A DNA stretch of 64,000 bases from Hymenobacter radiodurans. GTDB lineage: Bacteria; Bacteroidota; Bacteroidia; Cytophagales; Hymenobacteraceae. The position numbers and the translations under genes are program-made. Below, one piece after another: positions 1 to 64,000 of this stretch. Every line of letters begins with the position of its first letter. Positions within the stretch are counted from its first letter, which is position 1. The stretch is taken from contig NZ_CP037922.1 in NCBI RefSeq assembly GCF_004355185.1, positions 1,736,001 through 1,800,000 of the forward strand. Reading direction: 5' to 3'. The notes below the pieces were generated by a model. That model saw nothing but the letters and a program-made list of their open reading frames with translations. It was not told the origin of the DNA and ran no database searches.

Positions 1-1037
1 GCCCGTGAGAGCCGCCGCCACGCAGCCTTCCACGGCCACCCCCGAAATGGACGAGCGCACAAAAAAGGATTGATCAAACAACAGCTTCACATCCAGCCCT
101 TTCGGCGAGGTAGCCACTACATTGGGTAGCTCTTCTTTGATCCCGTCGATAACATCGAGCGTGCTGGCCAGTCCGCTTTTAAGAATGGGAATAACTGCCG
201 TGCGCAGCCCATCTTGGCGCACAATATTGGTTTGGACAGCTGCGCCCTCGTGTACAAATGCTACGTCGCGGATATATATCGTGACGCCGTTTACCTCCTT
301 TACTGGCAGGTCGTTGAGGGTGGCAATCAACTCAGGGCTGCTGTTGAGGCGTACGTCATACTCCCGGTCGCCAATTTTAGCGGTACCGGCGGGCAGAATC
401 ACGTTTTGCGTCGTCAATGCATTGACCACATCGTTGCCAGAGAGACCTTTGCCCGCCAACGCATCCGGCTTCAGATCAACCATGATTTGCTTTGACCGAC
501 CACCGTTGGGCACCAGCAAAGACGCCCCTTTTACGACCGCCAAGCCCGGCCGCACAAAGGAGCGGCTGGCGTCGTATAGGTCGGCTTCGCCCAGGGTTTG
601 GGAGGAAAGACTAGCCTGGGCAATGGGCACGTTGGCCGCCGAGTAGCGGATAATCAGTGGGGGGCCAATGCCCTGGGGTAAGCCCGAATGAGCGTGGCCG
701 TAATAGCCGTGAGCTGGGCCACGCCCGCATCGGGGTCGGTGCCGGGCTGGAAGAACACTTTAATAATGCCGACACCCTTAATAGCGCGCGACTCTAGGTG
801 CTCGATGTTGTTGACGGTGGTGGTGTACACGCGCTGGTTGACGTTGAGCACGCGCTGGTTCATTTCCTCGGCGCTCATCCCCGAATAGCTCCACACCACG
901 CCCACCACCGGGATGTTGACCTCGGGAAAAATATCCACCGCCATGGTGAAGATGGTCAAAATGCCCCCCGCTAGAATTACCAGGGCCATGACAATAAAGG
1001 TGTACGGACGCGAAAGCGCCAAGCGAACCATCCACAT
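1..1037 (-). CDS. RND efflux transporter permease, partial, one frameshift
   Basis: This is the N-terminal part of a resistance-nodulation-division inner-membrane pump (AcrB/CusA-like), which exports drugs or metals using the proton gradient with a periplasmic adaptor and an outer-membrane channel. The start MWMVRLALSRPYTFIVMAL is the usual first transmembrane helix, followed by FPEVNIPVVGVVWSYSGM and a porter domain with GTDPDAGVAQL. The gene runs off the left edge. The frame breaks after about residue 120 at the G4 run 675-678; one added G restores a frame that continues with GPPLIIRYSAANVPIAQASL to the window edge. The substrate cannot be told from this fragment. The family call is firm; the frameshift is read directly. 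Confidence 0.85.
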
Positions 1038-1508
1038 AGGCTAAAATAGAGATAAGAATAAGCGCCGACTCAACAAATGCGAGTTGGTGGCGGGCATTAC
1101 TGTTGAGGTACGTATGCGTAGCGGTTTTGGCGAATAGAAATCGATTTTGGGACTAATTCAGAGTACCAACCACTTACAAAGCGGAAGGTTAGGCTAAAGC
1201 CTGATAGGCAAGTGTTCCTCGCGTCCGCTTTTATGTAATAAAGCGCCAATTCACATCTGGGAAGCAGCCCTGTGTAGACCCTATTAGTTGGCGCTCACCC
1301 ATGCTTTCTGATCCGCGGCTATGCTTAGGCTGGCATAAATTCATACCCAGCATCGGTGAGTGAAGCCTCAAGTCAGACTGTAAGAGGCGCTAACTGTAAA
1401 TAGTTAAATATTAGTTAGTTATAATATAATAAAAATAATATCTATGAAAGTTGATCTATTGTTCTTATCTATCGGGAAAATTATAAAATATTGAAATTAA
1501 TTATAACT
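1038..1508. other. Intergenic region, no gene seen
   Basis: This stretch separates the divergent RND permease and OpgC-type genes. I see no credible ORF, tRNA or strong hairpin. From about 1380 the base composition drops sharply to AT-rich and stays so through the next gene, marking the left edge of a compositional island. Promoters for both flanking genes must lie here, but I could not fix a convincing Bacteroidota -33/-7 pair. Confidence 0.5.
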
Positions 1509-2690
1509 ATGAAAAGAATTCATGCCCTCGATTTCTTCAGAGGTATAATGCTGATTTTGATCACAGTAGATCATTTTCTATCTGAGAAAGACATCGTCAG
1601 ACACTTTACATATGAGTTCATTGGCTGGGTGACTGCTGCTGAGGGCTTCGTATTCTTATCGGGGCTGACAGCAGGCATTATATATACTCATAAGCTGAAT
1701 AAAAAAGGTGAGCGTTATACAAATGAAGCAGCAAAAAAGAGAGCCTGGTTAATTTACAGGAATCATATAGCTATTTTGCTCTTTGCTTTAATAGCTGTAC
1801 TATTTGGTTACGGATTGAATGAATATTGGGTAAATCATTACAGCTTGTTTGCCGAAAATCCATTCTTATCAATATTCTTAGGTGCTACATTGTTATATCA
1901 GCCTATATATTTAGATATATTACCAATGTACGCAGTCTTCATTTTATTTGTGCCAATAGTAATTAAATACTTCGAAAAAGGAATTGTTTGGCAATTATTT
2001 GCTTGTTCAATTGGATTATATATGTTCCCAATTTTTATGGGATCCAACATATTAAATGACATAACGCAGATCAGGGATATAAATACTGGCTTCTTCAATC
2101 TACTTTCTTGGCAATTCCTGTTCTTTCTAGGCTTATTTTCAGGATTTAGCTACTACTATGGCAAGACAAACCAGTGGCTGAACAATAAATATCTATTACT
2201 TTCGTCATTGATTTTGTTCTCTGGGCTCTTCTTAATAAAGAACCTGCATGTTAATTTGAATGGGCTTGATCTTTTATTTTCTAAAAATATATTAGGCCCA
2301 GTAAGACTTATAAACTGTTTGTCAATTGTTTTTATTATAGCGTTTGTATCTACTAAAAAGCTGCATTGGTTTTCATCTAAACCTATGTGTTATTTGGGTC
2401 GATACTCATTAGAGGTGTATTCATTCCATGTGTTGCTGATAATCTTATTAAAACCTTTGAAGGAAGAATTTAGCGATTTCTATTCAATTCAAATAACACA
2501 CTATTTCTTTGCGTATCCATTAGCCTTATTAATGATTTTATTATTAATAGTGCCTGCTTTATTTCTGGCTCCGACGCTATTAAGGAAAAAAACATATGTA
2601 CTTCGTAAAACGGAAGCTATACCTCCATATGAAGATGCGGAGTTGGCAAACGATAGCCTTTCATTAGAAGAGAACAAACAGCTAGTCTAA
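1509..2690 (+). CDS. OpgC-type membrane acyltransferase-like protein
   Basis: The 393-residue protein is almost entirely hydrophobic, with about ten predicted transmembrane helices. It opens with RIHALDFFRGIMLILITVDH and then AEGFVFLSGLTAGI, the signature of the OpgC/acyltransferase-3-like family. OpgC in Proteobacteria adds succinyl groups to osmoregulated periplasmic glucans; the substrate here is unknown. An in-frame TTG lies 18 bases upstream, but I chose the ATG at 1509 because the family starts close to the ALDFFRG motif. The gene is far richer in A and T than its neighbours, with codons such as tta, ata and aat, which suggests recent transfer. The C-terminal 35 residues are polar and probably cytoplasmic. 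Confidence 0.8.
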   Translation: MKRIHALDFFRGIMLILITVDHFLSEKDIVRHFTYEFIGWVTAAEGFVFLSGLTAGIIYTHKLNKKGERYTNEAAKKRAWLIYRNHIAILLFALIAVLFGYGLNEYWVNHYSLFAENPFLSIFLGATLLYQPIYLDILPMYAVFILFVPIVIKYFEKGIVWQLFACSIGLYMFPIFMGSNILNDITQIRDINTGFFNLLSWQFLFFLGLFSGFSYYYGKTNQWLNNKYLLLSSLILFSGLFLIKNLHVNLNGLDLLFSKNILGPVRLINCLSIVFIIAFVSTKKLHWFSSKPMCYLGRYSLEVYSFHVLLIILLKPLKEEFSDFYSIQITHYFFAYPLALLMILLLIVPALFLAPTLLRKKTYVLRKTEAIPPYEDAELANDSLSLEENKQLV

Positions 2691-2762
2691 AAGCCAGCAC
2701 ATTGCTTCTGCTTGCATTTGCGATAGAGTAAGCTTATTTAGTGGAACAGGCAGACCATCTTT

Positions 2763-4456
2763 CTAAGCCGAGGTTTCGCCGGCAGTGCTGGCAATGTGGC
2801 GGGTGCTGCCTGGAACCATCACGCGGGGCGGTTGAATTGGCTCGGCATGGAGGGCTAGGAGCCGGGCCACCACGGGCATTTCAGGGCCAATATGGAGCTC
2901 TCGGGCGCGAACTTTTACAGCGGCTTCTTCCCGACTTACGCCCCGGTCGTGGAGCTGTTCGTACTCTTCCCACGATTCTACCATAAAGTACTCCACCATG
3001 CGGATCGGGTCAGCCAGATCGACGTAGAGCCCGACGCGGATGGCGCCTTCGCGGCGGCGGATGCGGCTTAGCTCCTCCATGAGTGCCGCAAAGGCTGAGC
3101 GGTTGGCGGGGCAATGCGGTAGGTAGTAGTGATGATGATAGGCCCGGCGTCCGGCGCTGGCTCTTCCTCGGCTAGCACGGGCGTAGGCCGCGGGCGGGCG
3201 GGCGTAAAGTCGAGGCTTTCGGGGGCGTTAATAAGCGAGTAGCGGAATACCAATAGCGTACTCAGTCCCAACCAGATAGCCGCACCCGACAACGCCACCG
3301 GCAAGCTCCAATGAGTAGCCACCATTCCCCAAACTACGCTACCCAGTGCCATACCGCCCTGAATAGTAAGCAAATACAAGCTGATGGTGCGGGCCTGCAC
3401 CCAGCGCGGTACCACCGTTTGTACGCCCACACTGAAGGAGTTGAGCACCAGCATCCAGGCCAAGCCCACCAGCACCAGCAAGCCGTAGAGCAGCCAGTGG
3501 TTGTCAGCAAAAGCCAGCCCCAGCAGGCCCATGGAAAAGGCAATAGTAGAGAGCGTTACGCGATGGTCGATGGTGAGGCCGCGGTTGAGGCGAGGGAGCA
3601 CCACCGCCCCAATAACGGCTCCCAGACCCATACACGAAAGCAGGGTAGAGTAAAAGGAAGTGGGCAATTGTAACCGCTGAGAAACCACGGCCGGCATCAA
3701 CGCCAGCAGGGCGCTGGCCCCGAATGTAAAGCTGACGCCTCGCACCAGAATCCGCTGCACTGGCGGCGCAAATCGGGCATACCGAATGCCGCCCCGGATA
3801 GCGGCCACCACCCGCTCGGTGGCCAGGGTAGAGGTAGCCTGAGGCTCGCGCTTCCAGCGCCACACCATGTAAATAGTAGCCAGAAATGACAGCCCGTTGA
3901 TCAAAAAAGCACCCCCGGCCGAGTAGTAGCCAATAACTATGCCTCCCAAGGCTGGCCCAAAAGCCCGCGCCAGATTGAAGCTCACGCTGTTCAGGGCAAT
4001 GGCCTGAGGCAGTTCGGCGCGGGGGACCAGCTCGGGTGTTACGGTTTGCCACACCGGGTTATTAAGCGCGCCGCCCAGGCCCAGCATAAACGTGAGCAGG
4101 AGCAGCAGCCAGGGGGTGGTGAGGCCCATGAAGGTTAGCAAAGCCAGCAGCAGCCCTAATGAAGCCATCCAGGTTTGGGTGAAAAGCAGCATCCGGCGCC
4201 TATCTACCAAGTCAGCCAGCGCGCCGGCGGGTAAGCTGAGCAGAAAAACCGGTAGGGCCGAGGCCGTCTGGAGTAAGGCCACCAGCACGGGCGAAGGCGT
4301 AAGCTCAGTCATCAGGCCCACGGCGCCCACGTTCTGCATCCACGTGCCGATGTTGGACACAAACGACGCAATCCAGAGCATCCGGAAAAACGGAATTTTG
4401 AGTGGGGCGAAGGGAGAAGTGGAGGTAGGCTGGGTAAGCGTAGTGGAAGCAGGCAT
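2763..4456 (-). CDS. MFS transporter (MFS_3 / DUF894 type), one frameshift
   Basis: A twelve-helix major facilitator superfamily exporter of the enterobactin-exporter-like group. The N-terminal part shows FFRMLWIASFVSNIGTWMQ, and loop 2-3 contains GALADLVDRRRML. The first frame stops at 3068 in a meaningless tail. Adding one base at the G4 run 3108-3111 joins it to a 105-residue segment with the cytoplasmic C-terminal domain typical of this subfamily (SRIRRREGAIRVGLYVDLAD, then VESWEEYEQLHDR). The corrected product is about 564 residues. An upstream TTG at 4465 is possible, but the ATG at 4456 is preferred. The substrate is unknown; the gene is transcribed divergently from the phosphodiesterase gene. 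Confidence 0.85.
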
Positions 4457-4544
4457 GGGGGGCAAATCTGAAGCTAAGCCGTGCGCGGGCGAACCGTTTA
4501 GCCTACGTACGGCCCTCGAAAACTGCCGGTCTCATTTTCATTCT

Positions 4545-4589
4545 AAAAAAGCCCCCGCCCGGTGGCGGACCACTAAGCGGGGGCTTTTT
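4545..4589. terminator. GCCCCCGC hairpin with flanking A and T runs
   Basis: A6 is followed by GCCCCCGC (4551-4558), an inner hairpin, GCGGGGGC (4577-4584) and T5. This is a classic bidirectional intrinsic terminator shape, but it lies between two divergent genes and ends about 20 bases before the ATG of the phosphodiesterase, so it cannot terminate either gene at its 3' end. Confidence 0.7.
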
Positions 4590-4609
4590 ATTTGCGTATG
4601 TTGACCCCC

Positions 4610-5491
4610 ATGCGACAAACCACTCTTGCTTTGCTGGCCGCCTTACTGATCGTACGCAGCGTAACCGCGCAGCAGCTTTCGCTGGATTGGCAGGGCCATC
4701 GGGGCTGCCGGGGTCTGATGCCCGAAAACACGATTCCGGCCATGCGCAAGGCCCTGGACCTAGGCGTTACCACCCTGGAAATGGACGTGGTGATTAGTCA
4801 GGACCGCCAAGTGGTGCTCTCCCACGACCCTTACCTGAACGCTGATTTCGTGCGCACGCCCGAGGGGCAGCCCCTTCCCATAGCCCAGGAAAAAAGCTTC
4901 CGCCTGTACGCCATGCCCTACGCTGACATTCGGCGCTACGACGTGGGCAGCCAGGGCAACGCGAAGTTTCCGCGTCAGCAAAAGCTGCGCACCTACAAGC
5001 CGCTGCTCGCTGAGGTAATCGACTCGACGGAGGCGTATGCGCAGCGAAAAGGCCGCCCCGCCCCGCGCTACAACATCGAAACGAAGATGACCCCGGCCGG
5101 CGACGGTACCCTGCACCCGGCGTCCGCCGAGTTCGTGCACTTGCTGCTGGCCGTGGTGCAATCCAAAGGCATTCAGGACCGGGTTATTATTCAGTCCTTC
5201 GACCCTAGGGCCTTGGAAGAAGTGCACCGGCTACGACCCGAACTGCCTACTGCTTTCCTAGTGGACAACACGCAGGGGCTGGCGGCCAACCTACGGCGTC
5301 TGAGTTTCCGGCCCACACACTATAGTCCGCATTACCGGCTGGTGAGTAAAGCATTGGTGCAGCGCTGCCACAAGCAGGGCATGAAGATCATTCCCTGGAC
5401 GGTAAATACGGCGGCCGACGTGAAGAAAATGCTTCGGCTAAAAGTAGATGGTATCATCACGGATTACCCCGATTTGCGCCTTGGCCACTAA
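4610..5491 (+). CDS. Glycerophosphodiester phosphodiesterase, exported
   Basis: A 293-residue enzyme that hydrolyses glycerophosphodiesters to glycerol-3-phosphate and an alcohol. After a signal peptide (MRQTTLALLAALLIVRSVTA) come the family motifs: QGHRGCRGLMPENTIPAM with the catalytic His-Arg and the metal-binding Glu-Asn, LEMDVVISQD with the metal-binding Glu/Asp, and LSHDPY with the second catalytic His. The C-terminus WTVNTAADVKKMLRLKVDGI is also typical. An in-frame ATG sits at 4598 and a TTG at 4592; I prefer 4610 because it gives a normal short signal-peptide n-region and keeps more distance from the upstream hairpin. It probably acts in the periplasm. Confidence 0.9.
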   Translation: MRQTTLALLAALLIVRSVTAQQLSLDWQGHRGCRGLMPENTIPAMRKALDLGVTTLEMDVVISQDRQVVLSHDPYLNADFVRTPEGQPLPIAQEKSFRLYAMPYADIRRYDVGSQGNAKFPRQQKLRTYKPLLAEVIDSTEAYAQRKGRPAPRYNIETKMTPAGDGTLHPASAEFVHLLLAVVQSKGIQDRVIIQSFDPRALEEVHRLRPELPTAFLVDNTQGLAANLRRLSFRPTHYSPHYRLVSKALVQRCHKQGMKIIPWTVNTAADVKKMLRLKVDGIITDYPDLRLGH

Positions 5492-5538
5492 ACGAGCTAG
5501 GCTTGCGGACAGGGTAGCGGTCAAAACGCTTACGGTCG

Positions 5539-5892
5539 CTAAGCAGTAGCCGTCCGGTGGCTGGCTTCGTCGCTGTGCTTGCCGGAAGCCTGAAGTACTT
5601 CAAAAACGGTATCCAGGCGGAGCAGGTGCAGGGTGCGGAATAGGGTGGGGCTAACGTTGTAGAGCCGCACTCTGGCCCCGCCATGGTGCAGTAGAAGCAG
5701 CTGGGAAGCAAGGTGCCCCACGCCGTGCGTTCGCAGGCAATCCAAGTGCTCACAATTGACAAACAGACGAGGCTCGCGCATGGTGGCAACGCGTACTAAG
5801 GTGTTGCTAAACTGAGCCGGGTCACTCGGATCAACCCTCAGCTTTACCGCACGAGGAATCCAAGTCATGTGCCGAGAGGAGTGCGCTTGCAT
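5539..5892 (-). CDS. STAS-domain protein
   Basis: A 117-residue soluble protein whose central part, with FVNCEHLDCLRTHGVGHLAS and then ARVRLYNVSPTLFRTLHLL, matches the alternating strand-helix layout of STAS (anti-sigma-factor antagonist) domains. These bind partner-switching kinases or form parts of stressosomes. The usual DSSG phosphorylation loop reads LRTHGVG here, so a Thr could take the place of the phosphorylated Ser. No partner kinase lies beside it; the nearest signalling genes are the CheB/CheR cluster 1-3 kb away. The family call rests on pattern similarity only. Confidence 0.55.
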   Translation of the reverse strand: MQAHSSRHMTWIPRAVKLRVDPSDPAQFSNTLVRVATMREPRLFVNCEHLDCLRTHGVGHLASQLLLLHHGGARVRLYNVSPTLFRTLHLLRLDTVFEVLQASGKHSDEASHRTATA

Positions 5893-5963
5893 GGGGATTG
5901 GAATAAAGGGAGAGAATACGTAAATATTAGGTTCAGAGGGAGATGCAGCAGTATGGCACTAGA

Positions 5964-5971
5964 CAAATCTA
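5964..5971 (-). promoter_or_regulatory. Candidate Bacteroidota -7 box upstream of STAS gene
   Basis: On the minus strand the sequence is TAGATTTG, an exact match to the TAnnTTTG -7 consensus, about 70 bases before the STAS start. I see no clean TTTG -33 element at the expected spacing, so this is weak. Confidence 0.25.
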
Positions 5972-6078
5972 AAAAGAAGTGCAGCCCTTTATTTGCGTAA
6001 AATCACCTATTTTCAAAACCCGTATTTCTACCTGCTCGCTAAGTAAGTGTGTACAGTATCCTCCCCAACTGCTGGCCC

Positions 6079-6483
6079 TCACTGCTGCAAGGTGGCGGCG
6101 TGCGGTACATAATGCCCGACACTAAAGCGCCAGATGTGACTATCGGGACTGCGTCGGGTCAGGGTAAAAGCGCCTGTCAGGTTGCTGCCACGTAGGTGAA
6201 GAAGCAAATGCCCCGCCTCAATACACTGATGTAGGGCCGCGGGAAGGTTTTCTTGCTTTGCTTCGGCTATCCTGCACTCGCCTCTGTCTACCTCCACATG
6301 GGGGAGAGGCGCCGAGGTGGGCGACTCACACAACAAGTAGTAGGGGAGCCCGTCGAGCAATTGCTGAGCCCGCCCTGGCAACACCCAGTGCATGAGTTGG
6401 CTGGTAGGCGAGCACAACGCCAGGTGTTGAAAAACAGCATCTTTGGATGTTTGCCGCAAGACAAACCAAAGCGAAGAATTCAT
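6079..6483 (-). CDS. Small LigD 3'-phosphoesterase-like protein
   Basis: A 134-residue protein. The order SLWFVLRQTS, LMHWVLPGRAQQLLDGLPYY, GHLLLHLRGSNLTGAFTLTR parallels the phosphoesterase (DNA polymerase/ligase N-terminal) domain of LigD, where equivalent blocks read QRHDARRLHYDFRLE, SWAVPKGP and FELHGEKLKGRFALVR. LigD phosphoesterase trims 3' phosphates and ribonucleotides at DNA ends. The His-rich catalytic block of true LigD is not conserved here (TSKDAVFQHLAL), so the copy is probably inactive or repurposed. No ligase or Ku gene is nearby. The call rests on visual similarity and could be wrong; otherwise treat it as a hypothetical protein. Confidence 0.45.
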   Translation of the reverse strand: MNSSLWFVLRQTSKDAVFQHLALCSPTSQLMHWVLPGRAQQLLDGLPYYLLCESPTSAPLPHVEVDRGECRIAEAKQENLPAALHQCIEAGHLLLHLRGSNLTGAFTLTRRSPDSHIWRFSVGHYVPHAATLQQ

Positions 6484-6901
6484 TGCGTATAGCTCGAAGC
6501 AAATAGGGCCTTATAAAATGGAACAGATGAGCTACAAACCGAGCCGCCAGCGGCGACTCGGCGGACATAGGGTAGGGCTGAGTATACCGCCCTACTGTTA
6601 CATAGCGACAGAGAGCAGAGGTAGCGCGGAAGGCTACATAGTGGCATTGCCCGGCAGAGTCAGATAGAGTTACTCTCGGCCGCAGTCTTCCCATTCCGGG
6701 CAACCCACTCACTTACTTTAACGCTGATTAGGCCCAAAAATTCACCTGTTTACTACGGAAAACGACTGGCACGAACACGTAATTTGAAAAGCGTATTTGA
6801 CGCTTATTCCGGGATAATACGGAGTACGGGACCTGTAAAAAAAAGCCCCCCGGACTAGTCTGGGGCTTTTTTTAAACGGGGTTGTTGGGAAGTGCCTGCC
6901 G
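6484..6901. other. Intergenic region with a terminator
   Basis: Apart from the hairpin at 6837-6873 I see no feature I can support. Open frames here (for example 6443-6667 plus and 6326-6712 minus) lack family motifs and look like chance. Confidence 0.5.
6837..6873. terminator. Intrinsic terminator after cheB
   Basis: A8, GCCCCCC, a short GACTAGTC core, GGGGC and T7. It lies just past the stop of the minus-strand CheB gene and would form a stem in either direction. The two arms are unequal (six C against four G), so the upper stem must bulge. Confidence 0.7.
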
Positions 6902-7930
6902 TTATTGCTGCTCTTCTTCCGGAGTAGTTACCACGGTGCTGCCGCTTACGCCATTGAGCAAAAACTCGCGCAGACGGTTGATGTGGTTCTTTATTTCCTC
7001 AATGCGCTCCTCCTGCTGCACCGAATAATGACCCTCGCCGCGGCTCGCTATACTGGTCAGCAGATTTTTGCGTTCCTCCATCATGCGCAGGGCCACCCAC
7101 AAGGTTTCTTCAAGGCTGTGCTGCGTACTTTTAAGGAGCGCATTGGCAGTGAAGGCATGGCCTGTGTGGCAGCGGTAGCGTAGCAGCTTGCCGTGCTTGA
7201 GCTCAAAAAGCGCCCCGCCACAGTCGGGGCAGGTCATGGAACTGACTTGGCCCAAGCGTTCAACTTCGTTGGTAGTTCCCACGACTCTTTCCGCAATAGC
7301 GGCCTCCAGTTTAATGTCTTCAGGTACGTTGCTATTGCCAGAGGAAGGTATCCGTACCAGTCTGGCCAGTAGTTCACCCATCTGCGAGATGGGCAATACA
7401 TAATCGATGGGCACGTTGCTGAGCGCACTTTCAGGCATACTCGGATACTCTGCCTCCTGAGGGTCCTGCACCACGGCGAGGCCACCAGCGCGCTTAATCA
7501 GCTCCAGGCCCGCAGTGCCATCGTGGAGCATACCCGTAAGCACCACCCCGATAACGGCGGTTCCGTAGTGAGCCGCGGCGGAGCGAAAAAGGGCGTCAGC
7601 CGCCGGGCGGTAGTGGTTTTCGCGGGGACCTTTAGTCACCAGCATATGACCATCCTTCACCAGCAAGTGACGGTCGGGGGGCGCTAGGTACACGCAGCCA
7701 GCCTCAATTCGGTCGCCGTCGCTGGGCAGCAGGCATGTAAGCGAGGTATGGCGCGCCAGGCGCTCTACCAAGTGCCAGCCCGAGGAATCGGGAGCAAAAT
7801 GCTGTACGATAAGCACGGCCGCCGACAGTGCAGTCGGCAGTTGCTCAGCCAGTCGACACAAAGCAGGCATTCCGCCTGCTGAAGCACCAACCACGATAAG
7901 ATGGGAGGGGTTTTTCACAGATGCGAACAA
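6902..7930 (-). CDS. CheB-type methylesterase with zinc-ribbon-like tail
   Basis: A 342-residue protein with the CheB methylesterase/deamidase fold but no receiver domain. The catalytic triad is visible: Ser17 in GASAGG, His44 in VQHF and Asp137 in GMLHDG. After about residue 195 it carries a separate C-terminal region with CPDCGG and RCHTGHAF, a CxxC...CxxH arrangement likely to bind zinc, and a final helical segment. CheB demethylates chemoreceptors, but no chemoreceptor, CheA or CheW lies in this window, so a role in non-motility signalling with the neighbouring CheB-CheR protein is more likely. A terminator follows directly. Confidence 0.85.
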   Translation of the reverse strand: MFASVKNPSHLIVVGASAGGMPALCRLAEQLPTALSAAVLIVQHFAPDSSGWHLVERLARHTSLTCLLPSDGDRIEAGCVYLAPPDRHLLVKDGHMLVTKGPRENHYRPAADALFRSAAAHYGTAVIGVVLTGMLHDGTAGLELIKRAGGLAVVQDPQEAEYPSMPESALSNVPIDYVLPISQMGELLARLVRIPSSGNSNVPEDIKLEAAIAERVVGTTNEVERLGQVSSMTCPDCGGALFELKHGKLLRYRCHTGHAFTANALLKSTQHSLEETLWVALRMMEERKNLLTSIASRGEGHYSVQQEERIEEIKNHINRLREFLLNGVSGSTVVTTPEEEQQ

Positions 7931-8168
7931 AGAAGGTGGGACGTGCGCGCTGAGTAGTTTCCTTAAACTACGAGGAAGGCCGTTTGGGGGCTATGGTTGA
8001 GCTCGAAAGAAGCGCCGATAAGCGGAATACGGTTGCGCTTCTGTATACGCAGAATTTGCGCGGCAAATCATAAACCGCTACCTCAAGTAGGATGAGGAGC
8101 CGGGTTTTACCGAAAGCTCGACACTCTTTTTCAGACTTGGGAAAGGAGTAACTTTACATATTCCCACC

Positions 8169-8188
8169 GTTTGGGACGCATCCCAAAC
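8169..8188. promoter_or_regulatory. 20-base inverted repeat upstream of the CheB-CheR gene
   Basis: GTTTGGGA and TCCCAAAC form perfect 8-base arms around CGCA, about 36 bases before the ATG at 8224. A TAACTTTA element at 8149 could be its -7 box, placing the palindrome close to the transcription start. It may be an operator or a short 5' leader hairpin. Confidence 0.35.
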
Positions 8189-8223
8189 ACGCTTCGTTTC
8201 CTTGGAGCCCAGTTTTCTTGCTT

Positions 8224-11200
8224 ATGCTTCCTCCCCCCGACGATCATACTGACGAGCCCGGCATCACTATCAACTTTCACGACCCCAGCCAGATTCCGGC
8301 CAGCGTGACGCCCCCCCAACTGCGGCTGGCCAACCAGCAGGATAACGCACAGGACAAGTTTACCATTGTGGGCCTGGGTGGCTCGGCGGGCTCCCTGCAG
8401 GCCTTCGAGGATTTTTTTGTGAGCATGCCCGCAGATTGCGGAATGGCCTTCGTGATTGTGACCCACCTTGCCCCGGAACAGGATGCCACGCTGGCGGGCG
8501 TGTTGCAGCAATTCACGCGCATGCCCGTGCGCGAAGCCGAGGACGGCATGATAATACGCCCCAATGAGGTGTATGTGATTCCGCCCAACAAAGACATGAG
8601 CCTGCTACACGGCACGCTGCTGCTGTTTGCGCCCACGCAGCCGCGGGGCAAGCGCATGCCTATCGACTTCTTTTTTCAAAGTCTGGCCAAAGATGCCCGC
8701 GAACGGGCCGTGTGCATTATCTGCTCTGGCATGGGCACCGATGGTACCATTGGGCTGAAGATGGTGATGGAGAACTTCGGGATGGTAATGGTGCAAGCGC
8801 CCGATACGGCCGAGTACGACTCCATGCCCCGCTCAGCCATTGCCACCGAGTTTGTAGACTACGTGCTGCCCGTGGATCAACTGCCCGGCAAGCTGCTGGA
8901 ATACATAAATAAGCCCCCCACAAGCCGACCGCACCGCGAAACGGCCGAGTCGGCGTCGAAGCCGGCCCACGCTCTCCAGAAAATCTTCCTGCTCATCCGT
9001 TCCCATACGGGCCACGACTTTTCCTTCTATAAGCGCAACACGGTGATGCGCCGCATTGAGCGGCGCATGAATTCTCACCAGATCAAGGACTTCACTCACT
9101 ACGTGCGCTACCTGCAGGAAAACGTGCCGGAAGTAGAAGCCCTGTTTAAGGAGCTGCTCATCGGGGTAACCAAGTTTTTCCGGGACAACGAAGCGTTCGA
9201 CTCGTTTAAAAAGCACTTGCTGCCGATGCTTCGCCAGAAGCCTGACGGCAGCCTGGTGCGGGTCTGGACCCCCGGCTGCTCCACCGGCGAAGAAGCGTAT
9301 TCGGTCGCTATTACCTTGCTCGAATGCCTCGACGCACTGGCTCCCGAGCGCTATCTGAAGGTTCAGATTTTTGCCACTGACATCAACGCGGAAGGCATCG
9401 ACTTTGCCCGCGCCGGCTTTTACCCCGAAAACATAGCCGCCGATGTGACCCCAGAGCGGCTGCGGCGCTACTTTACCAAGGTGGAGGGCGGCTACCAGAT
9501 TCGGAAAGAGCTGCGCGACTTGGTGGTTTTTGCCCCCCACAACCTCAACAAGGATGCCCCCTTCACTCGCCTCGATGTGCTGGTGTGCCGCAATCTGCTC
9601 ATCTATCTGTCGGCGGAGCTGCAGCGCAATCTGCTGCCCGTGTTTCACTACGCCCTTAACCCTAACGGCCTGCTGTTTCTGGGGCCGAGCGAGAACCTGA
9701 CGGGCTTCCAGGATTTATTTGCCCCCCTGGATATCAAGTGGAAGATTTCGCGGCGCATGGAGGGCGCGGCGTCCCTGCCCCGTCTGCTTAATTTCCCCTC
9801 GGGCTTGTCGCGGCTGCCATCTATTCCTACCGTAGCAGCCACCAGTTCTGGCCTCGGAAGCACCCGCAAAGACGGCCCCTTCGCTATCTTGGTGCAGAAA
9901 GCATTGCTACGCTACTTTGCCCCGCCGGCCGTGGTTGTCAATCCGAAGGGCGAAATTCTGTTTGTGAATGGGCGCACGGGCCGCTACCTGGAGCCGGCCC
10001 CTGGCCTCAGCAACCTGAACATCTTTGAGATGGTGCGCGACGACATGCGCTTCGAGCTGAGCGGCGCCATTCATCAGGCCAGCACCACCCACGCCGATGT
10101 AGTAGTGGACGGCATGAAGCTGGCCACGGATACCGGCTTTCAGCTGGTGCGCCTCAGCGTAAAATACATGACCGAGCCAGAACACTTGCAGGGCCTGATG
10201 TTGGTAGCGTTTGAGGAGCAAGCGCCACCCCGCAAGGTGCGCGCAGGCAAAGCCAATCTGCTAAGTGCTGACCTGAGTCGCGACGCGGCGGTGGCAGCCA
10301 TGGAAAAGGAGCTGCATTACACCAAGCAGCGCCTGCAAATGACCATTGAGGAGATGGAAAGCAGTCTGGAGGAACTAAAAAGTACCAACGAAGAGCTGCA
10401 AAGCGCCAACGAGGAGCTGCAAAGCACCAACGAGGAGGCCATGACCAATAAGGAGGAAATGCAGAGCATGAACGAGGAGCTGCTCACGCTGAACCTACAG
10501 TACGCGAGCAAAACGGAGGAGCTGAGTCAGGCGGCCAACGACATGAAAAACCTGCTCGATGCCACCGAAATTGCTACCATCTTCCTCAATAATGATTTGC
10601 TCATCAAACGGTTCACGCCATCCATCGGGCGCATATTCAAGCTGGTGGCTTCGGATGTGGGGCGGTCCATAACGGACTTTGCCAACAACCTGCGCTACGA
10701 TAATTTGGCCGGCGATGTGCAGCACGTAATTGACCGGCTGGTAACAATAGAAACCAATATTCAGACGACCACCGGCGAGTGGTACGCCATGCGCATTCTG
10801 CCCTACCGCACCCTCGATAACTACATCAACGGGGCCGTTATCACCTTCAATGATATCACTCAGCTCAAGGACCTGGAAGGTAGTCTGCAAGCCAGCACCA
10901 GCTTTGCTGAAAGTATCGTCGAAACCGTGCGCGAGCCTATGATCGTGCTCAACCAAGACCTGCAGGTGGTTTTGATCAGCGGAGCCTTTGCTGAGCACTA
11001 CCGCTTGAACGTGGCGGAAGCGAAAGGCCAGTCGCTGACGGAGTTGAACAATGGCGCCTGGAACCTGCCCCCTCTGCGCCGCCTGCTCACCAACCTGCTG
11101 AGTGATAAAAGCGAAGAGTTCGACAACGTGCCGTTGCAGGTGAAGCTGCCTGAGTTGGGCCCGCGCCAGGTGCTGGTATATGGCCGCCGCCTGCTCAGTC

Positions 11201-11265
11201 ACGGCTCGCAAATGACGTCTGTACTGCTGGGCATAAGTGATGCACCTGCGCAAGCACCGACGTAG
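8224..11265 (+). CDS. CheB-CheR-PAS fusion signalling protein
   Basis: A 1013-residue protein that joins a CheB methylesterase (Ser54 in GGSAGS, His81 in VTHLAPEQ, Asp173 in MGTDG; about residues 45-235) to a CheR methyltransferase (about 250-500, SAM-binding WTPGCSTGEEAYSVAI). A PAS-like region follows, then a long coiled coil (about 695-785) built of repeated EELKSTNEELQSANEELQST, and two more PAS-like segments. No kinase domain is present; the histidine kinase encoded next may supply it. I start at ATG 8224 rather than TTG 8218. Such proteins probably couple methylation to a phosphorelay, but the signal is unknown. The reading frame is intact despite several C6-C7 runs. Confidence 0.9.
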   Translation: MLPPPDDHTDEPGITINFHDPSQIPASVTPPQLRLANQQDNAQDKFTIVGLGGSAGSLQAFEDFFVSMPADCGMAFVIVTHLAPEQDATLAGVLQQFTRMPVREAEDGMIIRPNEVYVIPPNKDMSLLHGTLLLFAPTQPRGKRMPIDFFFQSLAKDARERAVCIICSGMGTDGTIGLKMVMENFGMVMVQAPDTAEYDSMPRSAIATEFVDYVLPVDQLPGKLLEYINKPPTSRPHRETAESASKPAHALQKIFLLIRSHTGHDFSFYKRNTVMRRIERRMNSHQIKDFTHYVRYLQENVPEVEALFKELLIGVTKFFRDNEAFDSFKKHLLPMLRQKPDGSLVRVWTPGCSTGEEAYSVAITLLECLDALAPERYLKVQIFATDINAEGIDFARAGFYPENIAADVTPERLRRYFTKVEGGYQIRKELRDLVVFAPHNLNKDAPFTRLDVLVCRNLLIYLSAELQRNLLPVFHYALNPNGLLFLGPSENLTGFQDLFAPLDIKWKISRRMEGAASLPRLLNFPSGLSRLPSIPTVAATSSGLGSTRKDGPFAILVQKALLRYFAPPAVVVNPKGEILFVNGRTGRYLEPAPGLSNLNIFEMVRDDMRFELSGAIHQASTTHADVVVDGMKLATDTGFQLVRLSVKYMTEPEHLQGLMLVAFEEQAPPRKVRAGKANLLSADLSRDAAVAAMEKELHYTKQRLQMTIEEMESSLEELKSTNEELQSANEELQSTNEEAMTNKEEMQSMNEELLTLNLQYASKTEELSQAANDMKNLLDATEIATIFLNNDLLIKRFTPSIGRIFKLVASDVGRSITDFANNLRYDNLAGDVQHVIDRLVTIETNIQTTTGEWYAMRILPYRTLDNYINGAVITFNDITQLKDLEGSLQASTSFAESIVETVREPMIVLNQDLQVVLISGAFAEHYRLNVAEAKGQSLTELNNGAWNLPPLRRLLTNLLSDKSEEFDNVPLQVKLPELGPRQVLVYGRRLLSHGSQMTSVLLGISDAPAQAPT

Positions 11266-11305
11266 GCAGCTGGTTTGCAAGCAATGCGCAAGAGAGGTAT
11301 GCGTT

Positions 11306-11401
11306 AAAAAAACCCCCCAGTAGGCCGCTCTACTTGCCTGCGTTGCGTATGCATTATTACCTCGTCGGAGGGGCGCTGATCTTGCGCTGGGGGGCTTTTT
11401 T
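11306..11401 (+). terminator. Possible long-loop terminator after CheB-CheR gene
   Basis: CCCCCCAG (11313-11320) preceded by A7 can pair with CTGGGGGG (11387-11394), followed by C and T6. The loop is about 66 bases, so the stem may need inner structure; the second arm and T-run lie just before the kinase gene. Confidence 0.4.
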
Positions 11402-11464
11402 GAGGTCAGACTCTGATTTGCAGTAGATTGCTTACGCTCTTTTCATTCATCTATTCCGAGCGCC

Positions 11465-13435
11465 ATGGACTACGACCAGCAGCTTTCCGCACATGAGGCT
11501 TTGCAGCAGCTTCGCGACCATGCCGAAAAGCGCCGCCACCTAGTTACGCAGAGCGTGGATGTATCGGCGCCGCAGGATACCCAACGGCTGGTGCAGGAGC
11601 TGCAAGTGTACCAGATAGAGCTGGAAATGCAGTACGAGCAGCTCCTGTTGTCGCAGGCTGAGGCCGAAACTGCGCACGCCAAGTACGTCGACCTATACGA
11701 CTTTGGGCCCATAGGCTATTTTACGCTCGATGAGGCGGGGCTTATTCAGCTGCTGAATCTGCGGGCGGCCCAGATGCTGGGCACCGTACGCCAGCGCCTC
11801 ACAAGCCGGCGCCTCGCCTTGTTTGTAACTTCGGACTGTCGGCCCAAATTCAATGATTTTCTAACTCAAACCCTGCTCTCCGACACGCGCCAGACCTGCG
11901 AGTTGGAGATGATGCGAGAGGATGGCACGCGTTTTTTTGTCAGGCTAGAAGGCTTGGCTATGCTCTCAGAGAACGGCGCGAAATGCTGCCGCCTAGCTGT
12001 CATCGATATCACTGATTCAAAAGCGGCTACGCGGGCCCTCGAAGCCAGCGAAGCCCGTTTTCGGTTGCTGTTTGAGCAAAGCCGCGATGCCACGCTGCTC
12101 ATTCAGGATAGCCACGTTATCGATTGTAACAGCACTGCTCTTCAATTCTTTAATCTTCGCAGCAAGAGTGAGCTGCTGGGCAAGCACGTTTCAATTTTTG
12201 CCCCCCCTACGCAGCCTACTGGAATGCCGTCGGTAGAAGCCGCCAACGCCCACACCGCAGAGGCACTGCAGAAAGGCTGGAACCGGTTTGAGTGGTTGTT
12301 GATAGGGCCGGATGAGGAGGAAATGTGGGTAGAAATCTCCTTGACCGCCTTCTCGCTGGATGGCCAAGCGGTATTGCATTCCGTGGTGCGCGATATTACG
12401 GCTCAGCGGAAGGCGCGCGAGCAGCTACGCCGGGAAAAGGAGTTCTCCGAAAGTCTGCTCAATAATAGCGTCGATGGTGTTATGGCTTTCGATGCCCAGC
12501 ACCGCATCACGGCTTGGAACAAGGTAATGGAGCTCAATACCCGTAAGCCGAAAGCAGAAGTGCTGGGTAAGGATGTATTTGATCTGTTTCCGCAGCACCG
12601 CGACGGCCCCGAGGGAGAAGCGGTGTGCAAGGTTTTGGCGGGGGAGCGCGTCACGAACTACAATCTGAAGCTCTATGAACGACCCGGCCACTTTGAGTCC
12701 TTTTTTGTGCCCTTGCTGAACGATGAAGGTAAGGTGGAAGGGGGCTTGGTGCTGATTCGCGACGTGACGGAGCGCGTCCGGCTGGCCGAAGAAGCCACCC
12801 AGATGAAGCTACGGCAGCAACAGGAGGTGCACTCGGCCATCCTGACCACCCAAGAAGAGGAACGCAAGCGCATTGCCGAAGCCTTGCACAACGGCGTCGG
12901 GCAATTGCTTTACGCCACCAAGCTAAATCTGGAAAACCGCGCGGGGGGCAATTCTTCCCGCGATTCGGCGCTGGCCCTACTGGAAGAAGCCATCAAAGCC
13001 ACCCGCACCATCTCGTTTGAGCTGACGCCCGGTATTCTCCAGGATTTTGGCTTAAAATCGGCACTGGAAGAGTTGGTAAAACGTATTCCGCACGCGGGAC
13101 TGCACGTGCACCTCTATATGCAGGGAGATTTTGATGGGCTTCCGCAGCAGCTCGAAGTATCTGTGTATCGTATTGTGCAAGAGTTGCTTAACAATATTAT
13201 CAAGCACGCCAAAGCCCGCGAAGCCTTTGTGCATGTGGTGCAGGAAGATGGCCACGTAATCATCTCCGTCGAGGACGACGGCCAGGGCTTCGACCCAGTC
13301 CAGGCAAAAGCCAAGTACTCCGGTATCGGCCTCACCAGTATCCGCAACCGCGTCGATCTGCTAGCCGGTACGCTCTCCATCGACTCACGCCCCGGCCGAG
13401 GTACTATAGTAAGTATTGAGCTACGGATAAAGTAA
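11465..13435 (+). CDS. PAS-domain sensor histidine kinase (NarX/DesK-like)
   Basis: A 656-residue cytoplasmic kinase with no transmembrane segment. It has an N-terminal helical region, three PAS domains (roughly 70-190, 195-315 and 325-440), a HisKA_3-type dimerisation block EEERKRIAEALHNGVGQLL with phospho-acceptor His475, and an ATPase domain with N-box QELLNNIIKHAKA, G1 VEDDGQGFD and G2 GIGLTSIRNRV. Kinases of this class normally phosphorylate LuxR-type response regulators, but none is adjacent. It follows the CheB-CheR-PAS gene on the same strand and shares the PAS-rich design, so they may form one pathway. The start ATG at 11465 is supported by family-like spacing to the first PAS. Confidence 0.88.
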   Translation: MDYDQQLSAHEALQQLRDHAEKRRHLVTQSVDVSAPQDTQRLVQELQVYQIELEMQYEQLLLSQAEAETAHAKYVDLYDFGPIGYFTLDEAGLIQLLNLRAAQMLGTVRQRLTSRRLALFVTSDCRPKFNDFLTQTLLSDTRQTCELEMMREDGTRFFVRLEGLAMLSENGAKCCRLAVIDITDSKAATRALEASEARFRLLFEQSRDATLLIQDSHVIDCNSTALQFFNLRSKSELLGKHVSIFAPPTQPTGMPSVEAANAHTAEALQKGWNRFEWLLIGPDEEEMWVEISLTAFSLDGQAVLHSVVRDITAQRKAREQLRREKEFSESLLNNSVDGVMAFDAQHRITAWNKVMELNTRKPKAEVLGKDVFDLFPQHRDGPEGEAVCKVLAGERVTNYNLKLYERPGHFESFFVPLLNDEGKVEGGLVLIRDVTERVRLAEEATQMKLRQQQEVHSAILTTQEEERKRIAEALHNGVGQLLYATKLNLENRAGGNSSRDSALALLEEAIKATRTISFELTPGILQDFGLKSALEELVKRIPHAGLHVHLYMQGDFDGLPQQLEVSVYRIVQELLNNIIKHAKAREAFVHVVQEDGHVIISVEDDGQGFDPVQAKAKYSGIGLTSIRNRVDLLAGTLSIDSRPGRGTIVSIELRIK

Positions 13436-13753
13436 GAGATAAAAATGCGACAACAGCGCCAGCTGCTAGGTTAAAAGCCTAGTGGCTGGCGCTGTTGCTG
13501 TTAATGACTTTGGGCTAAGCAGTTAGGCGCCTGTGCAAGTGCTTTAGGAAAGTACATTTTTATCGCAATTAATGTGGGTAGAGTGCAAATCATTGCTAAT
13601 GCTTTGGCTACATCAATTTAGTTGATTGAAATAATTCTCTTTGGTATAAATAATACAAGTAAAATTAGCCATATAATAAAAATTTGTTTAAATTTTTATA
13701 AATTAGATCCTAATAGTACGTCCTACACTCCCACCTTCTAAACCCTTGTAACC
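13436..13753. other. Intergenic region with a hairpin, then AT-rich leader
   Basis: The left part holds the strong hairpin listed at 13451-13497. From about 13600 the sequence is very AT-rich and probably contains the promoter of the LruC gene, but I could not assign -33 and -7 boxes with confidence. No gene is seen. Confidence 0.5.
13451..13497. terminator. Strong hairpin after the kinase gene
   Basis: CAACAGCGCCAGC (13451-13463) pairs perfectly with GCTGGCGCTGTTG (13485-13497), with an inner CTAGG/CCTAG stem. It sits 15 bases past the kinase stop. There is no long T-run, so termination is likely but not certain. Confidence 0.5.
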
Positions 13754-15040
13754 ATGAAAAATCAACCTTTACAGCACAGGCTCTCTTGGCTATTTTCAGC
13801 CATAGCTCTGATGTTGACGATTCAAAGTTGTTCGGATAAGGAAAATATTGCTTCGCCTCGCACAAGCACGCAATCGAGCACGCAGGATATTGTTGTTCCT
13901 CCAGCTTGTCAGTCCGTTTGCTTGGTAGCAGGCCAGCATAACCAAGTGGGAACGGTAGATGTGGCGCTGGACGGTGGCGACGTGCTGGTAACGTACAATC
14001 TGACGACACCGGGTATCACTCTTAAAGAGATACACCTTGATGTCTTTACCAGTCTGCAAGAGCTGAGAGATGAGAAGAAACTAAGCAATGGGGGCGCTAT
14101 ACCTGGTAAGTTTACTTACAAGCAAACATTTAAGACCGGCGTAACATCGTATACCGTAAGAATTCCTGCCGCGCAGGTTCCAGACATCAACTGCTTTTTC
14201 ATCGCATCACATGCGGCGCTTTCCAATGGCGAAACTGCTTGGGGTGGCGTATGCGACAACACAAGCAAGGGCGTATCCTTAGCTAATGCCAACCAGTTCC
14301 CTGGTAATAACTGGTCGGTGTACTTCGAGTTCTGCAAGAGCAGATGCAGCCAGGCCATCGACTTCACCTATGCCTGGGAGGATATTAACAACGTTGGTCC
14401 TTTCCAAAACGACAGAGACTACAATGACTTAGTAGTGCAGTCTGACATTGTTAAGACTTCTAGCCAAGTGATAATCAACTTCCTGGTAACTGCCAGAGGA
14501 GCTGCTTACGATCATAAGTTCCGTTTCCGGATTCCAAAGCTGGGAATAACCAGTATCTCAGGGGCGGCCAGTTACACGAGTGATGCCACGTACTACTATG
14601 TCACTGTTTTCGAGAGCACAAAAACCGCACTGCTTGGATCAGGACCAGAAAGATTCGCTAATACGGTGTCGGGTGAGCCATGCGTTCCTTACGCAACAGC
14701 CCAAGTAACGCTCAATATCAACGGCGACTTCTCCTACAATCCGAGCGAGCCCTACGAGCCCTACATTTCGGTGTATACCTCCGGCCCCGCCACAGGCACA
14801 CCCTCTTATGATTTGTACGTGTGGGAGGTTTCAAACAGAGATACCTATACCGTTGGAGGAAAGGAATATCCAAACGGCATCCTGATTTCTGATGATTGGA
14901 AGTGGCCCTTAGAATACATGTCAATCAATGAGCCTTATCCAAGCTTCACAAGCATAACCGATGGATTCACGTACGGCTGGTTTAACTCGCCAGCTCCTGG
15001 CTATGAATCTAAAACGTTTGGGCCAGAGGATTGCCTATAA
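13754..15040 (+). CDS. LruC-domain lipoprotein
   Basis: A 428-residue exported protein. The start ends in a lipobox (LTIQSC, Cys26), predicting an outer-membrane or surface lipoprotein. The middle has FTYAWEDINNVGPFQ and NDRDYNDLVVQ, the acidic DYNDLVV core of LruC domains, and the end ILISDDWKWPLEYMSINEPY also fits that domain's C-terminus. LruC-domain proteins are widespread in Bacteroidota and Leptospira; their biochemical role is unclear, though surface attachment or matrix functions are usually guessed. The gene is somewhat richer in A and T than its neighbours. It stands alone, ending at a shared bidirectional terminator. Confidence 0.8.
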   Translation: MKNQPLQHRLSWLFSAIALMLTIQSCSDKENIASPRTSTQSSTQDIVVPPACQSVCLVAGQHNQVGTVDVALDGGDVLVTYNLTTPGITLKEIHLDVFTSLQELRDEKKLSNGGAIPGKFTYKQTFKTGVTSYTVRIPAAQVPDINCFFIASHAALSNGETAWGGVCDNTSKGVSLANANQFPGNNWSVYFEFCKSRCSQAIDFTYAWEDINNVGPFQNDRDYNDLVVQSDIVKTSSQVIINFLVTARGAAYDHKFRFRIPKLGITSISGAASYTSDATYYYVTVFESTKTALLGSGPERFANTVSGEPCVPYATAQVTLNINGDFSYNPSEPYEPYISVYTSGPATGTPSYDLYVWEVSNRDTYTVGGKEYPNGILISDDWKWPLEYMSINEPYPSFTSITDGFTYGWFNSPAPGYESKTFGPEDCL

Positions 15041-15064
15041 GCCCTCCGGTTACAATTGAGAGCC

Positions 15065-15100
15065 AAAAAAGCCCCCAGAGGTAACTCTGGGGGCTTTTTT
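15065..15100. terminator. Bidirectional intrinsic terminator
   Basis: A6, GCCCCCAGAG, a short loop, CTCTGGGGGC and T6. A perfect stem between the convergent LruC gene and the minus-strand gene starting at 17276; it can serve both. Confidence 0.9.
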
Positions 15101-15112
15101 GTGGGCTAAACT

Positions 15113-17276
15113 TTACAATCGAATACCAATGCCCGGGCCAAGGAGAAAGAACAGCTTGCCGCCGTTAAGCAGATAGCCGCCACCCAGATAGAGCGGGAAA
15201 GTTAGCTTAGCATCGCTGCGCGTCGGATACACGGAGCCCAAAATTACGATGCCCAGGTTGCGGGCGCTGTTGGCGTCGGGGTTCAGGTTGAAGGCATTCA
15301 GAGCCACGAAGCCCGCCCCAACTTTGTACGGACGCAACTTATTGATTTTGTTTGGGTTGTAGAAGCTGAACTGCGCCAGCGTAGCCAGGCTAATACCGTT
15401 GAACGTGCCCACGCCCTGCACGTCGCTGTTGACTTGCTTGGTCAGCAAACCGGCCGGGAAGCTGACGTCGATATCAAACTTCACGCGACGCTGAAGCACT
15501 AGATCGAGCTTCTGCTGGAAGCCGGGCTCTGAGTACTTATCCGCAGCGTGCTTCACCGTAATCTGGATGCGGGCCCAGTCGTCGAGGTCGTAGGTTTTGC
15601 GGGTGCTGAGGTGCGCATTCAGACTAAGATTGCCTACCTGACACTGTTTGTCCTGGTAAAAAGCCCCCGGATGGAGTTTTCACCCGGACAGATGACGATG
15701 TTGTCGAGGGTGCGCATCTCAATTAGCTCGCCCTTACTGTTCAAGGTCCGAATCTCGAAGCTCAGGTATTGCTTGCCGTACAGTTGAGCATCGGTGTCGA
15801 TGGCATCGGCGTTGAAGCTGAATACTACGTCGCGGATAGACTTATCGTAGAGGACGGGGCCATTGAGGCGGGTGATGGGGCGGGGCGCTTCGCCGAAGGT
15901 CACGCTCACAAAATCGAGCGGGTGGGGCCGCTGAAACTCACGTACATTGAGCACATGGCCCGTAGGCTGGCCCGCGTTAAAAATGGTCAGCCGCTTCTTG
16001 TCGATGTTCAACGGCACCTGTACGCGGTATACCACCGCCTGCTCGGAGCGCACCGACGAGTCGGAGGGTACCACCAGCACATCCTCAAAGTGGAAGCGCG
16101 CTTTCTGCAACGATTCGCCTTCCAGACGCACGTCCACAGTTTCGCCAGGATTCACCGTTTGGTTGTTCGTCCAGTCTCCGCCGCGGTGCCGCACCTGCAC
16201 GCCCATAATGCTGGTTTTGGGCGACACGTTGAAGTTGGTGAGGTACTTAGGCTGGTCGTTTTCCTTGATATAGAGGTAGCTGTCGGTTTGACGGTGGGTG
16301 TTGTACACGCGCAGCCAGCATAGCACCCGGTCGTTGGAAAGGTAGCTGCGGGTCACCAACTCGGCAATCAGCGGGCCGCCCTGTTCCTCCTGGTCCTCAA
16401 TGCGATAAGTGCGTTTTAGATCGAAGCTGCGGCCATTATCGAGAATAATTTCCACGCCCTGCCGGCGCGACGCCTCATTGAGAGTAATCTCTTTTTTGTC
16501 GACGCTCAGAAACCGCAGACGGCTGGACTTTACTGTGAACTCCTGGCGTAGTGGGGCCAGACTGTAGCTTAGGCGGCGGTTATTTTCGATGAGAAACGGC
16601 CGCTCCGTTTGGGGGCGCACCATCAGCGTGCGGTTGCCGGGCACGTTGGGCAGCACGTGCAGGCGCAGCGTACCGTTCTGCTGACTGAGGCGGTAGTCAA
16701 TTTCCTGGCCACGCGTCCAGTCGGTGCTCACGCGCACGTTTTTGGGATTGTTGCTGGTCAGGTCAAACACCTTTTCCTCACCTACATACAGCTCCGTGTC
16801 GTTGGGCCGAAAGGCCAGCGTGGTGCGCGTGACGGGCAACAAATTCACCGTTTGGGTCTGCAAATTGCCCCCCGCCTGATCTGGGTCTTGTGTAAAGGTG
16901 AGGCGCAGGAAGCGGGTAGCCGTCAGGTCGCGGAAGCGTATTTTGGCCCGATAAAATGCGTTGTCAACAGCCGTGAGCGAGTCTAGGAGTTGAAAATCGG
17001 CGGAGCGCTGGAGGCGTAGGGGCCGCTGGGGGCAAATTGGTTGGGGTAAACCAGCAGCTCCGCCGTCTCGTCGTCCTGGCGGTAATAGAAGTACAGGTGC
17101 GGCTCATTCTCGACCGTTACTACCTGGCGACTCAGGTGGTAGCGAGCCGTATCGACGTGCAGTACTACTTCTCGCAGCAGCGGAGTCTGAGCAAAAGCTG
17201 CGGGGCTAATTGCCAGCAAAACCAACAGTAAAAGTGAGGTGCCGACAGCGCGGCTGAAGTCTGGAAGAAGGCGCAC
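15113..17276 (-). CDS. Large exported protein of unknown function, two frameshifts
   Basis: Three adjacent open frames read as one protein of about 721 residues once a base is added in the G5 run 17028-17032 (joining NQFAP to QRPLRLQRSADFQ) and in the C5 run 15664-15668 (joining NSIRG to AFYQDKQCQVGNLSL). It begins with a clear signal peptide (LLLLVLLAISPAAFAQ). The middle is rich in short beta strands resembling Ig-like repeats. The last 120 residues (PYKVGAGFVALNAFN, LTFPLYLGGGYLL, FFLLGPGIGIRL) look like amphipathic outer-membrane strands. I do not recognise the family. A surface or outer-membrane structural role is a guess. Confidence 0.7.
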
Positions 17277-17484
17277 GGGGCGGTTCAGGTCAGAGAGTGA
17301 GTAGCCAGAAGCCGGAAGCGCGAACTACTCAAGCAGTCCACAATGGGACAAAGGTAGAACGGTAGGACTTTGGCCGAAAGCAAAAAACCGTTTTTTGCCT
17401 CTGCCTGCTGGCATCCCCAAGGAGGAGCCCGGCAGTAAAAAATCTCCTACAATGACTGTGCTATTTTGCCCCCCGCGCGGTTAT

Positions 17485-18216
17485 TTATGCCTTTTGCCGC
17501 CGCTTATCCCACCAGACATACACTCCAAACAGCACCAAACTTACCCCCGATACCCACAGCAATCCGCTTTTGAGCCGGTCGCTGTTCTCGCCCAGGTACG
17601 CCAGCAGCCCGATGAGCGGCAAAATGCCCCCCGCGGTAGCAATCAGGAACTTGAGGTAGCCCATGCGTGCCAAGCCCGCCACGAAACTGACCGCGTCGTT
17701 GGAAATGATAGGAGAGATGCGGGCAATAACCACGGCCCACACGCCGTAGCGCTGCACTTGGTCAACTACTTTTTTCTGGCTTTTCTCACCCAACAAGCGC
17801 CCCACAAACCCTTCTCCCAGCAGGTGACCCAGCCCGTAACCCACCGACGACGCCACCACTATCCCCACAAAGGCCCACAACGAACCCCACCACGGCCCAT
17901 ACGCCAGAATAGCCACCAGAATCAACAGCACCACATTAATTACGACCAAAAACATCTGGATTATAAACGCCAGTAGCAGCCAAACTGGCCCCCATGCGCC
18001 AAATTGCTGCACCCACTTCGCAATGCGGGGCCGATCTCCGCTGGTCAGAATATCAAAGGCTTCGCGCACGGCGCTTTGAAAGGCCGGCCACAAAAAGTAA
18101 CAGCCCACGAGCAGCACGATCACGGCTGCCGAAACATACAATGGCAGATGATTGGAGGTCCCCTTCGCTGAGGCGCTATCTGTCACTGATGGAGATTGAT
18201 CTTTAAGTTGCTGCAT
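17485..18216 (-). CDS. TVP38/TMEM64 (VTT-domain) membrane protein
   Basis: A 243-residue inner-membrane protein with about six hydrophobic segments. The central core has LAYGPWWGSLWAFVGIVVAS followed by SVGYGLGHLLGEGFVGRLLG, and then RISPIISNDAVSFVAGLARM. This G-rich re-entrant pattern followed by an Arg-x-x-P motif is typical of the VTT/SNARE-associated (DedA-related) superfamily. These proteins are linked to lipid scrambling and membrane homeostasis; the exact substrate is unknown. The N-terminal 25 residues are polar and cytoplasmic. It is transcribed divergently from the GH15 gene and has no evident operon partner. Confidence 0.85.
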   Translation of the reverse strand: MQQLKDQSPSVTDSASAKGTSNHLPLYVSAAVIVLLVGCYFLWPAFQSAVREAFDILTSGDRPRIAKWVQQFGAWGPVWLLLAFIIQMFLVVINVVLLILVAILAYGPWWGSLWAFVGIVVASSVGYGLGHLLGEGFVGRLLGEKSQKKVVDQVQRYGVWAVVIARISPIISNDAVSFVAGLARMGYLKFLIATAGGILPLIGLLAYLGENSDRLKSGLLWVSGVSLVLFGVYVWWDKRRQKA

Positions 18217-18429
18217 AGATTCTAACGCTTGGTTTATCAGTTGGTTAGGATACTCTTAATGATTTAAAGAAGGCGTATTAGCGCCCTTGTCAGAACCGCC
18301 AACCTAGCACTACGCAAAATCACTCACACCCGGTTGGTGGCAACCTGAGCGGCGTCAATGAGGTACACTACTGCTGAGCGGCATTGCACTAAGCATACTG
18401 CGCTGCTTTCATCATCTGTTCTCCCTCTC

Positions 18430-20214
18430 ATGACGACAAAGCACACCTACGATATGGGCGTGATTGGCAACTGTGCCTTTCTGGCCTTGGTAAAACAAGA
18501 CACTTCTATTTCCTGGCTTTGCTGGCCGCGCTTTGATAGCAGCTTCGTGTTTGGCAGCCTGCTCGATACGCGCAAGGGCGGCGAGTTTAGCATCAAACCT
18601 TCTACTGAAGAGTTTACCTCGCATCAATCTTACAGGGAAAACACCAACGTACTCTGCACCGAAATCGAGAACGAGGACGGGCGCTACCGGGTCACGGATT
18701 TTGCCCCCCGCTTCCCGCAGTACGACCGCTACTACAAGCCCCTGATGCTGATTCGGAAGATTGAGCCGCTGTCGGGTACGCCGCGCGTGAAGGTGGTTTG
18801 CTCGCCGGTGGGCAACTATGGCGAATTGCCGCTAAGCCGCCGCCGTAGCTCCAACCACATCGCCTTTCTGGGGCTGGAAGAGGAAATTCGCCTCACCACC
18901 AACATTCCCCTGACGTATATTCTGGACGAGGAATTGTTTGTGCTCAACGAGCCTAAATACTTGGTGCTCACCTATGGCGCGCCGCTGGAAGCGCCTTTGG
19001 AAAGCACCGCCGAGCGTTTCCTGCGCAGCACGGTACAGTACTGGCAGAAATGGGTAAAAAGCACCAGTATCAGTAGCTTCTATCAGGAGGCGGTTATTCG
19101 GTCGGCGCTGGCGCTCAAAATTCACCAGTACGAGGATACGGGGGCCATTATTGCGGCCAGCACCACCAGCTTGCCCGAGGCGCCCGGCAGCACCCGCAAC
19201 TGGGACTACCGCTTCTGCTGGATGCGCGATACCTACTATATCCTCACGGCCTTCAACAACATTGGCCACTTTGAGGAGATGGAGCAGTATTTCCACTACA
19301 TCGCCAACATCTCTACGAAGGTTAAGGAAAAATATCAGCCGCTGTACAGCATTAGCGGCGGCACGGAACTGATTGAGCGTGAGCTGGATCTGGAAGGCTA
19401 CCTCGGTAATAAGCCCGTGCGCATCGGCAACGACGCCTACACCCACATTCAGAACGACGTGTATGGGCAGGTGCTGGTGGCGTTGCTACCTCTCTACGTC
19501 GACCGACGCTTTCTGGACAGCGAGCGTACCGACTCACAGAAGCTGATTTATGACGCTCTGCGCATGATCGAGAAGACCATGAACATGCCCGACGCTGGGT
19601 TGTGGGAATTCAGAACGCTGGCTCAATATCATAGCTATACGTATCTGTTCCATTGGGCCGGCGCTCACGCGGCGCGCCACGTAGCTCGTCGCCTCCGCAA
19701 TCCGGAGATGGAAGCCCTGGCCACGCGCCTGGTTGATGAGGCTGCGAAGAAAATTGAAGAGTGCTTTGATGCCAAGCGCGGCGTGTACACCAACGCCATC
19801 GGCTCGCCTCACCTCGACGCCAGCACCATGCAGCTCATCATGATGGGCTACCTCGACCCAGCGTCGGAAGTAGCAAAAACCCATCTTGTAGAGCTAGAAA
19901 AGGAGTTGAAAACGCCCGAGGGCCTGTTCTACCGCTACCGCCACGCCGACGACTTCGGCACGCCCGAAACCACTTTCCTCATCTGCTCTTTCTGGTATGT
20001 GGAAGCGTTGGCCTGCGTGGGTCGCGTAGAGGATGCCATTCGCGAGTTCGAGTCACTGCTGACGTACACCAACCATCTGGGCTTGCTCTCGGAAGATGTG
20101 GACGCCCGCACCGGCTCGCAGTGGGGCAACTTCCCGCAGGCCTATAGCCACGTAGGCTTGGTGAATGCGGCCTATCGTATTGCCAAAAAGCTGGACCAGC
20201 CAAACTTTGTATAA
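18430..20214 (+). CDS. GH15 family glycosidase (glucoamylase/trehalase-like)
   Basis: A 594-residue cytoplasmic enzyme. The N-terminal domain opens with VIGNCAFLALVKQD and WLCWPRFDSSFVFGSLLD, and the (alpha/alpha)6 barrel starts near residue 250 with STRNWDYRFCWMRDTYY, the conserved GH15 sequence. Bacterial members of this layout hydrolyse alpha-glucans or trehalose. Its convergent neighbour makes and dephosphorylates trehalose-6-phosphate, which favours a trehalose or maltooligosaccharide substrate. An upstream in-frame start at 18358 would add 24 residues with no family match, so ATG 18430 is preferred. No signal peptide is seen. GH15 is firm; the substrate is inference. Confidence 0.88.
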   Translation: MTTKHTYDMGVIGNCAFLALVKQDTSISWLCWPRFDSSFVFGSLLDTRKGGEFSIKPSTEEFTSHQSYRENTNVLCTEIENEDGRYRVTDFAPRFPQYDRYYKPLMLIRKIEPLSGTPRVKVVCSPVGNYGELPLSRRRSSNHIAFLGLEEEIRLTTNIPLTYILDEELFVLNEPKYLVLTYGAPLEAPLESTAERFLRSTVQYWQKWVKSTSISSFYQEAVIRSALALKIHQYEDTGAIIAASTTSLPEAPGSTRNWDYRFCWMRDTYYILTAFNNIGHFEEMEQYFHYIANISTKVKEKYQPLYSISGGTELIERELDLEGYLGNKPVRIGNDAYTHIQNDVYGQVLVALLPLYVDRRFLDSERTDSQKLIYDALRMIEKTMNMPDAGLWEFRTLAQYHSYTYLFHWAGAHAARHVARRLRNPEMEALATRLVDEAAKKIEECFDAKRGVYTNAIGSPHLDASTMQLIMMGYLDPASEVAKTHLVELEKELKTPEGLFYRYRHADDFGTPETTFLICSFWYVEALACVGRVEDAIREFESLLTYTNHLGLLSEDVDARTGSQWGNFPQAYSHVGLVNAAYRIAKKLDQPNFV

Positions 20215-20248
20215 TGCTCCGACAAGTCTCTGAATTGATTCTTGAACT

Positions 20249-20284
20249 AAAAAAGCCCCCGGAATACATCCGGGGGGCTTTTTT
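20249..20284. terminator. Bidirectional terminator between GH15 and otsAB genes
   Basis: A6, GCCCCC, GGA...TCC, GGGGGGC and T6. It separates two convergent genes. The arms carry five C (20256-20260) against six G (20272-20277), so one base must bulge. Confidence 0.85.
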
Positions 20285-20302
20285 GCAATCAGATAGTATT
20301 GG

Positions 20303-22479
20303 TTACGCTTCTACCAAAGCCCGCAATACGCGTCGCACATCGTGGTGGGTATCAAGGTGAAAGCGCGCTAGGGAGCGGTGAGTGCTGCCAACTTTCACGG
20401 TGTAGGCGTGCGACGGCATCGCGCCGAAGGTATCTTCATCGGTACGGTCATCGCCGATGGCGATGATAAAGTCGGCAGGATAGAAGCTGAGCCAGCGGGC
20501 GGCACCAGCGCCTTTATTTACGCCGGCGCTCTTTACTTCCACCACCTTATTGCCCTCCATCACTTGCAGGTCGCTGTTGGAAGCCAAAAAGTGCAGATGG
20601 CTGGTCAGCTCGCGCGCCCTTACCTCGCCAAGCTCTATATCGGCGCGGCGGTAATGCCATACCAACGAATATTCTTTTTCTTCCACAAAGGAGCCGGCCG
20701 TGCGGCTTACATGCAAGTCGAGAATAGGCCTGATTTCGTGCATCCAGTCGTTGGTAAGCGGCCGCAGCATGGTCCACTCTTCGCCCAAGGCCCGCAGCCA
20801 CACGCCGTGTTCTACAATAAAATCAAGGGGCAAATGGCCAAGCCACTTCTCCAAGGTCGCCCGGTCGCGCCCACTCACAATTATTACGCGGTTACGCTTA
20901 TCGGCGCTCAAGTCGGCTAGCAGCGTGAGCAACTCCTGGTCGGGGCCGGCAAGCTGCGGATTGGAGTTAAATCCGGCTAGCGTGCCATCATAATCCAGGA
21001 ATAAAAGCCGCTGGGGGCATTTTTGTATTCGCTGGTCATGCGTTGCAGCTCATCAGTGTTCAGAGTGGTAGTGGCCAAGGTTTCTTGTTTTAACTTGCTG
21101 TAGGTGAGGCGGTCCATGAATAAATTTACCCAGTGGTGAATATTGTATTTCTTTACCAAAGCCTGCATGGCGCCCATGCGCTGCCGCTGTTCGTCCTCGG
21201 GCATTATTAGCGCCTCGTGCATGGCCTCAGCCAGCTGGTTGGTATCCGTGGGGTTGATGATAATGGCATCCGATAGCTCGCGGGCGGCCCCGGCGCGCTC
21301 ACTCAGAATCAGAACCCCAGGGGTGTCAATCTTGCTGGCAATGAATTCCTTAGCCACCAAATTCATGCCGTCCCGCATCGGGGTAACCAGCGCCACTTCC
21401 GCCATCCGATACAAAGCCGCCAATTCCTCAATCGGGAAGGAGCGGTAGAAGTACTGAATCGGGTTCCAGGAAATGGTGCGGTAGGTGCTATTGATGCGGC
21501 CAACCAGCTCGTCAATTTCCTCTTTTAGCTCCTTGTACTGATCCACCTGGTCGCGAGACGGAACCACCACCATGAGCAGGGTAGCCCGCTCGCGCCACTC
21601 GGGGTAGGCTTGCAGCAACAGCTCATAGGCCCGCAGGCGCTGGGCTATGCCTTTCGTATAGTCGAGGCGGTCGATAGACAGAATTATCCGCTCGTTGCGC
21701 AAGGCGTCGCGGTACGTTTGCTCGTGCGCGCGGGCCTGTTCCGACTGTGCTACTTCCGCGTATTTGGCTTGGTCAATTCCCATCGGGAAGGCGTCGACCA
21801 GCACACTGCGCGTGTTCACTTCCACCAGGCCATTCTGGCTCTGATACCCCAGCAGCTGCGACACAGAGCTCAAAAAGTGACGCATGTAGCCGTAGGTATG
21901 GAAGCCAATCAGATCGGCACCCAGCATACCCTCCAGCAATTGGCGCCGCCAGGGCAGCACCCGAATCAGCTCGTAGGAGGGGAAGGGAATATGCAAAAAG
22001 AAGCCAATGCTGCTTTTTGGTCGCGCGGCGCGCAGCATCTGCGGCAGGAGCAGCAGCTGATAATCGTGTACCCAGATGGTATCGTCGGGGCCGGCCAGCT
22101 CCAGCACGGCCCGGCAGAATTTCTCATTTACCGCCACGTAGGCTTCCCAGTGCGACTGGTCGTAGATGGCGTACTGCGCGAAATAATGGAAGGTTGGCCA
22201 GAGCGTTTCGTTGCTGAAGCCTTCGTAAAAATCTCGGATTTCACTTTCCGTCAGGAACACGGGCCGCATACTGTCGGCCCGGAGCTTTTCGCGCACTTCC
22301 TGTTCTTCCTCAGCATCGACAGAGATGCCGGGCCAGCCCACCCAGACATTATTAGCAGCCCGATAAATAGAGCCCAAACCGGTGGCTAAGCCCCCTTCGC
22401 TGGGGGAAAAAGAAAGGCCCTCTTCACTGCGTTGTACTTTGGTTGGTAGGCGATTAGAAACGATAATCGTACGGGACAT
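20303..22479 (-). CDS. otsAB: Fused trehalose-6-phosphate synthase/phosphatase, one frameshift
   Basis: The N-terminal 480 residues are a GT20 trehalose-6-phosphate synthase: IIVSNRLP at the start, GWPGI, WVHDYQLLLLPQML, FFLHIPFPSYELIRVLPWR and the donor-binding RDGMNLVAKEF. The C-terminal part is a HAD phosphatase with motif I DYDGT, SGRD and motif III GDDRTDEDTF. The frame is broken at the C5 run 21013-21017 (minus strand GCCCCCAG); one added C joins YKNAP to QRLLFLDYDGT and gives about 725 residues. UDP-glucose and glucose-6-phosphate are converted to trehalose in two steps, for osmotic or desiccation protection. Without the correction only the synthase half would be made. Confidence 0.9.
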
Positions 22480-22804
22480 AGGGTATTAACTTCGTACACA
22501 AATAGCCTTTCTTACGGTAAAAAGAACCGTTTCGGCGAAAGTGTTTGTGATCAAACCGTGAAGCAATGAACCCAAATCTGCTCCCTAACTAGTGAGAATG
22601 CCATAAAAGCCCCCAGTCAGACTCTGGTGTTGGGGAAGTGAAAAGGAGGGCTACTACTAAGCTTCACCCTAATAAAATGCGGCGCTGCCAGTAGATCACG
22701 GAATAAGTCCTCTGGGAAAGGCGACGCAACAGCTGAACTGTACTCATTCTTTCCTCAGGTATCTGCATCTTTGATTACTCACACCACCCAGCCCACCCGC
22801 ACGA
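22480..22804. other. Divergent intergenic region
   Basis: It separates otsAB (minus) from the hybrid sensor gene (plus). AAAAGCCCCCAG at 22605 resembles a terminator arm, but its best partner, TCTGG then TTGGGG, is imperfect and lacks a T-run. I see no gene and no confident promoter. Confidence 0.4.
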
Positions 22805-25600
22805 ATGATTAGTAGCACCGCAAAACGATGGAACGAGCGTTTGGTCTCTTGCCTGCATGGTAGGATACTCTGGCTCTTTATGCTCGTTTTGCTGAGCAGC
22901 TGTGCCGAGCCTGCCCCCGCTGATCGGGTCAAGATTGGGTTTTCGCAGTGTACCAACGCCGACGCGTGGCGGCAGGCCATGCTGGCCGGTATGAAGAAGG
23001 AGCTGAGCTTTCATCCCGGCGTTGAGTTCCGGATGAAGGACGCCCACGACAACAGCGCCCTCCAACGCCAGCAGATTCAGGAGTTTCTGAAAGAAGACAT
23101 CGACCTGCTCATCGTGTCGGCCAATGAGGCGGAACCCATTACGCCCATCGTGGAAGAGGTGTTCAACCGGGGCATTCCGGTGGTGATTCTCGACCGCCGG
23201 ACCACTTCCAAGCTATATACGGCGTACGTGGGGGGCAATAATGTGGAAGTAGGCCAGACGGCCGCTAATTACATCAGCACGCTATTGCGCCAGCGCGGCA
23301 ACGTGCTGGAAATCAAGGGCGCGCCCGGCGCTTCACCTGCCCTCGACCGCCACAAGGGATTCGCCGAAACGCTGGCCGCGTACCCCGGAATGCGCCTAGT
23401 AGCGCAAATGCACGGCGACTGGAAGCGGCCCTCCGTTATGCAGAATCTTCCCGCCTTACTCAAAGCTCACCCCGAAGTCGATCTGATTTTTGCCCACAAC
23501 GACCGCATGGCCCTGGGCGCTTACCAGGTGTGCAAGCAGCTGGGCCTCGACCGGCGAATTAAGGTAGTGGGCGTCGATGGGCTGCCCGGTCCGCACGGTG
23601 GTATTCAGTTCGTGCAGGACGGCATTCTGGCGGCCACTATTCTCTACTCGCCGGGCGGCGAAGAGGCCATTCGGACGGCCATGAAAATTATCAAGGGCGA
23701 GCCGTACGACAAGGAAAACATGCTCGGCACCATGGTCATTGACTCGACCAACGCGCTGACTATGAAGATGCAGACGGAAAAATTGAGCAGTCAGCAGGAG
23801 GATATTCAGCGTCAGCAGCAGCTTTTGCAACAGCAGCGCGATACGTATGCCAGCCAGCGCACCGTCCTGTATATTTTGCTCGCGGCTTTGCTGGGAGCTG
23901 CCCTGCTGGGGTTAGTGGCGTGGCGGGCTTTTCAGGTAAACCGCCGCTTAATTAAGCGCTTGGAGCGGCAAAATGAGGAAATCAGCTCCCAGCGCAACCA
24001 GATAGCTGAGCTGGCCGAGCAGGCCCGCATCGATACGGAAGCCAAGCTGCGCTTCTTCACCAACTTCTCCCACGAGTTGCGCACCCCACTCACCCTTATT
24101 CTGGGTCCGGTGGAAGAAATGCTCACCGCCAGCGCCGACTTATCGGCCGGGCAGCGCCACGATTTAACGCTGGTGCACCGCAACACACAGCGCCTGCTAC
24201 AGCTGGTAAACCAGCTCATGGATTTCCGCAAAATCGAAGTGGGTAAAATGCCCGTGCGAGCATCGGAGGGCAATATTGTGGCCTTCGTCCGCGAGATTAT
24301 GGACGTGTTTGAGAAGTCGGCCCGGCAGCGGGGTATAGTGCTCCGATTTCTCCCTGCCGAGCCCGTTATTCCTCTGTGGTTTGATGTCAATATTCTGGAT
24401 AAGGTCTTCTTCAACCTGCTCTCCAATGCCCTGAAATTCACCCCCGACCGGGGCCAGATTACGGTCAGCATTCAGCGCGTACCCACCGACAACACGGTGC
24501 GCGTGAGTGTGGAAGATACAGGCAGCGGAATTTCGGAGCAAGACCGGGAACACATCTTTGAGTGGTTTTACCAAGGCCATCAGCCGACGGCCAAAGGCTC
24601 GGGCATGGGCTTGGCGTTGGCAATGGGCCTTGTGCGCTTGCACCAGGGGCAATTATCATTTACCAGCCAGCCGGGGAAAGGCAGCACGTTTGTCGTGACG
24701 CTGCCGCTGGAACTGCCGGCAGCGCTGCGGAGCACCACGCCCTATGCGGCTCTGCCCGTCAACTTTGCCCAAGAGGAAGAAATGCCTCCCAGATCGAAAG
24801 AGGACCCAACGCCCACGCCCATTTCCGCAAGCGAATCCTTAATCTTAGTGATTGAAGACAATGAAGACGTGCGGGACTTCGTCGTGCAGAAGCTGGCGCC
24901 ACACTATCAAGTTTCCTCGGCTGCTGATGGAGACACGGGCTTGCGCCTAGCCGCCGAAACCATCCCCGACCTTATTGTGTGTGATGTGATGCTGCCCGGC
25001 CTCAGCGGTCTGGAAGTAGTAACCCAGCTACGTGCCGATTGGCGCACCTCACACATACCGGTGGTCATGCTCACGGCCCGCAACGCCCCCGAGCAGCAGG
25101 TGGAAGGCGTGCAGTCGGGCGCCGACTTGTACCTGACCAAGCCGTTCAACCCGACCTTCCTGCTGGAGAGCATCCGGACTTTGCTGGCCAACAGAGCCCA
25201 CTTGCGCGAGCACTTCCGCCGGGAGTTATCAGTAGACACCGCCACCGTCGCGCCCCAGCGCGTCGACCAGAAATTCCTAGCTGAACTCACCGCCATTGTG
25301 GAGGCCAACCTCACCCGCACCGACCTGAGCGTGGAGGATGTAGCGCGCAGCTTGGGCATCTCGCGGGTGCAGCTTTACCGCAAAGTAAAGGCCCTGCTGG
25401 GTACCGGCGTCACCGACTTTATTCAAGGCATCCGCCTGACCAAGGCCCGCCAGATTTTGCTCGACGACAGCCTGACTATTGCTGAAGTAGCCTACCAAAC
25501 GGGCTTCTCCTCGCCCTCCTATTTCTCCACCGCCTTCAAAGCCAAGTACCAGATTTCGCCTTCCGAGTTCAAGGCCCTGCACGTGACGCCCCATAGCTGA
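22805..25600 (+). CDS. Hybrid two-component system sensor/regulator with sugar-binding sensor
   Basis: A 931-residue one-protein phosphorelay. After a hydrophobic N-terminus (residues 20-33), a periplasmic-binding-protein domain (about 40-320: VKIGFSQCTNADAWRQAML, AHNDRMALGAY, KVVGVDGLPG) resembles LacI/RbsB sugar sensors. Then come a coiled coil, a transmembrane helix (about 353-373), HisKA with His423 in FSHELRTPL, an ATPase domain (VEDTGSGIS, GSGMGLAL), a receiver with Asp727 in VCDVMLPGL, and an AraC-type DNA-binding end (about 830-925). The layout matches the fructose-sensing hybrid regulator of Bacteroides fructan loci, and the genes that follow fit that job. It likely activates them. 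Confidence 0.92.
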   Translation: MISSTAKRWNERLVSCLHGRILWLFMLVLLSSCAEPAPADRVKIGFSQCTNADAWRQAMLAGMKKELSFHPGVEFRMKDAHDNSALQRQQIQEFLKEDIDLLIVSANEAEPITPIVEEVFNRGIPVVILDRRTTSKLYTAYVGGNNVEVGQTAANYISTLLRQRGNVLEIKGAPGASPALDRHKGFAETLAAYPGMRLVAQMHGDWKRPSVMQNLPALLKAHPEVDLIFAHNDRMALGAYQVCKQLGLDRRIKVVGVDGLPGPHGGIQFVQDGILAATILYSPGGEEAIRTAMKIIKGEPYDKENMLGTMVIDSTNALTMKMQTEKLSSQQEDIQRQQQLLQQQRDTYASQRTVLYILLAALLGAALLGLVAWRAFQVNRRLIKRLERQNEEISSQRNQIAELAEQARIDTEAKLRFFTNFSHELRTPLTLILGPVEEMLTASADLSAGQRHDLTLVHRNTQRLLQLVNQLMDFRKIEVGKMPVRASEGNIVAFVREIMDVFEKSARQRGIVLRFLPAEPVIPLWFDVNILDKVFFNLLSNALKFTPDRGQITVSIQRVPTDNTVRVSVEDTGSGISEQDREHIFEWFYQGHQPTAKGSGMGLALAMGLVRLHQGQLSFTSQPGKGSTFVVTLPLELPAALRSTTPYAALPVNFAQEEEMPPRSKEDPTPTPISASESLILVIEDNEDVRDFVVQKLAPHYQVSSAADGDTGLRLAAETIPDLIVCDVMLPGLSGLEVVTQLRADWRTSHIPVVMLTARNAPEQQVEGVQSGADLYLTKPFNPTFLLESIRTLLANRAHLREHFRRELSVDTATVAPQRVDQKFLAELTAIVEANLTRTDLSVEDVARSLGISRVQLYRKVKALLGTGVTDFIQGIRLTKARQILLDDSLTIAEVAYQTGFSSPSYFSTAFKAKYQISPSEFKALHVTPHS

Positions 25601-25789
25601 ATCAAATTCGAAAGTCGGGTATCATGAGCGAAACTTGAGCTTTAAAAATGAATCGTATTAAGTAGTTAAAATATTGATTACTAGTAATTTATACATTACG
25701 TAAACGTTGTATCAAAAATGGAAGACTTTGGAATAATAGAGCACGCTTAGGCAGACGCCACGACCGAATTTTGAAGAAAAAAAACGGTC

Positions 25790-27113
25790 GTGAAAAACAG
25801 CAAAGTATTCTTCTGGTCCATCGTCATCGCCCTGGGGGCTTTTTGTTTGGCTTTGACACGGCCGTGATATCCGGAGCGGAAAAAGCGATTCAGCAGCTTT
25901 GGCAGCTCACCGCTTTCGAGCACGGGTTCACCATATCCATCGCTCTTATAGGTACGGTGCTCGGCGCCTTGCTGGGGGGCATTCCTTCCGATAGACTGGG
26001 TCGCCGCAAGACCCTGATCTGGATTGCGGTCCTCTACTTCGTCTCGGCTTTGGGCGCGGCCATGGCTCCGAGCTGGGTGCCCTTTCTGATCTTCCGCTTC
26101 CTCGGTGGGCTAGGGGTAGGCGCCTCCTCCGTCACGGCGCCGCTCTACATTTCAGAGATTTCGCCAGCCGCCTCCCGGGGCCGCATGGTGGCGCTGTTTC
26201 AGTTCAACATCGTCTTCGGAATCCTGATTGCCTATCTTTCCAACTATCTGCTGGCCGATAGCGGCGACGCAGCCTGGCGCTGGATGCTCGGCGTGCAAGT
26301 CTTCCCAGCCGCCGCATTTCTGCTCCTTCTGTTCCGGGTGCCCGAAAGCCCGCGTTGGCTGATCACCAAGAAAGGTCTGGTAGAAGAAGGCCGCGCCATT
26401 CTGCGCATCATCAACCCCACCTCTTTTGACCGCGACGTCACGGCAATCCTGACGTCGCAGGCCCAGGAAGGCGCCGGGGGGAATCGCTCTTTACCCGGAA
26501 GCATATTGGGCCGGTAATGCTGGCGGTGCTGTTCGCCGTCTTCAATCAGGTTTCCGGCATCAACGCTATCCTGTATTATGCCCCCCGCATCTTTGAAATG
26601 ACGGGGTTGGGTACCAGTTCGTCCCTGCTATCGTCGGCAGGCTTGGGGCTGATCAACTTCGCCTTTACCCTGCTGGCCATGAACTTCATCGACCGGTTTG
26701 GCCGGCGCAAGCTCATGCTGATTGGCTCTTTTGGCCTGATTGCCACGCTGGGCTTGGTAGCCCGTGCTTTCTACACCGAGCAGTTTACGGGCTTCACCGT
26801 GCCCATCCTGCTGTTCGTGTACATCGCCTTTTTCGCCTTCTCGCAAGGGGCTGTTATCTGGGTATTTATCTCTGAAATCTTCCCCAACAGTGTGCGCGCC
26901 AAAGGGCAGGCGCTGGGTAGCTCTACGCACTGGATCATGGCGACTATCATCGCCTTCACCTTCCCCTACTTCGCCGAGCACCTAGGCGGAGGCCACACCT
27001 TCCTCTTTTTCTGCCTGATGATGGTGCTGCAATTGGTCTTCGTGTGGCGCTTCATGCCCGAAACCAAAGGCACGAGCCTGGAGCAAGTCGAAAAGATTCT
27101 GGTGGTCCACTAA
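25790..27113 (+). CDS. Sugar-porter MFS transporter, two frameshifts
   Basis: A twelve-helix sugar:proton symporter of the XylE/GLUT type, probably importing fructose released in the periplasm. Three pieces join into about 441 residues. GTG 25790 starts MKNSKVFFWSIVIALG, and a base added at the G5 run 25834-25838 leads to GFLFGFDTAVISG. A base added at the G6 run 26476-26481 links EGAGG to ESLFTRKHIGPVM. Sugar-porter signatures include DRLGRRKTL, RFLGGLGVGASS, PESPRWL, NQVSGINAILYYAPRIFE, DRFGRRKLM and PETKG near the end. It lies between the hybrid sensor and SusC, as the inner-membrane importer does in known fructan loci. Confidence 0.88.
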
Positions 27114-27151
27114 GAGGCCAGTCAAAGAGACAAAAAGCCCCCACAAGAACC

Positions 27152-27249
27152 TCATGCAGAGAGCAGCGAAGCATCTCGCTCGCGGTAGTGGGATTACTAA
27201 TCCAACATCAGCACGCGAGATGCTTCGGCTCCGCCTCTGCATGACCGCC
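27152..27249. repeat. Palindromic intergenic repeat, copy A
   Basis: Imperfect inverted repeat of about 98 bases. The left arm contains GCGAAGCATCTCGC and the right arm GCGAGATGCTTCGG followed by CTCTGCATGACCGCC. A second copy of the same family lies at 33255-33351 in opposite orientation, with similar loop sequence (GGATTACTAATC here). It looks like a REP-type element. Confidence 0.8.
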
Positions 27250-27352
27250 TGATTTACAAGCGTCTTTCCGAAAACGATTACAGCTCCCTGGCGTCCTTTT
27301 TTGCCACCCAGAGCTGACCAACCTTCAACTCTCTCCACTTTATACAACACCC

Positions 27353-30300
27353 ATGAAAAAGATCGTACTCATGCGCCGCCGGACACTCCTGCCCACGGCG
27401 TTGGCTGTTCTGCTGCTGACGGCCCCAAACCTCGTCGCAGCGCACAGCCGAATAGAACTGATCAGTATCTATAAGGCTGATATCCAGGTGACTGGTCAGG
27501 TAGTTGACGATAAGGGCGCGGGGATACCCGGTGTAACCGTGCTCGTGAAAGGCACCACCAACGGCACCGCTACCGACCCCGACGGCCGCTTCAGCCTTAC
27601 CGTTCCCGACGACGCGGTGCTGACCTTCTCTTCCATCGGCTTCACTTCCCAGGAAATTGTATTAGGTGGCCGCACTACCCTTAATGTAACGATGGCTGCC
27701 GACACCAAGACCTTGGATGAAGTGGTCGTGACGGGCTACCAAACCCAGCGCAAGGCCGACCTGACCGGCGCCGTATCGGTAGTGAAAACGGAGGAAATCA
27801 AAGACATGGCCTCTAATGACGTGACCCGCAACTTGCAAGGCCGGGTGCCGGGCGTGAACATCACCACCGACGGCGCGCCGGGCAGCTCCGCCACCGTGCG
27901 CATTCGCGGCATCGGTACGCTCGGCAACAACGACCCGCTCTACGTCATCGACGGCATCCCGACGCGGGAAGGCATTAACCAGATCAACCAGAATGACATT
28001 GAGTCGATTCAGGTGCTGAAAGACGCTTCGGCCGCCAGCATCTACGGTTCGCGGGCCAGTAACGGCGTGATTATCATCACGACCAAGAAGGCTAAGCAAG
28101 GCGCTACGCGGGTAGACTTTTCGACCTTCTTCACCCTCCAGACCCCGGGCCCGCACATCCAGATGCTCAATACACAGGACTATGGCCGGGTGTACTGGCA
28201 GGCAGCCACTAACGACGGCGCAGTGCCGAGCCGCCCCTTCTACACCTTTCAAACGCGCACCGGTCCCGACGGACAGCCCGTGCTCGATCAAGTGATTGTG
28301 CCCGAGTTCATCGACAAGGACAAAACCATGCGCGCCGCCGACACTGACTGGTTTAAAGAAACCGAGCAGAATGCCCTGATTCAGAGCTACAACCTAAGCG
28401 TGAGCAGTGGCGGCGAGCGGGGCGGGGCGTTGTTCTCCCTGAACTACTACGACAACACTGGTACCCTCAAACACTCGGGCTTCAACCGCTACACGGCCCG
28501 CCTCAACTCCGATTACAACTTCCTGGGGGCAAATTAAAGATCGGCGAAAACCTGACTATCGTCAAGTCGCAGCGGGCGGAGTTCGACCTAAACCTGGTGC
28601 GCGACCGGACTACCCAGTTGCCCTCTATCGTGCCCGTGCGCACCGTGGATGGCATAGGATGGGGCGGCCCCGTAGAAGGTATGAGTGACCGGGATAATCC
28701 CCTGCGCCTGCTCTCTGATAACCAGCAGAACCGCTCCAACACGGGTCGGGCCTTCGGTAACGTGTTTGCCGACGCCGAGCTGCTGCCCGGCTTGCACCTG
28801 CGCACCAGTTTCGGCATCGACTACAGTATGTACAAGTTCCGCCAGATCTACAAAACCTACAAGGCGGGCTTCCTCTCTGAGGCGAATAACAGGGTAACTG
28901 ATAACCAGCGCTTCTTCGGCAACTGGGTGTGGCAGAACACTTTGAACTACGACATGACGTTGGGGGGCAAACATCAGCTCAACTTCGTGGCTGGCACCGA
29001 GCGCATCAGCTACTACGATGAGAGCAGCTACGCCTCCCGCACCAATTTCGCCAGCGAAGACCCCACCTACGCCTACCTCGACGCGGGTGCGGCCAACAAG
29101 GACAACGGCGGCGGCGGCACCGCCTACAAGCTGGCCTCGTACTTCGGCAAATTCAACTACTCGCTGGCCGACAAGTACTTGGCTTCCGTTACCATCCGTC
29201 GAGACGGCTCCTCCCGCTTCGGCGAAGACAACCGGTTCGGGGTATTTCCGGCCGCGTCGGTGGGCTGGCGCTTGAGCGAAGAAAACTTCGTGAAAAACAC
29301 GACCCCGTTCTTTTCTGACCTGAAGCTGCGCGCTGGCTGGGGCCAAACCGGCAACCAGGACATCGCCAACTTTGCCTCCCGCGGCCTTTACCAGTCATTG
29401 CTGGGAACGCTGGACCCCAACTTTGAGTACGACCGTGGCACGGCCTACGACATCTTCGGCAACGACACCAATTTGCCTTCCGGTTACCGCCGCGTGCAGC
29501 AGGCCAATCCCGATTTGAAGTGGGAAACCACGACCCAGACTAACCTCGGTGTTGACTTCGGCTTGCTGGATAACCGCCTTACGGGTTCAGTCGACTACTT
29601 CATCAAGAAAAGCGAAGACATCCTCGTGAATCTGCCTTACCTGGCCGTGGTAGGCGAGGGTGGCGACAAGTTTGTGAACGGTGCTTCGATCGAAAACAAG
29701 GGCTGGGAATTCTTAGTAGGTTACCAGAATGAGCTGACTAATGGCCTGACGTACAGCATCACGGGTAACCTCTCCACGTACCGCAACAAGCTTACCTTCC
29801 TGCCCGACGAGGTTATCAACGCCTACGGCGGCAACGGCCAGGACGTAACTCGCTTGGGCCACTCCATCAACGCCGTGTACGGCTACGTAGCCGACGGCTT
29901 GTACCAGAACGCCACCGAGGTAAGCGAAGGCCCCACGCAGGTAGGTGCCGCCCCCGGCCGCATCCGCTACAAGGACCTGAACGGCGACGGCAAAGTGGAC
30001 AACTTCGACCAGACCTGGATTACCGAGGGCGTGCCCGACTTCAACTACGGCTTAAACTTGGGCGCCGGCTACAAAGGCTTCGACGTGCAAGTGTTCCTGC
30101 AAGGGGTGCAAGGCCTGGAAGCTTACAACAACGCCAAATTCCGGACTGACTTCGCATCAATTGCCTCGGGTGAGAACTGGGGCGAGCGCCTGCTCGACGC
30201 GTGGTCGCCGACTAACACGGGCTCTTCGATTCCGGCCCTTACCCTGCAAAACTCCAACAATGAAGGCCGCGCCTCGACTTACTTCATCGAAAACGCTTCA

Positions 30301-30510
30301 TACCTGAAGCTGCGCAACATCCAGCTGGGCTATTCGCTGCCCGCCACCTTGGTTAGCAAGATTAAGCTGCAAGGGGTGCGCGTGTACGTGCAGAGCCAGA
30401 ACTTATTCACTGTCAAGAGCAAGGAGTACACCGGCCCGGACCCCGAGGTAACCAACTACCAGTACCCGGTTCCCCGCATTTTCACCACCGGCCTCAACGT
30501 TTCCTTCTAA
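27353..30510 (+). CDS. SusC/RagA TonB-linked transporter of the fructan locus, one frameshift
   Basis: An outer-membrane TonB-dependent transporter of about 1052 residues that imports oligosaccharides with its SusD partner. It has an N-terminal signal region, a carboxypeptidase-regulatory-like domain (about 45-120, VTGQVVDDKGAGIPGVTVLV), a TonB-box-like DEVVVTGYQ, a plug domain (VRIRGIGTLGNNDPLYVIDG, ASAASIYGSRASNGVIII) and a long barrel ending in FTTGLNVSF. The frame breaks at the G5 run 28525-28529; a sixth G joins YNFLGG to KLKIGENLTI, a common SusC sequence. Fructan import is inferred from the adjoining fructokinase, GH32 and hybrid sensor genes. Confidence 0.92.
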
Positions 30511-30531
30511 TCATCCGCCAGCATTACTACC

Positions 30532-32252
30532 ATGAAAATCCTGAAATCCAGCGTACTGGCGATTTCGCTGCTCGCCCTTTCCTATGGCTGCAACGACAAA
30601 GAGTTTCTCAATGTGCAGCCCACCGGCGCGCTCAGCGACGACCAGCTGAATACCGCCGCCAATATTGAAAAGCAGGTTATTGCCACCTACTCCCAACTTG
30701 GTAACGACGTGTACCGCGCGCCTTATACCTCTTTGTGGCCCTACGGCAACGTCCGCGCCGGCGACGCTTACAAAGGTGGCAACGGCACGGCCGACGTGGA
30801 TGCGTTTCACTTCTACGAAACCTTCACTTTCAACCGCCTCGATGTAGGCAACACCGACGAGCTGTGGTTCCTGATCTACATTGGCATCTCGCGGGCCAAC
30901 GACGCCCTGCGCCGCCTCGAAACTGTTGATGCGGCGGCTATGCCGAATAAGGCCATTCGTCAGGGCGAGATGCGCTTTCTGCGCGGCCACTTCTACTTTA
31001 TGCTCAAGGAGCTCTTCAAGCGTGTTCCCTACATCGACGAGAAAGTGCCCACTGCGGAGTACGCTACCGTATCGAACGTAGCCCTGACCAACGACGAGCT
31101 ATGGACCAAGATTGCCGACGATTTCCGCTTTGCGGTAGCTAATCTGCCTGACGCTCAGCCTGAAATAGGGCGGGCCAATAAATCGGCAGCGCAGGCTTAC
31201 CTGGCCAAAACGCTGCTTTTCCAGGCTTACGTACAGAGCGATAACAACGCCGTTACATCCGTCGACCAGGCGAAGCTCCAGGAAGTGGTTTCCCTAACTA
31301 ACCAGGTCATTGCCTCGGGCAAATACTCGCTGCACGCTGACTTTGCCACCAACTTCCTGACGGCCGGCGATAACGGCGTGGAGTCGGTGTTTGCTATCCA
31401 GTTTTCGCGCAACGACGGTACCCCAAAGGCCGCACCGACCGCGGCAACTGTCTGAACTATCCGATGAACCCCGACTACGGCTGCTGCGGGTTTCATCAGC
31501 CCAGCCAGAACCTGGTCAACGCCTTCAAGACGGATGCTCAGGGCCTGCCGTTGTTCGAGACCTTCAACAACTCGGACCTAAGTGCGCCCGCTGATTTCCA
31601 GGCCAATACCGTCGATCCGCGCCTCGATCATTCCGTTGGTATTCCATCGCACCCTTATAAATACTCGCCGTCGTTCATCTTTGAAACCTCCTGGCTCCGC
31701 GACCAGAATACCTATGGCGTGTATATGTCGATGAAGGAAAACGTGCTGCCTACGGATCCGAGCTTCCAAAAAACGCCCCCCTTCATGACCTCATCGAAGA
31801 ACTGGACCATCATCCGCTTCGCCGATGTGCTGCTCTGGAAAGCGGAAGCCTTGATTGAGTTAAATCGCTCGGCCGAAGCTTTGCCCATCATCAACCAGAT
31901 TCGGCAGCGGGCTCAGAACAGCACCGCCCGGTTGAAAACCACTTCCGGCGCCAACATCTCCAACTACCGGATCGGCCAGTACTCGGCTGGAGTTTGGAAT
32001 CAGGCATACGCTCGCCAGGCGCTGCGCTTTGAGCGCCGCTTAGAGTTTGCTTTGGAAGGCCAGCGCTTCTTCGACCTCGTGCGCTGGGGAATCGCGGCCG
32101 ATTACCTGAACACGTACTTTGAAAAGGAGAAAACGAAGCGTCAGCACCTAAAGGACGCCCGCTTCACCCGTGGCCGCGACGAATACCTGCCAATTCCGTT
32201 AAATCAAATCAACTTCAGCAAAGGCCTGTACCAGCAGAATCCAGGTTGGTAG
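30532..32252 (+). CDS. SusD/RagB nutrient-binding lipoprotein of the fructan locus, one frameshift
   Basis: A surface lipoprotein of about 573 residues that caps the SusC barrel and binds glycans. The signal ends at a lipobox with Cys20 (LALSYGC), followed by DKEFLNVQPTGALSDDQL, typical of SusD. The frame breaks at the C4 run 31421-31424; one added C joins SRNDGTPK to GRTDRGNCLNYPM. The C-terminal half keeps the family's FADVLLWKAEALIELN and RFERRLEFALEGQRFFDLVRW motifs. It begins 21 bases after SusC and is certainly co-transcribed with it. Ligand specificity is inferred from context. Confidence 0.92.
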
Positions 32253-32260
32253 GCGGCGCT

Positions 32261-32312
32261 AACGACGGGCCTCACTCCCTAGCCCCCTCTCGTAGGGGAG
32301 AGGCCCGTCGTT
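32261..32312. terminator. Hairpin between SusD and fructokinase genes
   Basis: A perfect 13-base stem AACGACGGGCCTC (32261-32273) / GAGGCCCGTCGTT (32300-32312) with an inner CCCCT/AGGGG hairpin, nine bases after the SusD stop. Without a long T-run it may be a partial terminator or a processing/stability hairpin that separates SusCD from downstream expression. Confidence 0.5.
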
Positions 32313-32345
32313 TGAATGCTACTAAAACTATAAACTCAACTTCTT

Positions 32346-33239
32346 ATGCAAAATACAGTTGTGTGCTTCGGTGAAACGCTCTGGGATGTGCTGCCCTCGG
32401 GTAAGCAGCCGGGCGGAGCACCTTTCAACGTGGCGGTGCACCTGCATCAGTTTGGGCAGCCCGTAGAGCTTATCAGCCGGGTCGGCGACGACGACCTGGG
32501 AACGGAGCTGTTGGATTTCCTAGAAAGTCGAGGCGTCAGCACAAAGTATGTGCAGCGCGGTAAGACGCATTTGACGGGCGTAGTGAAGGCCAACGTAGAC
32601 GACCGTAATGAGGTAGTTTACAAAATTGTGCAGCCTGTGGCCTGGGACTACATCCAATACGATAATGAGGTGCGCGACCTAGTGGCCGGCGCCAAAGTAT
32701 TCGTATATGGTAGTCTGGCGGCGCGTAGTCAGGCCACGCGCGAAACCCTGTATCGGCTGCTGCAGAGTGCCCAACTCAAGGTATTCGACGTGAACATGCG
32801 CCCGCCGCATTATACCCGCGAGGTCATTAAATACCTGCTGGAACAAGCTGATGTGGTGAAAATGAATCACCATGAGCTGGCCGAAATCCTGGATTGGTTT
32901 GGCGGTAGCACCGAAGACGAAGCGGCCTTGGCTGGACTGGCCAGTCGTTTTGACTTGAAAGCTGTGTGCGTCACGCTCGGCGCCGACGGGGCCATGCTAT
33001 GGGCTGGGGGGCAATTTTACCGCGCCCCCGGTATCAAAGTAGAAGTAGTGGATACCATCGGCAGCGGCGACGCGTTCCTGGCGGCTTTCCTGCGAGCTTG
33101 GTTAAGCGGGCGCACCTACGACGAATGCCTGCGCATTGCCTGCGCGAGTGGGGCTTTAGTTGCGACCTATCAGGGCGCAACCCCAGCCCTCAGCGAAGCG
33201 CATATTACGGAGTTGCTGGACGTTCAAGTTCGGCAGTAA
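32346..33239 (+). CDS. Fructokinase, PfkB family
   Basis: A 297-residue cytoplasmic kinase that phosphorylates fructose to fructose-6-phosphate. The PfkB fold is shown by the N-terminal signature GGAPFNVAVHLHQFG, the substrate-contact segment ELISRVGDDDLG, and the C-terminal signature DTIGSGDAFLAAFL with catalytic Asp242. Length and motifs match bacterial fructokinases rather than ribokinase or KDG kinase. It sits between SusD and a GH32 gene, which makes fructose the natural substrate. The frame is intact, including a G6 run at 33005-33010. Confidence 0.9.
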   Translation: MQNTVVCFGETLWDVLPSGKQPGGAPFNVAVHLHQFGQPVELISRVGDDDLGTELLDFLESRGVSTKYVQRGKTHLTGVVKANVDDRNEVVYKIVQPVAWDYIQYDNEVRDLVAGAKVFVYGSLAARSQATRETLYRLLQSAQLKVFDVNMRPPHYTREVIKYLLEQADVVKMNHHELAEILDWFGGSTEDEAALAGLASRFDLKAVCVTLGADGAMLWAGGQFYRAPGIKVEVVDTIGSGDAFLAAFLRAWLSGRTYDECLRIACASGALVATYQGATPALSEAHITELLDVQVRQ

Positions 33240-33254
33240 ATCATGCTCCTCTAG

Positions 33255-33351
33255 GCGGTCATGCAGAGCGAAGCATCTCGCGTGCTAACGTCAGATTAGT
33301 AATCTTACTACCGATGGCGAGATGCTTCGCTCCGCTCTGCATGACCGCCTT
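33255..33351. repeat. Palindromic intergenic repeat, copy B
   Basis: Inverted repeat with GGCGGTCATGCAGAGCGAAG at the left, GCGAAGCATCTCGC, a loop with AGATTAGTAATCTTAC, and GCGAGATGCTTCGC then CTCTGCATGACCGCC at the right. The arms match the copy at 27152-27249; the loop matches it on the opposite strand. Confidence 0.85.
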
Positions 33352-33381
33352 TTTCCTTAATAGGTCATTTATCAACTCCCT

Positions 33382-34890
33382 ATGAAAAAACTGATTTGTC
33401 TAATTGTGGGCCTGCTGGGCCTGACGCTCAGCGGCTGGGCCCAACGGCCGCAAGCTACTGAGCAGTACCGCCCCAAGTTTCACTTCACCCCGAAGGCGAA
33501 GTGGATGAACGACCCTAACGGCATGGTCTATAGCAAGGGGACGTATCACCTGTTCTATCAATATTACCCCGACAGCACCATATGGGGGCCGATGCACTGG
33601 GGCCACGCCACCAGCAAGGATTTGGTAAGCTGGCAGCACCAACCCGTTGCCTTATATCCTGACAGCCTGGGGTACATCTTCTCAGGCAGCGCCGTTCTGG
33701 ATGTGAACAATACTTCGGGCTTCGGCAAAAACGGCCAGGCGCCGATGGTGGCTATTTTCACCCATCACAACCCGAAGCTGGAGAAGCTGGGGGGCAATAA
33801 GCACCAGAATCAGAGTATTGCCTATAGCCTGGACGAGGGCAAAACCTGGACGAAGTACGAGAAGAACCCAGTGCTGAAAAATCCCGGCATTCCGGACTTC
33901 CGCGACCCAAAAGTGAGCTGGTACGAGAAGGACAAGAAGTGGATTATGACCCTGGCCACCAAAGACCGCATCACGTTTTACTCCTCGCCCAACTTAAAGG
34001 ATTGGACCAAGCAAAGTGAGTTTGGCGAGAAGGTAGGCGCGCACGGCGGCGTGTGGGAGTGCCCCGACTTGTTCCCACTGACGCTGGGGGGCAAAAAGCA
34101 ATGGGTGTTGTTGGTGAGCATCAACCCCGGCGGCCCCAACAAAGGCTCGGCGACCCAATACTTCGTGGGCGACTTCGACGGTAAGAAATTCACGCCTCTT
34201 TCTACCGATACCAAATGGGTTGATTATGGCCCTGACAACTACGCCGGCGTGACGTGGTCGAACACCGGCGACCGGAAGATATTCTTGGGTTGGATGAGCA
34301 ATTGGGAATACGCTAATCAGGTGCCCACGTACCCCTGGCGCAGCGCCATGACCATCCCGCGCGACTTGTCGCTGCGCAAAGTAGGAACGGAAGTGCTGTT
34401 GGTGTCGCAGCCATCCAAGGAAGTAAGCAAGCTGGAATCAGGAGAAATTACACTGGATAATGTAGCGGTGAAAGAGGAGATGAACCTCTCAGACAAGACC
34501 AAGAACACGGGGCCATTCCAACTAAAGCTCTCTGCTGATCAGCTCGCTGACTTTGCCGTGGTTTTGACTAACGACCGTAAGGAAGAAGTGCTGATTGGCT
34601 ACGACAAGAAAGCCAACCAATACTACATCGACCGCACCAAATCCGGCAAGCTTGATTTCAGTAACAAATTTGCGAGTCGGGCCACTGCGCCGCGCCTGAC
34701 CACCAGCGCGAAAATGGACTTGACACTCATTGTGGATGCCGCTTCTGTAGAATTGTTTGCTGACGAAGGCCTGACCGCCATGACGGGCATCTTCTTTCCC
34801 ACTGAAGAATTTAAAACCATCAAGGTTCGGGCGGCTAATCCGCTTACGCTGCGCAAAGTCACTTACAAGCGTATGGGCGTCGGAATCTAA
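33382..34890 (+). CDS. GH32 fructanase (levanase/inulinase-type)
   Basis: A 502-residue exported glycoside hydrolase that releases fructose from levan, inulin or sucrose. A signal peptide (MKKLICLIVGLLGLTLSGWAQ) is followed by the five-bladed propeller. The catalytic residues are all present: nucleophile Asp44 in WMNDPNG, Asp175 in FRDPK (transition-state stabiliser) and acid/base Glu226 in WECPDLF. FSGSAV is also conserved. The C-terminal beta-sandwich ends with FADEGLTAMTGIFFP. It is the last gene of the fructan locus and is followed by a strong hairpin. Exo versus endo action cannot be told from sequence alone. Confidence 0.93.
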   Translation: MKKLICLIVGLLGLTLSGWAQRPQATEQYRPKFHFTPKAKWMNDPNGMVYSKGTYHLFYQYYPDSTIWGPMHWGHATSKDLVSWQHQPVALYPDSLGYIFSGSAVLDVNNTSGFGKNGQAPMVAIFTHHNPKLEKLGGNKHQNQSIAYSLDEGKTWTKYEKNPVLKNPGIPDFRDPKVSWYEKDKKWIMTLATKDRITFYSSPNLKDWTKQSEFGEKVGAHGGVWECPDLFPLTLGGKKQWVLLVSINPGGPNKGSATQYFVGDFDGKKFTPLSTDTKWVDYGPDNYAGVTWSNTGDRKIFLGWMSNWEYANQVPTYPWRSAMTIPRDLSLRKVGTEVLLVSQPSKEVSKLESGEITLDNVAVKEEMNLSDKTKNTGPFQLKLSADQLADFAVVLTNDRKEEVLIGYDKKANQYYIDRTKSGKLDFSNKFASRATAPRLTTSAKMDLTLIVDAASVELFADEGLTAMTGIFFPTEEFKTIKVRAANPLTLRKVTYKRMGVGI

Positions 34891-34922
34891 TACTCCTGTG
34901 ACGGTTTCACTGAAGAAGCCGC

Positions 34923-34989
34923 GCAATAAAAGCAAATCGGGCAGCAGGCTGAGCTAGATTCAGCCTGCTGCCCGATTTGCTTTTATTGC
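34923..34989. terminator. Long perfect hairpin ending the fructan locus
   Basis: A stem of about 30 base pairs: it opens with GCAATAAAAGCAAATCGG (from 34923) and closes with CCGATTTGCTTTTATTGC (to 34989), with a six-base loop. It lies about 30 bases past the GH32 stop and contains TTTTAT in the descending arm. Confidence 0.8.
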
Positions 34990-35111
34990 ATCGTCATAAA
35001 ATACAACATTGACGCAGCGTTACAGACGTTACTTCTTTCATTAGATCACGCACGACGGCTTTAAAAGCGCATTATTTGGGTGTTGTAAAAGGCCCCAGAG
35101 GAAGGCATGAG

Positions 35112-35130
35112 AACGTTCCCGGTAACGATT
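35112..35130. promoter_or_regulatory. LacI-type operator upstream of the pectinase genes
   Basis: AACGTTCCCGGTAACGATT has palindromic half-sites CGTT..AACG around a central CCGG. The same element (AACGTTCCCGATAACGTT) lies at 42637-42654 between the LacI gene and kduD, and both are followed by GCG and an AATAAA stretch. Symmetry with a central CG is typical of LacI-family operators. Confidence 0.6.
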
Positions 35131-35276
35131 GCGCAAATAAACTCTCTGCGAAGCCCGTTTCCCTAAAGCCTCCGTCTGTAGCTTAAGCTATTGCTCAATA
35201 GCTGCGAAAGCGGCCGCATCAGGAAAGAATTACACTCCAGCCCGAGCTGGGGGCTTTTTTCTTTAAAGCTCATTCC

Positions 35277-37637
35277 ATGAAAAAATACGCTGTATTGTTC
35301 TTGTCTTTGGTCGCTCTGGCCTTCCGACCGGCCGAGGAAAAGAAGGTTCAAGTATTCCTGGTTGGCGACTCCACGATGTCGGAGAAGCCGGACCGTAGCA
35401 AGCCGGAGCGCGGCTGGGGCATGTACTTTGACCAGTTCTTTGATGGCGAAACCACCGTGCAGAACCACGCCATGAATGGGCGTAGCACCCGCAATTTTCG
35501 TCACGAAGGCCGCTGGGCTAAGGTGATGGAGCAGGTGAAGCCCGGCGACTGGGTGCTTATCCAGTTTGGCCACAACGACCAAAAAAAGGAAGACACCGCC
35601 CGCTACGCCGCGCCCCAAACTGATTACCGCAAAAACCTGACGCGCTACGTGCAGGAAGCCAAGCAGCGGGGGGCAAATCCGGTGCTGCTCACGCCTGTGG
35701 GCCGGCGCTACTTTGATGAGCAGGGCAAGCGCAAAGACGACCACGGCGAGTATCCGTCGGTGGTGCGTGAGGTGGCCAAGTCGCAGAAAGTGCCGCTGAT
35801 TGACATGCACGAGAAGAGCTGGGCACTGTACTCTCAACTGGGTGAGAAGGGTAGCCGAGACCTTTTCTGGAGTTACCAGAACGGCTACTACCAAGAGAAC
35901 CCGGTGCCCCCAGCCAAGAACGACAACACCCACTTTTCGGCCTACGGCGCTGAGCTAATTGCGCAGCTGGTTGCCCAGGACATAAAGAAGCAGAACCTGG
36001 GTATAGCCAGTCACCTGAAGCCCTTAGCCTTTGCGGGTAAGTACGCCTTTGATTTGCCGGTAGTACTCCAGCCTTCGTTCCGCGCCGATACGTTTAATAT
36101 CACCAAGTTCGGGGCCGTAGCCGATGGCCAAACCCTGAACACCGAGGCGTTTCGCAAGGCCATTGAGGCATGTAGCCAGCAGGGCGGCGTAGTATTGGTG
36201 CCGCGCGGCTTGTGGCTCACGGGCCCAATTCAGCTGAAAAGCAACGTGAACTTACACGTGCAGCGGGGCGCTTTGGTTCAATTCAGCAACAAACTCTCCG
36301 ACTACAAACTCATTAAAACGAACTGGGAGGGCGAGGACGCCGTGCGCAATCAGTCCCCCATTTCGGGCTACGACCTCGTGAATATTGCCATTACTGGCGA
36401 GGGTACTTTCGATGGTGCCGGCGACTCTTGGCGCATGGTGAAGAAGGAGAAGCTAAGCGAAGGGCAGTGGCAGAAGCTCGTGAAGTCGGGCGGCGTGGTA
36501 GACGAAAAAGGCACCACCTGGTACCCGACGGCTAGTTCTTTGAAAGGATCACTTTCGCCCAAAATCTGGGTTATTCCTGCTGGTCAAACCGATGTGGATC
36601 TCAACCATCTTTCCGAAGTAAAAGACTTTCTGCGGCCCAACATGCTCAGCCTACAGCGCTGCAAGCAGATTTTGCTCGAAGGCTTCACCATTCAGAACTC
36701 GCCGGCCTGGACTATCCACCCGCTGCTCTGCGACAACATTACCCTGCGCAACGTGACGGCCAAAAACCCTTGGTACGGCCAAAACACCGACGCCCTCGAC
36801 CTCGAATCTTGCCGCAATGGTTTGGTAGAAGGCTGCACCTTCGACGTGGGCGACGACGGCATCTGCATCAAGTCGGGCCGCGACGAGCAGGGCCGCAAGC
36901 GTGGGGTACCAACGGAGAACTTCATCATCCGCGACACCAAAGTATATCACGCCCACGGCGGCTTCGTAATTGGCTCCGAAATGTCGGGCGGCGCGCGCAA
37001 TATCTACGTGACCAACTGCACCTTCATGGGCACCGACGTAGGACTGCGCTTCAAAACGGCTCGTGGCCGCGGCGGGGTAGTAGAGAACATCTTCGTCGAT
37101 GGCGTGGACATGACTGACATTGCCGGCGAGGCCATTTTGTTTGACATGTTTTACGCGGCCAAAGACCCGGTCCAGGTAAACGGCGAGGCATTCGCTATTC
37201 CCGAAATCAAGGCGGAACCCCTGAACGAGGGAACACCGCAGTTCCGTAGCTTCCGTATCAAAAACGTGACCTGTAAAGGGGCCAATACTGGTATCCTGAT
37301 TCGCGGGGTACCCGAAATGAACATCAAGGACATTGAGATTGAAAACGTAGTGCTGGAAAGTAAAAAGGGCCTCGTATGTCAGGAAGCCGATGGTATCAAG
37401 CTCAAAAACGTAGCACTGTTTTCCACCGAAACCAAGCCAGTGCTGGAAGTGCAAAACAGTCGCAACATCGTGATGGACAACATCCGTTATACCAACGGCG
37501 CCGAATTGCTGCTGCGCGTAACCGGCGACCGGAGTAAGAATGTGAAATTGGTCAACACCAATGTAAAAGGCGCGAAGGAGGATGTAGAGTTCGGGAAAAA
37601 AGTGTCGAGAAAGGTGGTCACCGTTTCGAGCCGCTAA
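35277..37637 (+). CDS. Rhamnogalacturonan acetylesterase-GH28 polygalacturonase fusion
   Basis: A 786-residue two-enzyme protein for pectin. Residues 24-235 form an SGNH esterase of the rhamnogalacturonan acetylesterase type (catalytic Ser32 in VGDSTMS, MNGRSTRNF, FGHNDQKK, Asp216/His219 in DNTHFS). From about residue 260 a GH28 beta-helix follows, with NTDALDLESC (about 500), VGDDGICIKSGRD (about 525), AHGGFVIGSEMSGG (about 558) and RFKTARGRGG (about 591), the full set of catalytic and binding motifs. One protein would thus remove acetyl groups and cut galacturonan. A short hydrophobic N-terminus suggests export. It begins the pectin locus and has a LacI-type palindrome upstream. Confidence 0.92.
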   Translation: MKKYAVLFLSLVALAFRPAEEKKVQVFLVGDSTMSEKPDRSKPERGWGMYFDQFFDGETTVQNHAMNGRSTRNFRHEGRWAKVMEQVKPGDWVLIQFGHNDQKKEDTARYAAPQTDYRKNLTRYVQEAKQRGANPVLLTPVGRRYFDEQGKRKDDHGEYPSVVREVAKSQKVPLIDMHEKSWALYSQLGEKGSRDLFWSYQNGYYQENPVPPAKNDNTHFSAYGAELIAQLVAQDIKKQNLGIASHLKPLAFAGKYAFDLPVVLQPSFRADTFNITKFGAVADGQTLNTEAFRKAIEACSQQGGVVLVPRGLWLTGPIQLKSNVNLHVQRGALVQFSNKLSDYKLIKTNWEGEDAVRNQSPISGYDLVNIAITGEGTFDGAGDSWRMVKKEKLSEGQWQKLVKSGGVVDEKGTTWYPTASSLKGSLSPKIWVIPAGQTDVDLNHLSEVKDFLRPNMLSLQRCKQILLEGFTIQNSPAWTIHPLLCDNITLRNVTAKNPWYGQNTDALDLESCRNGLVEGCTFDVGDDGICIKSGRDEQGRKRGVPTENFIIRDTKVYHAHGGFVIGSEMSGGARNIYVTNCTFMGTDVGLRFKTARGRGGVVENIFVDGVDMTDIAGEAILFDMFYAAKDPVQVNGEAFAIPEIKAEPLNEGTPQFRSFRIKNVTCKGANTGILIRGVPEMNIKDIEIENVVLESKKGLVCQEADGIKLKNVALFSTETKPVLEVQNSRNIVMDNIRYTNGAELLLRVTGDRSKNVKLVNTNVKGAKEDVEFGKKVSRKVVTVSSR

Positions 37638-37709
37638 CCTATAAGAACAGTAACCCTCGCCTCGACTGAGGTGAGAGAATAGCCCATTGCTTAAGCTCAC
37701 ACAAAGCCT

Positions 37710-39655
37710 ATGTTCCGTAGTCTCTTCCTTGTCGGTTTTCTATTCTCGTTTGTTGCTGCGACGGCCCAAAAAGCCCCCCAGACGGCCGCGCGGCCTATGT
37801 CGCAGCGCATGGCTGATTCATTCATCAAATGGCACCCCGATTCTATTGTTATCGGCAGCCGGAAAATGACTCGGTGGGATTATGAGCAGGGCCTGATGCT
37901 GAAGGCATTGGAGCGGGTGTGGCAACGTACCGGCGACCCCAAATACTTCACTTATATTCAGAAAGATCTCGACCTGTTTGTGCAGCCCGATGGCAGTATT
38001 CGTACCTATAAAATCGAAGATTATAACCTCGATAACCTGACAACCGGCCACGCGCTTTTGCTGATGAGTCAGATGTCGTTGGGTAGCTCGGCGGTGCAGC
38101 AGAAATACGTTAAAGCCGCTCAATTGCTCCGCAAGCAGCTTGCGGAACAGCCCCGCACCAAAGCCGGCGGTTTCTGGCATAAGAAGATTTACCCCAATCA
38201 AATGTGGCTGGATGGCCTGTACATGGCTCAGCCATTTTACGCTGAGTACAACCAGGTTTTCAAACAAGCTCAGGATTTCGACGATGTAGCCAAGCAGTTT
38301 GCTTTGATCGAGAAAAACCTTGTTGATCCGAAAACTGGTCTGCTTTACCACGGCTACGATGAAAGCCGGGAGCAGCAGTGGGCCAACAAGCAAACGGGCC
38401 AGTCGCCCAACTTCTGGGACCGGGGCATGGGCTGGTACGCCATGGCCTTGGTTGATGTGCTTGACTACTTTCCGAAGGAGCACAAAGAGTACGCGAACCT
38501 GCTGAAATACGTGCAGCGGTTGGCGCCGGTATTAGCGAAATATCAGGACCAAAAAACGGGCACTTGGTCACTGGTAGTAGACCAAGGCTCCCGCAAAGGC
38601 AACTACGCCGAAGCCTCGGGTAGCAGCATGTTTGTGTACATGCTGGCCAAAGGCGTACGCATGGGCTACCTCGATAAATCGTATCAAAAAGTGGCCGATA
38701 AAGGCTATCAGGGCCTATTGAAAACCTTTGTAGCCAATGAGGCCGATGGCGCACTAGCCTTCAATGGAACCGTAAGTGTAGGCGGTCTGGGGGCAAACCT
38801 TACCGCGATGGTAGCTTTGAATACTACCTCAGCGAGCCGCTGCGCAAGAACGATTTGAAAGGCGTTGGGCCATTCATTCTGGCCAGTGTGGAGATGGAAA
38901 TTGCTGCTGAAAATAAGCTCGGCCAAGGCAAGACAGTAGGCCTAGATTATTACTTCAACCACGAGTCGCGCAAGAGCCCGATTACCGGCGAGCCGGAGCC
39001 ATTTCACTACACTTGGGAAGAGCGCACGCATGGTGGCTTCTGGTTCTGGGGCAATCAGTTTCGGGAGCTGGGGGGCAAAACAGTGTCTGTGCCCACGGCG
39101 CCAACAGCCGCCTCGCTCAAAGGGCTAGACGTATACATCATTGTAGATCCAGACACGCGCAAGGAAACCCCCAATCCGAACTTTGTAGAGGCCGCGCACG
39201 TGCAAGCTATCAGCGACTGGGTGAAGGCTGGCGGTACGTTAGTTCTATTCGCCAATGACACTTCCAACTGCGAAATTCCGCGCTTCAATCAGCTGGCTCA
39301 GGCCTTCGGATTACGCTTTGCTAACACCAGCCTTAACATGGTGAAGGGCGACCAATTCGAGCAAGGAAAAGTTGACCTGACCGGCGGCAAAACGGTGTTC
39401 AAAACGGCCAAGACGGCGTACGTAAAGGAGCTAGCCCCATTGGAAGTAAAGTCACCTGCTCAGCCGCTGGTCAAGAACGGCAATCACGTGATTATGGCTA
39501 CGGCCAAAGTGGGCAAAGGAACGGTGTTCGCGCTGGGTGACCCGTGGCTGTACAACGAGTATGTGGACGGCCGCAAAATTCCGGCTACGTACGAGAACTT
39601 TCAGGCTGGTAAAGATATGGCTACCTGGCTCCTGCAGCAAACCGTTCGCAAGTAA
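37710..39655 (+). CDS. GH105 unsaturated uronyl hydrolase with C-terminal GATase-like domain, one frameshift
   Basis: Residues 25-380 are a GH105 (YteR-type) hydrolase that removes the unsaturated uronic acid left by pectin lyases: QMWLDGLYMAQPFYAEY, FWDRGMGWYAMALVDVLDYF and EASGSSMFVYMLAKG are typical. The frame breaks at the G5 run 38789-38793; a sixth G gives VGGLGGKPYRDGSFEYYLSE, exactly the conserved GH105 end. About 250 further residues follow (LDVYIIVDPDT, WVKAGGTLVLFANDTSN, GKGTVFALGDPWLYNEY), resembling DUF4350/GATase-like domains of unknown role. The corrected length is about 648. A signal peptide (LFLVGFLFSFVAATAQ) is present. Confidence 0.9.
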
Positions 39656-39681
39656 GGCTGAGGCATTTAGCTTTACTTCTC

Positions 39682-41304
39682 ATGAAAATACTGAGCGTTC
39701 TGTACTTATTGCTGCTTCCTGTTCTGGGGGTGGCGCAGTCATCAACTTTGTCGAAAGTGTGGGTGCCGGATTTGGGCAATGGCACCTACAAAAATCCAGT
39801 GCTGTACGCCGATTATTCCGACCCAGATGTCGTGCGTGTTGGCTCCGATTATTACCTAACTTCTTCGAGCTTTAACGCGGCGCCCGGCCTGCAGATTCTG
39901 CACTCGAAAGACCTGGTAAACTGGACGATTATCAGCACGGTTTTCAGCCAGCAGTCACCGCTGGATGTGTTCAGCAAGCCCCAGCATGGCAATGGGGTTT
40001 GGGCTCCATCAATTCGCTACCATAAGGGGCAATTTTACATCTATTACCCCGACCCGGATTACGGTATTTATGTAACGCGGGCGAAGAATCCGGCGGGCCC
40101 TTGGGAAACGCCCATCCTCATCAAAGAAGCGAAAGGCTGGATTGACCCTTGTCCGCTCTGGGACGCGGACGGACAAGCCTATCTGGTGCACGCTTTTGCC
40201 GGTTCGCGGGCCGGATTTAAGAGCGTGCTAGCCGTATCGCGCATGTCGCCCGATGGGTTGAAGCTGCTGGGTGATGAAGTGCTGATTTTTGATGGCCACG
40301 AGAAGCACCCGACCATCGAAGGCCCGAAGTTTTACAAGCGCAACGGCTACTACTATATTTTCGCGCCGGGTGGGGGAGTATCGACGGGCTGGCAAGTGGT
40401 ACTGCGCTCCAAGAATGTATTTGGTCCCTATGAAGACCGCATTGTAATGGCGCAGGGCAACACGCCCATTAACGGGCCTCACCAGGGCGCCTGGGTGACG
40501 ACGCCCGGCGACAAGGAAGATTGGTTTATGCACTTTCAGGACCAAGGCGCCTACGGCCGAGTGGTGCATTTGCAGCCAATGGTTTGGAAAAACGACTGGC
40601 CCGTAATCGGCAACGACCCTGATGGCGATGGCAAAGGCGAACCCGTACTGACCTACCGCAAGCCTGCCCATAAAGGCAAGGCACAACCGCTGGCAACGCC
40701 GGCTACTTCTGACGAGTTTGATAGTACTACGTTGGGCTTGCAGTGGCAGTGGCACGCTAATCCTCAGCTCGGCTGGGCGTTCCTAAATGCCCCCCAGAGT
40801 TTACTGCGCCTCTACTCTGTGCCGTTACCCGCCGATTTCAAGAACTTCTGGCAGGTGCCGAATCTGCTGTTGCAAAAGCTGCCGGCCGCCGCGTTTACCG
40901 CTACCACCAAGCTTACATTTATTCCACGCTTTGAAGGGGAGCAGGCTGGCTTAATTATGATGGGCATGGACTACGCTCACCTGAGCGTCACCAACCAAAA
41001 CGGCCGCCTTTCGCTGGCGCCAGTTGTGTGTCAGAACGCTGATAAGCTCGCTCCGGAAAAAGCGACTGCCCCACCAGTTGAAGTGCCAGCCAACAAGCCG
41101 ATTTATCTGCGTGTAGCCGTGCGCGACGGCGCCAAATGCCAGTTCAGCTACAGCCTCGACGGGCAGCAGTTTCAGCCTATTGGCACCGAGTTTCAAGCCC
41201 GCGAAGGCCGTTGGATTGGGGCGAAAGTTGGTTTGTTCTGTACCCGGGCCAGCAAAACCAACGATGCCGGCTCCGCCGACGTAGATTGGTTTCGGATTGA
41301 ATAG
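39682..41304 (+). CDS. GH43 family glycoside hydrolase
   Basis: A 540-residue exported enzyme. After a signal peptide (ILSVLYLLLLPVLGVAQ) a five-bladed GH43 propeller shows the general base Asp47 in YSDPDVVRVG, the pKa-modulating Asp in WIDPCPLWDADGQAYLVH and the acid Glu in TIEGPKFYKRNGYYYIFAPGGG. A C-terminal beta-sandwich (from about residue 350, DSTTLGLQWQWHANP) is common in beta-xylosidase and arabinofuranosidase subfamilies. In this pectin setting it probably trims arabinose, xylose or galactose side chains. It starts 26 bases after GH105 and ends at a terminator. Confidence 0.9.
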   Translation: MKILSVLYLLLLPVLGVAQSSTLSKVWVPDLGNGTYKNPVLYADYSDPDVVRVGSDYYLTSSSFNAAPGLQILHSKDLVNWTIISTVFSQQSPLDVFSKPQHGNGVWAPSIRYHKGQFYIYYPDPDYGIYVTRAKNPAGPWETPILIKEAKGWIDPCPLWDADGQAYLVHAFAGSRAGFKSVLAVSRMSPDGLKLLGDEVLIFDGHEKHPTIEGPKFYKRNGYYYIFAPGGGVSTGWQVVLRSKNVFGPYEDRIVMAQGNTPINGPHQGAWVTTPGDKEDWFMHFQDQGAYGRVVHLQPMVWKNDWPVIGNDPDGDGKGEPVLTYRKPAHKGKAQPLATPATSDEFDSTTLGLQWQWHANPQLGWAFLNAPQSLLRLYSVPLPADFKNFWQVPNLLLQKLPAAAFTATTKLTFIPRFEGEQAGLIMMGMDYAHLSVTNQNGRLSLAPVVCQNADKLAPEKATAPPVEVPANKPIYLRVAVRDGAKCQFSYSLDGQQFQPIGTEFQAREGRWIGAKVGLFCTRASKTNDAGSADVDWFRIE

Positions 41305-41359
41305 AAAAAGCCCCCCAGCAAATGCTAGCTTCGATCTAGCATTTGCTGGGGGACTTTTT
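41305..41359. terminator. Bidirectional terminator between GH43 and lacI genes
   Basis: A5, GCCCCCCAGCAAATGCTAG, a short loop, CTAGCATTTGCTGGGGGAC and T5: a stem of nearly 20 pairs directly after the GH43 stop, facing the convergent LacI-type gene. Confidence 0.9.
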
Positions 41360-41376
41360 CTAACCTGACTTCTCAA

Positions 41377-42468
41377 TTAGATAGACAGCACGAAATCCTT
41401 AGGCTTCGACTTCTGATCGGGTGATGCCGTTGCTAAGCGGGTCGTGATGTGTTCTGGGAGTCGCGTGGAGTCGCGCGCTATTAGTTCGGTCGGAATGCGG
41501 ACGGTGCCAACGGGTTGCGCCCGATGCTTGCGCTCAATCAAATCGATGAGGCGTTCGGCGGCAACTTGCCCAATCTCCTGAGCCGGCTGCACCACCGTGC
41601 TCAGTGAGGGCGATAAAAGCTCGGCTACGTTCAAGTTGGTAAAGCCAATAAGCGACACATCATCGGGAATGGTAAGGTTGCGCTGGCGCAGGGCCGTAAG
41701 GCAGCCCACCGCCAACCGGTCGCTGGCAGTAAAAAAGGCATCAGGAGCAACCGGTAAGGCCATTAGCTCGTCCACCATCGGTCCAACTTCATTGGGGCCG
41801 AAAGTGCCGTAGCGTACTAGATTCTCGTCGAAGGGCAAGCCGTATTTTTCCAGGGCGGCTCGGTAACCAGCTAGGCGCTCCTGCGTGATGCTCAGCCAAG
41901 GCTGAATGGTGAGGTGGGCGATGCGCCGCCGGCCCGACTGAATAAGGTGTTCGGTGGCAGCAAAAGCTCCCTTGAAGTTATCAGCCACGACCTGCGTTAC
42001 ATCCAACTCGGCTGAAACCCGGTCAAACAGGACAATGGGAACACCTTTAGCGTGCAGCTCACGCAAATAGGTAACGTCGGACGTTTCGCTGGATAAAGAC
42101 AGCAGCAGCCCATCAACCCGCCGTGACATAGCCTGCTCTACATTAGCCACTTCGCGGTCGTAAGACTCGTGGCTCTGGAAGATAATAACGTGGTAGCCGC
42201 GGTTGTAGGCAATAGCCTCAATACCGTTGATGGCTTGGGAGAAAAAGTAGTTGGCAATCTGGGGTACAATGACGCCAATAGCGCGGGTGCCGCTCCCTTT
42301 TAAGCTTAGCGCTATCGGATTGGGGCGATAGTTAAGACGCTCGGCGCATTCCATCACCAGCCGCTTGGTCTCGGGGTTGATTTCGTAGCTGCCGCGCAAG
42401 GCTCGCGAAACAGTAGAAGTTGAAATATTCAGTTCGCGGGCAATATCCTTGATGGTGAATGTTTCCAA
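41377..42468 (-). CDS. LacI-family transcriptional regulator
   Basis: A regulator of about 363 residues. The N-terminal helix-turn-helix TIKDIARELNISTSTVSRAL is a textbook LacI DNA-binding domain, followed by the hinge (RLNYRPNPIALSLKGSGTR) and a periplasmic-binding-like effector domain (NYFFSQAINGIEAIAYNRGY, FFTASDRLAVGCL, SLIGFTNLNVAELLSPSLSTV). No ATG exists before the HTH; TTG at 42468 gives a normal start METFTIKDIA, while TTG at 42531 would add 21 unlikely residues. It lies in the middle of the pectin locus, divergent from kduD. A palindrome at 42637-42654 between them and another at 35112-35130 are the likely operators; a uronate intermediate is the probable inducer. Confidence 0.9.
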   Translation of the reverse strand: METFTIKDIARELNISTSTVSRALRGSYEINPETKRLVMECAERLNYRPNPIALSLKGSGTRAIGVIVPQIANYFFSQAINGIEAIAYNRGYHVIIFQSHESYDREVANVEQAMSRRVDGLLLSLSSETSDVTYLRELHAKGVPIVLFDRVSAELDVTQVVADNFKGAFAATEHLIQSGRRRIAHLTIQPWLSITQERLAGYRAALEKYGLPFDENLVRYGTFGPNEVGPMVDELMALPVAPDAFFTASDRLAVGCLTALRQRNLTIPDDVSLIGFTNLNVAELLSPSLSTVVQPAQEIGQVAAERLIDLIERKHRAQPVGTVRIPTELIARDSTRLPEHITTRLATASPDQKSKPKDFVLSI

Positions 42469-42785
42469 GTAAGTAGCAGTGTAGGGAGAGAGGAGTAGGG
42501 GAAGATAGGGGCAAAGCTTCTTAAAGTTCAAGAACTAGTAGCGTGCCGCTAGGGCCTGTTGCACGCTGACAGTAGAAATATCCACTTGTTTTCAGCGCAA
42601 ATCCTAGTCGGGACCGAGGAGATTCGGCTTTGTGGCAACGTTCCCGATAACGTTTGCGCGAATAAAAACCAGCTTATACTTCCTGTTAACCATCACTTGA
42701 GTTGATATTAACAGAGCGAATAATTCGATCAGTGTCTTAAAAGTACACTGAATTTCTTTGAAAAGTTTATAAAGACAACACCTGC
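42469..42785. other. Divergent lacI-kduD control region
   Basis: It holds the operator at 42637-42654. Downstream of it, a TTG within TTTGCGCG (42653-42660) and a TATACTTC about 18-19 bases later could form the -33 and -7 elements of the kduD promoter, which the bound repressor would cover. The remainder up to the ATG is AT-rich leader with no gene. Confidence 0.45.
42637..42654. promoter_or_regulatory. LacI-type operator in front of kduD
   Basis: AACGTTCCCGATAACGTT: six-base half-sites AACGTT on both sides of CCCGAT, a near-perfect 18-base palindrome between the divergent LacI gene and kduD. It matches the element at 35112-35130 in 16 of 18 aligned bases. Confidence 0.7.
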
Positions 42786-43556
42786 ATGAGTGCATCTTCT
42801 CTCTTCAACTTGGCTGGCAAAGTGGCCTTGGTAACTGGTTGTAACCGGGGTATTGGTCAGGCGATGGCGATAGGGCTGGCAGAAGCTGGCGCTGATATTA
42901 TCGGCGTGTCTGCCTCACTCGAAGCCACCGGAAGCGAGACGGAGCAGCAAGTGCAGGCCCTGGGTCGGCAGTTCACGGCCTACCAGGCCGACTTTAGCCA
43001 GCGCGCCCAGGTTGATACCTTTATTCAGCAGGTGCAGCAAGACTTCCCCCGCATCGATATCCTAATTAATAACGCTGGCACCATCCGCCGCGCCCCCGCC
43101 GCCGAGCACTCCGATGCCGACTGGGATAACGTGCTGGCAATTAACCTAGACTCACCATTCCGTCTGGCTCGCGCTATTGGGGGGCAAATGTTGCGGCAGG
43201 GCAGCGGCAAAATCATCTTCACCGCGTCCTTGCTCACCTTCCAGGGTGGCATCAACGTGCCGGGCTACGCCGCCAGCAAAGGCGCTATTGGCTCCTTAGT
43301 AAAAGCCCTGGCCAATGAGTGGGCCGGTAAAGGCGTGAATGTAAACGCCATCGCCCCCGGCTACATCGCCACCGATAATACTGAGGCGCTCCGCAACGAC
43401 CCTGACCGCTCCGCTAGCATCCTGGGCCGCATTCCGGCCGGCCGCTGGGGCACGCCCGAGGACTTCAAAGGACCCACTGTATTTCTGGCCTCCGAGGCCG
43501 GCAACTACGTGCACGGCACCATCCTCACCGTCGATGGCGGCTGGATGGGGCGCTAA
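42786..43556 (+). CDS. kduD: 2-dehydro-3-deoxy-D-gluconate 5-dehydrogenase
   Basis: A 256-residue short-chain dehydrogenase that reduces 2,5-diketo-3-deoxygluconate (DKII) to 2-keto-3-deoxygluconate with NAD(P)H. Visible are the Rossmann motif VTGCNRGIG (residues 16-24), NNAGTIRRAP, and the catalytic Ser-Tyr-Lys set in FTASLLTFQGGINVPGYAAS, followed by Lys. TFQGGINVPGYAASKGA and the C-terminus GTILTVDGGWMGR are typical of KduD. It is followed after 41 bases by kduI, which makes its substrate. Transcription probably starts from the LacI-controlled region upstream. Confidence 0.92.
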   Translation: MSASSLFNLAGKVALVTGCNRGIGQAMAIGLAEAGADIIGVSASLEATGSETEQQVQALGRQFTAYQADFSQRAQVDTFIQQVQQDFPRIDILINNAGTIRRAPAAEHSDADWDNVLAINLDSPFRLARAIGGQMLRQGSGKIIFTASLLTFQGGINVPGYAASKGAIGSLVKALANEWAGKGVNVNAIAPGYIATDNTEALRNDPDRSASILGRIPAGRWGTPEDFKGPTVFLASEAGNYVHGTILTVDGGWMGR

Positions 43557-43597
43557 TTCCACCTACGAATTCATACAGAACAACCCAATACGTTCCC

Positions 43598-44416
43598 ATG
43601 CAGCAACGCCACGCCAGCAGCCCCCGCGAAACCGTCACCCTGACCACCGACCAGCTCCGCGAGCAGTTTTTGATCGAACAGCTTTTTGTCGACGGTCAGA
43701 TTGAACTCGTGTATTCCCACTACGACCGCATGATTGTGGGCGGCGCAGTACCAGCTGGTCAAACCTTGACTCTGCCTAACCCAGAAAACCTCAAAGCCAA
43801 CTACTTTCTGGAGCGCCGCGAGCTAGGCATTCTGAACGTGGGTGGCGCGGGCCAAGTCACGGTCGATGGCACTAGCTACGAGCTCGGCAACCAGGACTGC
43901 CTATATGTGGGGAAAGGTGCGCAAACCATTACGTTCAGCGGCGCAGAGGCCCGCTATTACCTTTTATCGGCCCCGGCCCACGCCACCCACCCGACCACGC
44001 TCCGCACGCAGTCCGAGGCCACGCCGGTAGAAATGGGATCCATGGAAACGGCCAATGAGCGCACCATCTACAAGTACATATACAACGAGGGCATTCAGAG
44101 CTGCCAACTGGTAATGGGCCTTACCCAGCTCAAGCCAGGCAATGTGTGGAACACCATGCCGGCCCACACCCACGACCGGCGCATGGAAGCCTATCTGTAC
44201 TTCAATTTGCCCCCCAACCAGCGGGTACTGCACCTAATGGGCGAACCCAATCAGACCCGGCCACTGTGGGTGAGCAACGAGCAAGCCATCATCTCGCCGC
44301 CCTGGTCCGTGCACACGGGCTGCGGTACCAGCGCCTACGCCTTCATCTGGGGCATGGCCGGCGAAAACCTAGAATACACCGACATGGATGCCGTGGGCAT
44401 TTATGATTTACGGTAA
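43598..44416 (+). CDS. kduI: 5-dehydro-4-deoxy-D-glucuronate isomerase
   Basis: A 272-residue cupin-fold zinc enzyme that isomerises 5-keto-4-deoxyuronate (DKI) to 2,5-diketo-3-deoxygluconate (DKII). The metal-binding signature is NTMPAHTHDRRMEAYLYF, and the family blocks YSHYDRMIVGGAVP, FLERRELGILNVGG and IISPPWSVHTGCGTSAYAFI are all present. The length fits (about 275 usual). It sits between kduD and a SusC/SusD pair and probably belongs to one transcript with them. Upstream, DKI is supplied by KdgF, encoded 5 kb further on. Confidence 0.95.
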   Translation: MQQRHASSPRETVTLTTDQLREQFLIEQLFVDGQIELVYSHYDRMIVGGAVPAGQTLTLPNPENLKANYFLERRELGILNVGGAGQVTVDGTSYELGNQDCLYVGKGAQTITFSGAEARYYLLSAPAHATHPTTLRTQSEATPVEMGSMETANERTIYKYIYNEGIQSCQLVMGLTQLKPGNVWNTMPAHTHDRRMEAYLYFNLPPNQRVLHLMGEPNQTRPLWVSNEQAIISPPWSVHTGCGTSAYAFIWGMAGENLEYTDMDAVGIYDLR

Positions 44417-44453
44417 GCGACTTATAACCCACCATTTTTTTCTCATCCCCACC

Positions 44454-47400
44454 ATGAAAAAATATCTATTCATCTTCTGTCTGCTGCTGGGTGCGGCGAC
44501 GGGGGCTTTTGCCCAGGCCCAACGAACCATTACGGGCGTGGTGCGGTCGGCAACTGAGGCTTTGCCCGGCGTAACCGTGCTCGTGAAAGGCACCACCAAC
44601 GGCGCCTCTACCGATCCTGAAGGCCGCTTCAGCCTCACGGTGCCTACGGGCCAGCCGGTGACCCTAAATATCAGCTCGATTGGCTACGTATCGCAGGAAA
44701 TCCCCGTTGGCGACCGTGAACAGATCAACGTGACGCTCAAGGAAGATGCGCAACAGTTGAATGACGTGGTAGTAATTGGTTACCAAGAGGTTAACCGCCG
44801 CGACGTAACTGGATCCGTATCATCAGTTGGCGCCCAGCAGATTAAGGACGTGCCCGTTAACTCGGCCGCTGAGGCACTCACGGGCCGCTTGGCTGGTGTG
44901 CAGCTGACTAGCTCGGAGGGTACGCCTGGTAACCAGGAAGTACAGGTGCGGGTACGCGGTGGCGGCTCGGTAACGCAGGATAACTCGCCGCTCTACGTGG
45001 TCGATGGTATTCAAATTGAAAACGCATTGGGCGTAATTGCCCCCCAAGACATTGCTTCGGTCGACGTACTGAAAGATGCATCTGCTACGGCTATTTATGG
45101 TGCGCGTGGCGCCAATGGTGTTGTGATTATCACTACCAAAAAAGGCCTGGAAGGCAAAACCGTAATTAGCTATAATGGCTTCGCGGGGGTACGTAAAATC
45201 ACCAACACGCTAGGGGTGCTTGAGCCCGACGATTATTTAAACTACCAGTATGAGCGGTCGCGGTATGCCGGCGTTGCTGGCCTGAACAGTTTTAGAACGC
45301 TGTTTGGCTCTAGAAACTTTGCTAGCGATACCATTACACGGGCCCGTAATTCACCTTTTGTTGATTGGCAGGATGATGTGTTCGGCAAGAATGCGTTCCA
45401 GCAAACCCACAACGTATCGATAGCTGGCGGGGTGAAAGGCACCACCTATTCCCTGAGCCTAACCCGCAACACCGAAGACGGTATTCAGCGCGGCTCCGAC
45501 TACGAGCGCAGCCTGATCAACTTCCGCTTCGATACCAAAGCGACCGACAAGCTCACCGTCGGCCTGAACGTGCGCTTCAACGACCAGGAAGCCAACGGCG
45601 CCGGCACCTCTACCTCCGGTTCTTCCGTTACCTCACGTCTGCGTAATACGGTGCAGTACCAGCCGCTGAACATCCCAAGAGCTGATGGCACGGTAGTGGA
45701 CGTAACGGCCTTTGATCCAGAATTTTTCGAGACGTCTACGCTGGTAAACCCCATCCTGACCATCGACAATGAGTACCGCCTCGATAAGCGCCGCACCTTC
45801 AACGTGGGGGGCAATATTGCGCTGGAGCTAGCTAAAGGCTTGGTGTTCCGCTCCACGGCTGGTTTCGACATTACCAACTTTGACCTGAGCACTTTCAATG
45901 GTCGCTATTCGCCTACCATTCGGCAGGCGGCGGGGGCTATTTGAACCTGCCTTTCGCCACTATCACGACTACCACTCAGACCACGATTAACAACTCGAAT
46001 GTGCTGGATTATTCCTTCAAGAAGGACCAGCACTCCGTTGGCGTTCTTGTAGGACAGGAAATCTATCAACAGCGTAACAACCAGCAGTTCATCCAAACCA
46101 ATTTCCTGCCGCTGGAAATCACCGCTGAGCGGGCATTGGCCAACATTAACCAAGGTGTACTACCCACTGGCCAGACTTCCCAGCCCGTGCTGCCCCAAAC
46201 CAGCATTCCGCAGGACTACCGCTTGCTGTCCGGCTTCGGTCGCCTGACGTACTCTTACAATGACAAGTACCTCTTCACGGGTACGTTCCGCGCCGACGGC
46301 TCATCGAAATTCAAAGACAACAACCGCTTCGGCTTTTTCCCTGGTGCCTCCGTTGCGTGGCGGATTTCGCAGGAAGAGTTTTTTAAAGGCGTTCCAGCCG
46401 TATCCGATTTGAAGCTGCGCTTAAGCTACGGCCAAGCCGGTAACAACCGTATCGCCGACTTCCTGACCGACCAGCTGTACCGGGCCGGTAGCGCGCCGTA
46501 TGCACTCGGTGGCAATATCGTGCAGGGTTCAGCGCCCGTCAGCCTACCTAATCCTGACTTGAAGTGGGAAAAAACCACTTCGCGCAACTTAGGTCTGGAT
46601 TTGTCATTGCTCGACAACCGCATTCAGTTCACGGCTGATGCGTACTACAACACCACCAGCGATCTGCTCATCGCCCGTCCGATTCCAGCTTTCACAGGCT
46701 ACACCTCGCAACTTCAGAACATCGGCTCAACCTCTAACCGTGGTCTGGAATTGCAGGTTATTGGTAACATCGTAAACAGTGAGAACTTCACCTGGACGGC
46801 TACGGCTAACACCTCCTTTAACCGGGGTCGCATTGAGGACTTAGGTCCCAATACTAACGAGATTCTGGGTATTGCTTCCGGCTGGGCTGGTACTGCGCTC
46901 AACCAAGATTTCGTAGCGCGGAAAGGTCAGCCTGTAGGGCAGATGTACGGCTACGTAACCGATGGCTTCCTCACCGCCGATGACTTCATTGGTTACGTGC
47001 CGGCTACCACCCCTACGGGTACGGGTACCTGGACGGTTAATCCTGATCGGCCTCTAGTGAATCCCTTTGCCGTAATCGGTGGTGGTGAGTTTCGTCCAGG
47101 CTTGATAAAACTGCGTGACCTCAACGGCGATAATATCATCAATAACCAGGATCAGACGGTAATTGGTAATGCTAACCCGAAAGCGGTAGGCGGTCTGAAC
47201 CAGCAGTTTACCTACAAGAATTTCGATGCTAGCATCTTCCTGAACTTCGTGCTTGGCAATGATGTCTACAACGCGAACAAAATCGAGTTCACGACCAATA
47301 CGGCTAACACCACGTTCAGCAACGTGCTCGACATCATGGGTAATCGCTACCGCACCATTGAGGAAGATGGCAGCCCCATTACGACCATCGAGCGCCTGCG

Positions 47401-47719
47401 CGAAGTAAATCAGAATGCCGACATCTGGACGCCTACACAGGCCCTTTTCCTGCACTCATGGGCAGTAGAAGATGGCTCTTTCCTGCGGGTGAACAACCTA
47501 ACCCTTGGTTATTCATTGCCCAAGGCTCTGATCAGCCGCGCCAAGCTCTCGACGCTGCGCTTCTACGTGACGGCCAACAACATCTACACGTTCACCAAGT
47601 ACTCGGGCTACGACCCTGAGGTGAGCACCCGCCGTGCTACGCCCCTCACGCCGGGCGTTGATTACGCTGCTTATCCCCGCAGCCGTGCTTTCCTGTTTGG
47701 TGTGAACGTTTCCCTCTAA
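44454..47719 (+). CDS. SusC/RagA TonB-linked transporter of the pectin locus, one frameshift
   Basis: An outer-membrane importer of about 1088 residues. It has a signal peptide (IFCLLLGAATGAFAQ), a carboxypeptidase-regulatory-like domain (ITGVVRSATEALPGVTVLVK), DVVVIGYQEVNRRDVTGSVS, a plug (VRGGGSVTQDNSPLYVVDG, ASATAIYGARGANGVVII) and a barrel ending AFLFGVNVSL. The frame breaks at the G5 run 45932-45936; a sixth G joins TIRQAAGG to YLNLPFATITT. I start at ATG 44454, as the upstream TTG at 44388 overlaps kduI without family support. The substrate is inferred to be pectic oligosaccharides from the neighbouring enzymes. Confidence 0.92.
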
Positions 47720-47739
47720 TCTAGCAATCTCTTCAACTC

Positions 47740-49605
47740 ATGAAATCCTTTATTTCTTTTCGAGCTGCGCTAGCTGCTGTCGCCTTAGCCGGCACCGCTG
47801 GAACGATATCTTCCTGTAAAGACTACCTGGAGGTTGATCCGGTAGGTTTGAATACCACTAGCTACACATTTAGCACCGTGGCCGGCGCTACTGCCGCCGT
47901 TATTGGGGCCTACGATCCATTGTCCGGCGACAATGGCTATGGTACTCGTATTAGCATGTATTACCCCTTTGATTCCGATGAGATGATCGGGTCTATAGGG
48001 CCCGTCGATGGTGGTCGGCGCAGTATTGCCCGCTACGCTGCGCTGCCTGCTAACACCGAAATCACGAACCCCTGGAACCAGTTATACCAAGGCGTAGAGC
48101 GCACGAACATTTGCATCGAGCAGATTCCGCTAATGGCGCTGTATACAACCGGCACACCCGCCGATACGGCCGAGCTGCACCGCTTGCATGGTGAAGCGTT
48201 AACCCTGCGGGCCCAATATTTCTTTGAGCTAATTCGCAACTGGGGCGATGTACCGGCTCAGCTTACGCCAGCCAAATCAGGCCAGGATTTCAACCTGCCC
48301 AACGCTGACCGCAATGTGACGCTCACCAAGATGATCGAGGACTTGGGGGTTGCCGCCAAGCTGGTGCCGTGGCGCTCGAAGGCGGGCGCTGCCAATGAGC
48401 GTATCACCAAAGGTGCCGTGAAAGCGTTGCGGGCGCGCCTGGCCTTGTATCGGGGCGGCTATTCGCTGAAAGGCAGTGCAATGGTGCGCCCCACCGACTA
48501 CCTGGAGTACTACGCTATTGCCCGCCAGGAATGTGCTGAGCTGATGGCAAACCGTGGGGAGCATAACCTCTCGCCTGACTTCCTGCAGCTATTCAAAAGC
48601 ATCAATGAGAAGAAGCCTTCGCCCAACAACGAAATCATATTTGAGGTAGGCATGGCCACGGCCACGGCAGGTTCAGGCAGTAAAGTGGGCTACTATAACG
48701 GCCCCCGCATGAATGCCTCACCCATTTATGGCTCTTCACAGGCCGGCGTAAACATCGCGCCCACTTACTATTACGCCTTCGATTCCACTGACACGCGCCT
48801 AAACGTTACCATCGCGCCTTATACCATTCCCTCGAACAACTTCCAGACGGGCGTGGCCTTAAACACGGTTTACGACGGTAAGTTCCGCCGGGACTGGCAC
48901 ATTCCACCCGTGCCTGGCACCGGTAACTACTTGGATTACAATTGGCCATTGATCCGCTTTGCCGACGTGCTGTTGATGTTTGCAGAAGCCGAAAATGAAT
49001 TGAACGGCCCAACCGCCGCCGCTCAGAACGCACTGCTGGAAGTGCGCACTCGTGCTTTCGGAGGCAATCGGACGCGGGCTACTACTACGCTTACCCAGGG
49101 CGGCTTTAGCTTAACCAGCAAGCAGAATTTCTTTAATGCACTGGTGAATGAGCGTTATCTGGAGTTTGGGGGCGAAGGCATCCGCAAGTTTGACCTGCTG
49201 CGCTGGAATCTATTTGAACAGAAAATAGCTGAGGTAAAAGCCAACATTGAGAAGCTGTCGAAAGGCGAGGCGCCTTACCAAAACGTGCCGCAGTACATGT
49301 ACTTCCGTACACCATCGGCCAGCGCCTTGCAGTGGACCCGCTCTTTCTATCGGCCTTCGCCAGCTAATAACGCCCCCCCCACGGGCACCGTGCGTATAAA
49401 CTGGCGCCTGAGTGTAGATGCCCAATATGTAGCCAATACCAAACCAGTAGGTACGGTTTACATTCAGAATGCTACTACTCGCGCTACTAGCACAGGTGCT
49501 GGCTTAGCTGCTGAGTACGTACCCGGCAAAGGCAAGGAGCTACTTCCGATTCCGCAAAGCACTATCGCCTCCGATCCGGCGCTCGTGCAGAACTTCGGCT
49601 ACTAG
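47740..49605 (+). CDS. SusD/RagB nutrient-binding lipoprotein of the pectin locus
   Basis: A 621-residue surface lipoprotein: signal peptide ending in a lipobox with Cys26 (GTISSC), then KDYLEVDPVGLNTTSYTFST. The helical SusD scaffold shows LHGEALTLRAQYFFELIRNWGD, IRFADVLLMFAEAENELNG and NERYLEFGGEGIRKFDLLRW, and the end GKGKELLPIPQSTI is typical. It starts 20 bases after SusC and forms a pair with it for uptake of pectin fragments. The frame is intact although it contains a C8 run at about 49373-49380 (NNAPPTG), the longest homopolymer seen in the window. Confidence 0.93.
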   Translation: MKSFISFRAALAAVALAGTAGTISSCKDYLEVDPVGLNTTSYTFSTVAGATAAVIGAYDPLSGDNGYGTRISMYYPFDSDEMIGSIGPVDGGRRSIARYAALPANTEITNPWNQLYQGVERTNICIEQIPLMALYTTGTPADTAELHRLHGEALTLRAQYFFELIRNWGDVPAQLTPAKSGQDFNLPNADRNVTLTKMIEDLGVAAKLVPWRSKAGAANERITKGAVKALRARLALYRGGYSLKGSAMVRPTDYLEYYAIARQECAELMANRGEHNLSPDFLQLFKSINEKKPSPNNEIIFEVGMATATAGSGSKVGYYNGPRMNASPIYGSSQAGVNIAPTYYYAFDSTDTRLNVTIAPYTIPSNNFQTGVALNTVYDGKFRRDWHIPPVPGTGNYLDYNWPLIRFADVLLMFAEAENELNGPTAAAQNALLEVRTRAFGGNRTRATTTLTQGGFSLTSKQNFFNALVNERYLEFGGEGIRKFDLLRWNLFEQKIAEVKANIEKLSKGEAPYQNVPQYMYFRTPSASALQWTRSFYRPSPANNAPPTGTVRINWRLSVDAQYVANTKPVGTVYIQNATTRATSTGAGLAAEYVPGKGKELLPIPQSTIASDPALVQNFGY

Positions 49606-49615
49606 CATTCTGCTG

Positions 49616-49960
49616 ATGGCAACTACACCCACGTCAGATACCTTCTTTGAATCCAATCGTCTTCCCTGGGAGACGGTCGGAGAGGGGGTGAGTCGGCAGA
49701 TTCTTGCTCACGAGCCTAGCTTGATGTTGGTACGCGTGAGCTTCGAGGCGGGCGCCGTGGGTGCTCTGCATCACCACGTGCACACGCAGATGAGCTACGT
49801 GGAAAGCGGCGTATTTCGGTGCACGGTAGGAGAGGAGGAACGCATGCTAAAAGCTGGCGACGCTTTCTATGCGCCTTCCAATGTGTGGCACGGCGTGGTG
49901 TGCGAAGAAGCGGGAAAATTGGTGGATGCCTTCAGCCCCATGCGGGAGGATTTTGTGTAA
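49616..49960 (+). CDS. kdgF: Cupin pectin-degradation protein KdgF
   Basis: A 114-residue single-domain cupin that speeds ring opening of 4,5-unsaturated galacturonate/mannuronate to 5-keto-4-deoxyuronate. Metal ligands lie in ALHHHVHTQMSYVESG (His residues and Gln) and in APSNVWHGVVC. The ends VGEGVSRQILAHEPSLMLVR and LVDAFSPMREDFV match KdgF closely. Length and motifs fit the family. It starts 10 bases after SusD and lies before a pectinesterase-lyase fusion, so the lyase product and its first processing enzyme are encoded side by side. Confidence 0.9.
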   Translation: MATTPTSDTFFESNRLPWETVGEGVSRQILAHEPSLMLVRVSFEAGAVGALHHHVHTQMSYVESGVFRCTVGEEERMLKAGDAFYAPSNVWHGVVCEEAGKLVDAFSPMREDFV

Positions 49961-49987
49961 TGCCCCGAAGGCACCTATACGATGCAT

Positions 49988-52041
49988 ATGAAACAACTAC
50001 TCAAATCACTTGTGCTGCTACTGCTGTTGGGGGCTTTTTGCCCCCCGCTCAGGCTCAGCAGATTGTGGTAGCTCAGAATGGCTCGGGGCAGTTTCGCACT
50101 ATTCAGGAAGCTATCAATAGCCTGCCGAATGAAGCGGCTAAACCACGGGTAATTCTGATCAAAAACGGCACCTACCGCGAGAAGCTTTTCATCGACGGCA
50201 AGGGCAATATCACGCTCAAAGGGCAGAGTGAAAAAGGAACTGTCATCACCATTTCACAGGCCCGCGACGCTTGGCGCTGCGACCCTGTGAAAGGCGCCGA
50301 TGATTGGGGCGTGGCCACGCTGAACATGCGTAACTCCCCTGACATCACACTCGAAAATCTAACGTTCATCAACAGCTACGGCTTCGATGCCAAGGGTGAG
50401 ACTACGATAGGCTGCCCCGCCGATCCAACGGGCAAAAAAGTGGTGCAAAAAGACGGTCACCAGATGGCCATGCGCACCTTCGGAGGCGCTACACGAATCA
50501 CGGTGCGGCAATGTACTTTTCGCGCCCTGGGTGGCGACACGGTTAGCCCTTGGGACACGGAAGGCGGCATGTTCTATTTTCAGAACTGCACCATGGAAGG
50601 TGGCGTTGATTTCTACTGCCCGCGGGGCTGGGCGTACATCGAAAATAGCCGCTTTATCTGCCACAATATGTCGGCCGCAATCTGGCACGATGGCTCAGGT
50701 AATCGCGACTCCAAAACGGTGCTGAAGAACTGCACTTTTGAGGGCGACGACAACTTCAAATTGGGGCGCTACCACCGCGAGTCGCAGTTCTATCTGATTG
50801 ACTGCAAGTTCCCCAAGAACATGGCCGATGCCGACATTTACCATTCACCCTCCGGGCCAGGTACGCCCAACTGGGGGCGGCGAGTGTACTATGCCAACTG
50901 CCACCGCGAAGGCGGCGACTACGCTTGGCACCGCGACAACCTGAATACGGCCGAAAATGCCCCCCAGGTGCGTGCAATTACGGCCAACTGGACTTTTGGT
51001 GGCCGCTGGAACCCCGACCCCAAATCGCCTATCATCAAAGCTCCTACCGCGCCGGTTAGCGTTGATACCATCGCTGAGAAAATGCTAGTGTATCAGCGGA
51101 GCGTAGGCGGTTGGCCCAAAGCCGTAGGCGACGTGAAAGTGGACTACACCAAGCCGTTGAGCGCCGCAAAAAAAGCAGCTACGCTTGACGACGCCAACCG
51201 CAACGACGCTACCATCGACAACGATGCCACTACTCGGGAGATTAAGTATCTGATGGAGGCGTTCCAAAAAACCAACAACCAGGCTTACCGAAGTGCAGCT
51301 CAGAAGGGCATTCAGTACCTGCTGAAAATGCAGTATCCCAACGGGGGATTTCCGCAGTACTACCCCGATAATAGTGGTTACCGGCACTACATTACTTACA
51401 ACGACAACGCCATGATGCGCGTGCTGGTCTTGCTTCGCGATGTAGCGCAGCAGAAAGGCAACTTTGCTATCGTGAATTCGGCCTTGATACCGCAGGCCCA
51501 GGCCGCCGTAGCACGGGGCATCGATTGCATCCTCAAAACCCAGTATGTGCAGAACGGGAAGCTCACGGCTTGGTGTGCCCAGCACGATGAGAAAACCTTC
51601 CAGCCAGTGAAAGCACGAGCCTTTGAGCTGGCTTCGCTGAGCGGCATGGAAACCGTAGAAATAGTGGAGTTCCTGATGGCCGTAGATAAGCCTTCGCCCG
51701 AGATTAAAAACTCTATTGATGCGGCTGTGGCTTGGCTGGATTTGGTGAAGATTCCGGGTTACGCGGTGAAGCTTATTGATGCCCCGAAAGAGCCTACTGG
51801 CAAAGACCGCGTGATTGTGCCGGAGGCCGGTTCAGTTATATGGGCTCGCTTTTATGATTTGGAGACCAACAAGCCCATTTATGTGGGCCGCGACGGGGTG
51901 AAAAAATCCACCCTAGCCGAAATTGAGAATGAGCGGCGTGCAGGCTATGCCTATGCGGGTACGTGGCCGGCCAAGCTGCTAGCGAAAGAATACCCCAAGT
52001 GGCAACAGAAGTGGGCCAATACCACCGGTGCGAAACTATAA
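49988..52041 (+). CDS. CE8 pectinesterase-PL10 pectate lyase fusion, one frameshift
   Basis: A bifunctional exported enzyme of about 684 residues. Residues 25-340 form a CE8 pectin methylesterase beta-helix (FRTIQEAINSLPN, GTYREKLFI, GDTVSPWDTEGGMFYFQNC, EGGVDFYCPRGWAYIE). From about 360 a PL10 pectate lyase follows (EKMLVYQRSVGGWPKAVGD, ATTREIKYLMEAFQKTNNQ, YPNGGFPQYYPD, YNDNAMMRVLVLLRDVA). The frame breaks inside the signal peptide at the G5 run 50029-50033; a sixth G makes MKQLLKSLVLLLLLGGF then LPPAQAQQIVVAQNG. An ATG at 49982 would add two residues. It de-esterifies homogalacturonan and then cleaves it, giving unsaturated ends for GH105 and KdgF. Confidence 0.9.
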
Positions 52042-52051
52042 GTACTAGATT

Positions 52052-53580
52052 ATGAAAAATTTATCTCGCGCTGTAGCCTTGACAGACACTGAGGCACCCG
52101 TGCTCCGACCCACTGCTGCTCTGCTGGAATTGCCCGAAAAAGTGCTGCAATTTGGCACCGGCGTCTTGCTACGGGGCCTGCCTGATTATCTTATTGACAA
52201 AGCTAACCGCCAAGGCGTTTTTAATGGCCGTATTGTGGTCGTAAAATCAACTGATGGTGGCGACCTGACCGCTTTCGAGCGTCAGGATAACCTCTACACC
52301 GTCGGTATTCGGGGCGTGGAAGATGGCCAGACCATAGAGGAAAATGTGCTGTGTGCGTCCATCAGCCGGGTGCTGTCGGCGAAAAGCCAGTGGGCGGAAG
52401 TGCTTGACTTTGCGGCTAGCCCCGACCTACAGGTTGTCATTTCCAACACGACAGAAGTAGGGATTCAGCTTACGGCGGATGATATCCAGCAGGAGCCGCC
52501 GCACTCGTTTCCGGGCAAGCTGTTAGCCGTACTGTATGCTCGTTTTCAGGCCTTTGATGGTGATGTATCCAAAGGTCTAATCATTGTACCCACGGAATTG
52601 ATTCCGGACAATGGCAGTAAGCTAGAGGCGATTCTTTTGGAATTGGCTCATCGGAATGGCCTCGAACCGGAGTTTATTGAGTGGCTGGAAACGGCCAATA
52701 CCTGCTGTAATTCCCTGGTCGATCGAATTGTGCCTGGAAAGCCCGACGCCGCTACCCACCAGGCGCTGACTACGCAGCTTGGCTACGAAGATGAGCTCTT
52801 GACCATGACAGAAGCATACCTGCTGTGGGCCATTGAGGGCGACGAGCGGGTGAAGGAAATTCTGTCTTTCCACCAAGCGGATAAGGGCATATTTATTCGG
52901 CCCGATATCAATCTGTTTCGGGAGTTGAAGCTGCGCTTGCTCAATGGTACGCACACGCTAAGCTGCGGCCTGGCTTATCTGAGTGGCTGCGAGACGGTGC
53001 GGGGGCTATGGAGAATGATTCTGTCGCCACTTTTGTGCACAATCTGATGTTAGGAGATTTGCTGCCGGGCATCCCGTATGCCGTGGACGAGAAAGTAGGT
53101 CAGCGCTTTGGTTTGCAAGTGCTGGACCGCTTTCGGAACCCCTATATCGAGCACCGGTGGCTGGCTATTACCATGCAGTACACCATGAAAATGCAGATGC
53201 GCAACGTGCCCACTTTGCTGCATTATTACAAGCGGTTCAACACGGCCCCGCACTATGTGGCGCTTGGGTTTGCGGCCTATCTGCTATTTATGCGCGGCAC
53301 TCGTCAGGACGGGAAAACATGGTACGGCAGGGCTAACGGCACCGAGTATCCCATCAACGATGATCAGGCCGGCTACTTTGCTGAGTTGTGGAGCCGCAAC
53401 TTATCTGCGTCCGATCTGACGAACATTGTTCTACAAAATCAAACGCTTTGGGGCCACGACCTCAGCCAGTTACCAGGCTTTGCCAAGCGCGTAAGCGACA
53501 ATCTTCAGCAAATGCTGGAAACCGGCGTTGCGGCCACGGTAGCAAAGCATTTAAATAAAAAAGCCACCTTAGTCAAATGA
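52052..53580 (+). CDS. uxaB: Tagaturonate reductase (altronate oxidoreductase), one frameshift
   Basis: An NAD-dependent mannitol-dehydrogenase-type enzyme of about 509 residues that reduces tagaturonate to altronate. It shows EKVLQFGTGVLLRGLPDYLI, VVISNTTEVGIQL, IIVPTELIPDNG, ANTCCNSLVDRIVPG and the catalytic region LRLLNGTHTLSCGLAYLSG. The frame breaks at the G5 run 53001-53005; a sixth G joins CETVRGAMENDSV to ATFVHNLMLG, as conserved in UxaB. The C-terminal domain (YIEHRWLAITMQYTMKM) is intact. Its stop overlaps the start of uxaA (ATGA), showing translational coupling. Uncorrected, the enzyme would lack its C-terminal third. Confidence 0.92.
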
Positions 53581-55232
53581 AGCATCAGGTAGCCCGAATT
53601 CATCCCGATGATAACGTATTGGTAGCCCTGGTTGATTTGCCAGAAGGCACGCCCGTACCGTGGGATGGAATGACCATAACCACGACGGCTCGCATTCCGG
53701 CCAAGCACAAGCTGGCCACCCGCGACTTCGAGCCCGGCGATTTAATAACCATGTACGGAGTGCTGGTGGGCAAAGTCCGTCAGTCGATACCGGCCGGCGG
53801 CTTGCTCACGACTAGCAATATTCAGCACGCCACCGACAGCTACGACGAACACCAACACGAAAAAGCCCCCTGGACGGCCCCCGATGTAACCCGTTGGCAA
53901 GACCGCACCTTCATGGGCTACCATCGCAGCGATGGGCGCGTGGGTACGGCCAATTACTGGCTGGTTATTCCGCTGGTATTCTGCGAAAACCGCAACGTGC
54001 AGGTGCTAGAAGAAGCCTTGGTAACCGACCTGGGCTATGCCCGCCGCAAAAGCTACCAGCCCCAAACGCAGGCACTGATTTCGTTGATGCAGGCGGGGAA
54101 GTCGGTGGAGGAAATTCTGCAAACTGACCTGCACAGCGACGAAAATGCCCCCCAAGGTCCAAACCGGCTATTCCCAAACGTAGATGGCATTCGGTTTCTG
54201 AGCCACGAGGGCGGCTGCGGCGGTATTCGCCAGGATGCGCAGACACTTTGCGGACTGCTGGCCGGCTATATCACACATCCGAATGTGGCGGGTGCTACGG
54301 TGCTGAGTCTAGGTTGCCAGAACGCGCAGGTGACTATGCTGCAGGACGAAATCAACAAGCGCAGCCCCAACTTTGATAAGCCGCTGTTCATTCTGGAGCA
54401 GCAGAAAATCGGGACGGAAGAAGCAATGATTAGCATGGCTTTGCGGCAGACATTTGCGGGCTTGATGCAGGCCAATCAGATGCGGCGCCAGCCCGCGCCG
54501 CTGAGCAAGCTGAACATCGGTTTGGAATGCGGCGGCTCTGATGGATTCTCTGGTATTTCGGCTAATCCAGCCGTCGGCTACGTGTCGGATATGGTGGTGG
54601 CGCTGGGTGGCTCGGTTATCCTGGCGGAGTTTCCGGAGCTGTGCGGCGTCGAGCAAGAATTGGTGAATCGGTCAGTAGATAACGCTACGGCTGAGCGCTT
54701 TAGCCAACTGATGAAAGCGTACGGAGACAGTGCTATTGCGGTGGGCTCAGGCTTTGATATGAACCCTTCGCCCGGTAACATTCGGGATGGTTTGATTACC
54801 GATGCCATGAAGTCGGCGGGTGCAGCGCGCAAGGGTGGCAGCTCGCCGGTAGTGGCGGTGCTCGACTACCCCGAACCCGTAACAAAGCCTGGATTGAACC
54901 TGCTGTGCACACCCGGTAACGACGTGGAATCGACCACGGCTGAGGTCGGCTCGGGTGCCAATGTGGTGCTGTTCACGACTGGCTTGGGTACGCCTACTGG
55001 CAACCCGATTGCGCCCGTTGTGAAGATTGCGACCAACACGGCACTGGCCAAGCGCATGCCCGATATCATAGATGTGAACACCGGCACCGTCATCGACGGT
55101 GAGGAAACTATTGAGCAGGCTGCCGAGCGCATTCTCGATTATGTGGTTCGGGTGGCTAGCGGGGAAGAAGTTGCTGCCGTGCGCCACGGACAAACCGATT
55201 TTATTCCGTGGAAACGCGGCGTTTCGCTCTAA
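53577..55232 (+). CDS. uxaA: Altronate dehydratase
   Basis: A 551-residue enzyme that dehydrates altronate to 2-keto-3-deoxygluconate. The N-terminal 90 residues form the SAF-like domain (DNVLVALVDLPEGTPV, FEPGDLITMYGVLVG). The main domain shows GYHRSDGRVGTANYWLVIPL, the Cys-containing SHEGGCGGIRQDA, GLECGGSDGFSGISANPAVG and DMNPSPGNIRDGLIT, all conserved in UxaA. The end VASGEEVAAVRHGQTDFIPW is typical. The start overlaps the uxaB stop by four bases. The frame is intact, including C6 at 54147. A large palindromic element follows the stop. Confidence 0.95.
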   Translation: MKHQVARIHPDDNVLVALVDLPEGTPVPWDGMTITTTARIPAKHKLATRDFEPGDLITMYGVLVGKVRQSIPAGGLLTTSNIQHATDSYDEHQHEKAPWTAPDVTRWQDRTFMGYHRSDGRVGTANYWLVIPLVFCENRNVQVLEEALVTDLGYARRKSYQPQTQALISLMQAGKSVEEILQTDLHSDENAPQGPNRLFPNVDGIRFLSHEGGCGGIRQDAQTLCGLLAGYITHPNVAGATVLSLGCQNAQVTMLQDEINKRSPNFDKPLFILEQQKIGTEEAMISMALRQTFAGLMQANQMRRQPAPLSKLNIGLECGGSDGFSGISANPAVGYVSDMVVALGGSVILAEFPELCGVEQELVNRSVDNATAERFSQLMKAYGDSAIAVGSGFDMNPSPGNIRDGLITDAMKSAGAARKGGSSPVVAVLDYPEPVTKPGLNLLCTPGNDVESTTAEVGSGANVVLFTTGLGTPTGNPIAPVVKIATNTALAKRMPDIIDVNTGTVIDGEETIEQAAERILDYVVRVASGEEVAAVRHGQTDFIPWKRGVSL

Positions 55233-55248
55233 TAAATAAGAACGACAA

Positions 55249-55443
55249 CTCCCCTCCTCAGCTGAGGAGGGTACGCGGCGCCAACGGCGCCGCTGGGGTG
55301 GTTGACCTCGTTGCTGATGTTGTTTAGTTGTTTAAAAAGGATTTAAAAAAAGCCCCCACACGCATCCTTCAACTAAACAACGACCTCAACCACCCCAGCC
55401 GCGCCTTCGGCACGGCATCCCCTCCTCAGCTGAGGAGGGGAGC
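55249..55443. repeat. Large nested palindromic element between uxaA and uxaC
   Basis: An inverted repeat of about 195 bases. The outer arms are CTCCCCTCCTCAGCTGAGGA at the left and its mirror at 55419-55442, and each arm is itself a palindrome around CAGCTG. Inside are CTGGGGTGGTTG / CAACCACCCCAG and GTTGTTTAGTTG (55319-55330) / CAACTAAACAAC (55370-55381), then AAGGAT / ATCCTT. The centre holds A7 followed by GCCCCC. No coding content is evident; it is probably a non-autonomous repeat or an operon-internal RNA structure. Confidence 0.8.
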
Positions 55444-55489
55444 TACGTTCACTAATCAAAATTTGCACGCTACTTCACAGGTACCAACC

Positions 55490-56947
55490 ATGAAAAAGCC
55501 CTTTCTCAACGACGATTTCCTGTTGCAAACGGAAACGGCCCAGCAACTCTACCATGAGTTTGCGAAGCAGATGCCCATCATCGATTATCATTGCCATTTG
55601 CCCCCCGACCAGATTGCGGAGGATCGGCAGTTCGAAAACATCACCCAAATCTGGCTGTACGGCGACCATTATAAGTGGCGCGCCATGCGTACTAATGGGG
55701 TAAATGAGCGCTACGTGACGGGTGATGCGTCGGATTGGGAGAAGTTTGAGAAGTGGGCCGAGACCGTACCGCAGACCGTGCGAAATCCGCTGTACCACTG
55801 GACGCACCTGGAGTTGCAGCGCTACTTCGGCATCACGGAATTGCTGAATAAGGACAGCGCCCGCCGCATCTACGACGCCTGCAACGAGAAGCTACGCACA
55901 CCGGAGTATTCGGTAAAGAACTTGCTGCTCAAAATGCAGGTGAAAGTGGTGTGTACGACGGATGATCCGGCCGATTCGCTGGAGTATCATCAGGCCATTG
56001 CCGCCCAGCCATTTGGGGTGCAAATCCTGCCTACTTTCCGCCCCGATAAAGCTATGTCGCCGGAAGATGTTTCGGCATACAACAGCTACTTGGATAAGCT
56101 GGGAGCAGCGGCTGACATTACGATTGCTACCTACGACGATCTGCTGGAAGCGCTGCGCCGTCGCCACGATTTCTTCCACGCTCAGGGCTGCCGCCTTTCC
56201 GACCACGGCTTGGAGCGTCTGTACGCTTCTGACTACTCTGCGGAGCAAGTCGCAAATGCCTTCGCGCACGTGCGTGGGGGGCAAAAATTAACTCAGGAAG
56301 ACACCGAAGCGCTGAAGTCGGAGCTACTGCTGGAGCTGGCCCGCATGGACCACGCCCGTGGCTGGACCCAGCAGTTTCACGTGGGCGCCCTGCGCAACAA
56401 CAACGCGCGGATGCTGCGCCAGCTTGGCCCCGATACGGGCTGGGATTCTATTGGTGACTTCCCGCAGGGCCGCGCCCTATCTACCTTCCTCGACCGCCTC
56501 GATTCGTCGGATCAGCTGGCCAAAACCATCCTCTACAACCTCAACCCCGCCGATAACGAGCTGATGGCGACCATGATTGGTAACTTCCAGGATGGCACGG
56601 TGGCCGGTAAAGTGCAGTGGGGCTCTGGCTGGTGGTTCCTGGACCAGAAAGACGGCATGGAGAAGCAGATTAACGCCCTCTCGAATATGGGCCTTATCAG
56701 CAAGTTTGTGGGCATGCTCACCGACTCGCGCAGCTTCCTTTCCTACCCACGCCACGAGTATTTCCGGCGCGTGCTCTGCAACCTGCTGGGCAACGACGTG
56801 GAAAACGGCGAGCTGCCCGACGATATGGAGCTACTGGGGTGCATTGTGGAGAACATCTGCTACTACAACGCCAAGCAATATTTCGGCTTTGACGCAGTAG
56901 CTCAGGCGGCACCAACTGCTGCCTCAGGTGAGTACATGAAGGTGTAG
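55490..56947 (+). CDS. uxaC: Glucuronate/galacturonate isomerase
   Basis: A 485-residue amidohydrolase-fold isomerase that turns galacturonate into tagaturonate and glucuronate into fructuronate. MPIIDYHCHLPPDQIAED carries the metal-binding His-x-His, ITQIWLYGDHYKWRAMRTNG and FLSYPRHEYFRRVLCNLLGN are family hallmarks, and VVCTTDDPADSLEYH is the conserved mid segment. The start at ATG 55490 (MKKPFLNDDFLL) matches the usual UxaC beginning; the longer frame back to 55328 only reads through the palindromic repeat. The frame is intact with G6 and C6 runs inside. It provides the substrate for UxaB, encoded just upstream. Confidence 0.95.
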   Translation: MKKPFLNDDFLLQTETAQQLYHEFAKQMPIIDYHCHLPPDQIAEDRQFENITQIWLYGDHYKWRAMRTNGVNERYVTGDASDWEKFEKWAETVPQTVRNPLYHWTHLELQRYFGITELLNKDSARRIYDACNEKLRTPEYSVKNLLLKMQVKVVCTTDDPADSLEYHQAIAAQPFGVQILPTFRPDKAMSPEDVSAYNSYLDKLGAAADITIATYDDLLEALRRRHDFFHAQGCRLSDHGLERLYASDYSAEQVANAFAHVRGGQKLTQEDTEALKSELLLELARMDHARGWTQQFHVGALRNNNARMLRQLGPDTGWDSIGDFPQGRALSTFLDRLDSSDQLAKTILYNLNPADNELMATMIGNFQDGTVAGKVQWGSGWWFLDQKDGMEKQINALSNMGLISKFVGMLTDSRSFLSYPRHEYFRRVLCNLLGNDVENGELPDDMELLGCIVENICYYNAKQYFGFDAVAQAAPTAASGEYMKV

Positions 56948-57055
56948 CCGCAGTCATTGCCCATCTTGCTTGTACCCCGAAAGGAGGAGAAGCGGAGTGG
57001 GCTTTAAATTACCAGCAAATCAGCTTCGCTTTTCTTCAGCATTCTTACCTTCCCG

Positions 57056-58062
57056 ATGAAACAGGTTGTCACCTTTGGCGAGATTATGTTGCGGCTTTCG
57101 CCGCCTCTGAACTACCGGTTTACGCAAGCGGCTAGCTTCGAGGCGACGTACGGTGGGGGCGAGGCTAACGTAGGCGCAGCCCTAGCTGGACTAGGCATAC
57201 CCGCCGCGCACGTCACCTGCTTTCCGGCCAATGAGCTTGGCCAGGCCGCCACGCAAAGCTTCCAGCGCCTGGGCATGGATATGAGCCACACGGTGTACAG
57301 CGGCAAGCGGCTGGGGCTTTACTTCCTGGAAGTAGGCGCCTCCATGCGGGCCAGCAAAGTGGTGTACGACCGCGCCGATTCATCCTTCGCTAACCTTGAT
57401 CCGGCCGCTTTTGATTGGGATGAGATTCTGAAAAATGCCCAATGGCTGCACTGGACGGGTATTACGCCCGCTATTTCAGCTGCGGCGGCGCAGGCCATCG
57501 GCGAAGGTATTCAGGCAGCGCGCCGCATGGGCCTTACCGTATCGGCTGATGTGAACTACCGCCGCAACCTGTGGCAATACGGGCAGCGCGCTCAGGATGT
57601 AATGCCGGACCTCGTAGCTGGTTGCGACGTGGTGGTATGCTCCGAGAATGACGCCGACGACTTATTCGGAATTCGCCCCGTGGCGGGTGTAGAAAACAAG
57701 TTTGCTTCCATCAGCGAGCAGCTGATGACTCGGTTTCCGCAAATCAAACAAGTAATCAGCACGCGTCGCAAAACCCAGAGTGCCTCTCACGAGCGCATTA
57801 AGGGTCAGCTGTTTGACGGCGCTTATTCTGAAACGCCCTACTACGACATCACGCCCGTGGTCGACCGCATTGGTGGCGGCGACGCGTTTCTGGGGGCTTT
57901 ATTTATGGCACTTTAACCTACGCGACGCCGCAGGAGGCGCTGCACTTCGCCGTGGTGGCTTCGGCCCTCAAACACACGATTCACGGCGACGTGAACTTGG
58001 TGACGGTAGCCGAAGTGGAGCACGTGCTGCAAGGAAATACGACTGGCCGCTTAGTGCGGTAG
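57056..58062 (+). CDS. kdgK: 2-keto-3-deoxygluconate kinase, one frameshift
   Basis: A PfkB-family sugar kinase of about 335 residues that phosphorylates KDG to 2-keto-3-deoxy-6-phosphogluconate. FGEIMLRLSPP at the start, YGGGEANVGAALAGLG, VSADVNYRRNLW and VVVCSENDADDLFGI are typical of KdgK, with catalytic Asp276 in RIGGGDAF. The frame breaks at the G5 run 57892-57896 directly after this motif; a sixth G continues FLGGFIYGTLTYATPQEALH to TTGRLVR and a stop at 58062. Uncorrected, the last 50 residues including part of the ATP site are lost. It is the common point of both uronate branches. Confidence 0.92.
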
Positions 58063-58201
58063 TCAGAAAAAGTACCGCGAAGCTCCCGCTTCGCGAATCG
58101 ATGGGGTGTTGTAAAAAAAGCCCCCAACGCTCATCATTCCACAATTCACGAAGCTGAAGCTTGACTGCGTCATTCTTCGGTTCACGTTACAGCTTATCTC
58201 G

Positions 58202-58857
58202 ATGCCTCGTTTTTCCGCTGACTATATTCTCGAAACCGTTCTGCGCCATCCCATTGTGCCGGTTTTTTACCACGCTGAGGCTGCCTACGCGAAGCGTATT
58301 ATGCAGGCTTGCTACGACGGTGGACTGCGGGTATTCGAGTTTACCAACCGCGGCGAAAAAGCCCCCAGGTTTTTGCTGAGCTGGTGACTTTTGTGCGCGA
58401 CACCTGCCCCGATATGTTGCTGGGAATCGGCACTATTTATCAAGCCGAAGAAGCGGAACGCTTCATTGCCGCCGGCGCTGATTTTGTGGTGCAGCCCGTC
58501 ACGACGGAATCCGTGGCGGCGGTGTGCCAGCAGCACGATGTGCCCTGGCTGCCCGGTGCCATGACCTTGAATGAAATCTATAACGCTACCCAGCTAGGAG
58601 CTAAGCTCGTGAAAGTATTTCCGGGCAACGTGGTAGGGCCGGGCTATATCAAGAGCTTGCGCGGGCCGATGCCGACGGTGAAGATAATGGTGACTGGCGG
58701 CGTGGAGCCCACAACGGAAAGCTTGCAGGAGTGGTTTGGCGCCGGCGTAAATGTTGTTGGAATGGGTTCGCAGCTCTTTAAAAATGCCGATTATACCGAA
58801 GCGTTAAGCCGTCAAATTGCCGACTTGCTAAAGTTTGTAGATACCTTGAAAAAGTAG
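58202..58857 (+). CDS. eda: KDPG/KHG aldolase, one frameshift
   Basis: A class I aldolase of about 218 residues that splits 2-keto-3-deoxy-6-phosphogluconate into pyruvate and glyceraldehyde-3-phosphate. VLRHPIVPVFYHAEAAYAKR, GGLRVFEFTNRG, the phosphate-binding and Schiff-base region GAKLVKVFPGNVVGPGYIKS (catalytic Lys in LVKVFP) and MVTGGVEPT are conserved. The frame breaks at the C5 run 58362-58366; one added C joins TNRGEKAP to QVFAELVTFVRDTCPD. It ends the route begun by UxaABC and Kdu enzymes, and it is preceded by a short region with a CGCGAAGC/GCTTCGCG hairpin. Confidence 0.93.
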
Positions 58858-58932
58858 CGTTGCCCGGGTGGCGCGTCGTTCGCGTCGTCGTTTTGCTTAC
58901 GAATACTGCTCTGACTTTTATTCCCACAATCG

Positions 58933-60282
58933 ATGATACCTTCTCCCACTCAATCGCCGCCCGGCACTCTGCATACTGCCTCTGAGAAGATGAGCAAGTA
59001 TCGGTGGACCATCTGCGCGCTGGTGTTTTTCGCCACTACGGTCAACTACCTCGACCGGGCCGTTATTTCGCTGCTGAAACCTTACCTGGAGACGGAGTTT
59101 AATTGGAATTCGGGCGACTACGCCAACATTGAAATCGCCTTCAAAGTAGCTTATTCGCTGGGTATGCTGGGGGCGGGTCGCATCATTGATGCGCTAGGCA
59201 CCAAGATTGGCTACGCGTTATCTACTTTTCTGTGGAGCTTGGCCGCTATTGGCCACGCCTTTGTCAGCAGTACGATAGGCTTTAGCGTGGCGCGGGCTTT
59301 CTTGGGTGTAACCGAGGCTGGCAACTTCCCGGCCGCCATCAAGACGACGGCCGAATGGTTTCCACAAAAAGAACGGGCATTAGCAACCGGTATCTTCAAC
59401 TCGGGCTCCAACGTGGGCGCTATCATTGCCCCGCTTACCGTGCCACTTATTGCTGAGACAATCGGCTGGAAATGGGCTTTCATTATCACTGGCGCTTTCG
59501 GTTTTGTGTGGCTTGCCTTATGGTTTATTTACTACGAAGTACCTGCTAAGCAAGCGCGCCTGACCAAAGCTGAATTCGACTATATCCACAGCGACGTAGA
59601 CGATATGGCGGCGGCCTCGATTACGACTGAACCCAAGGTTTCTTGGTTTAAGCTGCTGACTTTTCGTCAAACCTGGGCCTTCGTGCTGGGCAAGTTTCTG
59701 ACTGATCCGGTGTGGTGGTTCTACCTCTTCTGGTTGCCCGATTTCTTGAACAAGCAGTACGGTTTGAAAGGCACCGATGTGGCCTTGCCCGTGGCGGCGG
59801 TGTATGTGCTGTCGAGCATCGGGAGCGTGGGCGGCGGCTGGATTCCCCTGAACTTTATCAAGCACGGAATGCCCGCTTTCAAAGCCCGCAAAACCTCCAT
59901 GCTGCTCATCGCGCTGTGCGTATTCCCGATTGTATTTGCCCAGTACCTCGGGCGAATTGATATGTGGCTGGCGGTATTGGTAATCGGTATCGCGGCGGCG
60001 GCGCATCAGGCCTGGAGCGCTAATATTTTCACTACTGTATCGGATATGTTCCCCAAGCGGGCTGTGGCTTCGGTTACGGGCATCGGCGGTATGGCGGGTG
60101 GTCTGGGTGGCATTTTGCTAACGGCGTTGGTGCAGAAGCAGATGTTTGTGTACTACGAGAGCATCAATCAGCTGGACAAGGCCTACTTCATCATGTTCCT
60201 GATTTGCGGCGGCGCGTATCTGCTGGCCTGGGTGCTTATGCACTTTCTGGCGCCTCGCATGAAGCAAATTTCCCTCGACTAA
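58933..60282 (+). CDS. Hexuronate-type MFS transporter (ExuT-like)
   Basis: A 449-residue twelve-helix importer of the anion:cation symporter group. KYRWTICALVFFATTVNYLD followed by RAVISLLKPYLE, EAGNFPAAIKTTAEWFPQKE, RALATGIFNSGSNVGAIIAP and GGMAGGLGGILLTALVQ are hallmarks of hexuronate/gluconate transporters such as ExuT. ATG 58990 (MSKYRW) is an alternative start that matches relatives better than the 19 extra polar residues from 58933. It should bring galacturonate, glucuronate or unsaturated uronates into the cytoplasm and closes the catabolic gene run. Confidence 0.88.
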   Translation: MIPSPTQSPPGTLHTASEKMSKYRWTICALVFFATTVNYLDRAVISLLKPYLETEFNWNSGDYANIEIAFKVAYSLGMLGAGRIIDALGTKIGYALSTFLWSLAAIGHAFVSSTIGFSVARAFLGVTEAGNFPAAIKTTAEWFPQKERALATGIFNSGSNVGAIIAPLTVPLIAETIGWKWAFIITGAFGFVWLALWFIYYEVPAKQARLTKAEFDYIHSDVDDMAAASITTEPKVSWFKLLTFRQTWAFVLGKFLTDPVWWFYLFWLPDFLNKQYGLKGTDVALPVAAVYVLSSIGSVGGGWIPLNFIKHGMPAFKARKTSMLLIALCVFPIVFAQYLGRIDMWLAVLVIGIAAAAHQAWSANIFTTVSDMFPKRAVASVTGIGGMAGGLGGILLTALVQKQMFVYYESINQLDKAYFIMFLICGGAYLLAWVLMHFLAPRMKQISLD

Positions 60283-60337
60283 GTAGCTAAACGCACGCGG
60301 CTGCGCTGTCATTTCGCACTCTAACTCTTCCTGTGTT

Positions 60338-60811
60338 ATGCAAAAACATTTCCTGCTCCTGGCGCTCCTGTTATTGGTGCTGCCGGTGCTCAGCTTCGCC
60401 CAAAACAAAAAAAATATGGATGCCGCGAAGGAGGTGGAAACATTAGAGCGTCAGCGCTTTGCGGCCCAGGTGAAGAAGGATTACGCCCTGCTCGATAAGT
60501 ACTTTAGCGAAGATTTGGTGTACACCCACGGTAGTGGCAAACAGGATAACAAAGCCACCTACATCCAAAGTATTCGCGACGGCAAAAGTGTGTATGATAA
60601 GATAGATGTGGAAGCGCTGAACGTACGCGTCTACAACGACGGCCTGACGGCCGTGGTAAACGGTACCATCGTCATCACCTCGCCGCCCAGCCCCAGTGGA
60701 CAGCCTAATCTAGCCCGCATGAAGTATGTGGTGGTGCAGGTGAAAGACCCCAAAAAAGGCTGGCAGGTGGTGCTTTGGCAGGCCCAAAAGCAGGCAGACG
60801 TTAAGAGCTAA
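60338..60811 (+). CDS. Exported NTF2-like (DUF4440) protein
   Basis: A 157-residue small protein with a signal peptide (FLLLALLLLVLPVLSFAQ). The rest has the NTF2/SnoaL-like pattern: an N-terminal helix (EVETLERQRFAAQVKKDYAL), DKYFSEDLVYTHGSGKQDNK, KATYIQSIRDGKSVYDKIDV and a cone of beta strands (LTAVVNGTIVITS, KYVVVQVKDPKKGWQVVLWQ). Such proteins bind small ligands or act as isomerases or accessory factors; no catalytic set is evident here. It follows the transporter gene by 55 bases and may be carried on the same transcript. Function unknown. Confidence 0.75.
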   Translation: MQKHFLLLALLLLVLPVLSFAQNKKNMDAAKEVETLERQRFAAQVKKDYALLDKYFSEDLVYTHGSGKQDNKATYIQSIRDGKSVYDKIDVEALNVRVYNDGLTAVVNGTIVITSPPSPSGQPNLARMKYVVVQVKDPKKGWQVVLWQAQKQADVKS

Positions 60812-60867
60812 GCCACAAGCATAACAATATATAGCTAGTCGTTGCGCCATACCCCAACGGCGCACAA

Positions 60868-60893
60868 GAAAGACACAAAATGATGTGTCTTTC
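60868..60893. terminator. Short hairpin upstream of fbp
   Basis: GAAAGACAC (60868-60876) and GTGTCTTTC (60885-60893) form a perfect nine-base stem with an eight-base loop, 57 bases past the NTF2-like stop. There is no T-run, so its role as terminator is uncertain. Confidence 0.35.
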
Positions 60894-61005
60894 CATAATC
60901 CCTGCATGACAAAGTAGCTTCTTCTTAATCGGAAGATGCTGTTTCCAGACATACATCTTCTGGCCTTACGTCACGAATTCTCTGCTCCTCATTTATCCTA
61001 CTCCT

Positions 61006-62058
61006 ATGAATCCCGCTCACGAAAACAACCTAGCCCAGCCCGTTGGCACCACGCTCGATCGTTATATCATGCGCAATCAGTCCGAGTTTGCTTTCGCAAC
61101 CGGTGAGCTGTCGCAGCTGCTGCGTGATATTGCCTTAGCGGGCAAAATCGTGAACCGTGAGGTAAACCGCGCGGGCCTTACCAGTATTGTCGGGACGTTT
61201 GGGGGGCAAAATGTACAGGGGGAGCAGCAGCAAAAACTGGATGTAGAAGCCAATATCCGCTTTATTCGGGCCCTCACCAATGGGAAGGAGGCGTGCGCGG
61301 TACTATCAGAGGAGAACGAGGATATTATTCAAACCGGCAACCCCGAAGGCCGCTACGTGGTGGCCATCGACCCGCTGGATGGCTCGTCGAATATCGACGT
61401 GAATATTAGTATTGGCACGCTGTTCAGCATTTATCGGCGCGTGTCACCGATAGGAACCGAGGCCACGCGCGCCGATTTCTTGCAGGGCGGGCGCAAGCAG
61501 GTGGCGGCGGGCTACATTCTGTACGGCTCCAGTACCATGCTCGTATATACCACCGGGCACGGGGTGGCGGGCTTCACCTATGAGCCGTCGCTGGGTGAGT
61601 TTTTCCTCTCCCATCCCAATATCCGCATCCCCGCTAGCGGCCCCGTATTCTCTTGCAACGAAGGCTATTGGTTTGAGTACCCCGAGTACGTGCGCAAGTT
61701 CCTGCTGAGCTGCAAGCGCCGCACAATGTCGGGGCGCTACGTGGGCTCCCTGGTCGCCGACTACCACCGCAATCTGTTTACGGGGGGCATTTATTTGTAC
61801 CCACCCAACAAAAAAGCACCCCAAGGCAAGCTACGCCTGCTCTATGAAGGCTATCCGCTGGCCTTCATCATTGAGCAAGCCGGCGGCTTAGCTTCTTGTG
61901 GTAAGCAAGCAATTCTCGACCTCGAGCCCACCGATTATCACCAACGCTCCCCGCTCTTTATTGGCTCGCCCGAGTTAGTGGCCGAACTAATAGCGGGCAA
62001 CGTGGAGCCCGTAACGGCCCCGGCCTACGAGGCCGCCTCCGATCTGCATAGTGTTTGA
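61006..62058 (+). CDS. fbp: Class 1 fructose-1,6-bisphosphatase
   Basis: A 350-residue gluconeogenic phosphatase that removes the 1-phosphate of fructose-1,6-bisphosphate. Metal ligands are visible in LSEENEDII and in IDPLDGSSNIDVNISIGTLF (about residue 122), and GRYVGSLVADYHRNLFTGGI plus LLYEGYPLAFIIEQAGG are class 1 signatures. Growth on uronates through KDPG aldolase yields triose phosphate and pyruvate, so hexose phosphates must be made by gluconeogenesis; the position beside the uronate genes fits this. The frame is intact although it carries G6 runs at 61201 and 61785. Confidence 0.95.
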   Translation: MNPAHENNLAQPVGTTLDRYIMRNQSEFAFATGELSQLLRDIALAGKIVNREVNRAGLTSIVGTFGGQNVQGEQQQKLDVEANIRFIRALTNGKEACAVLSEENEDIIQTGNPEGRYVVAIDPLDGSSNIDVNISIGTLFSIYRRVSPIGTEATRADFLQGGRKQVAAGYILYGSSTMLVYTTGHGVAGFTYEPSLGEFFLSHPNIRIPASGPVFSCNEGYWFEYPEYVRKFLLSCKRRTMSGRYVGSLVADYHRNLFTGGIYLYPPNKKAPQGKLRLLYEGYPLAFIIEQAGGLASCGKQAILDLEPTDYHQRSPLFIGSPELVAELIAGNVEPVTAPAYEAASDLHSV

Positions 62059-62099
62059 GAATTGACATTCTCTCCCTTCAACTTCTAGTATTTCTTCCT

Positions 62100-63452
62100 A
62101 TGAATGCGAATACGAGCGATGCTTCCCGCCGGGAATTTTTACAAAAGTCGATGCTAGCTACGGCGGGCCTGCTCACGCCGCTGCCGCTTACTGTATTAGG
62201 TGCGCCGAAGGCTAAGCGCCGCGTGGCCATGGTGGGTACGGGACACCGTGGTACCGACATGTACGGCAAGGATTTGCTGGCCGAGCATGGAGATGTGATT
62301 GAGTTCGTTGGCCTGTGCGACTCGAACAAAGGCCGCCTCGAAACGGCGAAGAAGATAATGGGCGTAAACTGCCCCACCTTCACCGATTTCGAACAGATGA
62401 TGCGCAAAACCAAGCCCGAAATCCTGATCGTGACCACCGTGGATAATACCCACGATGAGTTCATTATCAAGGGCATGGAAATGGGCGCCAACATCGTATC
62501 GGAGAAGCCCATGACCACCGACGAAACCAAGTGCCAGGCGATTCTGGACGCGGAAAAGCGGACCGGCAAGAAGGTGACGGTTACGTTTAACTACCGCTAC
62601 TCGCCCCATCGTCAGAAGATGTACGACCTGATTCGGCAGGGCGAAATAGGGGAGGTGACGTCCGTCGATTTTCACTGGTACCTCGACAACCGCCACGGCG
62701 CTGACTACTTCCGCCGCTGGCACCGTCTCACCGAAAAAAGCGGCTCGCTGTGGGTGCATAAAGCCAGTCACCACTTCGACTTGCTGAACTGGTGGCTGGA
62801 ATCGGAGCCCGAGACGGTGTACGCCAAAGGTGCCTTGGAAAACTACGGTAAAAACGGCCCGTTCCGCTTTACCAACTGTCGCCCCTGCCCGCACAAAGAC
62901 AAGTGCCCCTACTACTGGGATATGACCAAAGATGCTCGCTTGATGGCTTTGTATGCCGCCAACGAGCAGTACGACGGTTACCACCGCGACGGTTGTGTGT
63001 ACAAGGAAGACGTAAACATCTATGATAAGATGGCTGCCACCATCGGCTACGCCAACGGGGTGCAGGTAAGCTACTCGCTTACCGCTTATTCGCCTTATGA
63101 GGGCTACCGCATTGCTTTCAACGGCACCAAAGGCCGCATCGACGCTTGGATAAAAGAGTCGGGTGCCATGAAAAAGGAGCCCTACGACGAGATTATGCTT
63201 TCTCGAAACTTCGGGAAGGTGGAGTACTTCCAAGTGCCTCAGGCCGAAGGCCACGGCGGCGGCGACAAACTGCTGCGGGCCCAGATTTTCCGCCACCCCG
63301 AAGCCCCCGACACCTACCGCCAAGCTGCCGGCAGCCGCGACGGGGCCATGGCTATTCTGGTAGGGGTGGCAGCTCGCAAAAGCATAGCCAGCGGTCAACC
63401 CATTCGTATTGCCGACCTTACCAATCTGAAGCCTGTGGCTGTCAAAGCGTAG
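62100..63452 (+). CDS. Gfo/Idh/MocA family oxidoreductase, Tat-exported
   Basis: A 450-residue NAD(P)-dependent oxidoreductase-like protein. It starts with a twin-arginine signal (SRREFLQKSMLATAGLL), so it is probably exported folded to the periplasm with its cofactor bound. The Rossmann motif VAMVGTGHRG follows, then VTTVDNTHDEFIIKGMEMGA and the conserved SEKPMTT of the family. A Cys cluster (TNCRPCPHKDKCPYY) is unusual and may bind a metal. Related Bacteroidota proteins act on oligosaccharide ends or sugar derivatives. The ATG at 62100 is chosen over the earlier TTG at 62055 because it precedes the signal directly. The substrate is unknown. Confidence 0.85.
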   Translation: MNANTSDASRREFLQKSMLATAGLLTPLPLTVLGAPKAKRRVAMVGTGHRGTDMYGKDLLAEHGDVIEFVGLCDSNKGRLETAKKIMGVNCPTFTDFEQMMRKTKPEILIVTTVDNTHDEFIIKGMEMGANIVSEKPMTTDETKCQAILDAEKRTGKKVTVTFNYRYSPHRQKMYDLIRQGEIGEVTSVDFHWYLDNRHGADYFRRWHRLTEKSGSLWVHKASHHFDLLNWWLESEPETVYAKGALENYGKNGPFRFTNCRPCPHKDKCPYYWDMTKDARLMALYAANEQYDGYHRDGCVYKEDVNIYDKMAATIGYANGVQVSYSLTAYSPYEGYRIAFNGTKGRIDAWIKESGAMKKEPYDEIMLSRNFGKVEYFQVPQAEGHGGGDKLLRAQIFRHPEAPDTYRQAAGSRDGAMAILVGVAARKSIASGQPIRIADLTNLKPVAVKA

Positions 63453-63538
63453 CCGCTTTACTGTTCTAACCTAAACCTCTACTCTTTCTTTCGAGAGCCG
63501 CGTTGACTCCAACCTCACAACCGGCTCTTTTCTGCACT

Positions 63539-64000
63539 ATGCCCAAAATAATTGCCCCCAGGTCGAGTTCAGCCACTTGCTGAGCCAGGTTAAAAGCGTC
63601 ACTCCCGAAATCCTGACCCCGGATGGTCAGTTTCTGAACCTGATGGAAGGCCGCTGGCAGGAGCCCGGCAAGCCCCGCAAATTCACGTCGCCAGTGGATG
63701 GCACCGACCTTGGCTCCCTGCCCATGCTCGACCACGACACCGGGCTGCGGGCAGTCATCTTCGCCAAGCAGGAAGCCGCCGACTGGGCCGCCACCGACCT
63801 CGATGAGCGTAAAAGCCGGGTGCAGGACTGTCTCAATCAGCTCCGCGACCAGGTAGATCTGGTGGGCAAGCTGCTCATCTGGGAGATTGGGAAAACCTAT
63901 AAGCTAGGTTTCACCGACATCGACCGGGCCATTGAGGGCGTGCAGTGGTACGTTGATAATATTGAGGATATGCTGGGCCAGCGCAAGCCGCTGGGGTTGG
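63539..64000 (+). CDS. Aldehyde dehydrogenase (GapN-like), partial, one frameshift
   Basis: The N-terminal 154 residues of an NAD(P)-dependent aldehyde dehydrogenase; the gene continues beyond the window. The frame breaks at the C5 run 63555-63559: with a sixth C the protein starts MPKIIAPQVEFSHLLSQV and continues FLNLMEGRWQEPGKP, FTSPVDGTDLGSLPMLDHD and LLIWEIGKTYKLGFTDIDRA. The ALDH N-terminal coenzyme domain and the EIGK segment are recognisable. Sequence style and context suggest non-phosphorylating glyceraldehyde-3-phosphate dehydrogenase, which would oxidise the triose phosphate made by KDPG aldolase to 3-phosphoglycerate and make NADPH, but the catalytic Cys lies outside the window. 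Confidence 0.7.

What the first reader, a model, noticed from the sequence alone, without database searches (positions are those of the whole stretch)
1..64000. Sixteen one-base contractions of G/C homopolymers break fourteen genes in the same way
Seen directly: every frameshift is in a G or C run and every one is repaired by adding one base. Tracts: 675-678, 3108-3111, 15664-15668, 17028-17032, 21013-21017, 25834-25838, 26476-26481, 28525-28529, 31421-31424, 38789-38793, 45932-45936, 50029-50033, 53001-53005, 57892-57896, 58362-58366, 63555-63559. Twelve are five-base runs next to C or G (GGGGGC / GCCCCC) where the conserved protein needs six. About thirty other in-frame runs of six or more (up to C8) are intact. 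The breaks hit consecutive steps of the same pathway, which random decay would not do while leaving each remainder perfectly conserved. Systematic under-calling of G/C homopolymers is the simplest explanation; population-level slippage (phase variation) or transcript slippage is the exciting one.
Basis: partly seen in the sequence, partly recalled or inferred. Interest (0 to 1): 0.85.

Follow-up and report, generated by a model that had tools for sequence, protein, structure and literature searches.

The report
Genome-wide repeated DNA word in Hymenobacter
The sixteen one-base breaks look like reading errors in the assembly, but most of them sit in a short DNA word that is repeated thousands of times across this bacterium's chromosome and resembles the self-recognition words some bacteria use when taking up DNA.

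Summary
In detail: all 16 tracts exist and each is one base shorter than in a near relative. The breaks are best read as assembly under-calls. G/C runs of six read as five: 27 here against 1 in the draft genome of Hymenobacter sp. BT188. A/T runs show no bias, and coding sequence is not spared.

The cause of the clustering is the real find. Twelve of the 16 tracts lie in one word, about (C)TGGGGGGC followed by five A/T. It occurs 2,934 times in this genome and 2,446-3,359 times in three close relatives, but 6-37 times in the other 116 of 120 Hymenobacter. Third codon positions inside it are 95.5% identical between two species, against 74.3% in the flanks. It forms terminator-like inverted pairs, shows no replication polarity, is absent from a 20-kb integrase-bearing block, scarce in the second contig, and arose by substitution. 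Pontibacter carries different words, AAGTATAA and AGGTATAG, up to 10,385 copies. This matches DNA-uptake-sequence dialects, but pilT was found in 0 of 26 genomes, so the function is inferred.

The parts
1..64000 (.). 56 copies of the word G5-6 C [AT]4 on both strands (34 with six G, 22 with five); 2 copies of the reversed-word control
15067..15098 (.). Inverted pair of the word (15067-15076 minus, 15089-15098 plus), terminator-like stem-loop; both copies contracted relative to BT188
   Evidence: (15060-15110 folds at -34.5 kcal/mol, z -6.7)
4547..4588 (.). Inverted pair of the word (minus then plus)
20251..20282 (.). Inverted pair of the word (minus then plus)
15659..15668 (-). Word copy holding reader tract 15664-15668 (contracted)
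17028..17037 (+). Word copy holding reader tract 17028-17032 (contracted)
21013..21022 (+). Word copy at the end of the otsA-like ORF, next to the otsB-like ORF (PF00982, PF02358)
25834..25843 (+). Word copy in a sugar transporter gene (PF00083), contracted; equally short in H. qilianensis
28525..28534 (+). Word copy at the end of an ORF with SusC/TonB-receptor plug domains, contracted
38789..38797 (+). Weaker word copy (three A/T after C) near the end of a GH88 ORF, contracted; equally short in H. qilianensis
45932..45941 (+). Word copy splitting a SusC/TonB-dependent receptor gene (PF07715 before, PF00593 after)
50029..50046 (.). Two overlapping opposed word copies (50029-50038 plus, 50036-50046 minus) near the start of the pectinesterase/pectate lyase ORF
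53001..53009 (+).
57892..57901 (+).
58357..58366 (-).
63550..63559 (-). Word copy holding reader tract 63555-63559 (contracted)
675..678 (.). Reader tract outside the word; contracted relative to H. qilianensis (no BT188 alignment)
3108..3111 (.). Reader tract outside the word; contracted relative to BT188 and H. qilianensis
26476..26481 (.). Reader tract outside the word; contracted relative to BT188 and H. qilianensis
31421..31424 (.). Reader tract outside the word; contracted relative to BT188 and H. qilianensis

Best explanation
Two layers. (1) The one-base contractions are base-calling or consensus errors of this assembly at G/C runs; H. qilianensis CP060784 shows the same signature. (2) They cluster in one context because the clade of this genome, H. 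roseosalivarius, H. qilianensis and BT188 carries a highly iterated DNA word, about (C)TGGGGGGC(A/T)5, some 3,500-4,300 copies per genome when copies with five or six G are added. The word is held at the DNA level and arose in place by substitution. The mechanism I think most likely is uptake-sequence-type molecular drive: DNA carrying the word is preferentially taken up or recombined, so the word spreads through homologous (core) DNA, stays rare in newly acquired DNA, and diverges into lineage dialects (other words in Pontibacter). Shown: copy number, clade limit, conservation, inverted pairs, lack of polarity, absence or scarcity in one acquired block and the second contig, dialects. Inferred: the uptake or recombination step and any receptor. 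My estimates: artefact about 0.93; word real and constrained at the DNA level about 0.97; uptake-type drive about 0.45.
For: Artefact. Word: 2,934 copies here, 2,446 (H. qilianensis), 2,986 (H. roseosalivarius), 3,359 (BT188), versus 6-37 in 116 other Hymenobacter (names). In 321 genomes drawn from the order, only the two clade members drawn stand out; the next has 121. TGGGGGGCAA 161 seen, 1.4 expected in 560 kb of BT188 and this genome. Mismatch spectrum in 240 kb of BT188: 124 perfect versus 0.8 expected, 110 single-mismatch versus 19.4, 208 double versus 203. Constraint: third codon positions 95.5% (n=399) versus 74.3% (n=1,945); non-coding 92.8% versus 80.5%. Placement: 119 of 169 coding (0.61/kb), 50 of 169 non-coding (1.13/kb). 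Inverted minus/plus pairs with loops up to 25 nt: 70, other orientations 8. Polarity: 413 leading, 420 lagging, origin set at dnaA. Acquired DNA: 0 words in a 20-kb low-GC block with an integrase gene; 18 in 180 kb of the second contig. Gain by substitution: 12 sister sites, no gaps, one full word. Dialects.
Against: The type IV pilus retraction ATPase (TIGR01420) was found in 0 of 26 genomes, so the pilin receptor of Neisseria cannot be assumed. ComEC is in 12 of 12 genomes, with or without a known word, so it does not discriminate. I saw no report of competence in these genera. Other candidate words (CCTAGG in BT559, GGGCCC-type in G012) are palindromic, more HIP1-like than uptake-like. Small unaligned stretches other than the 20-kb block do hold words: in all 8 words in 30.6 kb without BT188 alignment. 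Four of the 16 tracts are equally short in H. qilianensis, which shared real contraction could also give. The sequencing platforms are not visible to me.
Confidence: 0.5

Rival explanations
1. The contractions are real phase variation or transcript-slippage sites: populations hold both lengths and full-length proteins are made from part of the cells or transcripts.
For: The tracts are short homopolymers in conserved genes, H. qilianensis also shows many five-G copies, and 4 of 16 tracts are short in both genomes.
Against: Roughly 700-850 excess five-G copies would be switched in one genome (arithmetic). The draft relative with the same word shows almost none of this: 1 of 28 six-to-five events is on the BT188 side. 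Coding is not spared.
Confidence: 0.04
2. True pseudogenes: a burst of slippage has inactivated these genes in this strain.
For: The assembled sequence literally has the breaks.
Against: Direction, base specificity and indifference to coding; both halves of several genes still match their families; of the 12 tracts in the word, 8 are longer in both relatives.
Confidence: 0.03
3. The word is a highly iterated mark tied to DNA methylation or another intracellular DNA transaction, like cyanobacterial HIP1, not to uptake.
For: HIP1 is also a frequent, lineage-dependent word (PMC4390886, abstract seen, which links it to orphan methyltransferases); two other Hymenobacter carry palindromic candidate words.
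Against: The word here is not palindromic, is absent from an integrase-bearing block and scarce in the second contig. No matching methyltransferase was looked for.
Confidence: 0.25
4. The word is a Chi-type recombination signal read by a helicase-nuclease and protecting self DNA.
For: G-rich core, non-palindromic, lineage-specific, rare in acquired DNA.
Against: No replication polarity: 413 leading to 420 lagging (the origin is taken to be at dnaA and the terminus opposite). Inverted minus/plus pairs are 70 against 8 in other orientations. Dialects of quite different composition in Pontibacter.
Confidence: 0.1
5. The word is a binding site of a nucleoid-associated or chromosome-organising protein.
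For: Even spread along the chromosome (10-24 copies in each full 20-kb sample but one, which holds much of the word-free block) and DNA-level conservation.
Against: Scarcity in the second contig and wholesale dialect change between species groups.
Confidence: 0.15

Closest known systems
DNA uptake sequences (DUS) of Neisseriaceae, with dialects
   Same: Very many copies, often within genes, inverted pairs associated with terminators, lineage dialects that follow phylogeny (PMC3630211, passages seen); here.
   Different: Phylum Bacteroidota; pilT in 0 of 26 genomes; a different word; uptake not tested.
Uptake signal sequences (USS) of Pasteurellaceae
   Same: Passages of PMC1939737 give for H. 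influenzae 65% in ORFs, and for these sequences in general an excess in non-coding DNA, about 10% inverted repeats and no orientation bias. Here 119 of 169 are coding, with non-coding excess, up to 140 of 833 in close minus/plus pairs and no polarity. An A/T stretch following the core is recalled for USS, not read.
   Different: Different core and phylum; uptake not shown.
HIP1 (GCGATCGC) of cyanobacteria
   Same: Highly iterated word, lineage-dependent abundance (PMC4390886, abstract seen).
   Different: HIP1 is palindromic and linked to methyltransferases; the word here is not palindromic and comes with inverted terminator-like pairs.
Chi sites
   Same: Short, over-represented, lineage-specific (recalled).
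   Different: No replication polarity here.
Homopolymer under-calling in assemblies
   Same: One-directional loss of a base in G/C runs, intact in a draft relative.
   Different: Unusual only because a repeated G6 word multiplies the number of broken genes.

Membership tests
DNA uptake sequence (DUS/USS) | Massively over-represented short non-palindromic word | tested here: met
DNA uptake sequence (DUS/USS) | Preferential uptake or transformation of DNA carrying the word | not testable with these tools
   needs an uptake competition assay
DNA uptake sequence (DUS/USS) | Type IV pilus machinery with a DNA-binding pilin | tested here: not met
   TIGR01420 (PilT) in 0 of 26 genomes, while 13 of 14 control genomes ring; pilins and other pilus parts not searched
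DNA uptake sequence (DUS/USS) | Inner-membrane DNA channel ComEC | tested here: met
   12 of 12, but also in genomes without a known word
[quoted passage not shown]
   413 leading, 420 lagging in 944 kb, origin taken at dnaA
DNA uptake sequence (DUS/USS) | Inverted pairs associated with terminators | tested here: met
   arrangement and one fold only, termination not tested
DNA uptake sequence (DUS/USS) | Depletion in acquired DNA | tested here: met
   one 20-kb block (0 words) and one second contig (18 in 180 kb); the remaining 10.6 kb of unaligned DNA hold 8 words
DNA uptake sequence (DUS/USS) | Lineage dialects | tested here: met
HIP1-like iterated palindrome | Word is a palindrome | tested here: not met
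   logo
HIP1-like iterated palindrome | Cognate orphan DNA methyltransferase | not tested
   no methylome data; methyltransferases not searched
Chi site | Strand bias relative to replication (recalled) | tested here: not met
   if the origin is at dnaA
Phase-variable homopolymer | Length heterogeneity within a population | not testable with these tools
   no reads held
Assembly homopolymer error | One-directional, base-specific, indifferent to coding, absent in another assembly of a relative | tested here: met
   platforms not visible

The most novel reading that the evidence does not exclude
Chromosomes of Hymenobacteraceae carry lineage-specific self-recognition words in dialects ((C)TGGGGGGC(A/T)5 in the clade of this genome, AAGTATAA and AGGTATAG in Pontibacter, perhaps others elsewhere), spread by biased uptake or recombination of DNA through a route without the PilT-type pilus motor. 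It would be an uptake-sequence system outside Neisseriaceae and Pasteurellaceae and a natural tracer of self versus acquired DNA in Bacteroidota.
Probability: 0.4. Interest if true: 0.9.

Novelty: new variant of a known kind. Interest (0 to 1): 0.75.

Why it matters
If the word is an uptake or recombination signal, Bacteroidota have a barrier to foreign DNA in transformation that does not rest on PilT-driven pili, and word density would mark core versus imported DNA in genomes of these clades. If it is not, several thousand conserved copies of a 12-14 base word that changes identity between sister groups still need a cause. Practically, homopolymer errors in assemblies of this clade hit the word hundreds of times, so gene content of such records (H. 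qilianensis CP060784 seems to be one) is understated.

Tried and rejected
Chi-type polarity: the first 16 samples hinted at strand bias by position. With 20 further samples, the window and 160 kb downstream, and the origin set at dnaA, it vanished.

Type IV pilus explanation: pilT in 0 of 26 genomes.

A context that decides which word copies are contracted: contracted and kept copies have similar flanks by eye; not modelled.

Words in other Hymenobacter: a blind survey of single 20-kb stretches from 17 further Hymenobacter genomes and 2 of other families gave codon-usage words, dispersed repeats and tandem arrays as far as I could judge (a 4.6-kb stretch of G013 was not scanned). Candidates with signal: G012 (GGGGCCCC 192 versus CCCCGGGG 38 in 200 kb), BT559 (CCTAGG 37, 16, 33, 1 sites per about 20 kb), Rufibacter immobilis (GTTTAGGGGC 9 and 6). 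One genome each. G006 (200 kb) gave no such word.

Literature: I saw no paper on such words in Hymenobacter, Pontibacter or Bacteroidetes/Bacteroidota. Searches had no hit. Searches (6 papers; 1 paper) listed none that its title or abstract start shows to be about this; those were not opened. One search had 1,052 hits of which 10 were listed, none with Pontibacter. PMC7965970 (passages) reports self-DNA preference in Riemerella columbina and k-mer counts whose 10-mers shown are A-rich; its authors leave possible uptake sequences open. PMC4390886: a find for Bacteroidetes and related terms had no occurrence.

Dropped rows: L017 (H. qilianensis) was left out of the tree because its frame had 18 stops; L067-L072 were not entered. 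In one search columns with a gap in the window's genome were left out of the codon-position counts. In one search I compared chosen pairs of loci (5, 5, 5, 5 and 4 pairs), not all. Searches were scripts of mine that stopped on an error and were rewritten (one search gave part of its output first).
Full report
WHAT WAS CLAIMED. Sixteen G/C runs in the window are each one base too short and break about fourteen genes.

THE OBSERVATION. The tracts are there. The window lies in a 4.73-Mb contig of what its relatives show to be a Hymenobacter genome. Its closest named relatives are Hymenobacter sp. BT188 (contigs named in the SPAdes manner), H. roseosalivarius DSM 11622 (draft) and H. qilianensis CP060784 (equal contig length identifies G010 with the last). 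The window plus 160 kb downstream aligns with BT188 over 194 kb at about 87% identity. At 15 of 15 alignable tracts the window lacks one base relative to BT188; the sixteenth shows the same against H. qilianensis. Four tracts are equally short in H. qilianensis.

ARTEFACT. Six-to-five contractions of G/C runs number 27 on the window's side and 1 on BT188's; A/T runs are balanced. Of the contracted runs 20 of 27 are in coding sequence, of the kept ones 80 of 100, so selection does not seem to see the change. Against H. qilianensis both sides carry such contractions: 6 here, 11 there. Over whole genomes the word with five instead of six G occurs 1,341 times here and 1,864 times in H. qilianensis, but 502 and 462 times in H. 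roseosalivarius and BT188, while the six-G form occurs 2,934, 2,446, 2,986 and 3,359 times. At the drafts' proportion (12-14%) this genome would have about 520-615 five-G copies, so some 700-850 are in excess; that many broken or shifted sites in one genome is not credible as biology. I infer assembly error; the platforms are not visible.

THE WORD. In 240 kb of BT188, 94% of 219 exact six-G runs are followed by C, and 174 of 219 then by at least four A/T. The logo is (C)(T/C)GGGGGGC(A/T)5 with a T-rich end. TGGGGGGCAA occurs 161 times where a second-order Markov model expects 1.4, in 560 kb of BT188 and this genome. In BT188 perfect matches to TGGGGGGC plus four A/T are 124 against 0.8 expected, single mismatches 110 against 19.4 (40 of those with an exact A/T tail are C for the first T), double mismatches 208 against 203. 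Of 120 Hymenobacter genomes held, 4 carry it in thousands and 116 carry 6-37, about the level of the reversed-word control. Of 321 genomes drawn from the order only the two clade members in the draw stand out; the next has 121. In the window there are 56 copies against 2 of the reversed control.

IT IS HELD AT THE DNA LEVEL. Between BT188 and the window's genome, third codon positions inside the word are 95.5% identical (n=399), in the flanks 74.3% (n=1,945); non-coding positions 92.8% against 80.5%. Within one difference the word is kept at 119 of 137 sites, against 702 of 990 for any seven G/C next to four A/T. It lies on both strands and in every codon phase, unevenly (home-made gene finder, 138 genes). 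In sister Hymenobacter the matching places have no gap in 12 of 12 cases and the full word in 1 of 12, so it arose by point substitution, not insertion.

ANATOMY. In 944 kb of this genome there are 833 copies, 422 forward and 411 reverse; relative to dnaA 413 are leading and 420 lagging. Seventy minus/plus pairs have loops of up to 25 bases, all other orientations together 8 at that range. The window's pair at 15067-15098 folds at -34.5 kcal/mol, z -6.7. Non-coding density is about twice the coding density in BT188. A 20,048-base, 45.6% G+C block without BT188 alignment has no copy; the other unaligned 10.6 kb have 8. The block carries an integrase, an Abi_alpha gene and an error-prone polymerase. 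The second contig has 18 copies in the 180 of 190 kb read, about a ninth of the chromosomal density.

DIALECTS. Loci of Pontibacter show other words: AAGTATAA in 15 and AGGTATAG in 12 of the 63 loci scored (threshold 0.5 per kb); the reversed words are at 0-3 copies in those loci. Over whole genomes ARGTATAR reaches 10,385 copies in P. mucosus against 364 of the control. In the family search, 41 of 50 genomes of that genus group have at least three times the control, while the 120 Hymenobacter have under twice (my count from the table). Between chosen species pairs of one dialect AAGTATAA is kept exactly at 81 of 104 places (identity 0.933, flank 0.801) and AGGTATAG at 68 of 105 (0.892, flank 0.777). 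Between dialects the identity falls below the flank (0.634 against 0.807, 28 places; 0.714 against 0.751, 35 places). On a tree of the query protein the AGGTATAG group is one clade with support 100; AAGTATAA needs 5 changes; all four label classes together need 7 against 26 in shuffles (quick method, one gene).

WHAT IT WORKS LIKE. The list of properties is that of DNA uptake sequences. PMC1939737 (passages) gives 65% of H. influenzae and 35% of N. gonorrhoeae copies inside reading frames, excess in non-coding DNA, about 10% inverted repeats, no orientation bias, and a model in which biased uptake alone spreads the word. PMC3630211 (passages) describes dialects and inverted terminator pairs in Neisseriaceae. 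The missing piece is the machine. No pilT-family ATPase was found in any of 26 genomes, with or without a known word. ComEC is in 12 of 12 but does not separate them. Natural competence in Bacteroidota has been reported for Riemerella, with self-DNA preference and no resolved uptake word (PMC7965970, passages). I therefore claim 'works like an uptake-sequence system' at about 0.4-0.45 and do not claim membership.

VERDICT. The breaks are most likely errors; the word that attracts them, and its dialects in the family, are the finding. I saw no paper on it in searches, which cover only the open-licence library held here and whose longer lists were seen in part.

Noticed in passing
window 27130-27260: A roughly 100-base palindromic dispersed repeat between two genes has many copies on both strands in this and several other Hymenobacter genomes (capped list), a REP-like family.
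   Followed up: no
L123:12781-20000 and L124:1-12828 (G000:C2 about 1852781-1872828): Integrase-bearing 20-kb low-GC block without BT188 alignment, with an Abi_alpha gene, an error-prone polymerase and a DNA/RNA endonuclease.
   Followed up: partly
L124:2836-5223 (minus strand): A 795-residue protein matches FtsZ/tubulin GTPase and FtsZ C-terminal models and then AAA/SMC-type ATPase models, an unusual domain pairing in a mobile block.
   Followed up: no
L018, L162, L163, L164 (Hymenobacter sp. BT559): CCTAGG occurs 37, 16, 33 and 1 times per about 20 kb, a possible palindromic dialect with one nearly free stretch.
   Followed up: partly
L139-L148 (G012): GGGGCCCC 192 copies against 38 of CCCCGGGG in 200 kb, AGGGCCCC 125 against 5 of its reverse.
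   Followed up: partly
L024, L167 (Rufibacter immobilis): GTTTAGGGGC occurs 9 and 6 times per about 20 kb; 0 in 8 and 1 in 1 of 9 other Rufibacter-like loci.
   Followed up: no
L170 (G023): GGGTA-type array, AGGGTAGGG 21 copies in 20 kb.
   Followed up: no
L165:4622-5697: An AIRS-domain gene also looks broken into two overlapping frames in this assembly; I took it for thiL by eye.
   Followed up: partly
L017, L085-L088 (H. qilianensis CP060784): The public complete genome shows the same contraction signature: 43% of word copies read with five G and 18 stops in the query gene's frame.
   Followed up: partly
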